64,000 bases of DNA, taken from contig CM026421.1 of assembly GCA_014871385.1 (NCBI GenBank), forward strand, positions 27,990,435 through 28,054,434, in the 5' to 3' direction. A model generated the notes under the pieces. The model worked only from the letters and a program-made list of their open reading frames with translations, was not told the DNA's origin and made no database searches. The stretch is from Ceratodon purpureus. Taxonomy: Eukaryota; Streptophyta; Bryopsida; Pseudoditrichales; Ditrichaceae. Both the position numbers and the translations under genes were made by a program. Positions 1 to 64,000 of the stretch are shown piece after piece. Position 1 is the first letter of the stretch. Each line of letters begins with the position of its first letter.

Positions 1-383
1 TGAAACGAGACAAGCTGACGATCAGTAAGGGCCTCTCTTAAACGATTTATTGAACTAATGTTGAAGATTCGATCGCCTCTTACAATGATACATTGGTCGT
101 ATTAAATCGACCACCATACAGACAGCTGCTATTCCGCTGCTCTACTACGATACCGATCTTTACAACGATGTGTTGTTCCCCTGTACAAAATTGTTGAGTG
201 AAGTGCTACTACCGCCACGAAGCTTATAGATACAATTAATGTGAGCTGGTCTCCTACAAAGATTAGTCTGTGCCATATTACCTATAATAATGCGGAGTAT
301 TGCTGAATCAGCTTCGAGTCCTGTCAATGATCCTCCTCTTTGATCCGTCTGTACTGTACAGAAACGAAAAAAGAGTAGCTCTC

Positions 384-2431
384 TCAAATCATGGTGTCCA
401 GTCTCAGATCAATGACGCACCCCTGCAAGGTCTGTGAGTACTCAGCGTGGGGCGCAACGCCAGGCTTGCGAATGCAGCGCCACGAGGGAGGGGATTGGGA
501 GAAGTCGCAGAGGACGACAAACCCCTGGCCCTCGTTCGCTTGGAAAATGTACACCAGGTCGCCATGGCCAGCGCCTTGGAGCTCGTACTTGAGGTACGAG
601 GACGGGTCAACGTAGGCCGACATGCACACCTTGGGGCACATTTGGGAGAAGAGCGCGTCGGGCATTGTGGTCACGGATTTCCAGATCTTCTTCTGGACCA
701 GCTCCCAGATGGCGATGCCGGCGATCGTGGACGCGAATCGGTCTTCTCGAAATCCGACCAGCAGGAGACGGCCATTGGACTCCACGAGAAAGGGCGGCAG
801 AACGTCGGCGAGGTGGGCGCGGCCCTTCCAGATTCTTTTGAGGGAAGGGTACTCGGTGAACACCAGTTCAGGTGGTAGGGACACTCGCAGCGGTCGCCAC
901 CGTGCGGTCTTGCTGTCGTACGCCATGAATGTGTGATACTCTGCCAACAGCATCATTACGACCATCATGAATGTGTGATAATCTGTCAGTTATCGTTCTC
1001 CGCTGCGGAAAACATGGTATCCGAAAGAGCAAATGTCTCTGCAGGTAGAATTCTGAAACCCTAAAACATGAAAAAACAGAACACAGCAATTGAACAAGAC
1101 ACATTTTCACGAAATGTACTGTAGTCTATGGAGCATGATAAAGGTTTAGGGTTCATCATCACGGACAGGAGCGCACTGCTTTGACGATACATTCCAAAAC
1201 TTCTAGTATCCCATTGCGATCTCAAACTACTCAACAGGAATCATCTCGGACGTCTCTAAGTTACGCAAAGTCACTCCACCTCTCAGGAATTCCAGTGTAT
1301 TCGTGCCTACTTGATTGTGAATTGCAGCGCTAAAAAATCTTTATTCAATTAATGCTTTCAAGGAGAAATGCTCAGATCGTAGCTTTAGAAATTATTGGAG
1401 AATTCCTCATTGAGTTTGAAATTTGAATGCGCCCTGAGGGAGTTTTGCAAGAATCAAGTGATAAAATGAGGGTTGGGGGGAGAAGAACCTCGGTTGGGAT
1501 CGAAGGAGAGTATTTGATTGAAGCGCATGTGATACACCACGCCATCGCAGAACGCCGTGGAGGTGCGCATTTCGTCGCAGACATGGCTCTGCTGGTGGTT
1601 GAATTTCTCGCAAGTGGTGCGCCAGCACTCCGTTCTGGAGTCATAAACCTCGGTGCTCTGCACTTGCTGGTCGTACTCCAGCCCACCGGCCACCACCAGC
1701 TTGTAATGGCCCCCAAAGCCTGTGGAAGACGACTTGGACCCCGAACCCTCCGTGAACATACTCACGACAGGCCTCTGCCTGCGCTTGAGCAGAGGCGGGA
1801 GCTTCTTCCACGACCTGGTGATAGGATTGAACACCCCGAACCGAATAAAATGGCTCTTCAGGGCACTGATTTTGTACACCATGAGGCCAGACGCGGCACC
1901 ACACAGCGACAACCCGCCGATTTTCTGCACGGTGGCGAAGTGGGGGATGGTGGTGAACGTCTGCCAATCGTTCTGCACGGGATCGAAAGCGTGCAGCTTG
2001 TGCGGGTGCCCGGGGCCGCCATTCTCGAACAGGAAGAGCCACGAGCGAGGGTTGATTTCGTGGATTGACTCGTCGCCCAACACGCGCCCAGCATAAATCT
2101 CCCGGTCCCATCGCTTGCTCACGAGGCGCGTGTGGATGAGCGCCGTGAGAGGCAAGTGCGAGAGAATTCGCGCCACCAATTCGGGTTGCAGATTGCTCCA
2201 TATCTGGCAATCGAGGGCCGGAGGACACGACTCATCTGCAATATTTCGCCGCGATTGAAACTCGGAGGTCGCTCCTGCAAGATTTGGCATGTCGGACCGA
2301 AACAAGCTCCAGGGATTCAGCTTGCTAGTCGCCGAGGAGCTCAACGTCCCTAAAAGAATTTGCCTGTTCTGTACTAGAGTCCCCATGACGCCGATTGAAA
2401 GTCTAACTCTCCCTAACAAAAATCTTACCAC
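384..2431 (-). CDS. F-box/kelch-type protein, two exons
   Basis: Proposed CDS is complement(join(384..982,1489..2431)), 513 codons plus stop. An F-box lies at about residues 78-118 (ELVARILSHLPL, then LVSKRWD), followed by kelch/F-box-associated beta-propeller strands such as LHAFDPVQNDW, FGVFNPITRSWKKLPP, TEVYDSRTECW and, in exon 2, FMAYDSKTARWRPL. The intron runs CGAG|gttctt to ctgacag|AT and keeps the frame exactly, giving FDPNR followed by DYHTF. F-box proteins of this class are substrate receptors of SCF ubiquitin ligases, the propeller binding the target; that role is family knowledge and the target is unknown. The first ATG at 2431 adds about 75 residues before the F-box; ATG codons nearer the F-box are also possible. 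Exon 2 opens with an in-frame 42-bp-spaced duplication of TATCACACATTCATG. Confidence 0.8.
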
Positions 2432-2449
2432 TCTACCTAAAGGGACCGA

Positions 2450-5400
2450 AGGTTAACACTTAAAACCCGCACTCTTCGGAATCAAATTTCTTATTCCAGC
2501 AACAACGAAGACGAGACGCAGTTACGAAGGAATGGATCAATTCACGCCTGTCCATGAGCTTGTTCCAGAAAGATATGCTAAACAGAGAGCAGGGCTGCAG
2601 AAGAAGTAGTCGATGAATCTCGACAAACCACTTCGGCTCCCAAAAACATTCAGTTACCTTACAATCTTCTACAACAATTGTGGCACAACAGACTCAAACT
2701 AATTTAGAAATCTCTTCTAGTACGTTACTCCAGTTTTGAATTCTCTGATGGCGCCCCTGCAATGAACGACACCAATTAACCCCTCAAAAAAACATTTTTT
2801 GCAGGACTCGGATTGCACTTAATTCTGGTGTCAGAAGTTACTGTAATCCCCATGGTTTGTGGAACTCGATCAATAAAATTGAGAGAGGAACCATGAAGAA
2901 GAAAGAGAGAGAGAGAGAGAGAGAGTGCGAGCGGTATACTATACAGTGAAGAAAGACTAAGAATGAAAATTATATTCTCCCCCTGCCATAACTACTCCGG
3001 AGGCCGGACCAAGAACTCTCGACGAATAGCAACAACAACTTCACCCTCGATCGCAGCCAGCAGACAGTGGTTGCTGACAACGCACACCAGCAGAAGGAGA
3101 AGAATGCAATATAGGCTATCCAAAGGGAGGGACACCTGAGAGAAGAGCGCTAAGCTAGTAGGCGACTGAGTTGAAGAAACCAGGACAGAACCTTCCTTCT
3201 CTTCTCGGAGGCTGGAGGCCACCAGGGACGCTTAAACCACCTGGCAAGCAAAGGGGAAGCCTGGGGCCATGGGGCCTGGGGGAAAGGCAGCCTGGCCCAG
3301 GGCCCAGGCAAAGCAATTGCGCAACCACCTTTGGCCTATGCTATGTATCCTAATTTGTAGGCAGGGATGGAGGAGAATTCTCAAGTCACTCGTGGCCTGC
3401 TCTGCTAACTTATATATGCTAATGTAGTAAGTTAAGCTGATGTGTGAGCCCAGGCCCCAGGCCCCAGGCCCCAGGCCCCAGGCCCCAGCCTAGCTGCTCT
3501 GCCTGGTCTCGATCAGCTCATGTCTGTCCTGGTCTCTCTCGGGAAGCCGCCCTAACAGGAATCTGGATTGCACAAGCATCTGGATTCCGGGCAGACGCCG
3601 GTCTTACACTGCTCTGCTCTGCTCTGCGCTGCTCTTTTCTGCTCTGCATGCGCTAGCTGCTCTAATCTACTCCCGGGTCCGAGTCAAAAGGGGACGAGTC
3701 AGACAATTAGCGAGCGTTGATACTACTTCCTTGCGAAGCAGTAATAAGTTATGTGAGCATGCATGTATGTGGTTTCCTCATTAATTCCTAAGTTGTGTCA
3801 CGCCGAAGCGGTCAATCCTCCAAGTTCCCCCAGGCGGCCAGGCCCAGTGGCCCACCCACGTACCCACCGGAGTCTGGGATTCTCTGTTGGTGTGAAGTCA
3901 TGAGGAAGTGTGTTGCGGTGCTATTAACAGCAATGAAACGTCACTGCTTTCAGGGATATTGGTCACCGAGGGGAGAGTGGATAATGAAATCCGCTTCCGA
4001 AAGGCTTGGCTTTGGCTTTGCTCCACTTTGTCTGCACAAACTACTGTACAGTGAGCTGAGCTGAGCTGAGCTGAGCTGAGCTGGTACTTGCCTTTCCGAT
4101 TCTGGAATCTAACTTCGTTGAAGGAAGACTTGAGTCACTTGACCCGTATTAATGAAGTTGAACTTAGAGCTTGAGTATTTTCTATAACTTAACTTAGGCT
4201 GTTGGCCCAGGCTCAGTGGACTTTTCTACTGTAAATCCCCTCACTGCACTGCACACCAGTACACCAGTAGTCAAAAGTTTGGGTAAGCCCGTCGCCCTTG
4301 ACTAGGCTGAGCTTTGGAGTCTTTCAAAAGGCACTACAGTACAAGCAATATCACCAACTTACAGGACTCGATCGAGCATGCAAGTGATGAGACATGAAAC
4401 ATGAGACTTGAGACTCGGGACTTGAATGAGACTCAGGACTTGAAAGAGACTTGGGGTGGGTCTGGGTCTGGGTCTGGGTCTGGGTCTGGGTCTGGGTCTG
4501 GGTCTGGGTCTGGGTCTGGGTCTGGGCTTGACTGCATTTCCAAAATGATCCACATGGCGGAATGGCATTGGCGATGTATGGGGTGAGCAGAGCATATTCA
4601 GGCAATTCCGACCTCGATTTCTGTATCTAACTTATGTCATCAGCATTTTCAGCAGTAAGTTGCCAAGGCCCAAGGGCTAACTTAAGGGGGCCCACTCCAC
4701 TCCACTGCCCAGCCTCCGGGCCCCAGCCTGCCACGCCATGCCATGCCACCAACTAAGTTATGATCTGACCCAAACGGATCATTCCCAGTCACGGAATTCC
4801 ATCAGTTCCGAAGAGGGTCTGTACTCTATTTTCCTGCAATGAATCTCCTTTTGTTGCTTCAAAAAAAAAAAAAATTCCATCAGTTCGGTGATGGTTTCTA
4901 ACCATAAATAGGCTCATAGGCTTATAGGGGGTGTCAGATAACATATCACCTGGGCCCTGGCTTCCTTGATAGCCCAGCCTCCTTCGGGGAGCCTCCTTCG
5001 TGTGTGCTCTCTCTCGCCCTCCTTCCTGTGAGGCCGACGGCGACACCCCTTGGCTATAAAACTTATCCCACATCAAACCAAACTTATGTGTCTCATACAA
5101 CAGAATTTATGAAAAACAAGGCAGATTGACGGAGTATCAGTTACATCATGGTGGTTCCCTGGCAAGAAATATATCATTCCGGAGTATCAGTTACATCATG
5201 TCATAATTCCTAGTTTCCAAATTATAAGGAATTTATGACAAAATACAAAGAGTGTTTCTAAGGTAGGGAGAGAAACTAAGCGGCATTGGCTACTAATGGA
5301 GATCGTTGTTAGAGTGAGTGATACAATCATGCCAAATGCTCCTACAATACAACAAATTATTTAATGCGTCTATATATGTCAACCTAATTTTTCTCCTCCT

Positions 5401-6092
5401 TTTTGGAGTAAAACTCATATTTTTTCTCATAAATCCTTACAAAATTTCAAAGTAGGTATTTTTACGATATAACCTTTGAAATACCATGATCTCACTAATA
5501 CTCTTTTATTTATTCTTCTTTTTCTAAACCTTGTTGTATACCAAAACAAGATTATAATGCATGTAAGCTTTCACATGGAAATAAGTCTGATGAAGGCAAG
5601 GCACGTGAGGTTCTTTACAAAGTTGGGTTACCGTAGAGGATATTGTAGGTGATATTGTCTACTATGACATCTCTAATAAGCTACATTGTATGTATTTTTG
5701 GTATTTATAGCTACATTGTACGTATTCTTTGGTATTATAGCATATGTAAGAATCTCATATGGTGCATTGTGAGTATGTGAATAAAATTTTGGTGCAATGT
5801 GGTGCGGTGACATTATACTGTGACATGACACTAGATAGATTATACGTCGGCAGTAGATCATTTACCATAGAATACAAGTTTAAAATAAACCTTGCATGCT
5901 GGTGTATGCGCCATCATTGATCTGACCATCTTTCCTTTTGAGCCTTAGGATGGATAATAGAACATAAATTAAATTGTGATGTCATCCTAAATATACATTT
6001 GAAAAGCGGAGCAAGAACTATCGCTTTTAAGAAAAGCATGCGGTAGTGCTTTGATGCATGAAAATGCACTATGTTCAAAGAATAGTGCTGAT
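2450..6092. other. Intergenic, microsatellite-rich
   Basis: No coding region I can support. Simple repeats include (GA)n at 2903-2925, CCCCAGG units at 3448-3488, (GAGCT)n at 4053-4082, (GGGTCT)n at 4458-4526 and an A-run near 4860. A 20-bp direct repeat, GGAGTATCAGTTACATCATG, occurs at 5131 and 5181. Short open frames over these repeats (Thr-Gln, Pro-Arg, Gly-Ser runs) are products of the repeats. Confidence 0.6.
4458..4526. repeat. (GGGTCT)n microsatellite
   Basis: About eleven perfect tandem copies of the hexamer GGGTCT. It is G-rich with regularly spaced GGG triplets, so it could form a G-quadruplex on the plus strand. It is not the plant telomere unit TTTAGGG. Confidence 0.9.
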
Positions 6093-6828
6093 GGGAGGAA
6101 GCACAATAAAGTGGACTACCAAGTGCAATATGTGATCACTAGGAAGTGAATATGAAGTGTGCTGTTTTTTATAGCTCAAAGCTGATTTTGAGCATTTTGG
6201 TGTAGTTTTTGAGCATTTTAGTCACTTTTTAAGGTTTCATAAAGTATCTTATAGGCATCATCTTAAAAAAAACATCTACAATTGAAACTTAATTTGACCC
6301 TTAGTTCTAAATCATGAAAATTAACTTCTCCAAAGTCTTAATTTCTTCATTTAAGGCCCTCTATTGTCTTTAGAGGATGTTTTTTCCAATTTAAAAAACA
6401 ACGCTCGGTGAAAAAACCTCACAAAAAGTTTTAGCGAAAACAATGTTTTAAAAACGCCCCGGGGATACCTTTTGCCAATTTAGGATTGCAAACACGGCGA
6501 CCTGGATCATTTCTACAAGCGTAATGTACAAACGAAGGGCCTCGCAAAGTCAAAAGTGATTTATGTCAAAACTACATTGTAATACGGTCACTTTTTTAAA
6601 TGACTGCATTCACTTTCTTCAACTTTGTGGTGTTCATAGAGGTGTCTCAACTCAACAACTACGAACGCAAATTTCGGAAGTTGTAGTACATCAAGTCTAC
6701 TTTCCGTATCCCAAACTTAATTTCCCATCAAGAAGTTTTAGATGCCACTTTCTAGCGTGTTTACACAACGGGCTGAAATTGGCAATGAGCTAAGCACTTT
6801 TGTGGTCCACTTTATTGTGCTTCCCCCC
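6093..6828. mobile_element. 736-bp non-autonomous DNA transposon (MITE-like)
   Basis: The two ends are inverted repeats of about 34 bp. The left begins GGGAGGAAGCACAATAAAGT; the right, read on the minus strand, begins GGGGGGAAGCACAATAAAGT, and the match continues through GGAC and the following AA.TGC. Both sides are flanked by TGAT (6089-6092 and 6829-6832), a 4-bp target duplication, or 5 bp (CTGAT) depending on where the end is drawn. No transposase is encoded. The short target duplication excludes Mutator and hAT; the superfamily is left open. Confidence 0.75.
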
Positions 6829-6832
6829 TGAT

Positions 6833-8678
6833 AATGTCTTGTAGATTAAGGTACTGCCATCATAATGGAATTTTTACTTTGTTTGCTTAAAGGTGGTACC
6901 TATACTACGCTATAGAAGTTTGCATGTGAGAAGCTTTGTTTTATTTACAAGTTATGGATTGATGTATGTCAATTGTTAAGGTTCAAAGCAAGGCATTCTA
7001 ACATTGGTTGAGCGGCCAAGCTTGAAAGTACTATAAGTCACCTTTCAATCCCATTATGAATTCTCATTTTAATCCTCTAGCTTAATTTAAGGACTACAAT
7101 ACAAAACCATGCAACAAAGAGAATTCAATGAGCTATTTTTTTTTTTGAGAATTCAACAATGAAGGTCAAAGATACAATTAATTATAACAAATACGAGTTG
7201 TATGTACGTAGAAATATTGTATTGTATTGTACAATATATAATAAGGCGTATAAAAAAATCAGAGTAATGTGGCATGCAATATCATTTGTTCATTAGATCC
7301 TCACTATTTAATAAAAGCATATTCATTTCAATGTTCACGTCTTAGAGGTTGCACAATTCTACAACTTCTTCTTATCTTTGGCACAAAGAGACTGCAATAG
7401 CATCTTTAGATGTTTAATTATTTGACAAACCAATGTCGTATTTCACCTAATGATAGGAACCTATAGTATTAATGTCCACCTTTATCCCACCTTTAGGTCA
7501 TGTTTGAGTCCTTGTCTACTATAAACTAGATTCTTCATTTCTTGAAACTTTCTTTTTGAATTCACAATGTTAGCTTTCAGTTTGTTAAATTAGATTTTCA
7601 ACAATCATTGAAGAGAATGTATAGCAAATTATATCCTATTTGTGACCCTCCATCATCCATAGAGAGTTAGTCAGTTGCAAGTCTTGTTTGAATCCACAAG
7701 TACAATACAAGCAAAAACATTGTTTTTGTAACTCTTCAAACAAAGTTGTCAAAAACAGTGGTAGTATCCATTAATTGTGAGTCAAAAAATGTCATTGTAA
7801 AGGTTGTACATTTATGGTGACAAAAGACTTCTAAGTAACTTGCACTAAAAATGAAGTATTAACTTTCAATTAAATCCTCCAATCAATATCAAAGAAACTA
7901 CTCCAATACTTACTAATGGCTAGAAACACAAGTTATTAATATATACCATAAATTGATCATCAATTATTCGTTGAGTTTCATCATCTTCTAATAAATACGG
8001 ATTGCAATGAGTGGCTCTCATCATCAAATTAAGGACAAAAGTAGAAATAGACCTCAACATCAATTGTGATCTTCAATAATGTTTATTACTATAAGTTATT
8101 GTTGTCTAAACGTTTATTTTTACTAATAATTGTCAGTCACTGCAAGCACTTTTAACTTACGATATCATTTTTACCCTACGGTTTGTATTAATATGTGTTT
8201 TGGCTAAAATTTGATGCTAAACATCAATTGTTTAGTTGTTTGATTCCAAAAATACTTCATCCAAATTCACATAGCTATGAGTACTATAATTTCAATTATA
8301 AATATTAGAATTTAATTTTATTTTAGATTCAATTCCATCTCCTTCCAAATCAATTATATCATCTTATATGCACTGAATCCCATCTCTTTTAAACTGCATA
8401 TTCTGCCCTAAGTATATTTCCATTGCTATTGGTGCTTATGACAATTTCTTGTTACAAAAACACGTCAACTCGTGCTTGAAAACTATTTCCAATCCATTTG
8501 CATTGCTCGCATGAGCGTCATAGAGATTTTCAAAGGTTGGTCCAAGGCTCCAACCTCTAATGTTATTCTTACATAGGAAAATCTACGATTTGGGTTTGGT
8601 CTTGACATTGCTCCTCACATCAACAAACCATTGATGATTTGAGAACATCAATAGAAAGTTCAATTTGGAATTCATGTT
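6833..8678. other. Intergenic, AT-rich
   Basis: AT-rich DNA lying 3' of the minus-strand gene that ends at 8679. I see no gene, RNA or organised repeat in it. Confidence 0.5.
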
Positions 8679-10877
8679 CTAGAGAACGCCAATTTGCTCA
8701 TTGTTGTTATTTTTAAGAGGCAAGTCAACCCATTTGACGGGATTGAACACAACTGGATTCAAGCGATCTAAGCACGCACACTCTCGTCGCATATCCTTCA
8801 TTTCAGGACGCGGCGCAGCAAACCATGGCATCCACTCTGCACGAGCTAATCGGTACTTGGCCATCTTTGATGTCTCCCTAGGTCGTCGCGAGAAATTCCA
8901 TCTATCCTTATCAACTTCATACATACAAACCTCTGGCATCCTTTCATCATATGTTGGTACAAATGCAAGATAATTTCTCCCTGCTGAGCAATCCCATGCC
9001 ATATGCGACTTGATCCGCCCAAACATCACATAAAAGTACTCGTGAGGCACGTGGGTCACATACTTGAATCGCCCTGTTGGCAGCTTACTATAAATCTCGA
9101 GCTCCCATACTTGAATTACATTTGGTTTATTCAATGGTCGCGTTGCGATGAAAATCCTTCCATCCACCTGACATTGCATCACCCGGGGCGCTTGACAATC
9201 TAATGTTTGCCCAGGGTTGTCAAAGTCTGGGATGGCAAAACTAATCTGATTCCACCGCGCACGCGAGATCTCAATATAGAATATTTTACTCACCCATGTA
9301 CTTTCTGTCTTGCCACCCTTTCGCCGCACAGATTGATCAGTCCGTACCTGCCCGCCAAAGTATAATCCATCACCAACAATTGCAATATCAGTCCGACCAT
9401 GAGGTGGAAGACGCGCGTCGCGCTGACTCGAGCAACACACCCATGCATCGACACGAGAGTCATAGGTGAAGAGCGCAATTTCCTCGGTGTCTGGCTCTAG
9501 CGTTCCCGACTCCACCTTCTCGCTTCCAATTACGTATAGGCGGTAATCTGGGTGCCGGCGATTGGGCCGTAGCATTTTCCGCCAATCACAAACCTCTGCC
9601 GGTTCAGTTTCAACTAGTACCATTCTGGCCGTCTTGTTGTGCATTTTGAAGTGTGCCATGCGGGGCAAAGTGTGGTAGTCTCTTTGCAACGGGTTGCATG
9701 CCACTATGATGGATTGCTCGGGAAAATCTTCCAATGGTAAAGATTGTGTCAGAATTGTGCCTTCAGGGTGTGGTGGGGCTGATGGAGCTGGTGCTGTAGA
9801 ATCAGGATCCAACATCGGTGTTTGTTTGTTGTCAGGGTTGGGGACTTGCGGTTGCTTGCCTCCATTTACAATTAGTAAGCCAGCGGCACCCGCGATGATG
9901 TCGTCGACATCAGGTGGGAGGAAGTCCAATGTTGGCATGTTCATCCATTCTCTTGGAGCAATAGAGATTATGGGTGCGTGTTGTAAGATGCGGTTTGAAT
10001 TAAAGCACACCACCTTTATTTTTCATGAGGCACTTTTTAGACAATTGTATTATTAATCTAAATGTTAAAGAAAATTTAGAGAAAAGAGAGGGAAGATATG
10101 TCATAATTTTTATTATGATTTATGGACTTTTTAAAATTACGTGTCCTTTAATACTAATAAATATGAGTAGATAGTATCTATGTATATAAATATAAATTGT
10201 GATTTTTTGGCAAATACAAGGTTTTATGTAAATTTGGATGTTAGTCAAATGTGGATTTTGAAAGAACTATGTTCTAGTGGACTTAGACTTGAAATATTTG
10301 GCATCATTTATATTGAATCTATATTGGTGATGCTAAAAATTTGGACTTTTGATTTGATAAAATAAAGGCATTTTGTCATATGTTCCGCAAGCTACATTTG
10401 TTTTTGAAATTGAAGTGTGTTGAAAACCTTTTTATACTTTTGGATTATTTTTTAAAGTAAAAAATTCATTCTAAATATAATATCTCTATTTAAAATTTTT
10501 GTAACTTCTTTAACAACAATCAAAACATAAATTAATGATTAAAGGAAGATGTATTAAGAGCTATGAAGATATAAAGAAGATTTTAAATAACATAATGATA
10601 ATAATAATATTATAATGACCTTGCGATTATTGGCTCGATTGATAATGAGGGGGTAGTAAGTGCAATAGATACGTAGATGTTCACTTCCTGGAAGATACAT
10701 TCCAGGATTCCAATCCATGATGTCGTGTTTGGCCTTTCCTCGCCACTTTTCCCATCCCGCACGCAACTGATGTGGATTATCTAAACATGATTGAAATACC
10801 TCTGCTCTAGTTTCTGAAGTTTGGCCTTCCCAACTAAACGTCGGACCTAAAATCTCTACAATTCTGTTGTGGCTCAT
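8679..10877 (-). CDS. F-box-associated/kelch-type protein, two exons
   Basis: Proposed CDS is complement(join(8679..10013,10620..10877)), 530 codons plus stop, close in length to the gene at 384-2431. Exon 2 carries propeller strands typical of plant F-box/kelch proteins: WMNMPTLDFLPP, the glycine-rich AGAAGLLIVNGG, SIIVACNPLQRDYHTLPRM, IALFTYDSRVDAWVC and VCMYEVDKDRWNF. Exon 1 (start ATG 10877) contains a tryptophan-rich segment with GWEKWRGKAKHD, where the end of an F-box would be expected, but the F-box itself is weak or absent. The splice joins K|V in phase 0 (CGCAAG|gtcatt to aataaag|GTGGTG); the acceptor lacks a good pyrimidine tract. It may be a divergent paralogue or be losing its F-box. 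Confidence 0.55.
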
Positions 10878-10889
10878 TGTAATAGTCAC

Positions 10890-12884
10890 TACTCAAAGCC
10901 TAATTTTACCTTCAAAACTTTATATATAAAAAAAAATATAGAAATAATTAACTAAAAATTATTGAAGATGTTTTTCTAATGACCTTTGAATGACATTTAT
11001 TTTTATCAATGGAATTTTATTCTTAGTAGCTTAAAAAAATTAGCTTTTCATGGTTGCTTTGGTCTAAAAATCATGCTTTGATTAATGATGGAAATTTAAA
11101 ATATAGCATGTTTCATCCAACTATTGTTGTAACTTGTTAAGTGTTGAATTTATACGAGAATAAATTATAATTTCAACACTTCATAATTTCAAAATATGTA
11201 TCTATACTCATTTCTTTAGCTCTATTGTTTCTATATTAATTTTTCAAATCTATATCCAAACAAGAGTAAGTTATCTTTATACTAATAATTATCACTTTAT
11301 ACTTGTGTTTAAAATACGTGTATCAGTTCCTTTAAGTTAATAATGAAAGGTTTTAGAGATGATTTAGAAAAACTAATTTATAATGAATTTGACATTAGAA
11401 TTATGAATTTATAATTTTTATTCAAAACAAAGTCACTAAATGTAGACCTAGTACATCTCAAAAATCACTATACCAAGAAATATACAATTTCTTTATTAAA
11501 AATTCTGTTGTAGTTTCCAAGAGTCTCAATACTACTATTGATTTTGATTAATACAAAAGGTATTATCATTAGATTTAAATCTAAATCATTTCTTCATATG
11601 CATTTCATACAAAATATCTGTTCATTGTTGAGTGTAAGTTGATTGGAAATTATTGTCATAGTTTGTTGTCAAATGAAATCAAAGAGTTATTTAGCATCAA
11701 ATATATCATTAGCTCACTTTGTTTTAATCATCAAATTGAAACACATTCTAAGGATGATTTTACACAAGTCGAATTCATAAGTGTATATTTTGATAAATTA
11801 AATTCATTTTTGTTTCATTTATAAGTTATGAAATGCTTATAGTTTATAAATTTTCACATTTAAGTTCATCATTTTCTAATATAAAATGATTTGGTATTTC
11901 TAAATTATATTAATAGGCGTGACGCTTGGAACAAATTACTGTTTTTTGTACATAGGCCAAATTTCAATAAAGTTTCTAGAATATGACATTTTAATAAACT
12001 TGCAATATAATTGCAGTCACCAGAAAATTGTTTGGGTCTATTATCTTCATCATTTTCAGTTGTTGCATTATGATAAATGCTGTATAAAACGAATTCAGTT
12101 GAATTTTAAAATAATAACAAAATTTTATTTTGTTTTGACTATTCAACCATATACAAGGTGGTCACTACAAAAGGATTATCAGACTACCTGAGATAGTTTT
12201 TTTACTGCACCATAGAGGAATACAAAGAAAAATAAAAATAAAAATAACCATATCAAGGATTTCAATGATGATAGAATACCATCACACAGGTAACAAAAGA
12301 TTTAAAATTGCCCAAATTCTTATAATGCTTGCATAGAAACTTAATATTAAACATAAGTCATATAATAACATTTACATAAAAGACAAGATAAGTAAATATC
12401 AAAACGAAAATAACGCGTTTTGAAGTGCATAAGAACCAATTTAAAAAATGTATTAAAAATCTCAAGGTAAAAAAAAATGAATTCACAATATAGATATTTT
12501 TCTAATTAGAAAATATGGATGTTTATGTATTTTCAAATTAAAAGAACTGTGTTGAGGATTAAAGATGAAAAATAGCTCTTCTATATGTCAAATTATTGAT
12601 GTACACAAATAAAACACCTTTTTCTTGTAATTTATTCTCTATTAAATATAATAGGCTTTGATGATGCAATTAAATATTTTTGAATGAATGATATTGTAAA
12701 TATCATGTATATATATAGAGAGATAATTTTTAATTGCTTAATCTCTAGTCAATTCTATATTATCATATACATAAATCATAAATCCATATATGAGAACTAG
12801 TCATTTAATTTACATTTACATTATAAAATAGCATTTATTCATTTTTTTTGGTTAGGAATTTAATCACAAGCTAATTTCACAAAA

Positions 12885-12915
<31 letters not shown>

Positions 12916-15900
12916 AAATATATATATATATATATATTACTAAAAGGTTGTTTATATGTTATTTGAAATTATTCACTTATTTTCAACATATCTTCTAATG
13001 CAATACTCTAATTCCATGGTTTTAAATATCTTTATACAATGCACATTATAAATGCAATCACCATTTCACATAAAAAATTAAAATTTAAAAAAATTAAAAA
13101 AAAACATTAAAAAAATTAAAATTACTTATTTTTTTAATATATTTTTAAACGTAAAATTTGAACCTAATACTAAGAATCAAAGCAAAATGTTTCTGGCGCG
13201 TTTTGAAATATTATATGTTTATATGTATTTTTTTTTAAATATATATTTTAACATGAACTTTTGTTTTTATTTTAATAGTTGAAATTGTTTCATAAAATAA
13301 AAACTACTTAAAATTTTATAATTTTATTACAATATAAAATAATTAGAATATATGACTGATTTGACAATGCAAAAATACCATAATAGAATGCATGTATAAT
13401 TTTTTTTTGAAATTGTTTTATTTTATGATGGCTTATAAAATTGAATTTTCATTGGCATTGCAAGTGCCATTGATTTGCGTTGGCCAATAAACCATCACAT
13501 AATTTTAGTTAACACTAGTAATCTATTACATTTCTTAGTAAATGATTTATAAATGTATTCAAAATTATTTTTAACCATATTTAAAAGTTTTTGTATATTG
13601 AAAAAAAATTTAAAAATGTACATTCAATTAATTCCTATGAAAGAAAATTCAATGTAACTAATTTTAGCACCTTTATTATTCTTTACTTTGTTCATTCAAA
13701 GAAGTTATGAATAGATATGAATCCATAGTTGAATCCTTTGATTAAAGAATTTACTGAAAATACTCAAGAACAATACATATATGATTTTGTAGAAAGCTTC
13801 TCCATTTAGATTTTTAGATTGTAATTTCTCTTGAGAATAAGTTATTACGTGGATTTGAATAGTAAGATGACTTTTTTCTTTGATTATTAACTTGACTCCA
13901 TATTTTGAATTCCTACACCATGTACAAATTTATATTTCAAGAATTCCATAAGCCAACTATTAATTGTTTAATTTTGTCATCAAATTTGTAACAACTTATT
14001 TTTAAAAAAAGAATTTGTAATAGCAAGTCACTTGCAACTTCAAAATGCACACATTATTTATAAATAATGCTAAAAAATAATTGTAACAAACTTTTCTCAT
14101 GTTTGGCACCAAATTGGAGAATACTTCAGGAGAAAGAAACAATCAAGGCGATTTTGACACTAAAGTCAAACTATGATCTGACCATGTTTGCCTTTCAAGA
14201 TGTTAACTTTTCAATCCCCTTCAATGCTCCTTTTTTTTTTTTATAGATGGTCACTTCTTGCTTGACCCTGTTTTATTAGTTTTTTACTTTACACATTTTT
14301 TTCTAAATGAGAAAAATGTCTAATCTTAAGTAATAGAAAAAATAATCCATTTTTCAAAAAAGCCATATACTTCATATGGTACATCCTTCCACAAACTTTT
14401 TTTTTACAATAATATGCTTTCACATGGATTGTTGTCAATCTTTCTACTTGGCGCAATCTTTTCTTTTTGTAATAATTTGTTTAAAGATTCTAATGGATAT
14501 TAGTCAGCATCGAAAGAAATTTGAGGAGGAGGCCTTCACATTGATTAAACCCTACCCCCCCCCCCCCCCCCTCTTAATGCATTGGTGCCACAAAGTATGC
14601 ATTGGTTAGAGGGAAGGATGGATCGCCTCCAAGGGCGGAACTTCTTGTCTGAAACCTCATTCTTTCTCTTATTGCTTTTTACCGACCATTTTCTAATGCC
14701 AGTTGCTCATTCTACTCATCATTTTGCTCCATCTATAGCAATGGCTTATGTAAAACTCATTGAACAACGAGAAAAGATAGAGAGCAAGAGAAAAAGTGTG
14801 AGGAGGGAGTTAAGGAGAGAGGAGAGGAATGAGAGAGCTAAGGAAGGATGAAGAATCATAGGAGGATTTGAATTGGATTGTTGCTTGCTTTGGTGGTAGT
14901 GGTAGTGGTAGTGGTAGTGCTACTAATTCTTCATTAGAGATGCTGTTGGCTCTTGATGTAGTGGCATCCGTGGAGTTCGATCTCCAAGTTGCCATGGCCA
15001 CGATCTCCTGTGACCCAGACAAAGCAAGATGGTTTTTACTCATTTGCGTGTCTTTCAGTTGGTTGTTGCTTCAATATGATCAAACAACCTTCACTCTTTG
15101 TAGTCTAAATGATAAAGATATGAATACAACATGTTTTTTGAAATGCTTGATGATCTAAAAAGTTAGTCCAAGGAAAATACTCATCGAGGATTGAAATACT
15201 TACTACAGATTGCGCAAATATTTTCTTGTAATGAAATTTGATATGTGCGTTTTTTTATAAAGTTCTGAAATATTATGTGAAGTTTTTTCATGAGATTTTT
15301 TTGATAAAGATATATACCAAGTGAAATTATGTAGAAAGATAACACAACAGAAATTAAATTTTTTTGTAGAAGGTAGGAGAGGTGTAGAAACATTTTAAAA
15401 AACTCTAGAACTTCTACAGAAGAGCTCTCTGCTTACTTAAAAGAAAGCAAACTTTCATCAAATATTTTCACTATGTAAGAAGTGTCATGACCAAACAACT
15501 TTAAACTTTAAAATTTCTCCACTAAACTTGTCCATGGACATCTTGTATTTAAATTTATTGAGAAAAAAAGACTAATCATGAGAATGAAGGTCTTTAAAAG
15601 CTCTATAAGGTGGGCTAGTGGGTAACGTTAAATGGATTTTGCAATGAAAGTGGCAAGTATAGCCCCACAAAACCTATATAGACTATAAAGACCAAAAATG
15701 TTTACAGAGAAATTTATGTGTTTTAATGCCATGAAAAGTTTAGAGAAACATAACAAAATCACTTCAAATTCCAATCCATTAAGATTTTGCATTCTAAATT
15801 GAAGTATGAGAGATACTAGATCTCCAAACTTTTTAAACAACATGTTTTTTAAATCATGATAAGTGTTCATTATAATCACTCTCCCTTCTTTCTGATGCAT

Positions 15901-16030
15901 GTTGACTTTTCTTAATACAAAGTTAGTTTATACTTAGTGCGAGGCCTAAAGCTTGTAAATTTTCATTCTCTTAAGTGTGATAATGGAAGCGCAAATGAAT
16001 AAATAAGATAAAATGACCTATTCATGGTTG
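10890..16030. other. AT-rich intergenic DNA with microsatellites
   Basis: Very AT-rich. It contains (AAAT)n at about 12,885-12,916 followed by (TA)n, a run of C near 14,555-14,571 and a GGTAGT run near 14,892. I see no conserved protein, tRNA or rRNA. Short open frames of 60-96 codons here lack recognisable domains or start context. Confidence 0.55.
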
Positions 16031-16039
16031 TTTGAGGAT

Positions 16040-16158
16040 GGGGAAAGTTTGTATGTGAGCGGAGAGCGTAGAGCGGAGAGCGGAGAGCACAGAATGGAGA
16101 GCACAGATTTGACAATTAGCAAAATTTTGAAAAGCAAAGTAGACCCTATAACCGTGGA
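16040..16158 (+). repeat. E1 left terminal inverted repeat
   Basis: It begins GGGGAAAGTT, has five or six degenerate GAGCGGAGAGC-type units and ends at CCCTATAACCGTGGA. It is paired in inverse orientation with 47,566-47,772. Similarity to the E3 left end (54,539-54,658) continues inward to about 16,530, including GGGCTGATGTCATGATGACG and a block near 16,440-16,510, so left ends are more alike to each other than to right ends. Confidence 0.85.
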
Positions 16159-16291
16159 AAATTACTAAATTAAGGCTTGATTTTGACACTTTTTTTAGAA
16201 AAAGAGTATATTACCGTGGAAATCAGGGTTATCTCTGGTAAGAATTTATTACGTTTGTTCTCAAAGATACAAATTAGGGCTGATGTCATGA

Positions 16292-16299
16292 TGACGTCA
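16292..16299. promoter_or_regulatory. Palindromic TGACGTCA in the E1 left end
   Basis: A perfect cAMP-response/bZIP-type palindrome about 250 bp inside the left end, within a block also present in E3 (54,805-54,812). Such sites bind plant bZIP factors. It lies about 510 bp upstream of the small plus-strand gene. Regulatory use is inferred from conservation of position. Confidence 0.4.
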
Positions 16300-16809
16300 T
16301 GCATACATTTTGTTAGATTTGTCATCGGTTTAGGCAAGATACAATGAACAGGCGTTAAGTTTTAGATCAAACAAATAATTCTTTCATAGGATTATGTAAA
16401 TGCACAAGGGAAAAAACAAATTTCACACAACATAAAGGAGGCAAGGTTTGAAAACTTCCTGGAATATTTCAAAATTCGTGTATAATATCTTAACTGCTGA
16501 AACCAAGATATACCTTGTTAGAGTCCTTGTCTTCATCGAAGATTACTCTCTCTTCCTAGGCAGCGAAGCATCTTCATTTGAGTGATACAAGTAGGAGAAT
16601 TTCATCATGAAACAGCACTTGGTAAGCTGGGTTCCAGAGAAGGAGGTCACTCTTGGTTTCTTGAGCTTGTTTCTAGGTGGCGAATTAGGATAGTGACACA
16701 GTCCTTGGCATTCTGTGCTGTATGCGAAGGTAGCGTAGTAGTTCGGGGATGTCATTCTGCAAGCTTGCGTGTAACGTTTTAAGACTACAACAATTCAGTG
16801 TGTTGCGCG

Positions 16810-17214
16810 ATGCCGAAGGTGTGTAATGCGAGATCGAGGAGGACGAGAGCGGCTGTAGGTTTGCCTCCAAAGGCACCGGCGAGTTATCAGGAGCTGCGGC
16901 CCTGGCTGTTGGAGGTGGAGCGCGCCAGAGAACGAGGCATGGACCTGCCACCGTTTAGGCACATCGGAAGCCTCCATGTTGGTGAAGGTGAATGGCGTTG
17001 GACAGTGCTTTGTACCAATGAGCTTCTCCGTATTTTGGAGTTGTCTCTAATCCCGTATCCCTTGCTATCGAACGTTGATGAGAATCCAGTTGTTCAGCTG
17101 CCCGAAGTGATCATATCGGATGGCGAAACTTGCTGGTTTGATATCGACAAGAGTTGGACTCTCCTTCTACAGCCTCTTCATCGACAAATAGAAGGGCCCT
17201 GGGATCAAAATTAG
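16810..17214 (+). CDS. Small protein of unknown function, first gene of E1
   Basis: 134 codons from ATG 16,810 (MPKVCNARSRRTRAA). I recognise no domain. The N-terminus is basic. The C-terminal half (NELLRILELSLIPYPLLSN, then VIISDGETCWF) resembles the C-terminus of the small gene at 55,162-55,674 (ELDQLRTLLSGNG, then LIPDDGIWVSP), which holds the same position just inside the left end of E3. That positional conservation is the main reason to believe in it. Its last 104 bp overlap, on the opposite strand, the final exon of the minus-strand gene ending at 17,111, so the two genes converge tail to tail. A further 3' intron is possible. Confidence 0.45.
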   Translation: MPKVCNARSRRTRAAVGLPPKAPASYQELRPWLLEVERARERGMDLPPFRHIGSLHVGEGEWRWTVLCTNELLRILELSLIPYPLLSNVDENPVVQLPEVIISDGETCWFDIDKSWTLLLQPLHRQIEGPWDQN

Positions 17215-20200
17215 TGGGCCGACTAGGAACATATCTAAGTGCACCACATTCAAGCGCTTGTGCTAAGCCCTCTGCATAGTCCGGAAGAATAAAAGGCTGA
17301 ACCGGGCTGGAATTAAGACGCCACGATGGAGTGAACACGGCTCTATGCCCACTTGGCGGTGTTGTCACAACTACTCTGCAATAGAAAGCCAGAAGTGGTT
17401 AGATCGAATAGGTAAATTTGCGTACAGAAATAATACTAGATGCATTGCACGAAACATACAAATTCTAGAGTGAGACTTACAATACTTAGTGGGTCTTTGT
17501 TTCTTTGCTGGTGCTTCCTCTGCTGCTGCCGGTCTAGGATGTTTAGGGGGGCCCATGGGAGATTTTGCTGCCATATACGGTTTGAGAAGGGCGTTGAATA
17601 TGGCTTCGTCATCCTCAAAAGCTATAATATGACGACCAATAGCCTGGCAAGCCTTGACAGAGGCCCCTGCAACTCAAAGCAAGGTGAAGACGTGAGAAAC
17701 TGAGGAAGGAATCAGAGAAATAATTCTGTAGAAACATGTAAGAACGGTTACCTGTTCCTGCCTTCCAGTCCAGGACTATGTCGCCGGGCTTCGAGAGCTC
17801 TCCAATTATGCTCTCCATCATGTCACGACCTTTCTCCCTTGGCCCTCTCCATGGAACATTCCCATTCATTTGCTGAGAATCAACGTCGATAAAGTTGAAA
17901 ATCGCATCACTCTCAGTAATGTTGAGGTCGCCATGTATGACATCGGTTTTCCTCGTTTGAAAGGAGAACTTAGATGGCGGCTCACCACCACGAACAAAGA
18001 CTTGGATCCAGAACCGATTAGTCTGCAATCAACCAAATTATGTCAGAATGAATAAACGGAAGGGATAGTACTAAGTAAAGTGAAGGAAAGGAAAGGATGA
18101 AATTACCAGGTTTCCGGGGTTCGTAGGAGAAGTCAGGCCGAGCACATTGAAGCCCCACCAGTCTTTGTAAAGGACGAACTTAGTGGCGCTAGCTTCTTCG
18201 AGAATCTCCGTTGCCAACGCTTGATCATTGTTGTAGATGATGCACAGAGCGCCATCATTTTGCAAGTAAAGACTTGCGAAATAGAAAATGTCGTACACAT
18301 ATTCCTTTTCACGGGAGTTCCAAGGAGGAATCACTGTAGGGGGGTCGGAAACGAGAGGGACAGGAAGATTCTCAGGGATGTCAACGATGATCAAGTCGAC
18401 TCCCAGATGATTCTCATCCTGGCACCGCTCAGGTACTTCGTTCTGGCGGCCACATCCAAACTGCAGAAACAAGAAAATAGGGTTAGACAATATGAAATTA
18501 ATTGAAGTGTATGTAATATTGTATTATGTAAGAAGAGAATCATACCTTGCGCACGAACTCCAGAGTTTTCACCCAATCCGGATGGCCACCCTTGTCTTTG
18601 AGCTCCATGTTACGAACCAGTAACGGGGTCACGGATGAGTTGATGATAGATACACCAGTGGAATGGGAAGTTCCTGCGGAGGAGGTGCTTGCCGGGAGAA
18701 GTCTGGCCTTCCTTTGCTCCAGAAGACCTCTGGTGATAGCGGATGCACTGACCGATGAAGGCGCAGGAGTAGGGGACGGATTTGGAACGACAATAACAGG
18801 AGATGGAACGGCAGCGCCCTTCTCCGGTGCGGAGGACTCTGCACCAGTCTCCTGAGAGCCCTGGGACTTAGCACCCAGCTTTCGCAGTTGCCGCCCCCGC
18901 CCTTTCTTCGGTGGAGGTGCAGATGATTGATCCTGAAGGCCTTCGGCCTCATCAGAACCGTCTCCAGAATCGTCGATGGCTATTGATCCCCCGTCAAGCT
19001 CAGATTTGAGCTCCGCTTCAGACTCAACAACGAAACCTCGAATGCAATCGAGGTACCAACAACCAGCGGCTAGGTGCGGAGAGCTGTACCTCTTCAGCTG
19101 CAGAGGAGTATAGATACACTGATCAGAGCCTTTCTGAATCCACGAGGCGAAGTATGAAGGGAACTTCTCAGGGTCAATTGCACCTTTTGGAAGCAGCTCT
19201 CTCTTGAAGTACCTAATGAAAATCAAGTGCCATATTGATCAGAATCATAGTATTGACAGTAAATAAAAGCGAAAAAGAAAAAAGATAAAAATTCGAAGTG
19301 CATAAAAGTCATACCGGTATGTCACACGCTTAACAACATCTGCTGCTCCCGGATAAGTGGAAAAATCAGACTTCTTATCAAAAGGCTTTTCTGCGCGGGT
19401 ACTTATAAATGCGGGGAAAGCCTTTTCCCAAAGGAGAATACGCCAACTCTCCACATATGCGTCTGGCCGCAACAGTCCCGGGAAGGACTTCCACTTGATG
19501 ACAAGGTTCTCGGTCTTGCAGATGTCATCAAACTCCCGGGTGACAGCATCCTCTATTTGCGATTGAAAGGTAAAGTCATTGAGGTAAATATTGACATGGG
19601 ACAAAGAAGAAGTAGTATCTGTAATTATTACGAAGTTTGAAGGTACTATACCCCAGCCCAGAATGTTGCCTTGTTCAACCAAGGGTCGAAGTCGGCCTCC
19701 TTAAATTCCTGGGGCAAAAATCTGTAAGATTGTCGTGCACTTGGTGAAGAGTTCCACCACCTCAGCCAACGCGCTTTGAACTTTGCATCAACAGCTGCAG
19801 GAACAATCTTCTGAAGCTTCTCCACTTTCATCTCCGGCTTGGAGAATTCAATGTAATGCCGATTGATCTGGGAAGTGAACATTACATGAAAGGGAAGATT
19901 AGTGTTTAAATTACTTATTCAAAAGTAAAGTAGAGATGTGAAGAAACTAACCTCCGCGAGGAAGTCATCACCGTTTTTGGGATTGGCAATGGCGAGGTAC
20001 TTGGTGAAGTCCTTCTTCTTAATGTAGTCGACCATGTTGGTCGAAGCGGCAGACATGGCATCCCATACACCTGCCGCCGTTTGCTCTGTTATGGGTGTTT
20101 TCTCCTTGTAGGCCCGGGCAGCTTCGTCAGAAGCAGCCACGATTTCTCTCTGGAAAATAAAATTATCAACTTCTGAGTGTAAACAGCATGGCAATTCATG

Positions 20201-23200
20201 ACATTTAGAAGCGTGAGGGGGGGGGGGGTGAAAGTGCTTACACGATAAAGAAATGTGATGAAGATTTTGGTTGGCAAAGTAAACCATCCTGGAATTGATG
20301 GTTTGTGATTCAAACATATTTGATACTCCGCTGGTGAGAGCAGATCCTTGAATTCCTCCAATTTCATCACACCAAAAGAGCGAATACAAAAGAGTTTTGC
20401 AGGAAGATTACTCTTCACGTAATCATTCTCTGTAGACCTGCTCGAAGATATGGTAGTTAGTTAAAGCCGTGTAGTGAAAGTTCAAGCAGCTTTCAAGAAG
20501 TGAGGACAAGAAGTAGGGAAAAAATGCTTACCAGTTGATGTCGTGCATGGCATGAAGAAGGTTTCCCACATGACCTCGTGGGTCAAGAACAATGCAATGC
20601 ACGGAGATGTGCCAAGCTGGATCATCATAGTGATGGTTGTTGATATGTCTGTACCATGCGGCAAGGCGATGGTTACCTTCCCAGACATAGAACATCTTCC
20701 CGGAGAACTCCTTCCAGTCCGGATCGGCCAAGAGCTCATCCTCGAAAGCATCGTTGACTTTCTGCCAACAAGGGCTCCAGTCAGCCTTGATCTCAGGCGT
20801 GACTTCCGCTGTCATCTCTCCGTGGTTGTACATGGAAATGTACATGACCCGGTCACCATCTCTATATCCATTGACAAACTCTCGCTCCAAATGTTGAACT
20901 CCCATTTCTCTTACAGGTCGCACTCTTGCCATTGACTGCATCCTGCAGAGGGGTACGAGGATACGGGACTTCGTCTTTGGGAGTATTCGGAGGTCGTTGA
21001 TGACGGTTGTAGAGTCCAATTTGAAATGTTTTCTGTGTTCCAATTCACTGTCCACTGCATTCGTCAATTCAGTAGGACAAGATGGCGCTGGCAACTGATC
21101 CTATGTTTGTGTTTGAGTTACCTGTCAAACGTCATACGTATTTAGAGTTGATTCAAAGATAATGAACGTAAGCAAATCAAAAACAATAATGTAGAATATA
21201 AGAATTACTTCGCAGACTGGTATATCTCAGACTGCAGCAGAAATAAGTAGAGCTTAGGCCACTATGTGCGTCGTGCACGACTATAATACTCCCTAGCCTG
21301 TCTACAGTTCCCGTGACGGCGCCTCTTCCAAAATCGCCTAGTCTGCTGGACAGGGCATGGCAATATCGCCGGGAGGGCGAAGACAACATGGGCTGGCCTC
21401 CTCACTCTAATAGGCGAGGATGGAGAAGGTGGAGACATAGGCGGGGTCCCAAGTCTTGGAGAGGTAGGCATGTAGCCCGGGGATGTAGGCTCATAGATAG
21501 GAGACGTAGGCATGTACGGAGGAGAGTGGACCTCGAGAGGTCCACTACCTAAACCTACAGGGTTGCCCAAATCACATCTACATAAATAAGGCTGATCAAA
21601 AGAATCCGAGAGGTCGGAGACATTGATCACTGAGATCGGCGAACTGATGGACAAGGGTGCATCTGAGAATACCTAGAGAAAAAGAACAAAGACATTGTCA
21701 GATTCCCAACTAAGCTTTCAGAAGAAAATTAGAAAGGACTATGGAGGTTGAATATACTATGCTATACTCAATTGAGAAGACAAATTCCAACAACTTACCT
21801 CAGTTTCTGCTGGAGTTGGGCCATCAAAGTCACTTGCAGTGAATTGCTCTGTGACCTCCTACAATACAAAGGGAAAACAAATAATAAGAAATCAACAGAA
21901 AACACCAAACAAAAAGAAGAAAGCAACAGTTGATATTTAAACATATTCATTCCCCAGATATAATTCTTCTTGTTTTTAAAATAAGCCCCCTTCTCCCCCT
22001 CCTCCTCCCCCACATCCTCCCCCTCCTTGTCGGGGGAGTGTCGGCTCCGAATGCGCCTTGGCGAGCAGCAGTGCCCCCGGGTCAAGTGCCGCAAGGTGGC
22101 TCCTCCAAGCAGCAGCTGCAGGCTCTCGGGCTGCGGCCATGGCCTCCGCAAAGCCCCACATACCATCATGGCCCCCATCCCCCCATTCCTCCCCCACCTC
22201 AAGGGGGAGTGTCGGCTCCAAATGCGCCTTGGCGAGCAGCAGTGCCCCCGGGTCAAGTGCCGCAAGGTGGCTCCTCCAAGCAGCAGCTGCAGGCTCTCGG
22301 GCTGCGGCCATGGCCTCCGCAAAGCCCCACATACCATCACGGCCCCCATCCCCCCATTCCTCCCCCACCTCAAGGGGGAGTGTCGGCTCCGAATGCGCCT
22401 TGGCGAGCAGCAGTGCCCCCGGGTCAAGTGCCGCAAGGTGGCTCCTCCAAGCAGCAGCTGCAGGCTCTCGGGCTGCGGCCATGGCCTCCGCAAAGCCCCA
22501 CATACCATCATGGCCCCCATCCCCCCATTCCTCCCCCACCTCAAGGGGGAGTGTTGGCTCCGAATGCGCCTTGGCGAGCAGCAGTGCCCTCGGGTCAAGT
22601 GCCGCAAGGTGGCTCCTCCAAGCAGCAGCTGCAGGCTCTCGGGCTGCGGCCATGGCCTCCGCAAAGCCCCTCATACCATCATGGCCCCCATCCCCCCATT
22701 CCTCCCCCACCTCAAGGGGGAGTGTCAGCTCCGAATGCGCCTTGGCGAGCAGCAGTGCCCCCGGGTCAAGTGCCGCAAGGTGGCTCCTCCAAGCAGCAGG
22801 TGCAGGCTCTCGGGCTGCGGCCATGGCCTCCGCAAAGCCCCTCATACCATCATGGCCCCCATCCCCCACATCCTCCCCCACCTCGCCAACACTCTCCTCC
22901 GCGGCCAATGCGACTGATTCACTCTTGGCTTGAACACTCTCTCTCCAATCACCCACACCCATGATCTCTACAAATCCAAAAACCCAAAATCGGAAGAAGC
23001 ACAGAACCCCAACACAAAATCTCACCTCCTCGGTAGTAGGGCCGCGGTCCGATCCTCCTTGCTCATTCGCCATCTCCTCCTCCATGCGCTCCTCTCCTTG
23101 CTCCCCCATCTCCTTCTCGGTCTCACCCTCCTCTGTTGCCGCGGGTGTTTGTTGCGATGGGCCTTTCAAAAGGGCCTTCCCTCTCCCACCTCGACCCTTA

Positions 23201-24140
23201 CCCCTTCCTCGACCCCTCACCTCGGTCCTCCGACCTCTCCCTCGGGCCGACCCCTCATCCATGTCCTCTTCTCCTGGGCCTACCGCACTATCGAGCGAAT
23301 CACTATCCTCCCCACTAGTTACAGTAGGACTTCCAGGGTGCCCTCGCCCCGCTCGTGTAGCAGCAACTAGTTCCCCACCTTCGCCCGCGTCCATAATTTG
23401 GCGTCTCGCTCTCCTAGCGACTTTTCTCAACGTCTCATGATCTGACTCCTCGCCCGTACCCACTTCTAGCGTCTTCTCCTCTTCAACGTCTTGCTCAATC
23501 CTAAACCAGTCGCCAATCTGCGCAAATGTTTAGGACTAAGACGAAATTTACTACTCCACTTTTATTTTGAACAACCGTTCAGATTCATGCAGCTTCACTA
23601 TTCTAAACAGTAAAACAATGAACCCGCAGCAAAGACATTACTTCAAACCAACTATAATTTACATTTAACATTTTTTAATTGATGGATTCTGAAACTTACC
23701 ACATCTATATTAGCATGGTCGCCCGACTGAGAATCCGTCCCTCTTGTTGAACACTCCTTGAATCCGAAAGAAGGTTGCGGTGTCTCCAAAGTCGGACTAC
23801 AATTCAACCCTAGCTCTTCCGTCATCTCCAGATGTTTCTCTCCGCTACTTATTACTTCATGCTCCTCATGCTCAACTGCGGTATCCTCTAAAACCTCATC
23901 TTCCGCCTCTACTATGGACTCTAGAATGAGTTTACGGATGCTACAAAATTTAATTGCCACAGGCAGCCCAGCTCCTCGAACCTTCAGAGGTGCACTCAAG
24001 AGGTTGCCTTTCGACTTTGACTTCCTACGTAATTCTCTCCTCTTCCTCGATCTCCTGTTAGTAAAATCTGTACCACCTGGTTTTCTTCTAGGCCTAGGAG
24101 TGACATAAGTGGAGGGAGCTGACCCTCCACTCTCCTTCAT
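17111..24140 (-). CDS. Multi-domain protein: 57-aa repeats, CTD-like heptads, ParB-like region, amino-methyltransferase-like fold
   Basis: Fifteen exons proposed on the minus strand: 24140-23700, 23517-23026, 22965-22198, 21858-21799, 21672-21406, 21094-20532, 20437-20242, 20149-19952, 19867-19652, 19550-19315, 19212-18546, 18460-18107, 18022-17752, 17666-17481, 17373-17111. All junctions are GT-AG and the phases fit, giving about 1,725 residues. The start is basic, then acidic and Gly/Arg-rich. A 57-residue repeat follows (about 345-567), then heptads YMPTSPI/YEPTSPG/YMPTSPR (about 640-660). A ParB/sulfiredoxin-like stretch with FYVWEGNHRLAAW sits near 800-865. The C-terminus (about 1369-1640) has the motif order of beta-class N6/N4 methyltransferases: VDLIIVDIPEN, VSDPPT, a GDIVLDWKAGTG motif I, then AIGRHIIAFEDDEAIF. 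The canonical DPPY is replaced, so activity is uncertain. Least certain are the exon 3 donor (each repeat has one) and the 21406/21094 junction; without that junction two genes would be read, the first ending at 21,262. Confidence 0.7.
22032..22886 (-). repeat. Five tandem copies of a 171-bp unit
   Basis: Copies begin at 22,032, 22,203, 22,374, 22,545 and 22,716, exactly 171 bp apart, and differ by only a few substitutions each; the last is divergent at its end. 171 is divisible by three, so every copy adds 57 residues (GFAEAMAAAREP, WRSHLAALDPGALLLAKAHS) in the minus-strand frame. Several other frames, including three on the plus strand, also stay open through the array. Each inter-unit junction carries GAG|GTGGGG, a usable phase-0 splice donor. 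Confidence 0.9.
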
Positions 24141-24201
24141 ATGTCTAACTAGCGAGAGAACTCTCCTCACAATATAGCTCTCCTCCTAACTTCCCTCTTA
24201 C

Positions 24202-24209
24202 TTATATAT
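24202..24209 (-). promoter_or_regulatory. TATA box of the minus-strand E1 gene
   Basis: On the minus strand GGGATATATAAG lies about 65 bp upstream of the ATG at 24,140, preceded by GAAGGTTT. The partner gene of E2 has a comparable arrangement (AAAGGTTTAGGG, then CTATATAACC). The interval 24,141-24,742 separates two divergent genes and should act as a bidirectional promoter. Confidence 0.45.
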
Positions 24210-24742
24210 CCCAAACCTTCATCCCCCCTGACTCAGCCCTAAATACTTCCCTTATTCTAAACCTACTTAAATTAATGAAAACTATAAATAATTGCATTTT
24301 GAATTAAAGCTGATGAGATCAATCTATATTTGAAGAGAATAAACCAAGCCCATAAAATATTACAGAATTTGAATTAAGCACTGGAATACTTGTATTAAAT
24401 ATGGATGCAGTTGACGGCTCACTCTAATCTCACCAAATTGCACATCGAATAGAATCGGTTCCACGATTCATATATTAAATGCGTAGTTCTAATAACTCCT
24501 ACCCTGTTAACTTGGGCCTGCAAAAAGAAACATTCTAATTAGTTAGCGCCGTCTCTCTTTAATCAATCATCCGTTACTTAACAGAATGAATCAATCTCCA
24601 GCTGTTAACATGGACATTCCAACTAGAATAAAATGATCAACAGCGACACATCACTCCTCTCACTTTGCTCTCGCGATACTGCTTCGCTAGTACCCTCACT
24701 CTTCTCCCTTGTTCCGCTAGTATCCCTGTGTTGCCTGCGAAT

Positions 24743-24990
24743 ATGGGGATGGTCTGTCTGTACGCCCAAGGCATGGGCATCCCTCTAAGGTTTCGCGTAG
24801 ATGACGATGGTCTAGGTACAGTTTCCTCTCTTCGCCTGAGTCTCAGATTCCATTTCCGTGAGGATTCCATCAGTATAGAGGAGGAGATCTTTGATGACGA
24901 AACTGCGGAGGTTACCCACACCCTTGGGCAACCTTTAGTGAGAGATCAGAACAAAATGTTGCAGTGGAGACTACTCCCTGGATCCTATAG
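24743..24990 (+). pseudogene. MULE transposase of E1, 5' part, cut by retrotransposon insertion
   Basis: From ATG 24,743 the frame matches the N-terminus of the E2 transposase: GIPLRF with LSLRFHFREDSISIEEEIFDD, against GIPFVM with LSLRFGFRAGTIYVEEEIFND. The frame breaks at PGSY, where the target duplication TATAG and the solo LTR begin. It resumes at 42,551 with RVYGLTDSL, matching KVYGLSHAQ of E2. Sequence and frame join exactly once the insertion is subtracted. Confidence 0.8.
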
Positions 24991-25829
24991 TGTCGTGTCC
25001 CGACTTTCCGTGATTTCTAGTTTTACTTTGTTTGTGGATTAAAAGTAGTAAAAATAATAAAAGTTAGGGTTTAGTTAGAAGCTATTGTAGACATTAGGTT
25101 TGATTGTTAGAAATAAAAATAGTAAAAAAATAAAAAGTGTTAAAGTAGTTAAAAAGTGGAAATTAGAGTAGGTTTAAATCCGCTGCGGAAAGGTGGAAAC
25201 CCGGGTAGATATCCGGGTTAGGGGAATCCGGGTCTGCACCCTGGACCTCAACCCGCAGAGGGGACCACGCCTCCAATCCACGATTAGGGTTTTGGCTAAA
25301 CCACATAGGAGTCAAGCGAGGGTTAGGGTTCCTCCTTTTGTTTTGGCAGTAAGGTAGTAGTGGTCGGAAGAGAGAGAGGGACGTCGCTGACCGCCGCCGT
25401 AGGGAAGGACGCTTGATCCGCAACGCCGCAGGGAGCGTAATCCTGGAGGCGGAGAACTGGGCAGCAACCCCGCGGAGTATAGGCAATAGTGGCGCACAGT
25501 CGGTAGAGAGTTTGGCTTATAGCTTAGGGTATTAGTTGTCGGCGGAAGGGATACGTTGTGGGGCGCGGCTTGAAGGGCAACTTGAAGCTCGGAGCAAAGG
25601 GAGTATCCGACCGCAGCTGGAAACAGTGGACGCCATCAGCAGTAGGGCCGCGGCGCATGAGCAGGAGGAGCAGCGTAAAACCAGGGCAAAGAGCAACTGC
25701 GGGGCGCGATAACAACTGCGACGGCTTCCCGAGCGGAGCGACGAGGGAGGAGAAGCTGGCGACGCGGTGAGCGCAGATAGCAGGCCGCGATTAGATTTTG
25801 GGCCGGAGGCGGAGAATCGACCAAGGGCG

Positions 25830-27695
25830 ATGGCGACCAGGAGGCGGACAACCGAGAAGCCGGTGGCCCTCCGCAAGATTCCGGTGGCGATCCCCACCGA
25901 CAAGGAGGAGAGTAAGGAGCTCGAGGCGGACTTGAAACGGATGGGCTGCTTCGGCCTATTGGGTAAGTCTTGGAGGGTCCGCACTGAGGGTATGGTGCGA
26001 GAGTTGGTCACGGGGGAACTGGACAGCATCTATGCTTCCACTGTCCGCGGCCGCCCGGACCGCTGGAATGCAGAGTTGTGGAGCAGGGTTTACGGGTTTC
26101 AGAGTGGAGGAGAGGGGATGTCCACGAAGAAGGATGACTGTACGAGGGACAAGTTCTCTCAGAAGCTTGATTCCAAGTACGGTTACTTCGTGAAGGATTG
26201 TAAGGATCAGAGGGCTCGGAGGGTGTTGTCCTTCTTGGTTCCCATCCTCAGCCCGGAAAAGCCCTACAACGTCACTCTGACTCTGGCCACCACTCTGATC
26301 CTCGCGTACCAAGGTGAGAAGAAGGTGGACTGGGGGATGTTGATTGGAAAATTGGTGCACCGGCTTGCGGCCAACACCAAGCGCGGCCAGCCCTCCTATG
26401 TGGGGCCGTTTTTATTTCATTTGTATGAGCATGGGAGTTTGCTTGCGACCGAGGAGAAGGCTCTTTGGGAGGAGCAGCTGCTCATGTATGAGCTCAACAC
26501 CACGGACTCCGAGGCCGAGGTGGGACAGGATGAGGAGATGGTGGAGGTTAGCACGGAGGAGCGGCCCGCAACCCGGAAGCGGAAACTAGTGGAGGGGAGC
26601 CCTTCCGCGCGGACCAGGTCAGCCACAAGGGCTATGGAAGGAGGGTCAGCTGTTGGAGAGAATCCAGTGGACGCCGTTATTCGGGACTTAGAGGGGATAA
26701 GGGCCAAGATCGCGAAATATGAGCTGCAGGTGCAGCAGGTGGGAGCGATGGTGGGCAACCCTCCAAGGGAGGACTTGGTGCACGCGGTGCATGAAGCGGT
26801 GCGGGCTCCGCGACGGCTCAAGGAGTTGGAAGAGACCGTGGACCGCCTCACCGAGGAAAACTCGAAGGCGGTGGAGAGAGTGAAGAAGCTGGAAGCGGAA
26901 CGGCGGGAACACCTCAAGCAGGTTCGAGAGACGACTGCCAAGATCCAGGAGGTAAGTGGGTTGTTGTTGGTTCCAGGGGATGTGTGGCTGAAGGCGAAGA
27001 CCTTTGAGGCGGATCTTAAGAACGCGGGCCACCTATCCGGGACCAAGGTGGCGCTTTACGTCTTGGACCAGGGCAAGAAGGTGGATGCAGCTCTGATGGC
27101 AATGAGGGGTCTCGTGGATAACTTCACCGAATCCTTCAAGACCTTGTGGGAGTCAACGGAGGACGAAGACACTTCTTCAACCCATTCTGACCTCCCTTCG
27201 CAGGATCAGATGGCCGGTAGGGGAATAGGGGAGGAAGGACAGGTGCCGGAGCACCAGGAGGCGGAATTCGAAGACATCACGGTCCTCACAGCCGCGGTCC
27301 GCGATTCCACACCCTCGGTCCGCGCTTCCACGCTCAAACCAGTAGGGGAGGCTATTCAAGGCAGTAGGCACGTGGCAGATGCCACGCCCCAAAACCTTTT
27401 CTCGTCCTTTCAGGTGGTGGCTCGAGTGCCGCCGCCACCTTCTCCGGATGGTGGGCCAGGTGGGCAGCCACGTGCCGCAACTGCCGCGGATCTCGGGCAC
27501 GACAGCAAGTTGACCACTCCCTCGGTGACGGAGAATGCGGAGGTCGTGGGTCGGTCCGGCAAGGAAATCGGGACAGGTGTCGAGACCGGGCCGGTGGCGA
27601 CTCCACTTGCTCCACTAACGGCGCTGGGCCGCAAGGAGAAGCGGCGGCTGAAGAAGATGGAGGCCAAGGAGCGAAAGAAGAAGGGTACTACTTAG
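25830..27695 (+). CDS. LTR-encoded coiled-coil protein (solo LTR copy)
   Basis: 621 codons from ATG 25,830. The N-terminal ~200 residues match the inner LTR protein segment by segment: RMGCFGLLGKSW, RGRPDRWNAELWSRVYGF, GYFVKDCKDQRARRVLSFLVPILSPEKP and KKVDW against RPVNW. A Ser/Glu-rich linker follows, then a coiled coil (RLKELEETVDRLTEENSKAVERV), a Pro/Gly-rich tail and a lysine-rich C-terminus (GRKEKRRLKKMEAKERKKK). The globular part is reminiscent of proteins that accompany plant retroelements, but I assign no known domain. The frame is fully open although the rest of the element is gone. Confidence 0.75.
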   Translation: MATRRRTTEKPVALRKIPVAIPTDKEESKELEADLKRMGCFGLLGKSWRVRTEGMVRELVTGELDSIYASTVRGRPDRWNAELWSRVYGFQSGGEGMSTKKDDCTRDKFSQKLDSKYGYFVKDCKDQRARRVLSFLVPILSPEKPYNVTLTLATTLILAYQGEKKVDWGMLIGKLVHRLAANTKRGQPSYVGPFLFHLYEHGSLLATEEKALWEEQLLMYELNTTDSEAEVGQDEEMVEVSTEERPATRKRKLVEGSPSARTRSATRAMEGGSAVGENPVDAVIRDLEGIRAKIAKYELQVQQVGAMVGNPPREDLVHAVHEAVRAPRRLKELEETVDRLTEENSKAVERVKKLEAERREHLKQVRETTAKIQEVSGLLLVPGDVWLKAKTFEADLKNAGHLSGTKVALYVLDQGKKVDAALMAMRGLVDNFTESFKTLWESTEDEDTSSTHSDLPSQDQMAGRGIGEEGQVPEHQEAEFEDITVLTAAVRDSTPSVRASTLKPVGEAIQGSRHVADATPQNLFSSFQVVARVPPPPSPDGGPGGQPRAATAADLGHDSKLTTPSVTENAEVVGRSGKEIGTGVETGPVATPLAPLTALGRKEKRRLKKMEAKERKKKGTT

Positions 27696-28151
27696 GATTC
27701 TATTTAGGTTTAGGTGCAAGTTGTTGAGGCAGGTAGTTAAGATTAGTTAGACTTTATTGTTTTTGTCTTTTTCCTAGTTTCGGGCTGTGGGATCCGAGAA
27801 ACTCAGAATAAACCGGAAGAGCCCCAGCCGGCGTAAGTATTCCATTTATTTTTCATTTTTTTTGGCTAATTAGGTAAAAACTGGCCAGACACTAGCAGCA
27901 TTAGTAGTTAACGCAAATCGGATACTCCGGAAACGTTAAAACAGTTAACGTAGGAAGTGTTCCCGGAACCTGGATTCCGGAAACTCGGAAGACAAGACAC
28001 GGAACGGGTGGACGATCCGAGTACTGACCGTTACTGTAACCGCGTCAAGGATCCGAAGCGACGCGGAAGTCATCATGACTCGGATAGGCGTTTACCCCGG
28101 TACGTTGGCGGCTGCAATTACGGGCCGCCATAGCGCTTATTATGCCTGGGG

Positions 28152-28158
28152 TATATAA
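28152..28158 (+). promoter_or_regulatory. LTR TATA box
   Basis: TATATAAG in the context CTGGGGTATATAAGCGAGG, about 155 bp upstream of the LTR ORF start. If transcription begins some 30 bp downstream, the ORF is the first cistron of the genomic RNA and gag starts about 3.4 kb from the cap. The same box occurs at 37,863 in the 3' LTR, where it would drive the ORF and flanking DNA. Confidence 0.55.
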
Positions 28159-28310
28159 GCGAGGGTGTTAGGGTTTGGAGTTCCTTTTTGCGAACTGGGA
28201 GTAGAGAGTGAAAGAGCGGTGAGGTGTCTTTGTCTTTTCCGATTCACCGGCAGTTGGATTGCCGGGTTTCTTGCTGTCGGATCGTAGAGGGAGAGAAGTG
28301 AGGAGTAGAG

Positions 28311-30506
28311 ATGGCACGCGTGCAGTGTTGCGTCCTTAGCCCCGAAACTCCAGTGAAGGAATCGGATATGGAGGAACTGATCACCGACCTCACTCGGATG
28401 AGGTGTGAGGGATTGTTGGCACGACCGTGGTTACTGAAGAGTGAGGTGATGGTGAGGGAGGTCCTGGAAGGTCCGGACAACCGGTGGGATAATACGATCC
28501 GAGGCAAGCCCACGCTGTGGAATGCGGAACAATGGGCGGAAGCTTACGGTTTCGAGCAGAAGGGACTCCTTTGGGCGACCCGGACGGATCAGTACGTGCA
28601 GGATAGGTTCCACGGGAAGATCCATAGGAACAATGGATACGAGATAGACGCCTGCAAGGATAGGAGGCAGAGGCAGGTCTTAGCTTTCCTCGTTCCGATC
28701 CTGTATCCGCAGAAACCGGCACAAGTTACCATTACGGTCGGGAATACCATCCTCGGAGCGTATACAGGAGAACGTCCGGTGAATTGGGCTGCACTCATGG
28801 CGGAAGTGGTGCAGAAGATGGTTCCGACGATCGGAAAGAAGCCGACCCCACTCTCCCCTTACCTCTTTCACCTTTACCATGCGTATGACTTGCTGACCGA
28901 TAAGGAGGACGAGACGTATACGCACGCGAAGAACTGCCTCAACTTCTCGGAGATTCCGCCCGGAATGGAACCCGATCCGCGAGGTGAGCCCTCTGATACA
29001 ACGGACTCGGAAGATGAGGACGATACGAGGGAAGTTCCGAACCCTGGCGCTGCTAGGGCTCAGTCCAGGTCGAGATCGGAGCAGGCTCCGTCACGACACG
29101 CGGAGCCGTCTACGGCCCGGGGAGATCCGGAACGGAGAGAGGTCAGTTCCGATCGGGGATTTCCGGTGGACCTGTTTCGGGGGATTCGGGAGGAGACTCA
29201 CCGGGCTCAAGCTTCTTATGATCGGATCGAAACCCTGTTCCGGAGGGTCTGTACAGCTCTGGGAGGGTGCTTACCGGAAGAGGTGATCCGAGAAGTGGAG
29301 TTGTTGAAGGATGCCCCAACTCTCCGGAGTGAGAAGAAGCGGCTGGAGCTTCAGTTGCAGGAGCTGACGAAGGAGCTGGCGGCAAAGAGTGACGAGATCC
29401 GTAAGTTCCACGCCGAGCAGGAGGAGACTTTGGGGGAGCTTCGGAAGTTGGTGGGAAGTTCGGGAGCGGTAATCAACAAGGCCCGGCTGTTTGATGAGAA
29501 CGTAGTGCAGCCGGCCGATTTCGAGGACAAGCAGAAGATCATCAAGATCCTCTCCAAATGCGAGCACTCGATGAACATGATCCTGAAGAAGGTCCGGCAG
29601 CTGCTCAATCCGAGCACCGGAAGTCCCAGTCTCGTAGTCGCTGGCCGGGGTCTTCCGCTCCCCGGATCGCCCTCTCGTGCCGTGGTAGGAGAATCTCGCG
29701 GAGTTGGGTTCCGAACCCCGATAGGGAGTAACCTCCAAGCAGCAGAACAGATGACGGTCGAAGAGGCCGCCATGACAAATCGGACGATTGCGGAGGCGAT
29801 CCGGGAAGTCCAAGCACAGGCGGCGTCACCCGGAACCAGTACGGTCCAGCAGAGCTGCGCGATCCCCAGAGGACAGGTGGAGGTGACCGGAACGACAGTC
29901 ACCGAGAGGCGGATCGAGGAGAGGACGGTTTCGGAACAGGTGACTCGGACCGTGCCACCGGATGTTCTTCCACGACTCGGAGAGGAAGTGATCATTGCGA
30001 ATTACCGAGGGGAGGTAGCGGGACCGGAATGGAGACGACCTATTTCACCACCCGGACGGACCCGAGTAACTCAGGAGGGGGGATTGACCCCTTCACCCAC
30101 AGCCAAGACCGGAACGGTGACGCCTACTCCCACCGGAACGCCAGCAGCGGGTTCCCCTCCGAACACTGTCGGTGAGTTCCGGAGGTTGCGGAAAAGGAAG
30201 GAGCCGATTACGATTTCCGAGTCCGACTCAGAGACGCATGGGAGCTCTCCGGTCAGGACCACCGGAACTGAAACTCAGACTCCGACGTCCGGAACCCCTC
30301 CCGCACATATGATCCCGAAATCGCCCAATTCTCCCAAGCCCCGGATCGTTACCCGGTTGTCCTTAGAGGCTCAGGAGAGGGAGTCAAAGGCGGAACGGAG
30401 TGCTAGGCGCAAGGCGGCACGAGCAGCAGAGGCGGGCGGATCGGAGCCACGGGTGACCAGGTCGAAGGATCGCGAGCAGGAGAGCCACAAGAAGACAAAG
30501 AAGTGA
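28311..30506 (+). CDS. LTR-encoded 731-aa coiled-coil protein (5' copy)
   Basis: Starts at ATG 28,311 (MARVQCCVLSPETP). Residues 1-~200 form a predicted globular domain with LWNAEQWAEAYGF, NNGYEIDACKDRRQRQVLAF, LYPQKPAQVT, GERPVNWAALM and SPYLFHLYHAYDLL. These match the solo-LTR protein and, more distantly, the spliced gene at 56,534. An acidic/Ser/Arg linker (about 220-290) follows, then a coiled coil (about 330-395, RLELQLQELTKELAAKSDEI), a long Pro/Thr-rich region and a basic tail ending KKTKK. The function is unknown. A nucleic-acid-binding or structural accessory role would suit the layout but is speculation. No gag or pol motif is present. Confidence 0.85.
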   Translation: MARVQCCVLSPETPVKESDMEELITDLTRMRCEGLLARPWLLKSEVMVREVLEGPDNRWDNTIRGKPTLWNAEQWAEAYGFEQKGLLWATRTDQYVQDRFHGKIHRNNGYEIDACKDRRQRQVLAFLVPILYPQKPAQVTITVGNTILGAYTGERPVNWAALMAEVVQKMVPTIGKKPTPLSPYLFHLYHAYDLLTDKEDETYTHAKNCLNFSEIPPGMEPDPRGEPSDTTDSEDEDDTREVPNPGAARAQSRSRSEQAPSRHAEPSTARGDPERREVSSDRGFPVDLFRGIREETHRAQASYDRIETLFRRVCTALGGCLPEEVIREVELLKDAPTLRSEKKRLELQLQELTKELAAKSDEIRKFHAEQEETLGELRKLVGSSGAVINKARLFDENVVQPADFEDKQKIIKILSKCEHSMNMILKKVRQLLNPSTGSPSLVVAGRGLPLPGSPSRAVVGESRGVGFRTPIGSNLQAAEQMTVEEAAMTNRTIAEAIREVQAQAASPGTSTVQQSCAIPRGQVEVTGTTVTERRIEERTVSEQVTRTVPPDVLPRLGEEVIIANYRGEVAGPEWRRPISPPGRTRVTQEGGLTPSPTAKTGTVTPTPTGTPAAGSPPNTVGEFRRLRKRKEPITISESDSETHGSSPVRTTGTETQTPTSGTPPAHMIPKSPNSPKPRIVTRLSLEAQERESKAERSARRKAARAAEAGGSEPRVTRSKDREQESHKKTKK

Positions 30507-31449
30507 TAGATTCCTCTCACTGCCACTTGTCGTAACTTTCCGAATTTATAGGAGTAGATTCCGGATCGGGAGATCCGTTCTAGTCGTAAAGTAGAATTCT
30601 AGGTAGATAGTTAGGGATTAGGGTTTTGATTGAACTGCCGGCGCCGCCGCTTTGTGAAAGCCCCTGCTTACTTAAACCGGGCAGGCGATGCGATCCGGGT
30701 CTTCGTTTTGCATGTTTTCCCCCTATATTCCTTATCAGTAAAGTATTTGTGTTTTGTAAGTACTGTGCGTGATTTCCCGCTAAGTGTGAATGATCCGGGA
30801 AGGATATGGGAGTTCCGCTGTAGCTCGGATAGGAAGGTGATGGGAGTTGCGACGAGACCCGAACCGGAAAGGAAATGGGATTGAGCGGAAAGATTTAGCG
30901 GATTGTCGTAGGAGTGAAGCCTCACTGTTCCGTCCCCAAATCAACCTCATACGGAATAGCCGTCGCTAGGGTCGAAGCGGATCAAGAACTACTTGGTCGG
31001 GCTCCCTGAACTTCTGAAGAGGTTCCGTGCACAGTGAGAGGGGGAGTCGGAACGTGGTACGGGTCGCCTAGGGATAATCGGATCCTGGTTCTCCCAGATT
31101 CGGATTGGTTTGTCGTTGTAGTCCCACGGATCGGAGAGGATCGTTTGTGTGACCTGCTGGCCAGAGTACTCTAGGACAGTTGTGAGACGGTAACTGATCC
31201 GAGACGTTGGGGTTTGTGGACGAAACACCTAATGAGAGAAGAATAGAGAAGGAGATAGTTCGGGAGTTACGTTCCGAAGACACTATCCGAGCAGTGGCAA
31301 GGCTCGGAACGATTAGCAGTAACTACTTGGTGAAACACTATTGAATCCCTGGACGATACTCGGAACCTAGTGACAGTACGGAAGTTTACGCTCAATTAGA
31401 GCACTATCCGGATGTTAGTTGCGTTTCCGTGTTCCGACACGTAAAAATC

Positions 31450-31472
31450 TGGCGCCGCTGCCGGGGATTCGA
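31450..31472 (+). other. Primer-binding site, Asp-tRNA type
   Basis: TGGCGCCGCTGCCGGGGATT begins 10 bp after the 5' LTR. It matches the complement of the 3' end of plant tRNA-Asp (TGGCGCCGTTGCCGGGGATC) apart from C for T at position 9 and a small difference at the end. This tRNA is used by Athila-type gypsy elements. Confidence 0.8.
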
Positions 31473-31637
31473 TAAGCTGTGAACCAGGTGGATACTCGGG
31501 AGATACGTGAGCGCAGATTTGAAGAAAAGTGGAGTCAGACCGTGAAGGCTTCGTTTAGGTGGATATGCGGTAGGCGGAAGTCTTACGTGCAGATCCTGCC
31601 TTCCGAGGAATCGGAAGAAGAATTCCCAATCTCTTCC

Positions 31638-33308
31638 ATGGTTGGGGCGCAACCGGAAGAGTTAGGGGGAAGAAGATCCACTCGGTTGCTACAGAAGAGG
31701 GGAAGAGTTTTGGTACACGATCTACCGGGAACGAATCTACTTCCCCGGATCCAGACTGCTGTAGAACGAGAAGGAGACGTAATCGTGGTATCGTTGGCCG
31801 GACCCTCCGCAGCCGGACCGGGTACAGCTCCAGATCCGGAAGAAGAAGAAGTCGTAGCTGACGAAGTCGAAGCCGACGCAGGAGTAGAAGAGGAGACCGA
31901 GGAAGAGGAAGAAGACGAGGAAGACAACCCAATGGCGCCCTCTACCCGACTGAAGTACAACAGATTCAAAGGAGACGGAAGTCAAGACGTGGACGAATGG
32001 CTCTGTGAGTTCGAGTCCATCGCTCTGGCCAATCAGGAAGATCCGGATGCGAAGAGAAGAATATTCCAAGGTCTTCTGAAGGGAGAAGCTCTCCAGTGGT
32101 ACCAAGACGTTCCGGAACGTACACGTAACGACTGGACCAGTTTCGTGACCTTGTTCCGACGTACGTTCCGTGAGGCCGGTGGAGAAGCTCGCGCACTCGG
32201 AAAGCTGAGTCGAATGACGATGAGATCTTCCGAGTCAGTACGGAAGTACAGTCAGAGAGTAAAGGCGCTCATACAGAAACTCACTACAGCCATAGCTCCG
32301 AGCGTACAAGTGGAATGGTTTGTCGCCGGATTCCCAGAGGAGATGGGGTTTCAGATCCGACAAACCCGTCCCGCCACACTTCAAGAAGCCGTGGAAGCGG
32401 CTCAGAACTATGAGAACTCAGCCCAATCTCTACGGAAGTCTCTGAAGCATACCGAGAAGCGGGGCAAGAAGATCCGGAAGGAGAGAGAGCGCCGACGGAG
32501 GCACGAGTCCTCCTCGGAAGATTCCGACTCTACCAGTAAGAGCGATTCCACTTCATCCAGTTCCGATCAGTCGGAAGAGGACTCCAGGGGAGCCTCGAAA
32601 CGCCGAGGGGGTTCCAGTAGAGACTCCCGGCCTAGACGGAACCAAGAGTTGATCAAGGTGAAGGTGGAGGATGACGATTCTCGGAAGGTCATGAAGGAGA
32701 TGAAGGAGATCCGAGAATCGATTGCCGAACTCAACGTTCACCTTTCCGAGAATCGGAAACCTCGTAAGATGATTCCAACCAGCAGAGCTAATGTGTGGTG
32801 TGCTAACTGCGGAAAGCAAGGACATTATCCTCCGGAGTGTACTGAACCCCGCCAGAAACGAATTCACTACGTCCATCCGGAAGAAGAGGTATACTTTGCC
32901 TATCCGGAAGAGGAGGAGTTTCAGATGGAGGAGTACCAACCTGTGTATCTGGTTCAGACCACTTACGGGCGAGGGAAAGCTCCGATCCAGATAGCTCGTC
33001 CTCCCGCCGGATACCGGATTCCACAGAACGTTCCGGGTAGGCCGATGTACCAGAAGCCGACCCACGGGTACTGCTTTAACTGTGGGAGCCCGGATCATTA
33101 CGCGCCTAATTGTCCGTATGAGCGACAGGGGCAGGGAGCACCGCGGATCCTTCCGTGCCAAAATTGCGGAGAGTACGGTCATACGGCTCCTCAGTGTGCC
33201 AAACCGGCACAACCCCGCCCGACTTTCAAACAGGTGGAGGTCCCTCCGAGAGAGATGACTGGGCTAAACTACGGTCACTCGGGTGGGATAGAGAATCCGG
33301 ACAAATGA
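31638..33308 (+). CDS. Gag (capsid and nucleocapsid)
   Basis: Frame open from about 31,479; the first ATG is at 31,638 (MVGAQPEELGG). An acidic N-terminus (31,810-31,930) leads into a retrotransposon gag/capsid domain (YNRFKGDGSQDVDEWLCEFE, GEALQWYQDVP, FRRTFREAGGEARALGKLSRM). A Ser/Arg/Lys-rich region follows, then three CX2CX4HX4C zinc knuckles: CANCGKQGHYPPEC, CFNCGSPDHYAPNC and CQNCGEYGHTAPQC. The frame ends at a TGA (33,306-33,308). The next codons stay in the same frame without interruption into the protease region. Confidence 0.9.
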   Translation: MVGAQPEELGGRRSTRLLQKRGRVLVHDLPGTNLLPRIQTAVEREGDVIVVSLAGPSAAGPGTAPDPEEEEVVADEVEADAGVEEETEEEEEDEEDNPMAPSTRLKYNRFKGDGSQDVDEWLCEFESIALANQEDPDAKRRIFQGLLKGEALQWYQDVPERTRNDWTSFVTLFRRTFREAGGEARALGKLSRMTMRSSESVRKYSQRVKALIQKLTTAIAPSVQVEWFVAGFPEEMGFQIRQTRPATLQEAVEAAQNYENSAQSLRKSLKHTEKRGKKIRKERERRRRHESSSEDSDSTSKSDSTSSSSDQSEEDSRGASKRRGGSSRDSRPRRNQELIKVKVEDDDSRKVMKEMKEIRESIAELNVHLSENRKPRKMIPTSRANVWCANCGKQGHYPPECTEPRQKRIHYVHPEEEVYFAYPEEEEFQMEEYQPVYLVQTTYGRGKAPIQIARPPAGYRIPQNVPGRPMYQKPTHGYCFNCGSPDHYAPNCPYERQGQGAPRILPCQNCGEYGHTAPQCAKPAQPRPTFKQVEVPPREMTGLNYGHSGGIENPDK

Positions 33309-34499
33309 CGGTTCGCGACGGAACTACAGGAGGGCGCGGAAGTACCAGTACACAGAATATCAACCCGTAGTTCCGCTAGAGAACGTGCCCAGGAACCGGA
33401 GCTTCCAAAATCCCGGAAGACCAGGAGGAGGGTAAGATCCAGAAGAGTGGATTCGGATTCGGGATCCGAACCCTCTACGGTAACCAGAGCTTTACCAGAA
33501 GAAAATGACCGTCCAAGAGCGGAAAATGGGGTGGAAGGAGGGAACCTTCCGGAAGATATCAGCGAGGAAGTTCGGAAAGAACTCACGGATCCCCCTGTCC
33601 GGAAGATCACCAAGCCTTCGGTCCGGTTTGATGACGTTCCGGTGATTATTCCTGCCGATCCAAGAGTGGACGAGTATGACATTCTTGGGGACATCAAATC
33701 CCTCAAGGCAAATGTCACGATTGGACAGTTGCTCCATGACAATGTGAATTACCAGAAGGTAATCCGAGAGGCATGGACGAAGCGGAGGCGCCGAGGGGTG
33801 AAACTTCCGTCTGTAGCTACTAACTTCTTACAGGTTGAGGATCACGGAGCCCCGGAACTGACGGTGCTAATAGAAGGATGTGCTATCCCGAAAGTTCCGG
33901 TAGATGGAGGATCCGGTGTGAACCTGATGTTGGAGGATACGGCCTTTGAACTCGGATACACCTCGTTCGAATCCACCGATCAGGTGTTACGAATGGCGGA
34001 TCAATCTAGAGTTAAACCCGTGGGAAGGTTGTCCCAAGTTCCGACCACGATCGGAGAGGTAACCTACCTCTTGAATTACGTGATAATCCGAGTTAGTACG
34101 GGCCGTCCCTTTTCGATGTTGTTGGGAAGACCCTGGCTATACATGGCTAGAGTCCTCGTTGATTAGGGAGCCAAGGAGTTCGTACTCGGAAAAACCAATC
34201 AGCGGATTCCGTGGAAGATGGATGGATATCTAGGGGAAACCAGTGGCTCGGATGGGTATACGTCTGATTGGTCCGACCCGGAAGAGGAGGATGACGAAGT
34301 ATTTAGTTATTTCGTGAATCAGTTCTCGGAAGTTACCGAGGATGACTTCCGATTTCATAATCCGATCAGTGAGCAACCCCAACCATCATCGGAGCGCGTG
34401 AAATTCCCGGTACTGGAGGATCGCTCTCTCGGAGAGGGAAGTGTTCCACTCTCAGCCGAATGGTTCCGACAATAGGTCGAGGAGGGAAACCTGCCCGCC
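33309..34499 (+). CDS. Aspartic protease region, same frame as gag and pol, with two in-frame TAGs
   Basis: From the gag TGA the frame stays open to TAG 34,164-34,166, then to TAG 34,473-34,475, then into pol. The protease core has VPVDGGSGVNLML (active-site Asp in DGGSG, the usual variant in this group) and FSMLLGRPWLYMA. In related plant elements a Trp codon commonly follows the Asp after this motif (...HDWG); here it is TAG, compatible with TGG to TAG. Whether the stops are suppressed or are lesions cannot be told from one copy. An alternative is a separate PR ORF starting near 33,447. Confidence 0.7.
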
Positions 34500-37460
34500 A
34501 TGGGTCTCGATCCGGACACCCCTGTCCGGGTGTGGAGCGCATGGACGGATCAGGGAGAGGAACAGGAATCGGAACGAGTCAAGAACGTTGTGAAACCATC
34601 CGACTATGAGAAGGTGGAAGTAGCCCCCGGAAAGACATTTCTGCTAGGGCGAAGCATGAGCAAGGAGCAGAGAGAGGAGTATGTGGATTTACTAAAGGAA
34701 TATTTAGACGTATTCGCTTGGTCACCATCCGACCTCAAGGGAATACCTCCGGAACTCGGCCAACATCATATAGACTTGGTTGACGGATCAGTTCCGGTCA
34801 GACAACGCCAGTACAGGCTCAATCCGAAGTATTCTCTGATGGTGAAGGAAGAGATCGATAGCCTCCTGAAAGCCGGATTCATTTATCCAGTAAATAATTC
34901 CGAGTGGGTATCGCCCATAGTCGTCGTTCCGAAGAAAGTTGGCTCGGATGGGAAAGTCAAGATCCGAGTTTGTCAAGATTTTCGGAAACTGAATGCGGCC
35001 ACAAAGAAGGATTACTTTCCGTTACCCTTTACAGACATTATCCTCGATCACGTGGCAGGGCAGGAGTGCTACAGCTTTCTTGATGGATTTTCCGGTTACA
35101 ACCAGGTGTCGATCCGGGAAGAAGATCAGCTGAAGACGACCTTCACCACGGAATGGGGGACGTTCGCCTTCAACAGAATGCCCTTCGGACTGTGTAACGC
35201 TCCCGGAACATTCCAAAGGCTGATGGTGGATATTTTCCGAGATTTCTTGAGGCATTTTCTAGAAGTCTTCATCGATGACTTCGCGGTGTTCAGTAAGTGG
35301 AAGGAACATCTCGAGTACCTCCGAAGGACCTTCCAGAGGTGCAGGGAAACCGGACTGAAATTACACCCCGGAAAATGTTTTATGGGGATGATTTCCGGAA
35401 TTCTTCTCGGGCACATCGTAAGTCGGAACGGGTTGGAAGTCGATTCGGATAAGGTACGAGCTATCCTTATTCTAGTGTCTCCCACCAACGTCCGAGAGGT
35501 CCGAGGGTTCCTAGGATGCGTCGGATACTACAGGAGGTTTATTATTGCGTATGCCAAATTGGCAGCCCCATTAACGGAACTGTTGAAGAAGGAAGAAGAG
35601 TTTTTGTGGACGGAACGGAGACAGCAGGCGTTCGAGGAACTGAAGAAGGCCCTGACCACCGCTCCGATCCTATCAGCACCGGATTGGTCGAAGGAATTCC
35701 ATGTGACAATCGACGCTTCCGGGTGGTGCCTAGGGGCGATTCTGTGGCAGCAAGGGGAGGATCGGAAGGAGCATCCGATCTATTATGCTAGCAGGCAGAT
35801 GAGCCTTGCGGAACGAAAATATACTACCACTGAACGGGAAGCCTTGGCGGTAGTATACGCCTGCAAGAAGTTCCGACACTACCTTCTCGGATACAAGATC
35901 GTGTTTCATACGGATCATGACTCCCTGAAGTATTTGGTGAACAAACCGGATCTCTCAGGGCGTATTGCACGATGGATCTTGCTGCTCCAGGAATTCAACT
36001 ACGAGGTAGTAGTGAAACCGGGTAAGGCCAATGCCAACGCTGACTACCTTTCCAGAATGCGTGGCCCGGAAGCAGTTTCGGATATCACCGCCACGTTTCC
36101 GGATGAGTTTCCGGAAGAGGCGGAGGTATTTCACATTTCCGGAATGGAGGAATCCGATTATTCGGAGATTATCCAGTATTTAACACAACGGAGGTACCCG
36201 GAGGGATTTACGCGGGAGGAGAAGATGGTATTTCAGAATACAGTAGCTCCTTTCACACTGATCCGAGGGGTACTTTTCCGGATGGGACCGGATGATGTAT
36301 TACGGAGGTGCCTCGAGGAGTCCGAACGAAGGCAGGTCATGAGGGCCTTACACGCCGGACCCTCGGGCGGCCATTTCGCCTCGGAGACAACCATCAAGCG
36401 GATCCGATCAGCCGGATATTGGTGGCCTTACCTCTCCCGGGACGTGAAGGAATTTGTAGGGCAGTGTGACCAATGTCAAAGAACCGGGGCACCCTCGTTC
36501 CGGAACCACTGGCCCCTCACTCCCATTATTCCCTTGGCTCCGTTTGAAAAATGGGGGATAGACTTTATCGGACCAATCAATCCGGTCACAGCCCGGAAGA
36601 GGAGATACATTATCCTGGCTACGGATTATGCGACCAGATGGGTAGAGGCAAGAGCAACGGTGAAGAATGACGCCGCAGCCGCAGCCACATTCCTCTTTGA
36701 AGAAATAATGATGAGATTTGGACATCCGTTAGAACTGGTGAGTGACCGGGGAAAACATTTCCTGAACGATGTCATCATCAATATCACGGAACGGTATCTC
36801 ATCAAGCACCGGAAGACGACCCCTTATAATCCGAAAGCGAATGGGCTGACGGAACGAGCTAATGGCATCGTCGGAAAGATTCTGAACAAGATGGTCTCGG
36901 CTCATAAGACGGATTGGGATCGGAAGCTCCCTTCAGCTGTACACGCCTACAATACCAGTGAGAAGAAAACCATGGGTAAGAGTCCGTTCTTCCTAGTCTT
37001 TGGACAATCCGCAGTTCACGGAGTGGAGCTGGAGGTAGAAACCTTACGGGTTATGGCTGCCCGTCACGGGACGAGAGTCGAGGATCCGGGGTACCGGATC
37101 GTGGCGTTACAGGATCTGGAAGAAGTCAGGAGAGGCGCTCTACAGCAGGCTGTAGATGTCCAGGCAAAACGTAAGGAGACCTACGACAAAAGAATTCCTA
37201 AGGACAATAAGGTGATAGAAGGAGGCTTGGTGCTCTTATACGATAATCGGCACCAAAAGTTTCCGGGAAAGTTACATACGAGATGGATGGGACCTTACCG
37301 GGTTACGCGGATCTTTGAGAACGGATCATTACAACTGGCGGACCTCCAGGGAAATAGCTTCGAAACCCGGGTGAACGGATCCCGAGTGAAGAATTACAAC
37401 CCTGAGGAGTTCACAGACACCGAAGGAAGCGAAAGCCCGGAAGGGGAGGAAGAAGAATAG
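34500..37460 (+). CDS. Pol: reverse transcriptase, RNase H, integrase
   Basis: 986 codons from ATG 34,500. The RT has YPVNNSEWVSPIVVVPKK, FRKLNAATKKDYFPLPF, FLDGFSGYNQV, FNRMPFGLCNAPGTFQRLM and the catalytic FIDDFAVF (F.DD form). RNase H has VTIDASGWCLGAILWQQ, TTTEREALAVVYACKKFRHY and HTDHDSL. Integrase has an HHCC zinc site (HAGPSGGHF, then CDQCQ), and DDE residues in WGIDFIGP, LVSDRGKHF and NGLTERANG. The C-terminus is acidic (EGSESPEGEEEE). PR-RT-RH-INT order makes it Ty3/gypsy; the RT form is like the Tat/Athila branch. The catalytic residues are intact. Confidence 0.93.
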   Translation: MGLDPDTPVRVWSAWTDQGEEQESERVKNVVKPSDYEKVEVAPGKTFLLGRSMSKEQREEYVDLLKEYLDVFAWSPSDLKGIPPELGQHHIDLVDGSVPVRQRQYRLNPKYSLMVKEEIDSLLKAGFIYPVNNSEWVSPIVVVPKKVGSDGKVKIRVCQDFRKLNAATKKDYFPLPFTDIILDHVAGQECYSFLDGFSGYNQVSIREEDQLKTTFTTEWGTFAFNRMPFGLCNAPGTFQRLMVDIFRDFLRHFLEVFIDDFAVFSKWKEHLEYLRRTFQRCRETGLKLHPGKCFMGMISGILLGHIVSRNGLEVDSDKVRAILILVSPTNVREVRGFLGCVGYYRRFIIAYAKLAAPLTELLKKEEEFLWTERRQQAFEELKKALTTAPILSAPDWSKEFHVTIDASGWCLGAILWQQGEDRKEHPIYYASRQMSLAERKYTTTEREALAVVYACKKFRHYLLGYKIVFHTDHDSLKYLVNKPDLSGRIARWILLLQEFNYEVVVKPGKANANADYLSRMRGPEAVSDITATFPDEFPEEAEVFHISGMEESDYSEIIQYLTQRRYPEGFTREEKMVFQNTVAPFTLIRGVLFRMGPDDVLRRCLEESERRQVMRALHAGPSGGHFASETTIKRIRSAGYWWPYLSRDVKEFVGQCDQCQRTGAPSFRNHWPLTPIIPLAPFEKWGIDFIGPINPVTARKRRYIILATDYATRWVEARATVKNDAAAAATFLFEEIMMRFGHPLELVSDRGKHFLNDVIINITERYLIKHRKTTPYNPKANGLTERANGIVGKILNKMVSAHKTDWDRKLPSAVHAYNTSEKKTMGKSPFFLVFGQSAVHGVELEVETLRVMAARHGTRVEDPGYRIVALQDLEEVRRGALQQAVDVQAKRKETYDKRIPKDNKVIEGGLVLLYDNRHQKFPGKLHTRWMGPYRVTRIFENGSLQLADLQGNSFETRVNGSRVKNYNPEEFTDTEGSESPEGEEEE

Positions 37461-37483
37461 TGTTCGCGGGGACTCTCACATTT

Positions 37484-37496
37484 GAAAATGGGGTAA
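37484..37496 (+). other. Polypurine tract
   Basis: GAAAATGGGGTAA lies directly before the TG of the 3' LTR, where plus-strand DNA synthesis is primed. Confidence 0.75.
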
Positions 37497-40400
37497 TGTG
37501 GGATCCGAGAAACTCAGAATAAACCGGAAGAGCCCCAGCCGGCGTAAGTATTCCATTTATTTTTCATTTTTTTTGGCTAATTAGGTAAAAACTGGCCCGA
37601 CACTAGCAGCATTAGTAGTTAACGCAAATCGGATACTCCGGAAACGTTAAAACAGTTAACGTAGGAAGTGTTCCCGGAACCTGGATTCCGGAAACTCGGA
37701 AGACAAGACACGGAACGGGTGGACGATCCGAGTACTGACCGTTACTGTAACCGCGTCAAGGATCCGAAGCGACGCGGAAGTCATCATGACTCGGATAGGC
37801 GTTTACCCCGGTACGTTGGCGGCTGCAATTACGGGCCGCCACAGCGCTTATTATGCCTGGGGTATATAAGCGAGGGTGTTAGGGTTTGGAGTTCCTTTTT
37901 GCGAACTGGGAGTAGAGAGTGAAAGAGCGGTGAGGTGTCTTTGTCTTTTCCGATTCACCGGCAGTTGGATTGCCGGGTTTCTTGCTGTCGGATCGTAGAG
38001 GGAGAGAAGTGAGGAGTAGAGATGGCACGCGTGCAGTGTTGCGTCCTTAGCCCCGGAACTCCAGTGAAGGAATCGGATATGGAGGAACTGATCACCGACC
38101 TCACTCGGATGAGGTGTGAGGGATTGTTGGCACGACCGTGGTTACTGAAGAGTGAGGTGATGGTGAGGGAGGTCCTGGAAGGTCCGGACAACCGGTGGGA
38201 TAATACGATCCGAGGCAAGCCCACGCTGTGGAATGCGGAACAATGGGCGGAAGCTTACGGTTTCGAGCAGAAGGGACTCCTTTGGGCGACTCGGACGGAT
38301 CAGTACGTGCAGGATAGGTTCCACGGGAAGATCCATAGGAACAATGGATACGAGATAGACGCCTGCAAGGATAGGAGGCAGAGGCAGGTCTTAGCTTTCC
38401 TCGTTCCGATCCTGTATCCGCAGAAACCGGCACAAGTTACCATTACGGTCGGGAATACCATCCTCGGAGCGTATACAGGAGAACGTCCGGTGAATTGGGC
38501 TGCACTCATGGCGGAAGTGGTGCAGAAGATGGTTCCGACGATCGGAAAGAAGCCGACCCCACTCTCCCCTTACCTCTTTCACCTTTACCATGCGTATGAC
38601 TTGCTGACCGATAAGGAGGACGAGACGTATACGCACGCGAAGAACTGCCTCAACTTCTCGGAGATTCCGCCCGGAATGGAACCCGATCCGCGAGGTGAGC
38701 CCTCTGATACAACGGACTCGGAAGATGAGGACGATACGAGGGAAGTTCCGAACCCTGGCGCTGCTAGGGCTCAGTCCAGGTCGAGATCGGAGCAGGCTCC
38801 GTCACGACACGCGGAGCCGTCTACGGCCCGGGGAGATCCGGAACGGAGAGAGGTCAGTTCCGATCGGGGATTTCCGGTGGACCTGTTTCGGGGGATTCGG
38901 GAGGAGACTCACCGGGCTCAAGCTTCTTATGATCGGATCGAAACCCTGTTCCGGAGGGTCTGTACAGCTCTGGGAGGGTGCTTACCGGAAGAGGTGATCC
39001 GAGAAGTGGAGTTGTTGAAGGATGCCCCAACTCTCCGGAGTGAGAAGAAGCGGCTGGAGCTTCAGTTGCAGGAGCTGACGAAGGAGCTGGCGGCAAAGAG
39101 TGACGAGATCCGTAAGTTCCACGCCGAGCAGGAGGAGACTTTGGGGGAGCTTCGGAAGTTGGTGGGAAGTTCGGGAGCGGTAATCAACAAGGCCCGGCTG
39201 TTTGATGAGAACGTAGTGCAGCCGGCCGATTTCGAGGACAAGCAGAAGATCATCAAGATCCTCTCCAAATGCGAGCACTCGATGAACATGATCCTGAAGA
39301 AGGTCCGGCAGCTGCTCAATCCGAGCACCGGAAGTCCCAGTCTCGTAGTCGCTGGCCGGGGTCTTCCGCTCCCCGGATCGCCCTCTCGTGCCGTGGTAGG
39401 AGAATCTCGCGGAGTTGGGTTCCGAACCCCGATAGGGAGTAACCTCCAAGCAGCAGAACAGATGACGGTCGAAGAGGCCGCCATGACAAATCGGACGATT
39501 GCGGAGGCGATCCGGGAAGTCCAAGCACAGGCGGCGTCACCCGGAACCAGTACGGTCCAGCAGAGCTGCGCGATCCCCAGAGGACAGGTGGAGGTGACCG
39601 GAACGACAGTCACCGAGAGGCGGATCGAGGAGAGGACGGTTTCGGAACAGGTGACTCGGACCGTGCCACCGGATGTTCTTCCACGACTCGGAGAGGAAGT
39701 GATCATTGCGAATTACCGAGGGGAGGTAGCGGGACCGGAATGGAGACGACCTATTTCACCACCCGGACGGACCCGAGTAACTCAGGAGGGGGGATTGACC
39801 CCTTCACCCACAGCCAAGACCGGAACGGTGACGCCTACTCCCACCGGAACGCCAGCAGCGGGTTCCCCTCCGAACACTGTCGGTGAGTTCCGGAGGTTGC
39901 GGAAAAGGAAGGAGCCGATTACGATTTCCGAGTCCGACTCAGAGACGCATGGGAGCTCTCCGGTCAGGACCACCGGAACTGAAACTCAGACTCCGACGTC
40001 CGGAACCCCTCCCGCACATATGATCCCGAAATCGCCCAATTCTCCCAAGCCCCGGATCGTTACCCGGTTGTCCTTAGAGGCTCAGGAGAGGGAGTCAAAG
40101 GCGGAACGGAGTGCTAGGCGCAAGGCGGCACGAGCAGCAGAGGCGGGCGGATCGGAGCCACGGGTGACCAGGTCGAAGGATCGCGAGCAGGAGAGCCACA
40201 AGAAGACAAAGAAGTGATAGATTCCTCTCACTGCCACTTGTCGTAACTTTCCGAATTTATAGGAGTAGATTCCGGATCGGGAGATCCGTTCTAGTCGTAA
40301 AGTAGAATTCTAGGTAGATAGTTAGGGATTAGGGTTTTGATTGAACTGCCGGCGCCGCCGCTTTGTGAAAGCCCCTGCTTACTTAAACCGGGCAGGCGAT

Positions 40401-41150
40401 GCGATCCGGGTCTTCGTTTTGCATGTTTTCCCCCTATATTCCTTATCAGTAAAGTATTTGTGTTTTGTAAGTACTGTGCGTGATTTCCCGCTAAGTGTGA
40501 ATGATCCGGGAAGGATATGGGAGTTCCGCTGTAGCTCGGATAGGAAGGTGATGGGAGTTGCGACGAGACCCGAACCGGAAAGGAAATGGGATTGAGCGGA
40601 AAGATTTAGCGGATTGTCGTAGGAGTGAAGCCTCACTGTTCCGTCCCCAAATCAACCTCATACGGAATAGCCGTCGCTAGGGTCGAAGCGGATCAAGAAC
40701 TACTTGGTCGGGCTCCCTGAACTTCTGAAGAGGTTCCGTGCACAGTGAGAGGGGGAGTCGGAACGTGGTACGGGTCGCCTAGGGATAATCGGATCCTGGT
40801 TCTCCCAGATTCGGATTGGTTTGTCGTTGTAGTCCCACGGATCGGAGAGGATCGTTTGTGTGACCTGCTGGCCAGAGTACTCTAGGACAGTTGTGAGACG
40901 GTAACTGATCCGAGACGTTGGGGTTTGTGGACGAAACACCTAATGAGAGAAGAATAGAGAAGGAGATAGTTCGGGAGTTACGTTCCGAAGACACTATCCG
41001 AGCAGTGGCAAGGCTCGGAACGATTAGCAGTAACTACTTGGTGAAACACTATTGAATCCCTGGACGATACTCGGAACCTAGTGACAGTACGGAAGTTTAC
41101 GCTCAATTAGAGCACTATCCGGATGTTAGTTGCGTTTCCGTGTTCCGACA
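37497..41150 (+). repeat. 3' LTR, 3,654 bp
   Basis: Same length and ends as the 5' LTR, followed directly by the target duplication CGGGC. Confidence 0.97.
38022..40217 (+). CDS. LTR-encoded 731-aa coiled-coil protein (3' copy)
   Basis: Same protein as at 28,311-30,506 with one replacement seen, Glu12 to Gly (SPETP to SPGTP). Both copies are fully open. This copy lies downstream of gag-pol and could be expressed from the 3' LTR promoter. Confidence 0.85.
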   Translation: MARVQCCVLSPGTPVKESDMEELITDLTRMRCEGLLARPWLLKSEVMVREVLEGPDNRWDNTIRGKPTLWNAEQWAEAYGFEQKGLLWATRTDQYVQDRFHGKIHRNNGYEIDACKDRRQRQVLAFLVPILYPQKPAQVTITVGNTILGAYTGERPVNWAALMAEVVQKMVPTIGKKPTPLSPYLFHLYHAYDLLTDKEDETYTHAKNCLNFSEIPPGMEPDPRGEPSDTTDSEDEDDTREVPNPGAARAQSRSRSEQAPSRHAEPSTARGDPERREVSSDRGFPVDLFRGIREETHRAQASYDRIETLFRRVCTALGGCLPEEVIREVELLKDAPTLRSEKKRLELQLQELTKELAAKSDEIRKFHAEQEETLGELRKLVGSSGAVINKARLFDENVVQPADFEDKQKIIKILSKCEHSMNMILKKVRQLLNPSTGSPSLVVAGRGLPLPGSPSRAVVGESRGVGFRTPIGSNLQAAEQMTVEEAAMTNRTIAEAIREVQAQAASPGTSTVQQSCAIPRGQVEVTGTTVTERRIEERTVSEQVTRTVPPDVLPRLGEEVIIANYRGEVAGPEWRRPISPPGRTRVTQEGGLTPSPTAKTGTVTPTPTGTPAAGSPPNTVGEFRRLRKRKEPITISESDSETHGSSPVRTTGTETQTPTSGTPPAHMIPKSPNSPKPRIVTRLSLEAQERESKAERSARRKAARAAEAGGSEPRVTRSKDREQESHKKTKK

Positions 41151-42550
41151 CGGGCCTTGGCTCTTCGGGTAGCGGAGAGTCAGTCTGCTGCCACGTGGCC
41201 CGTGATTCTGATCACGCGGTCCGTGGCTCAGTAGTTTAAAAGGGAGAACCCTTGGGGTTTTCTCTCACCATTTTGCGATGTTTGTGTTCTTTTGTTCAAT
41301 TCAGGCTTTATGTTTTACTCCACATTTGTCTTGAGTTTTTTTCTGGAGTGCATGAGCAAAGTGAGTGGTCCCTCCTTCCCATTCTTGCTGTTTCCGAGTT
41401 TGCACCGGTCCCCATAAACGCTGTGTAGGTTAGTTAGGCTAGTATTCCGTGTTAGGTCAGTTCGGGCTGTGAGCCTCTATTAAGCAAGTTTTAAACATCC
41501 CTAATTCAAGCCGTTGCTCTCATGCAAGGGGGTACTTGGTGAGCTAGCAGCCGCCCCTGTTTAGGATTGGTGTACTTGCTTAATCGGTTCGGTATCACCC
41601 CCTGTGCGGAAAGTGCTAGACGGAGGAACACTAAGGGTGGAAAGGAGGAGAGGGCGGAAAGTGGAAGTGGCAGATACCAGACTTGAGTGCGGAGGGTGTA
41701 CTCCGACTCGAGGATACTTGGGGATTCGAAGGGGGTACTTCGGTACAAGGATTTGAGCTTCATCATTTCCACAATCCACCCCAACAACGGAAGCGTGGAA
41801 ATGTGGCCCTACTCTGTGTGACCTGCGGAACACAGCATTGTACCCGTTGTGAGGGTAGTGGCCCATTTCCGCATTTCCACCCCTTCTGGGGGAGTGGTAC
41901 GAGACTTGAGTGGGACAGTTTTCCGTGAGAAGGCTGCCCCCATCGAAACACCAGGCGGAGGGAGTATTAGAGTAGGAGTGCGTGAAGTAGGGAGAAAACC
42001 CTGACAAATCAGTGGGCGAAATCCCCGGAAATAACTACAAAGCCTCTTTGAGCATTCTAGCTTAAACCGCTAGAATTATTCCGAGTACGGAAGTCGGTTG
42101 GTGACGGAAAGGTGGAGCAGCAGTGAAGATTCCACTAGTAATCCCAGAGATGCTGTCATAGAGTAGCTAACTACGATGGGTCTTCTGGGATGTCTCTGTG
42201 TACATAGTGATGGGCTCTAGGATCGGGACTCTGGGCCTATATTGTGCTAAGATAAGGTATGGTTCTTGTAGTCTTTGGGGGTAGATAGTGTTCCACTTTC
42301 CACCTTTGGATAGTGGAATTTTCCGTGATAGGTAGTATCCGGGATTTCTCTATCCCTTAGATTTTGTGGCCTTGGGTGTTTCTTGGGTTTGTGTTTGGGA
42401 TTTTTATGTGTTTCTTTTAGATTATCCCTTCTCTCAGTTGTGTTTACAACCGCAGGTTCTTCGTGGGAACGAACTTCGCGCGGTTTTAGCGTGTTACGCG
42501 TTATTTAGGTTATTTAACTCAATACGTTACCACCGTGCTACGACATATAG

Positions 42551-45500
42551 AGTCTATGGTCTTACTGATTCTCTGATGGCTGCATCCACTGAGATCCTCA
42601 CCCCTCGTCGCTCTTCTACATGCACAATTCAGACTCCCTTACCTCGTGATGTCAAAGTCAAAGTCGAGCCTGGTACTGAAACTTCAGACGTAGAGAAACC
42701 TCCCCCTCCGACAGTCATTTCTCTCTCCTCTGATGACAAAGTCAGTCCCGTCAAGTTGGTGCCCAAGGTCCACGCTGATACTCCTCCTTCCAATGTCGCT
42801 CTTCCATTGTCCCAGGTCACAGTTAGCATTGTCCCCCTCCTTCAACAGCTTGCAAAGGCGCGTGGGTCATAAAACATTTTGAAGAAGATAGACTATTCCA
42901 CTATTAGACACGAGAGAGTAGAGTACTTGCCTGCGAAGTTTGATGGTCCGGTTCTTTTTGAGTTGCCTCCAGCTGCTGCAGGATCCTCTAAGCTCGCCGC
43001 CAAGTCAATGCAAGGAATGGACAAACGATACGACGGACACTTGTGGACCAAGACCATCACAACAAACATCAAAAACGACTTCGGACTCTCTTTTCGAAGT
43101 TCCACCTGCGTCGGATGGATGCGCTACACCAACGAGGAGTGTGACTTCTTGAAGCGTGTTCCCAAGATCTTCGAGGTTAACGAGACTGAGTTCGAAGGCT
43201 GTACTCTGCAAGCTTTCCTCATTGATCAGCCTCCTCCATCTGACTCCACGCTTGTGTGCAAGGTATGTAAAGAACCTCCATCATGTGTAGCTACATGTGA
43301 GGCTAAGATTTATTACGTTGTGGGCAAACCGAATCAGACTAGAGCTTGTATTCATATAGGATCACATGATCATCTAGTGAAAGTAGGAGACTACAGAGAC
43401 TCTAAAGCAGAGATTAGTAGCTTAATAGAAGAGCAGGTAGAGATGAACAACAAAGCAACAAAGAGCGCCGTTGTCCTGGAGGCGAGCAAACTCCTCATCG
43501 GGAGCTACCTTCTACAGCCCGACGATGCACCACCGAGGAAGCTGACGATGGAGGAGCTGGTTCCTGTTTTGGATCGTTGCAAAGACATGGCGTCGCCCAA
43601 CATCCGCAACAAAGTCGCCACCTTCAAGAAATTCAAAAGGTACGGAATCATGGACGGTATCACCAAGCTCCGTGGTAACAGTCTCTGGGCGTATGTCCAG
43701 GAGAATAGGTTTCCTGGTCAAGGATCTATGCGTGACAAAGTCTTCCTGTTTAAGATGTCGGAGGTCGGGCCGGGAAGTGGTGTCGACTTGGTCAGCCGAA
43801 TGCAAGCTGGTGGCGACTTGGAGAACGCATGGATCATGTTCGACCATGTCAAACGCGTCAAAGACTGGTCGACGATGGCCTGCCATGTGTACGACGCCAC
43901 CTACTGCCGCGTGATGACAATCGCCACTTGCGACATGCAGTCCGAGGACACGGACGCCCAGCTCGTCTTCTGGAAAAACCTGAACCTGGTCATGGAGATC
44001 AATGGCGTTGCAGCGCCGAACTTCAAGGGGTTCATGGCGGATAACGCACAGGCGAATTGGAATGCAGTGCGAATCCTTTACGGCAATGGCAACAAAGAAG
44101 ACCCAATGGAGGACCGGGAGAGGTCGTGCTTGTTCCACTGGACTCAGAACATGGTGGCGTATACGTAGAAGCACTTCCCCGAAGAACTCTGGGAACAGCA
44201 CAAGAAGATGTGCACTCAGTACAAGAATGCGACCAGCATGGCAGAGGCGGAAACTCTGTACCACGCGTTGCGAGCATGGTGGGCATCCACCGGGGTCGTT
44301 GGCGAAAGCGGGCTCATCAAACTCGATCAGTGGCTGTCATTCTGGCACCACCGCTTCCGCCAGTGGGGGGGATTCATGACCGAGGTATGATCTCTGCACT
44401 CTGTTCTGATATTTTTGATACTGGTTTCCTAGCCCTAACCTACAAAACTCTAATCCGTGAATCTAACGGCACCTACTGTCAAATCTGCAGAAATTCTCGA
44501 AAGAAGAACTCACAGAGATGCCGACCTGTAACCTCGCCGAAATAGTTCACAACAAGTGGCTCCAAGCTTCAGGAAACAACGGGAACGACCTCTACGTTGC
44601 TACCGTGGACGATTTCGTTCGGGCATTTCTACAGGTTGTCAACTACTACTAGTTCCTCAAAGGTGACGTCGGCGGAACAGGACCATCCAAGAAGGAACTC
44701 AGGCTTCGGATGGCTGAACGCAACGCGAAGAAATGGGGAAATCCTACACTGCTCGACAAGCCCATGCTCGATATGCCAGGCGCGGATGAGTTCTGCACCC
44801 GTCAGCCTATCATGCATGGAGCGGAAGTCTTCAGTTCACAGAAGCGAAAAGCCGACGTCCCCATCGGAGCTGACGAGGAGTCTTATCGCCCGGATAAGAC
44901 AAACTTCTCACGCCCAAGAGGCCCAAGACGTGCCGTCAGGGCTCGCCCTATGCAGATGCCCGTCATTGTGGAAGACGACTCCGAACACGACACCGAGGTA
45001 CAATGTACCCAACCTCCTGCCGAGGAAGTTGATTCCCCTGTACCTTCACCTGTGAACAAGGGCGGCATTCGCCATGTCAACGCGGTTGAAGAAACCAAGG
45101 TGGACGTGAAGGAGTGGCACATTTCGAGACTTCACAAACTTTCTGCGAAGTGTTGCTGGGCCCAAAGAGCTGAAACGAAGAAGAAGTGCACTGAGAGAAT
45201 CGTCAGGGGGCCCCATTGCACAGCTGCACCTACCTACACTGGGCTCTGGACTAACTATCGCAGGAAGCTAGTGGAGAAGACTGAGTTCTTCTTCTGCTCC
45301 GACGATATTGAGCGTTGCGTGAAAGGCTCTAAGCGCAAGTGGGTAGCACACTACTCAAAGGACCAGGAATTCTCCTCCATTCCAGAGGTCTGGCCAGTGA
45401 AACTAGGTACTAACCTAAAACTCACGGAGATTCTTGCCTTCGAAGCAGCGGGCTTTCAACTTCCGCTGAAGAAACCGGTCTCCCCAAGACGCCTCTTCTC

Positions 45501-45984
45501 CTCTGCCCCGCCCCCTGCAAATCTCAGCTCGGTGCTAGTCGCTGCAGACGCTGACCGCTACCCAGGCAAGAGAGACGGCAAGATGGTGAAGCGCACTGCC
45601 ACTCGTCTCAATCCGGCGCAGCGACTCTCCATGGGCTCCTCCGAGTCACTCAAAGCGCGCCTCCGTTCCGTCACCATGATACCTGAGCCGGGCCACGGTT
45701 GCATCATTGGGCTGGATTCGGGCGTCGCTCCACACATCACTCGGTACCAGATTACCATCAGTTCTTACCCTGGTTGCACTTGTCCCGCATTCAAGAAGAC
45801 GATGACTACGTTCCGAGGCAGGACTCAGTTCACGTATTGTAAGCACCTTTACTACATACTCTTGAAGGTCTGCAACCGTGATCCCGAAGCGGAGCTTTTC
45901 ATCCATGCGCCTACCTTCAGCTTTAACGAGGTCAAGCTACTCCTAGAGAGTGGAATCTTGCGTCACCCCTTGGCGAAGAAGTAG
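42551..45984 (+). pseudogene. MULE transposase of E1, 3' part
   Basis: It resumes at RVYGLTDSL after the solo LTR. In order come a Ser/Pro linker; a WRKY-GCM1-like zinc region (STCVGWMRY, CKVCKEPPSCVATCEAKIYYV, HIGSHDHLV); the DDE region (WIMFDHVKRVKDWSTMACHVYD, KGFMADNAQANWNAVR, RSCLFHW); and a SWIM zinc finger (CTCPAFKK, then FTYCKHLYYIL). An intron at 44,385-44,490 (GAG|gtatga to ctgcag|AAA) is supported by the E2 copy. In-frame stops are TAA 42,870, TAG 44,166 and TAG 44,650, the last where E2 has Ser. With the insertion, it cannot make transposase. WRKY-GCM1 and SWIM fingers are known from MULE transposases. Confidence 0.85.
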
Positions 45985-46235
45985 GTAGCCCTCCTACTTT
46001 AAAACTGCCATTTCCACAATGGCCATTGATAACGTACTGAATGATTTTAGTAATATACCATGTACTAAGTCAGCAATACAGAAGCTGTATTGACTTTTTC
46101 ATTATTAAGGCTTTGTCGTTCACATTGATTGCATTCTATTTCAATACATTCTATCTTGAACAAGTGCACTATATACCTCGTATCCCCTGGCATGTACCCT
46201 TTATTACAGCAAACATATACTTGTTATTAGATGTC

Positions 46236-46688
46236 CTAATCTTCGAACCTAACACGTTTAGGGTTGCCCACTACACTATCAGCAGGGCTGCGAACCGCTG
46301 ACTGTACTACATGACAAACTACATTCGCGTTCACTTTCGGTCCCACACTTGCCAAGTGTCCTTGGTATGAACGTTTCAGCAATGGCCCACCTCCCCGCCT
46401 CCGATTAACTGATTCCCTGGAATAGGTTCCCCTTGGGATCATTCCAACCTTGGAGTATGCATGAGGTTGTAAAGGCACATCTGCGTCCTCCTCCAGCACT
46501 CTGATATCATCCGAATTTTCTGAACGTGGAGGGTCAGCTCTTACATCCGGTTGCACGTCAACATCCGTTGTCAAAGGACGCCCTTGGGTGTTGGCCATCA
46601 CCTCTTCTTCGTCCTCGACCTCAACATATGGTTGAAATGGACAAACATCGTCAGCAAGTGAAACAACAATATCTCTGACGTCTTCCAT
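46236..46688 (-). CDS. 150-aa protein of unknown function near the E1 right end
   Basis: Opens at ATG 46,688 (MEDVRDIVVSLADDV). It is acidic in the first half (VEVEDEEEV, SENSDDIRVLEEDADV) and basic in the second (SVNRRRGGGPLLKRSY), ending VGNPKRVRFED. No domain is recognised. It converges with the transposase and lies about 900 bp inside the right terminal repeat. I see no copy in the short interval between the E2 transposase and its end. Confidence 0.4.
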   Translation of the reverse strand: MEDVRDIVVSLADDVCPFQPYVEVEDEEEVMANTQGRPLTTDVDVQPDVRADPPRSENSDDIRVLEEDADVPLQPHAYSKVGMIPRGTYSRESVNRRRGGGPLLKRSYQGHLASVGPKVNANVVCHVVQSAVRSPADSVVGNPKRVRFED

Positions 46689-46889
46689 AACAGCTGTCCC
46701 GCAGTACGGAAAAGAGCTTCACAAAACACCAACAGAAAAGAGGAAGAGACATTCCATAATCCTAACTTAAATATCCGTGAAGGAGATGCTTGGCGCCCTT
46801 GAATCTCGGCATTTCATTTATTTGAAAGTTGTCATCGTCCTCAACTGAATGGAAAAGGATGAGGGTTGAGCAGAAGTCATTTAGCATTT

Positions 46890-47245
46890 AAAATTTAAAA
46901 GTAATAAAATAAAAGAAAAAAAAAATTAATAAAAGCAAAAAGAAAAAAAAAAAAAAACCTTTATAAAAAATGAAATTAAGAAAATAAAAGTAAAAAAAAC
47001 AAAAATAAATATTAAGGTTGAAAATAATATGAAGGCGACTAAGAAAATGAAAGAGAAAATAAAATGAAAGACAAAATAAAATGAAAGAGAAAATAAAATG
47101 AAAGAGAAAATAAAATGAAAGACAAAATAAAATGAATGAGAAAATAGTATGAATGAGAAAATAAAATGAAAGAGAGAATAAAATGAAAGAGAAAATAAAA
47201 TGAAAGAGAAAATAAAATGAAAGAGAAAATAAAATGAAAGAGAAT
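46890..47245. repeat. A-rich tract with 17-bp tandem repeats
   Basis: Poly-A-rich from about 46,890. From about 47,047 to 47,243 the unit ATGAAAGAGAAAATAAA is repeated roughly a dozen times with small changes. It is a low-complexity minisatellite just inside the E1 right end. Confidence 0.8.
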
Positions 47246-47565
47246 TAAAGGAAAGGAAAGATAGATAGAGTAATGGAAGTTAATATGAAAAATAAAAGAA
47301 ATAAACCATGTAGACCATGGCGGATGATTTCTAACAATGTTAAGAAAATGTTACGATATTAAATGTTACTTTATCCCTCTTAAAAGGTTCAATACCAATA
47401 CATTTTAAGCGGTAATTTGCATATAAATTTGAGGAGATAAGGGGAATTAATGTATGCCTGAACTAGTTAGAAGGAGCTGGAGCATAGTAATTGGTGCACG
47501 TTAAAAAATTAATCACCAAGAAAAGAGAAAACAAACTACAAATTCAATGAAAATACTGTAATTAG

Positions 47566-47772
47566 TCCACGGTTATAGGGTCAATAAAATTACTAAAATT
47601 AGTATTTTTCCAAAAATATACTGGGAATATTCGAATCTACTAATTTTATTATTTATTTTTGGTAAAAAATTTGCTTTTTTAGGTTCTGTCCCCCACTCTG
47701 TGCTCTCCGCTCTCCAAATCTGCGCTCACCGCTCTCCGCTCTGCGCTCTCCGCTCACGTACAAGCTACGTCC
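47566..47772 (-). repeat. E1 right terminal inverted repeat
   Basis: On the minus strand it starts GGACGTAGCTTGTACGTGAG, continues with GAGCGGAGAGC units and ends at CCCTATAACCGTGGA. It is longer than the left end because of about 90 bp of AT-rich insertion. The TSD follows directly. Confidence 0.85.
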
Positions 47773-47781
47773 TTTGAGGAT

Positions 47782-48972
47782 TGCGCATGATTGCATAAAT
47801 CATGTCAATTTATGTTGGATTATTTCCAAGATTTTTTTTTAAAATCTAATTTAGAATGAATCATTTGGAAACTAATTGAATACGTTACAAATTTTCAAGA
47901 TACTTATTGTATGTATGCCTAATTTGGGCCCTCTGATGTCAAGAAGGTGTTCATCTTTGTTATAGCATCTACTTATTTTTCAAGTTTTTCAAAAAAAATG
48001 TGGAGATGAGATTAGGCACTTGTACCATAAATTATTTTCCGTTGTAGATGCTGTTGGTACACAGTCTAGATTGCCTTCTAGAGACAATCCTCAACGAGCT
48101 TTCCTCAAATTCAACCCATAAAAAGGAAATATAAAAGACATGGTAAGAATGAAACGAAGTTCTGGGAAGGAAGCAAACACAGACGTTGATGCGCAAGAAC
48201 AGCCATGCTCGACAACAATAAATGGACGGCAACGAAGTGACAAGGCTACAAGTCACAAACCAAGAGTCCGCTCATAGAAAGTGGCAATAGCCACTACTCA
48301 TTCGTAATCCTAATTTTGTGCCTTCTCTCCATGTCTCTTTTAGAGAACTCTTTTCCAATCAGATGAGCACTCAAGCCACATTTCAAGGAGGTACCATTTA
48401 TATACCGCTTTATATACCATTTTTTATCCTAATCGTGTGAGATCCATTTGCCTCTCTTGGAGCTCTCTTCAAATCTAAGAGTAGTCAAATTCATTTGACC
48501 TCAAAAATTTGGTAACTTCTAGGTAACCTTGGCGTTGAACGCGGATGGGCTCAAGAACTTATGGTTTAATCCGAAAATGGAATAACTTACTGTCCACACC
48601 GCGGATTTTGGCCAACCTACAACGCAACCCAACATTTCAAGTGTTACATGGTATGGTAAGGTGAGAGTTGAAAGACCCATATCAGGGATGAATTAACCAA
48701 GAAACGAACAATTACAACAGATGAAAAACATCCAGAGCAATAGCCGTGCGGCCCAACCAAGAGGCAGAGAGGGCACAAGCGGCGTCAGTGAAATGACAAA
48801 CGCGGCGGAGAAAAAAGTCAACAAGAACTACAAAGGCTCGTCGAAAATCACAATTTAGAGTCAAATTAGGGACTGACCCTAACTAACTACCTAGCGGCTA
48901 AAAAACTAACTACAACTAATCCGTTTCCGGGGAAGATGAGAAGCGCTTCCACTCTCCGGAGGCGACAAAGTA
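47782..48972. other. Spacer between E1 and E2
   Basis: AT-rich flank of E1, then unique-looking sequence. The only open frame over 70 codons (48,032-48,256, minus) shows no domain and is not supported. Confidence 0.5.
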
Positions 48973-49164
48973 GCGACGCTATCTTGTGAGCGGTGAGCGG
49001 TGAGCAGTGAACGGTGAGCACTAAATTTTCAAATTTTTACCTAAAAATTTGAATTTTTATTTATTTTTTTGAATTTTTTTGAGAGCAATCAAACAATGAT
49101 GAGCAATTTAGGACACTTCGTTGGAATATATGAATGCAAATAAAGTAGACCCTATAACCGTGGA
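48973..49164 (+). repeat. E2 terminal repeat
   Basis: Degenerate GTGAGCGGTGAGC units followed by an AT-rich stretch and GTAGACCCTATAACCGTGGA. It is oriented inward toward the E2 transposase. Confidence 0.7.
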
Positions 49165-49563
49165 ATCAATCAAATGTGAATGGTTGGAGGGTTTAGGGTA
49201 CTGTTTAAGTCACATACAGAATGTACATCCAATTTTAATTTTTTTTTTTTTAATTGTATTTCTGTGGTCGCGGAAACGAGAGAAGAATATTTCTAAGGTA
49301 TGAAGCAATATTCTTCTCTCGGATCCGAGAAAAGAATATTCCCTAACCTTGGGAGATTTTTTTTTTCTTTGCTTTCATTTTACCACAAACACATTCGAGA
49401 GGTGGACAATATATAAATAAATAGTGACCTTTATTTATGTTCTGCGGTTTAGAAATCCATCACAAAGACAAAACAAATCAATTCCGCTATTCATATAATG
49501 TATTCTTGAACTGTATTGGTCACTTAATTTCACAGTCTAACCATAAGAAACTACTGAAGCGGT

Positions 49564-52500
49564 TCAACAACTTTGGCCATCTTCAGAAACACGCATAACT
49601 TCGTTGAAGCTGAAGCTAGGGGCGTGCATAAAAGTATCAACCTTGTAATCCATCTCACATAGATAGCGGAAGATATAATAAACATGTTTGCAGTACTTCC
49701 ACTGTCCTCTTTTGCCAAGGGTTTCCGAAGTCATTTTCATGAAGTCAGGGCAAGTACATCCAGAGAAGTCCGTGATGGTGATACAATATATCGTTTCACT
49801 TGGGCTCTTCAAGGAGATGACGCAGCCAAATCCTGGATATGGAATCGATGTGACATTTGTAATCCAATAGTTGTTCATGAGACCCGCGCTGCTCCACTTG
49901 TTGCGGTGGTCGGAGGTAGGAGCGTCAGAACTTCTCCTGATGGCATATCCGTTTCGAGTCGTCGGGTGTGTATTCGGATCGACAGGAACCGGGAAATGAC
50001 TCCTTGGAAGCGGCATATTAGCAGAAACCTGGAACTGACAACGAGGTGATAGTACTCCATGTTGTTGGAGTTGGAAGCCGGCCTCTTCAAGAGCCAAAAT
50101 CTCTTTGATGGTTAGGTTCGTGCCCATTTTCACAGGCCAGGTCTGCGGGATAGACGGCCAATCGATCACAAACGACTTCTTTGTGCCCTTCACACATCTA
50201 TTAATGTCATCGGCGCAAAACCAGAAGTCAGTAGAAATATGGCAATCGGTTCTGAACTCCTTCTTCAGCCCTACATAGGTAGGAGCAGGCGTACCATGTG
50301 TACCTCGGCGCACTCGGGTATCGCACTTCTCATTTGTGTGAGCCTGCATTGCTTGGCATTTTCGGTTAGACTTGCCGGACAATCTGGAGTGTGCCACTTA
50401 GACGGATCGCAATCTGTCTCCTGCACTGAAGTAGTGTGTTCAACACCAGAGTCAGGTTGAGAAAGAGCCTCCTCAATGCGTGCCCTGGTGGATCTCGTGC
50501 CATCACGAGGAATGGAATAATTCACTATATCATAGCGATGAGAGCCATGACTCGAACCAGGCGGCAAATCTAACTTCCATTTCGTAGATCCAAAAATCTC
50601 TGCACCTTCCAAGCCTCCTTTCTTCGTCGGTAAATCCTCGGCTCCCGGGTACGAATTAACTGCTTCAGCAATCAACTTGGGGTCACCAGACCGTTGAGCG
50701 TGGCGTAAACAAAGTTCTGCTCTGTCCGGACCTTTACCGCCCTTTCCTCCCTTCAGCCAAGACCGGTAACTAGTGATCTGCATGAGTGCTCGGATCATAT
50801 CATCCACTGTTGCCTCATACAAATAGGTCATTGTATTTCCTGATTGTTGAAGCCATCTGTTATGCACGGTTTCCGCAAGGTTGCAGGAAGGCATGTCGGC
50901 TCTTTCGTCAAGGGTAAGATCCTGGGAAATACCATAAAATAAATCATGTCATTTTCTGGATTACAGATAAATAGCAAGGTATACTCATACTTTATGGTAG
51001 GTTTAGAGATGAACGAACTTACAAGCTGCATCGAGCCTCCTCATTGTCTATACCGATAGTGCCAGAAAACCATCTAGTCATTTAGATGACGCCTTCTTTC
51101 TTCAGTTGTAGCGCCTGACAAAAGCCACCACCCGCGGATGACGTTGTACTGCGCTTCTGCTTCCTCTTGGGTCTTTGCGTCCTTCCATACTTTGCACAAA
51201 GCTTTGTGTCGGTCTTCAAAGCTTGGCAAGATATTCCGAGAAGTAGCTCTCTAAAGGCACTTTGTCCAGTGGAAAAGACAAGTGCGCTCCCGTTCTTCCA
51301 TAGGATCATTGGGGTCTCCGTTCCCATACACCTTCCGAACAGCGTGCCAGTTGGCTCCAGCATTGTCAGCCATGAATCCTTTGAAATTTGTATTTTCAAG
51401 GCCGTTCTTGCGCATAACTTCATTGAGCTGGAGCCAAAATAACTCCTGAGCAGCAGCATCTTCGGATTGCATATCATAAAGGGCAATTGTCATAACTTTA
51501 TAATACTTACTGTCATAAACGTGGCATGCCATAGTGGTCCAGTCAGCTACGCGCCTAACATGGTCGAACATGATCCAACAGTCTTGAAGATCACCTCTAG
51601 GCTGCATACGCTTTACCAGATCCACACCGCTTCCTGGACGATCAGTGGACATCTTGAATAGAAACACCTTGCCTTCATTCTGTCCAGGGAATTGATTACG
51701 GTGGATGAAATCAAAGTTGGAGTAATCCTTCAGCTCCAAGATGCTATCTGTGACTCCTCTCCCTTGACGGAAAAACCTCTTTGATCCAGAAACAAAATTG
51801 CGTATATTCGGTGAAGAAAGAGATTCAAATAGGTCCATTACAGCAATCATAGATGCTCCCCGAAGATGACTGCCTCCTGCAGTAGGACGGATCAGAGCAT
51901 CGGCAAGGTACTGCTTGCTCGCCGCTAGAACGATAGCAGAGTTTTTGGCGTTAGGTGTCCTCTGAACCTCCTTAGCTATGCAGTCAAACATGATATCCAT
52001 AGAATCTTGACATCTGCCCTGAGATACAGGATGTCTATGACGTCCTAAATGAATCGCCGCACAGGTCATATCATTGTCTGAAGACGACACATGATAGATC
52101 CTAGCGTCGCACAATGCTAGACAATTAGGAGGTGTCTGACATACTTTGCATGCTAAAGTAGATTTCTCTGTGGGGGAGCCTCCCACAGAGAATGGTACTA
52201 AAGCTACGCCTGACCATTCAATGCTATTTACCATCCCATTATTCCTGCAGATATAATCACAACTCATGTTGGGACATTGTAAGTGTCCAGTACAAGATGA
52301 CTTACGATAGTGAGGCCATACTCGTTCTTGATGTTTGTGGTCATGGTCTTGCACCAGGTGTGGCCATCATACTGCTTGCTCATCCCGTCCATTCCACCTC
52401 CAAATGGATTTGGAACTCCTTCTGGTACAGGGGGCAGCTCGAAAATCTTGTCTCCATCGTAAACTGGCGGTAAGTACTTCACTTGTTCATGTTCAATAGT

Positions 52501-53169
52501 ATCGAAATCAATCTTCGATAATTCTAATCGGGAGCCCCTTCTTGATGTTGTCATTCTGATGGAAAACATAATGCTCTTGTTTTTTTTGGAAGCAGGGTAA
52601 ATAGGTGGACGTCTTGTAGACAATGACGCAAACATACTAGAACGACTACCCTGTCGAGATGGACAACCTGAGTCTTGGGATCCACGACTCTGAAATGGAT
52701 TTGACCTAGTGTCTCCTAGCTTGATCTCACTATGAGTGTCATCATCCGAGTCACTTAACAAATGTACTGACTTGTCACTGGGTTCAATTTTGACAGATGC
52801 TAGACCAGGAACTTGAACTGTTGACGTGGAGGGGGGAGGGGTCAAAAGAACAGTAGACTCAGACATCTGTGCATGTGATAACCCATAAACCTTGAAAGTT
52901 TCAGTGCTAAGAGTCCAGACATAACCATCGGGTGTACTATCCTTCACTTGAAATACACACTCAAGAATCTCACCATTATCATTAAAGATCTCTTCTTCCA
53001 CGTAAATAGTCCCAGCTCTAAACCCAAACCTCAGGCTAAGTAATCGCTCCTCCACAACTACCTTATTGTCTGGACCTACAGGCATCACAAAAGGAATACC
53101 TCCATCATGAGACCGTAGAGAGGCCATTCTAAGTGTACTGTAGAAGATAGAAGAAGTACAATCATGCAT
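49564..53169 (-). pseudogene. MULE transposase of E2
   Basis: Start ATG 53,169 (or 53,127). Homologous to the E1 transposase throughout: N-terminal LSLRFGF/VEEEIFND; the YDGHTWCKTMTTNIKNEYGL block; a WRKY-GCM1-like zinc region (CKVCQTPPNCLALCDARIYHV, HLGRHRHPV); the DDE region (CWIMFDHVRRVADWTTMACH, FKGFMADNAGANWHAVR, TCLFHW); and a SWIM finger (CTCPDFMK, YCKHVYYIF). An intron ends near 50,923. Lesions are a 1-base frameshift near 52,305 (before RKSSCTGHL), a TAG just after LFHWTKCL near 51,255, and a frameshift between 50,360 and 50,400. Comparison with E1 shows ancestral exon borders and independent decay. Confidence 0.85.
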
Positions 53170-53785
53170 TGGAGAAGAGCTTGTGCAAAAGGACTGTGAG
53201 AAATTCTGTTTGATGTGTACCTCGTTGTAGAGATTATATAGTTGTTAGTGGTTAGTGTGGTGGGACAACTAACATACTCTAAAGTGGAATAGAGTGTACT
53301 AGCGAATTCACAATGACCTGTATAGTTTAATTTAAGTTCGAACGTGTCTGACAAATTAGAGTGCTTAGGCGGCTGAGATTGCCAACTACGTCAGATTTCA
53401 GCTACTACAGTTATATCATTTAGCAGCAAATTTGAATCGTCACAGATGTGCACCAATACATTTATAACAATTAGCCGTCAATGTCAGCCTGATCAGGGTA
53501 GCGTTAATTTAAATGGTTCTCTTGTTTAGATGTAGAGTTCCACAACTTACATTATATTAAGGAGAGATATTATACCTGAGCAGTTAGTGGTGTTGTCGCA
53601 TTTCAACATAATATGTAGTCATTCCCTTTATAGATAATTATCTGCCTTTCTAAAATGGTGTGCAACTAACTTTATAAATATATACTACTATTATATATGA
53701 CGAGGATACTGACACGAACTTTAGCAACCACAGATTCCTCATGCATGTCATACAGTTATGAAAGGTTTAGGGTCTAAGAGACGAC

Positions 53786-53792
53786 TATATAA
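53786..53792 (+). promoter_or_regulatory. TATA box of the E2 partner gene
   Basis: TATATAA in GACGACTATATAACCG, about 80 bp before ATG 53,870 and downstream of AAAGGTTTAGGG. The arrangement parallels the promoter of the E1 minus-strand gene. The interval 53,170-53,869 is the shared divergent promoter region. Confidence 0.4.
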
Positions 53793-53869
53793 CCGAAGTG
53801 AGCTCTTTTCGAATCCAAAACATTCTTCTTAGTTAGAAATATGTGCACGGGATAGCGTTACTGAGACCT

Positions 53870-54094
53870 ATGAGGGAAGAGGAAGAGCCAAGCTCAAGAG
53901 TGCCGAGGGCTCCTAGATCATGTACGGCTAGAGGTAGAGGGAGAAAGCGAGGTTCAGGTTTTACTAATCCGAAGCAGGTGGCGGCTCAGAAGAGACGGAA
54001 GGAGAAGGAGGCTCTTGACCGTATTGCAGAAGTGGATTATAGCTCAGATGATCCCATGCATCTCAAGATCAAAGCATTAGCCACCATATGCCAG
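53870..54094 (+). CDS. First exon of the E2 partner gene (partial)
   Basis: 75 codons from ATG 53,870 to the donor CAG|gtatac. The basic segment RGRGRKRGSGFTN and later HLKIKALATI parallel exon 1 of the E1 gene (RPRRKPGGTDFTN, VAIKFCSIRK). Both sit divergently about 600-700 bp from a transposase start and end in phase 0. The similarity is short, so homology is probable rather than proven. The rest of the gene would lie beyond E3, outside the window. Confidence 0.5.
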
Positions 54095-54538
54095 GTATAC
54101 CACATCATGCTGTTTGCTCATACGTGTAATGGACTGATTGTAAGTAATTTGAAATATTGCATCATTCTCTTTAATGGTTTAATGTAAAATTGTTTTATTT
54201 TACTGCGAGGGTCAAGGCCATCTAAGGCAGTGCGCATTGCATTTTTTATTTTTATTTTGCCGCAAAGGATTCCCATTAGAGAGGTAGAGTAGCAACCTAC
54301 AGAGAGAAGACCCCGGGAAAGTACGCATTTCATTGACATTAAGTGGATAATCAGTTTACAATATTTAGGAAGACCCTAGTTATAGAACTCACGGACTTTG
54401 GATGATAACCACAAACTGTCTAGTACAGATAGTTGACTTTTTCACAATTTCTTTGGTCGGCTTGCAGAGCAGCTTGCCGGCTCGAGCTGGAGTTGTCGAG
54501 GTAGGCGAAGGCTGCGACCCATCACGCACTGTGCGCAA

Positions 54539-54658
54539 GGGGAAAGTTAGCATGCGTGCGGCGAGCGGCGAGCGGAGAGCGGCGAGCGGAGATGGGAGAG
54601 CAGAGATTCGACATTTTACCAAGTTTTTGGGAAAAGAAATGCACCCTATAACCGTGGA
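54539..54658 (+). repeat. E3 left terminal repeat
   Basis: 120 bp, nearly the same length as the E1 left repeat (119 bp). Inward it shares ATTAGGGCTGACGTCGTGAT, TGACGTCA at 54,805-54,812 and a block near 54,905-54,990 with the E1 left end (16,440-16,520). Confidence 0.8.
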
Positions 54659-55161
54659 GCAGTACTAAATTTAGGGCTCTATTTATAGAAATCAGATAAA
54701 AAAAGATAATTAATTCCGTGGATTTATTATTTGAACTACTTTATTTCACATTCACTTATACACGACATCTATATAGAGAAAGGAAATTAGGGCTGACGTC
54801 GTGATGACGTCATAATCCTAGCTAATAAGAGAGAATATTTAAATTAAATGAGCTCTAGGTCTTATTGGCCTCTGTTACACTGAAAAGAAATTTGCATAGC
54901 AGATAATATACCTTTGAAAACTTCTTGGGATATTTCAGAATAGGTGTACAATAATGTTTATAATGAGTCCAAAATTATATACCTCCTAGAAATGCCTGAA
55001 ATTATTGTTAGTCTCTTTGTCTTTGGATAAGATCTGCTGTACCTTTATAAGTCTAGTGTTATACTATATAAACCTAGGTGGATTGAGTTCAACTTATTTC
55101 AATCAGCTATTGGTTTAGGACTTTAGTGTGTGTTGGTTATGGTAGACATAGTTTTGAGAGA

Positions 55162-55674
55162 ATGAGCAATTCTCTTGAAGTCATAGCTTGTGAAACAATT
55201 CTTCAGGATTTGCTACAAAGGATGGCAGATGGACCTAACCCTTGGGAGTCAGTGGGCTCTAGTACAACACAGTGTTGGTCTCCTCCACTGGTAATTACAT
55301 TTGAAGATGTTGAGAATGCTCGTGCTGTTTCCAAGCTCTGGAGACGGGAGATTGATAGCAGTACAGAATACGCTTGCCTCCGACTTGCTAAGTGGGATTA
55401 TGATTCATACACGGGAGGGCACTGGACTTCCAGGGATGAGTTTCAAGCGGTGCGCTTCAATGTGAACTGGAACATTTTTAAGAATTCTTGGTCATTAGCA
55501 AATCCAATTGGGAATGACCGGCTACAAACAACGTCACTTGGTGAACTTAGTTGCAGTGAGTTAGATCAATTGAGGACATTGTTAAGTGGGAATGGTAACC
55601 AATCTCTGTGGCTTGAAGCGGGAGAGAAACTCATTCCAGATGACGGTATTTGGGTCTCACCTAAACATAGATGA
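55162..55674 (+). CDS. Small F-box-like protein, first gene of E3
   Basis: 170 codons from ATG 55,162 (MSNSLEVIACETILQDLLQRM). The segment FEDVENARAVSKLWRREID resembles the second half of an F-box (VSK.WR), but no propeller follows. The C-terminus (LGELSCSELDQLRTLLSG, LIPDDGIWVSP) resembles that of the small gene at 16,810, at the same place in E1. If the F-box reading is right, the protein could recruit an SCF ubiquitin ligase; that is inference. Single exon. Confidence 0.55.
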   Translation: MSNSLEVIACETILQDLLQRMADGPNPWESVGSSTTQCWSPPLVITFEDVENARAVSKLWRREIDSSTEYACLRLAKWDYDSYTGGHWTSRDEFQAVRFNVNWNIFKNSWSLANPIGNDRLQTTSLGELSCSELDQLRTLLSGNGNQSLWLEAGEKLIPDDGIWVSPKHR

Positions 55675-55679
55675 GATAG

Positions 55680-56530
55680 ATATAATTATCAAACTATTAA
55701 TGCAAGATTTCTGTATATTAGAAACAGAAAATCGATAATTATATAAACTAAAAATTCCTATTCGAATTTTGGTTTAGCAAATGTATTCACATTTAGTTAT
55801 GTATGCCTATGAATTGGACAGAAGTCCAATCATTTAATTGTTTGTTTTCTCCAACTGAAAGAAAATAAATTGTAACGGTATAGTCCTATTGTTATTTAAT
55901 TTTTAATTGATTTAATTTTTATGATGTATCTTCGATACACTTGCCATTCAAATCATTTTTTTTTGATGTATCCCTTTTTAAAAAACCAAATTATTTTAGA
56001 CTATTGCTACCAGTTTATCATTTGGATTCTACTATTCATTGGTAATATTTCATCCCCTTTTACCCCTGGTCAGTTGTATTATTTTTCAAACATTCTAGTA
56101 ATTCTTATATTCATTATTGTTATTTATCCGTTTTGTTGAGTTTCTTTCGTTTTGTTGAACCCTTTTGTTCAGCATGATGTTAGCCATTCTGGAATTAGTC
56201 ACTTATCATTCATTCAATTAACTTATCATTCATTCAATTAACTTATCATTCAGGCTCGGCTCTATGGTGTAAATGTACAAGTGACACTCTAGGGGTTCTG
56301 TAATTAATGGCAATGGCATCTTCAATGTAACTTGGGATTACCATGTCGTTATCGATTCATTAATGTCTACAAGTTTGTACATTGTCTCGCACACAAGCAT
56401 CTGGAAACCATGTCGTTACGTCTTTGGCTGTGTCTTAGAAATGTGGCTTCGCACAATTGTTTGTCCATGGTTTTAAACTTGGCTAAGTTCTCTATTTGTT
56501 TCTTTGGAGGGCGTATTCCTTGATTACTCG
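55680..56530. other. Spacer with 20-bp tandem repeat
   Basis: AT-rich. The unit ACTTATCATTCATTCAATTA occurs about two and a half times at 56,201-56,252. Nothing coding is supported. Confidence 0.5.
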
Positions 56531-56533
56531 GTC

Positions 56534-58003
56534 ATGACATACAAAAGGTCTAGAGGGTCTCGACAGCAGCGGACCAAGACCTCTGGTCCAAACGATGCTG
56601 CTGAGAGTGGCGAGGAATTGGTCCAGAATTCTGTGGAAGAGACCTCTACCGACCAATGGTATTGTGCAGAGGAATTTGACCAGCCTTTCGATCTAGGGGA
56701 TATTCAAGGAGATGTGCGCGACAAGATGATCGTAGCAGCTCCAATGTTGATGGGTCGGTACGCTGAGTATGGCAGAGGATTTTTTACAGACGTAGTGGGC
56801 TTATGTGATCACGGACCTCTAATCAGGAATGTCGCAAAGGTGTACAGTTTTATAAGGGACGAGGAGATTGGCGCAGTATGGAAGGAAGGAGCTACAAAGG
56901 GGCGCTACGAACTGGCTAGGTGTGAAGATCCTGAGCTGCTCAAGAAGTTTCGGCACCATTTCTTTAAGGTATATGGGAACAAGCCCGACAACACCTACTT
57001 TCCTTTACGATTTCTCAAGGCTTGTTATGCAACCTTTGTTCATAACAAGCCGGTCAATTGGTGCGCTGAGGCCCTTGATCGGCATAGTGCGCGATTGAAG
57101 AATGCAAGGAGAAATCCTGCTAAGTTGGGACCGATTGCCACTCGATGTCAAGTAGAGGGCCTTTGTAGAATTATACAGGAGCTGTCATGGAAGTCAGGGG
57201 AAGATGCCACAAATGTGCAAGAACTGTTAGCTGCTCAGGAGGAAGAACGTGGGCGTAGTAATGAGATGATCTCTGTCAAGATTGTCTTTGAGGAATCTGT
57301 GAAGAAATTCAATGCAGCTTTGGAGAAGATGACCACTGAGGCTACAGATGTCGCGGAGGAGGCTCTGAACTTGAAGTATTCTGAATTACAAAAGAAGTCA
57401 AGGCGCGTCTTAATTGAAGGGGGAGCAGCGCAGGAATACAAGGCTTTAACAAGTGAGATGGAGTCCATTTCAGAGCAGATTGCTAAGCTACGAGATACTG
57501 AGTCACAACTACAAAGCCGAGTACTTGAACTCAGGTCTGAAGTTAACAAGCACAAGTTCTCTCTAAATTCATCAACTTTGGCATGGGAGAGCGCCAAGGC
57601 TAATGTGGAGAAGGTTAGAGGGAAGATGCTTACCATGAAGACTCCAAAAGTTTTCGACTATCCGCATGAGTCAATACCTCCTTTGGGTATTTTGGGGCAG
57701 GATACATGCTCTTACTGCGGATTATGATTTGTTTGGAAAGCCGCGGTTCTATGTTCTTGTGGGTGCTTTTTACATTCCTCTTGCGTTGCAGAATTGGTTG
57801 CTAGTCAAAATTGGAAGTGCCGAAAGTGTAAGGACCAGCTTCTTGCCTCATCGCCCTTGCATTTTACTGGTCAATGGGTTGCTCAGTTTGGTGGAGAGCT
57901 GGACCAGCAACAGCGCACCGAATGTGCTGGATTCTCTGATGTTCTTCGGATAGTAAAAGAGCAGGCTCTTAAATCTGGACCAAGTGCACATGGAGCCAAA
58001 TAA
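56534..58003 (+). CDS. Spliced gene related to the LTR-encoded proteins
   Basis: CDS join(56534..57686,57792..58003), 454 codons plus stop; the intron TTGG|gtattt to gttgcag|AA keeps the frame. Start ATG 56,534 (MTYKRSRGSRQQRT). The N-terminal half shares a motif order with the LTR proteins: KVYSF (AYGF), GRYELARCEDPE (NGYEIDACKDRR), KVYGNKPDNT (ILYPQKPAQV), NKPVNW (ERPVNW), then KLGPIATRC (PLSPYLFHL). A coiled coil follows (about 230-370: LTSEMESISEQIAKLRDTES), then a short exon 2 with CRKCKDQ. Either it is the cellular or MULE-borne relative of the LTR ORF or a decayed LTR copy; the intron and intact frame favour the former. Confidence 0.65.
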
Positions 58004-58029
58004 TAGAAAACAGGTAGAGTATGTTTGAA

Positions 58030-59479
58030 TTGAAAGGGACAATACATTTTGAAGACAATTGTATTTGGTTGTTGTTTGTTCTTCAATTCCTCGAAACTTA
58101 TTTGCTTCTTTTAATACTTCTGGATTTAGGCACCTTGTTTTTTAGTACTATTTTGAATATGAACTTTTTGACCCTTCTCCTCTAAAATCAGTATTCAAGT
58201 TTCTCACTATTATGTTAACTTATAGAATGAAGTATCCATGTTAACATTCTATTGTTGATTATCTTCGTGGAATTTAAAAAGAGAAACTGTAATATTGTTT
58301 CAGCTAAAAAAAAATGTACAGTCACAGTATTGATACAATCTGATTTTAGGGGTTCATCAATTCTTAATTTTATTCCAAAATGTTATTGTGTTATACAGAT
58401 TCCCTAATCAACAGATGGAATTACTACTTTGTAGAATTACTGCGGGATGTTATAGTTAAGTAAATGATAATATAACCATATATCTTATAACATGGAATAT
58501 TTAGGATATTAGATGGTAGAAAATAATACCTTAGTATGATGGAGTTGTTGGTGCTTGAATAATAAACGTTTTTTTTTTTTAATTGCGTGCAAATGTAATA
58601 TTTGCAAAACTGTTGGTGCAAATCAAGTTCATGAGTTTATTAACTTGATAAAACAAACAGAACACAGGAGGGATTCCAATATAAAAAATGAGCAAAACCA
58701 AGAATTTTTTACTCAATGTTCTGTCACCTGATGGATTAAAAAGAGAAAGGGGAGGGGAGGGGAAGGAGACGGGAGAGGGGAGGGGATGGGAAGGAGACGG
58801 GACCAGGGGGGATGGGAACGAGACGGGGGAGGGGAAGGGGAGGGGAAGGGGATGCGGAGGGGATGGGGAGGGGATGGGGAGGGGATGGGGAGGAAAGGGA
58901 AGGGGGGAGGGGAAGGGGAAGGGGGGAGGGGAAGGGGAAGGGGATGGGGAGGGGAAGGGGAGGGGAAGGAAGGGGGGAGGGGAAGGGGATGGGGAGGGGA
59001 AGGTGAGGGTAGGGAAGGGGGGAGGGGAAGGGGAGGGGAAGGGGAGGGGAAGGGAGGGAAGGGGGGAGGGGAAGGGGAGGGGAAGGGGAGGGGAAGGGGA
59101 GGGGAAGGGGAGGGGAAGGGGAGGGGAAGGGAGGGAAGGGGGGAGGGGAAGGGGATGGGAGGGAAGGGGGGAGGGGAAGGGGATGGGAGGGAAGGGGGGA
59201 GGGGAAGGGGATGGGGAGGGGAAGGGGATGGAGAGGGGAAGGGGGGAGGGGAAGGGGAGGGGATGGGAATGAAATATAAAAACGGTTAACCATTAAAATG
59301 AAATGAAAGAGACAATACACTTTGAAACCAATTATATCAGGTTGCTCTTTGTTCTTGAATTCTGCGAATATTATGTACTCCTTTGAATACTTTTGTTTTT
59401 CAGAACCTTGTCCCTTAGTACTATTATGAATGTGAACTATTTAAGCTTTCTTCCCACAAAATCAGAATTCAAATTAACC
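58030..59479 (+). repeat. Diverged direct repeat of ~175 bp flanking the polypurine tract
   Basis: 58,030-58,203 and 59,302-59,479 share GACAATACA, TTTGTTCTT, CTTTTAATACTT/CTTTGAATACTT, CCTTAGTACTATT/TTTAGTACTATT and AAAATCAG, in order. The first copy begins right after the stop codon of the gene at 56,534, so the second looks like a duplicated 3' flank. Divergence by eye is substantial (about one fifth to one quarter). Confidence 0.65.
58744..59273 (+). repeat. ~530-bp polypurine tract (GGGGA/GGGGAA)n
   Basis: Almost pure purine on the plus strand, built of GGGGA, GGGGAA, GGGAA and occasional GGGGAT. Runs of four or more G at short intervals can form G-quadruplexes, and the mirror symmetry favours triplex (H-DNA). 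Long frames on both strands here ([15 protein letters not shown]) are compositional only. Confidence 0.9.
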
Positions 59480-60889
59480 AGAATTTGTCAACTAACCAAA
59501 TTCAAAAATAACATTTAGAAACAATGAAAGTATGTGGCCATTCCAAAAGATCCACCCATGGGCTGCTTCCAACCATAACTGAAAAGCCCAAAAGAACCTG
59601 CAAAATATCAATACAAACATCAACAAGTGTGTTCGGCTTCAAACTTCATGGTGATCTTAATAGATGGGAACAATGACCTAGATCAAGAGCAAGAATACCA
59701 ATTACTTGATCCCTCAAATGAAGACCATCATCGAAAATGTCAGTGTTACAGCTGTCTGCGTTCCTTGATCTTAAATGTGCACTTGATCGAAAACACATTT
59801 ACTAAAACATATTCGAAAACCCAATCAAGTAAATGCTACTGCATACATCACAAGAAATGCTGACAATATATCCTGTGTATCCAGCCTCCATCCATGCCTT
59901 TCCAATGGTAACAAAGAAAATCTTAGTGGAAGCATGTACGATCCTGCAATTTAATGCATAAAACAAGTGTTATCTGTTTGGTCATGGTTTTCTTGTTTGA
60001 AAATTCAAAGTAGGAAATGGAAGACTGTGATGCTTACTAAAAAAATATGCTCACTAATTGTTCCCAAATGAATGTAAGATTTACATTAAAAACATGTGAA
60101 ATTGTCTTATTATAAAATGCCTAACCCACCTCTTGAAAAAGTTTCAAAAAAAAGTTGTACTTCCGAAAGTTTGGGTTTCTATCTTTTAACTTCTATTATC
60201 TTGTTTTTCATACTATCAAAAAACCATGGAAACCAGACCTGCAACAAACAATATCATATAGGCTGCTTTAGCATACCTCATAGAAGTCCAATTCAAGATT
60301 TCTTTGTTGCATGGCATTCTTGTGCTCATAGTGTCGATTCCAATAATATGACAAATTCCTTGCTGAGTTTTCCACCAAAGAGAGTGTTTGTTTCTGGCAT
60401 AAACTTGTTCTTCTCAAAGTGCAAAGTTGCCCGGAGACCCTCTTGGCAATTGTTTAACTGCTAAAGAATGTTCTCAGTCCCACATCATACCAATTGGCTA
60501 GTAACTTGTCCCTTTTTTTTTTTTCAGTCAGTCTCTTTCCGCTCTCCATCTCTACAACGGGATAGTCCAGAACTGTACCAAGTACATTGCTATATGAACA
60601 TGTGCAGAGGAATTTATGCGTACATACCCAATAAATATATAAGCTTCAACTAAACTATAATTTCACTGTTATTTGACTTGGACATGCGAATCGTTTGACT
60701 TTTTGCTTTTGACTTTTTGGATCCTCCAAGTATTATTTAAAATGTTTACAGGGCTGCCTTAGTGTTTACTTTGAACAACTGCAAGGCCACGTTAGACTGA
60801 AGCAGAAATTTATGTGGATTGTGGCAATTTGCTTACTGGATATGCAACAAAAAACAAGGATTCAAATAGTCGTGTGAGAAGATAGAATG
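59480..60889. other. No supported gene
   Basis: AT-rich DNA 3' of the minus-strand pseudogene. Open frames at 59,627-59,863 and 60,096-60,464 (plus) show no recognisable domain. Confidence 0.45.
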
Positions 60890-63261
60890 CTATGGAGAAA
60901 ACATATCGTCACTTTCTATTGCACTGTGGTCAATATATTGCAAAACTCTAGGGTCATAGCTACGCGGTGACGAGGACGCACTCGAACTATGCTCAGACTC
61001 CTCTGCAAGGGCCTGAGCTCTCGCCTCGGCGTATGATGGAAGCCTCCAGGTATTTTCAAAATCGAAATTCGATTCGCTGGAAGGAGATGTTGCACTCATG
61101 CGACTGCAAGACATTTTCATTAATTAGAATTTATGTAGCACAATGAGATACAATCAATATTGAAGTGAATGGTATTTTCGTGTCAGTATAAGACTTACTC
61201 ACATAAATCTATTTTTTCCTCTTCAGGATATGGAGCTTCTTCATCAGACAGCTCCTGGACATCGGTCTGATCGGCAGCCGAGTTATTTGTAGGGGGCGTT
61301 TGGAGTGATAGCAGAACATCCTCATAGATTTCGCTGTCCCCTTCAAGAGCAACAATATTCCTGTTGGTTGATAATGCAGCACGGACCGAGGCACCTGTAA
61401 GAAAAAATTGTTAGATTCATATGGTAGTTATGACAGAATATGACAGAATATGATCAATATATATTCACTTATGAGTTCAAAATAAAAAACCCTTTGATAT
61501 GAATTTAAACCTGTTCCAGCTGTTAGGTCGACGATCGTGCCATTTAACGGACAAGTTCCAGAAATAAGAGACTGTAGAAGAGCATACGACTTCTCTTTTG
61601 GGCCCCTCCATGGCTTGCCGTTACTCCTCTTAAGACAGTCGTTATCGGTAACAAAGTTGAATAGCACATCGTCCTTTGCCAGGTTAGTCATGCCCATTCC
61701 CTTGCTCGAGGGTAGGAGAAGAGGCTTTGGCTGCCTAGGTACCGATGCCCCTAAGGATCGGACAAGCAGGAATGCCTTGAACTTCAAGGTCTAATAACCA
61801 AGACAGAGGAAACATTAGAATCACAACCTCTAATACAATAAAAGGCAATCATTTCGTAAGACCAAATAATAAATACTATGCAGATTTGCAGAAAAATCTT
61901 ACATAGCTGCTGGGGTCAATGGGATGAGTCAAGTGGAGTGCGTTGATTATAGACCACTCCTTCATCTCTTTGAGATTGTTGTTGTTCAGAAAAGCAATCA
62001 ACTCCTTCTTGAAGTGTGTGCTATCCGGACCAAAAATCAACAACGCTCCATCGTCATGCAAATAACCACCGCAAAAACCAATCACAAATTTAATAAAGGA
62101 CTTAACTTGCTGGTTCCAAGCGGGGTACTTGTGTGGGTGGATCAGAGACTCCAGGAACCGGGAGGCCGTCTGGAAAATCCGCAATAACGAGGTCCACTCC
62201 GGGCTTGAACATTAGCTTTCCAGAAAAATAAAAATCCCGTTTTTCACCTGCCTGAATTCCCACAAAAGACAATAAGTAATATGATCAATAAAAGTATGTG
62301 CTTAATCTAAATACAATGAAGGATTGAACGAATTACCTTCAGGAGTAAGTGAACCATGTCATCAAAGCTTTTGGGGAATTTCTTGTGCTTGTTCTTGTAG
62401 TCCATCATGTTTGGAAACGTGTCGTTCAGGATCAAAACTTGCGAGCTATGTCCTGAACTCGAGGTTGGCTGGGATATGACCAAGGACTTCAGTGATGGCG
62501 GAATGAGTGGGGTACCTGAGTCTGGGTCTTGTACTTCAACATGGGGCTTTTTCTGAGGTTGAGGTTTTGGAGCAGGAGACTTCGTATGTATTGGTGCTAC
62601 CTCAGAAGGAGGTGGTTTCTCAACCATGTCGCCACTCGCGGCCGTAGTAGCAGGAATATCTTCATCCAGAGTCTCTTCGTCCAAATCTGCAGCTTTGCGT
62701 TTGCCACCTCGAGGCTTGGTCGCACCGGCTGCCCTTCTGGTTTTCTTTGTCGCATTCGGAGAGACACCTGCTTTTGCTGGAGCAGGGGCAAGGGTCGCAA
62801 GAGTAGGCTGGAGCGAGTCCCGGAGTTGCACATCAAAGGGGGGTGGTTTCTTAACGGGGCAGTCAAGGTACCATCCACAACGATCATAGTGACAGTTGTC
62901 CCAAGCCTTTAAAATAGCTGGGGTGAACATGCATTCGGGACTAGTGGTGTCCAAGTAGGTGGGGAAGAAGGCAGGTACCCGAACACGGCCTTCCTTGGAA
63001 GCAAAACGTACTTAAAATATCTGTACAGAATTCTCCTCAGAGCTGGCTGGAAATTAGGCTGTTGATCCTTTGTTTTGTTCTTGTGAGCCTGATCTGGTCC
63101 CATGAATTCTCTAAAAAAGCGATATCCCAAAGAGAGCATCGCATGCCCTCGACATAGTCAAATATGCTTTCAATAGGGTTCTCGCCTTCTGGACAGAAAT
63201 TGATTTTCACCCCGAGGTCGGTAACCACTGCCTCGAAGAGCTCCTCCGCTTCCACTGCCAA
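60890..63261 (-). pseudogene. C-terminal copy of the methyltransferase-like gene (E3), frameshifted
   Basis: Exons about 63,261-62,337, 62,251-61,899, 61,790-61,511, 61,396-61,203 and 61,113-60,890 align with exons 10-15 of the gene at 17,111: RYFKYVLLP (RYFKRELLP), CGWYLDC (CWYLDC), GVDLVIADFPD (GVDLIIVDIPE), VSDPPT (identical), HDDGALLIF (QNDGALCII), PWRGPKEK (PWRGPREK) and VDLTAGTG (LDWKAGTG). The last introns are in the same places. Three single-base shifts fall in short homopolymers: A6 at 63,113-63,118, CCC near 62,978 and G4 at 62,122-62,125. The intron between exons 10 and 11 of the E1 gene is absent. The heptads, 57-aa repeat and ParB-like part are not found before the satellite at 63,502. 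Confidence 0.75.
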
Positions 63262-63501
63262 CTGAACAATCCAGTATGTAGTTAAGAAACCTCTGGTCAT
63301 GAAAATACGCACTAGTTAAAATGAAATGACTATTTACACTAAGGTTGCAACCCGAATAACTTATCCAAATAAGGGTGGAAACAATCATCATTCCAATCAG
63401 TTCACGGTGGTTCAAAACTCAGGCAAACATACAAAAAACGAGCCCAGCGAGCTCTTTTTAGCCAACAAAGCCACAAATCTTGAGTAACAAATACTGCTTT
63501 G

Positions 63502-64000
63502 GTACTGCCGTTGACGGCAGTACATGCGAAGTCACCACTCATGCGAAGTCCCCACTCGTGAAAAATGTACTGCCGTTAACGGCAGTACCAAAGCAGCGAG
63601 TCATTAAGTTATAATGATGGAAAGAAAACGAATCAACATAAATAAAAAAAAACCGTGTCTCGACAGAACTATATAAGTCACCATGATTTAAGGTATTAAA
63701 CCCAAAAAAAATGGAAGGCATTTGTACTGCCGTTAACGGCAGTACATCTGGAACCCCCTGCCGTCACACAAAAATGGGAAGACTATGTACTGCCGTTAAC
63801 GGCAGTACCAAAGCAGCGAGTCATTAAATTATAATTATGTGAAGAAAACGAATCAGCATATAATAAAAAAAACCGTGTCTCGACAGATATAAATAAGTCA
63901 CTATGAATTTAAGTCATTAACCTAAAAAATTTGGAAGGCATTTGTACTGCCGTTAACGGCAGTACATCTGGACCCCCCTAACGTCACAAAAAAATGGGAA
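63502..64000. repeat. 220-bp satellite with paired perfect palindromes
   Basis: The palindrome TACTGCCGTTAACGGCAGTA (22 bp with the flanking G and C) occurs at 63,567, 63,724, 63,787 and 63,944, and with one change (GTTGAC) at 63,502. Spacing alternates 157 and 63 bp, so the unit is exactly 220 bp with two palindromes. Shared unit text includes CAAAGCAGCGAGTCATTAA, AAAACCGTGTCTCGACAG and TTGGAAGGCATTTGTACTGC. The array runs off the window. Confidence 0.85.

Follow-up and report, generated by a model that had tools for sequence, protein, structure and literature searches.

An apparently Mutator-like transposon family of Ceratodon purpureus with an exchangeable methyltransferase-like gene

Transposons with epigenetic tools of their own are few. 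In the excerpts available of PMC5735166 and PMC13317346, the VANDAL elements of Arabidopsis are, like the family described here, of Mutator type with an accessory gene (VANC) more variable than the transposase, and an intron of that gene holds tandem repeats bearing short motifs, as do the arrays here. The motifs to which VANC binds lie in tandem repeats, those of the VANC21 intron included, and the transposase VANA is far more conserved (PMC5735166, same excerpt). As far as these excerpts go, however, VANDALs are non-TIR MULEs, whereas the family here has inverted ends, and VANC carries DUF1985 and DUF287, neither of which was matched by Pfam in the scanned parts of the gene here.

Other mobile elements also encode a DNA methyltransferase domain, such as retrotransposons of Symbiodinium and Klebsormidium and Dam-like DIRS retrotransposons; in the excerpt of PMC5890265 these are cytosine-C5 or Dam-like enzymes, whereas here the elements are judged to be cut-and-paste and the fold is that of a beta-class N-methyltransferase with an altered motif IV. 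DNA transposons that encode a cytosine methyltransferase are also mentioned there, from marine viruses. Fungal TET/JBP dioxygenase DNA transposons and SET-domain MuDR/Harbinger elements (PMC12730594) have an epigenetic-type gene of their own, as here, but the enzyme is another one and the excerpt does not mention cassette exchange or internal arrays. A phage fusion protein, that of Vibrio phage 1.213.O (ParB_N plus N6_N4_Mtase), has on its C-terminal side a methyltransferase of the same Pfam family as here, but exon 5 of the gene here is without a profile match to its ParB_N domain. In a literature search outside which most subscription papers and Repbase reports lie, no title was found describing the same combination. 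What is new here is the occurrence of near-identical transposases with deeply divergent second genes, and of arrays inside those genes.

The element on which the analysis centred, E1, occupies positions 16040-47772 of the window, the 64,000-nucleotide stretch of DNA that was analysed. A flanking duplication and inverted ends enclose the pieces of a transposase gene and a divergent second gene:

16031-16039, no strand: target-site duplication TTTGAGGAT, left copy (sequence match)
16040-16111, plus: left terminal inverted repeat of E1, with heptamers GAGCGGA (inverted-repeat and genome search)
17111-24140, minus: methyltransferase-like gene of E1, coding for 1471 aa in 14 exons without a stop (spliced model)
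17486-18460, minus: exons 11-13, methyltransferase fold (Pfam N6_N4_Mtase, 3.5e-9; PDB, DpnA)
20532-21100, minus: exon 5, encoding a conserved domain of 190 aa that includes 'YVWEGNHRLAAW' (genome-wide alignment)
22032-22884, minus: tandem array lying between exons 2 and 3 of the gene, with 5.0 units of 171 bp (repeat search)
24743-24990, plus: 5' part of transposase exon A, as far as the insertion (comparison with copies)
24991-42545, plus: sequence inserted into the transposase gene, with TG..CA termini and a 5-bp duplication, TATAG; interpreted as a solo LTR (comparison)
27786-41150, plus: LTR retrotransposon within the solo LTR (LTRs 3.66 kb, 99.9% identical)
42546-44384, plus: 3' part of transposase exon A, containing stops at 42870 and 44166 (comparison with copies)
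44491-45984, plus: transposase exon B, with a premature stop at 44650 and the natural one at 45982 (comparison with copies)
46239-46703, minus: third conserved ORF, about 155 aa (conserved in the family)
47719-47772, minus: right terminal inverted repeat of E1 (inverted-repeat search)
47773-47781, no strand: target-site duplication TTTGAGGAT, right copy (sequence match)

The original prediction was of a giant Mutator-like element with a ParB/methyltransferase-like gene as cargo. Its 9-bp duplication 31.7 kb apart and its inverted ends are borne out, the arms (16046-16093 and 47719-47766) being 48 nt long and 90% complementary and the copies of TTTGAGGAT abutting both ends. The 9-mer by itself is weak proof, since 1.17 matches are expected by chance per window, and a third lies at 17611 on the opposite strand. 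However, the same ends in copies A, C, Dd and E elsewhere in the genome are directly bordered by different 10-bp duplications of their own; the match thus belongs to the ends of E1, and the suspicion that it might be unrelated to them can be laid aside. The left end has 40 scored copies, the best among 1201 candidates, with identities of 97-100% across 200-201 bp. The 'giant' size did not survive comparison, because 17,555 bp of it is the nested LTR insertion, read as a solo LTR (24991-27785 plus 41156-42545) with a second LTR element within, whose reverse-transcriptase-like ORF (34476-37457) is by eye of Gypsy type. The core of E1 is 14,173 bp, and the four copies that were measured have lengths of 15-18 kb.

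Two further elements follow E1 in the window, each with a matching 10-bp duplication:

48971-54538, no strand: second element, E2, present with its left part and continuing past the window (duplication GGCGACAAAG at 48961-48970)
54539-64000, plus: third element, E3, nested in E2 and running off the window (duplication CTGTGCGCAA at 54529-54538)
60908-63315, minus: part of the methyltransferase-like gene of E3, with 'VDLVIADFPDG' as motif IV (sequence comparison)
63503-64000, minus: tandem array of E3 (220 bp) containing the palindrome (T)GTACTGCCGTTAACGGCAGTAC(A), whose pattern occurs at five sites in the window

The left end of E3 is 54539-54675. The E2 transposase (49567-53244, minus) has stops inside; its divergent gene appears, from resemblance by eye, to start at about 53870-54092 on the plus strand, and that gene copy has at least two in-frame stops.

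The lengths of the duplications, 9 bp in E1 and 10 bp in A, C, Dd, E, E2 and E3, lie within the 8-11 bp given for MULEs in the excerpt of PMC6446971. The terminal inverted repeats are a further MULE trait. The transposase has, at positions taken from copy A, a cysteine/histidine finger, a D..D..E with C-x-x-H (spacing D-65-D-130-E, with CLFHW) and a C-x-C..C-x-H finger, which we take to be the WRKY-GCM1, DDE and SWIM signature. On the basis of duplication length, ends and motifs, the family is assigned to the Mutator-like elements. The predicted WRKY-GCM1/DDE/SWIM transposase is upheld in its motifs, but the E1 copy is broken (three premature stops and the 17,555-bp insertion) and no Pfam model recognises the protein: none matched the intact transposase of copy A, and among 35 relatives no family was matched by more than one, Transposase_mut appearing once at 0.18. 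The PDB gave the transposase no meaningful support. The Lanisha superfamily, reportedly described from a moss, was considered as another home for these elements. It was rejected: the excerpt of PMC12730594 places Lanisha close to EnSpm, among elements whose duplications are mostly of 2-5 bp.

The family is a high-copy one with three genes, the transposase, the divergent methyltransferase-like gene and the short third ORF. Across the 362-Mb genome, the scored lists hold the best of about 1900-2400 candidates, so that the sample behind the pair counts is a selected one. Of 97 transposases scored as the best of a longer candidate list, 47 (23 of E1 type, 24 of C type) had a scored exon-5 copy upstream, divergent and within 12 kb; no other arrangement occurred among the 97, and controls shifted by 1 Mb or 0.5 Mb gave no pairs. 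Where the pair was lacking, the first exon of the gene lay directly upstream of the transposase in 5/5 and 11/12 inspected copies (16/17), one of the twelve having no first exon within 2.5 kb. The recurrent pairing between duplications that had been predicted is therefore real, and a check for transposases with the same ends but never with the gene did not overturn it. The second gene belongs to the element as a regular component.

MULEs can capture host genes, and a Pack-MULE is a captured host gene piece lacking a transposase. That the second gene is such passive cargo is highly improbable: copy A has both an intact transposase and the second gene, and an intron-rich gene under purifying selection in diverged lineages sits regularly beside the transposase. 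The description as a MULE with a cargo gene thus holds in that transposase and second gene lie together between duplications, whilst 'cargo' understates a selected, exchangeable module.

The E1 gene runs from 24140 to 17111 on the minus strand, divergent from the transposase and wholly inside the element as predicted, with 14 exons in the spliced model rather than 15. About 578 bp of copy A are missing in E1 at 17157-17160, and its C-terminus is therefore altered. In all 15 pairs of six gene copies omega is 0.11-0.25, values that are rough where dS exceeds 1, and none of the six has a stop in its 540-973 mapped codons. The methyltransferase-like gene is held by purifying selection.

A DNA-methyltransferase-like fold had been proposed, and exons 11-13 bear this out with a Pfam N6_N4_Mtase match of 37.4 bits (gathering cut-off 26.7) and with similarity of the product to DpnA and CcrM. 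Beta-class enzymes have motif IV before motif I and the catalytic motif (D/N/S)PP(Y/F/W). This order is present, with motif IV ('VDLIIVDIPEN' in E1) ahead of the SAM-binding motif I ('VLDWKAGTGASVKA'). The fold is, judging from the sequence, that of a beta-class N6/N4 methyltransferase, by which no active N-methylase is claimed. The idea of the original prediction, an active DNA methyltransferase (N6-adenine or N4-cytosine) that marks element DNA, would draw on exactly this match and similarity, the motif order and the retained motif I, but it is unlikely: DpnA has DPPY at motif IV in the PDB comparison, and each of the eight sequences compared, among them P0001 and the divergent E2 and E3, has D[IFV]P[ED] (DIPE, DFPD, DVPE) in its place. 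The catalytic motif is absent from all eight and motif I is kept. The altered motif argues against ordinary N6/N4 methylation. The fold is predicted still to bind S-adenosylmethionine, and with D-x-P-E/D in place of DPPY the protein may act by binding or by an unusual methylation rather than by ordinary N-methylation of adenine or cytosine. If the altered motif IV does support chemistry, the methylation would be of an unusual type.

We give an even chance to what is the likeliest of the readings considered, that the second gene encodes a VANC-like self-recognition or anti-silencing factor as part of a standing, selected and exchangeable module. The protein would be a sequence-specific DNA-binding accessory factor for sites in its own element, of which the internal array is the best candidate, and it would counter host silencing or confine its effect to related elements. 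VANC plays such a part for VANDAL elements, with a sequence-specific loss of cytosine methylation in its own elements.

Transposase and gene have had different histories. Between A and C, Dd, E and B, dS is 1.13, 1.09, 1.12 and 1.96 for the gene but 0.16, 0.125, 0.09 and 0.037 for the transposase (189 codons); for the E1 transposase against B-E it is 0.17-0.25 (108 codons). Break points adjoin the gene. Near-identical transposases with deeply divergent genes mean that the gene is swapped as a cassette among elements with one chassis (ends, transposase and third ORF). A protein that merely helped transposition by binding ends or arrays, with no anti-silencing role, would fit the regular divergent pairing, and the end heptamers and arrays offer possible sites. 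It is a rather doubtful account, as ends and transposase stay near constant while the gene changes deeply, which is odd for a transposase partner. The terminal heptamers are GAGCGGA in E1, GAGCGGT in E2 and GAGCGGC in E3; a coupling of heptamer to gene type was rejected within the chassis, the ends of C, Dd and E being 93.5-95.5% identical to those of E1.

For a VANC-like factor, cassette swapping would enable a single chassis to switch recognition specificity. Tentatively, and as a possibility somewhat on the unlikely side, the cassette may comprise a methyltransferase-derived protein with its own cognate-site array; whole cassettes would then be exchanged by recombination, providing many mutually distinct anti-silencing or self-marking specificities per transposase lineage, much as specificity subunits are swapped in bacterial restriction-modification systems. 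The many copies in one genome are a natural experiment, with near-constant transposase and ends and a deeply different second gene and array. Thus, change of recognition specificity as a winning strategy of transposons could be tested directly in this family by binding assays and methylomes.

The ParB label attached to exon 5 was not confirmed. ParB_N was absent among the Pfam matches listed (25 of 27 families) for a 55-member exon-5 alignment, in which the best value was 0.0042 (DUF1015, one member), and the PDB returned a ribosomal protein at 0.012, PYL5 at 1.3 and nothing else; neither database gave meaningful support. Profile-profile comparison with eight phage ParB_N sequences (hhalign) gave a probability of 1.4, and a ParB-like PHROG was matched weakly by 10 of the 55 (best E 0.056) and by none of ten members scanned singly. 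A viral origin of the domain was rejected, two IMG/VR scans having yielded no relative; phage matches to the E2 exon 5 were weak (E 0.1 and above). Exon-5 copies with stops numbered 19/150 in one set and 12/150 in another.

An internal tandem array lies in the same part of the gene in all six gene copies. A palindrome is repeated through the array in five of the six, and also in E3 (shuffled controls, at most 2), the E1 array being the one without. The array thus keeps a fixed internal place while its units turn over fast, often with a short core kept, and in several lineages the core is a palindrome. The arrays might be incidental intron satellites or hairpin sources with no tie to the protein. 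With the array inside the gene, linkage is enough to account for co-variation with gene type; the E1 array lacks a palindrome, and its unit of 171 bp is near the length of a nucleosome repeat. This explanation is nonetheless rather improbable given the constant position in 6/6 copies, the core that stays as the unit changes (between the C and E arrays 24 bp are shared at 96%, other matches being low-complexity) and the palindrome type common to E3 and C-type genes. In the stretch searched, the CATTCGGAG core is missing from 7 of 30 E1-type loci. TACTGYCGTNNACGRCAGTA occurs at 2622 places in the genome (reversed control, 0), and among the matches listed all four multi-site clusters adjoin a C-type gene.

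The co-location of a Mutator-like transposase with a methyltransferase-like gene, predicted for element E1, recurs in the genome, and in a single arrangement: 47 of the 97 best-scored transposases have exon 5 of this second gene, which encodes its conserved 190-aa domain, upstream, divergent and within 12 kb, while none of the 97 shows any other arrangement and shifted-position controls gave 0 and 0 pairs. The search covered 362,488,568 bases in 151 contigs, and every scored list comprises the best matches of a larger candidate set. The transposases (best 97 of 2420) are 97–100% identical, 96 of them being without a stop in the searched exon. Exon 5 was searched in two divergent versions, the E1 type (best 150 of 1896, 83–100% identical; 131 without a stop) and the C type (query copy C, best 150 of 1905; 138 without a stop), and the two lists of 150 have no place in common. 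Exon 5 is of the E1 type in 23 of the 47 pairs and of the C type in the other 24. With the E1-type list alone, a scored transposase lies within 40 kb of 28 of the 150 exon-5 copies, and 26 of these 28 pairs are divergent with the transposase upstream of exon 5. The left 201 bp of E1 leads to the same gene: the best 40 of 1201 candidates are all 97–100% identical, and for 24 of the 40 a copy of exon 5 lies within 12 kb inward of the end. Reading upstream of transposases with no listed partner revealed a divergent second-gene first exon directly upstream in five of five (three later matched the C-type list) and, in a second sample, in 11 of 12; locus L074 has no such exon within 2.5 kb upstream of its transposase. 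Contig C6 (110.5 of 362 Mb) holds 62 of the 150 scored E1-type exon-5 copies versus 15 of the 97 scored transposases, and older cassettes may accumulate there.

E1 has its inverted ends, its flanking duplication TTTGAGGAT, its divergent gene and the pieces of its transposase at the positions first described. The following features of the window are referred to below.

1457–2452, minus strand: long ORF in the host flank, resembling an F-box/kelch gene
16040–47772: E1
21406–21672: exon 4 of the second gene
25713–27692: 660-aa ORF in the surrounding solo LTR, related-looking by eye to the 734-aa LTR ORF
27786–31441 and 37497–41152: LTRs of a retrotransposon in E1, each with a 734-aa ORF
46239–46703, minus strand: third ORF of E1
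48971: start of E2, a further element of the family
54539: insertion of E3, another such element, inside E2
55087–58000, plus strand: extra ORFs, one of them encoding a CxxC-rich finger, between the left end and the second gene of E3
58747–59269: purine-rich tandem tract, 28-bp unit × 18.6
60908–63315: second-gene relative of E3

The 9-mer TTTGAGGAT has a third match inside the window, where 1.17 matches are expected by chance, so proof of the target-site duplication is taken from other copies. The same ends in copies A, C, Dd and E are flanked by 10-bp duplications, confirming that the 9-bp match belongs to the ends. The ‘giant’ length of 31.7 kb does not hold as a property of the element, being due only to a 17,555-bp insertion in the transposase gene. 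This insertion has TG..CA ends and a duplication TATAG, and is read as a solo LTR holding a second LTR element, whose LTRs are 99.9% identical. Long LTRs of both families in the insertion contain ORFs. The transposase of copy A is uninterrupted at this place and open (1190 aa, two exons); that of E1 has three premature stops besides the insertion.

Copies of the element and their internal arrays (location; 10-bp duplication; length; array unit × copies; palindromes)
E1; 16040–47772; –; –; 171 bp × 5.0; 0
A; C1:26456650 (start); CAGAGTAAAC; 15,186 bp; 171 bp × 8.5; 8
C; C7:3994259–4011190; GAGGTGTCGG; 16,932 bp; 211 bp × 11.8; 11
Dd; C3:10282969–10300355; ACATAGTCAA; 17,387 bp; 348 bp × 8.1; 17
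E; C1:20835355–20853017; CTGTGTGCCC; 17,663 bp; 201 bp × 15.4; 13
B; –; –; –; 224 bp × 9.1; 9
E3; 54539; see text; –; –; 4
Sequence covered: A, end to end; C, Dd and E, all but ~1.7 kb in the transposase gene; B, without its left end. Palindromes: stem ≥8, loop ≤4; means of 20 two-base-block shuffles, 0–0.3.

The second gene has a DNA-methyltransferase-like fold, as had been proposed: exons 11–13 match Pfam N6_N4_Mtase at 3.5e-9 (37.4 bits, over the cut-off of 26.7), DpnA in the PDB at 1.4e-4, and NCBIfam CcrM at 1.3e-4, the last well under the family cut-off. Motif IV precedes motif I, which is the order of the beta class of methyltransferases. HMMER aligns the DPPYN of DpnA to DIPEN in a sub-threshold segment; motif IV reads DIPEN in five copies (E1, A, C, Dd, E), DFPDG in E3, DVPED in E2 and DVPEG in P0001, the one relative found with a 963-aa core of the second gene as query, and motif I is kept as D-x-x-A-[GSA]-T-G across these sequences. 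The altered motif IV is conserved rather than decayed, since it is altered alike in lineages with near-saturated synonymous sites. The ParB label given to exon 5 rested on visual recognition of ‘YVW[ED]GNHR..AW’ and on PHROG, where 10 of 55 members match weakly; it finds no support from Pfam, PDB or profile comparison, and none of ten members scanned singly matches the ParB family. The protein collection contains 103 relatives of exon 5, of which two are labelled Calypogeia fissa, a liverwort. Exon 4 encodes ‘YMPTSPIYEPTSPGYMPTSP’, resembling RNA polymerase II tail heptads, and contains a perfect palindrome, AGTGGACCTCTCGAGGTCCACT. Of the 30 best E1-type loci, 23 hold this palindrome unaltered and another 6 hold it with a single change.

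Nei–Gojobori comparison of E1, A, B, C, Dd and E (15 pairs, 530–973 codons) gives an omega of 0.11–0.25 for the second gene in all 15 pairs, the mapped codons being stop-free; counting E1 versus A by exon blocks gives 0.19, 0.34 and 0.35. The third ORF is open in all six (omega 0.2–0.9), with 42% identity in E3.

The second gene, or its surroundings, was exchanged by recombination or conversion, since neighbours of one history should not differ 7- to 50-fold in synonymous sites. For A versus C, Dd, E and B, dS is 0.159, 0.125, 0.091 and 0.037 in the transposase (189 codons) and 1.13, 1.09, 1.12 and 1.96 in the second gene; for E1 versus B, C, Dd and E, it is 0.17–0.25 (108 codons) and 1.09–1.90. 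The within-type pair C and Dd shows no such gap (0.142 and 0.148), and the third ORF tracks the transposase (0.12–0.15, A versus B, C, Dd and E). Identity of A to C and E is 83–99% over the first 1.4 kb, then 67–88%; to B, C and E it is 39–51% immediately upstream of the second-gene first exon and 93–100% from about the transposase start codon onward. The cassette itself is mosaic, because four sampled copies (L066, L071, L072 and L073) have first exons 91–96% identical to those of both B and E, although B and E differ in the remainder of the gene (dS 0.95).

Second-gene relatives also occur in E2, mostly outside the window, and in E3, their pieces having 24–69% identity to the E1 protein; at least two in-frame stops interrupt the E2 copy. 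The E2 transposase is 49% identical to that of E1 (355 residues). The 10-bp duplications of E2 and E3, GGCGACAAAG and CTGTGCGCAA, are seen once sequence to the right of the window is included; the E3 halves are linked by matching duplications and orientation across sequence that is not continuous, one of three rightward stretches being all N. The extra ORFs in E3 are possibly further captured genes.

The accessory protein VANC of VANDAL elements is the nearest analogue of the second gene. According to PMC5735166, VANC binds short motifs in tandem repeats, including those of the VANC21 intron, and reduces methylation of its own kind of element, and the transposase VANA is far more conserved than VANC. 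The E1 family differs in its methyltransferase fold, inverted ends and whole-gene exchange, and any mechanism for the second gene past this likeness would have to be inferred.

All six copies carry a long tandem array in the 5' part of the second gene, between exons 2 and 3 in E1 and A, and between exon 1 and the exon 3–4 region in B, C, Dd and E (where exon 2 is unmapped). Among the 30 best E1-type loci, 27 have an array of 170–172 bp within the 1.5 kb that lie upstream of exon 5, and in 23 the first 640 nt contain the core CATTCGGAG. The palindrome type TACTG[TC]CG..CG[AG]CAGTA is common to C, Dd, E and E3, whose array units otherwise have little in common except low-complexity runs, apart from the pair C and Dd. 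The genome contains TACTGYCGTNNACGRCAGTA at 2622 places (reversed control, 0); the places listed, all on contig C1, comprise one solitary site and four multi-site clusters, and every cluster has a C-type exon 5 no more than 8 kb away.
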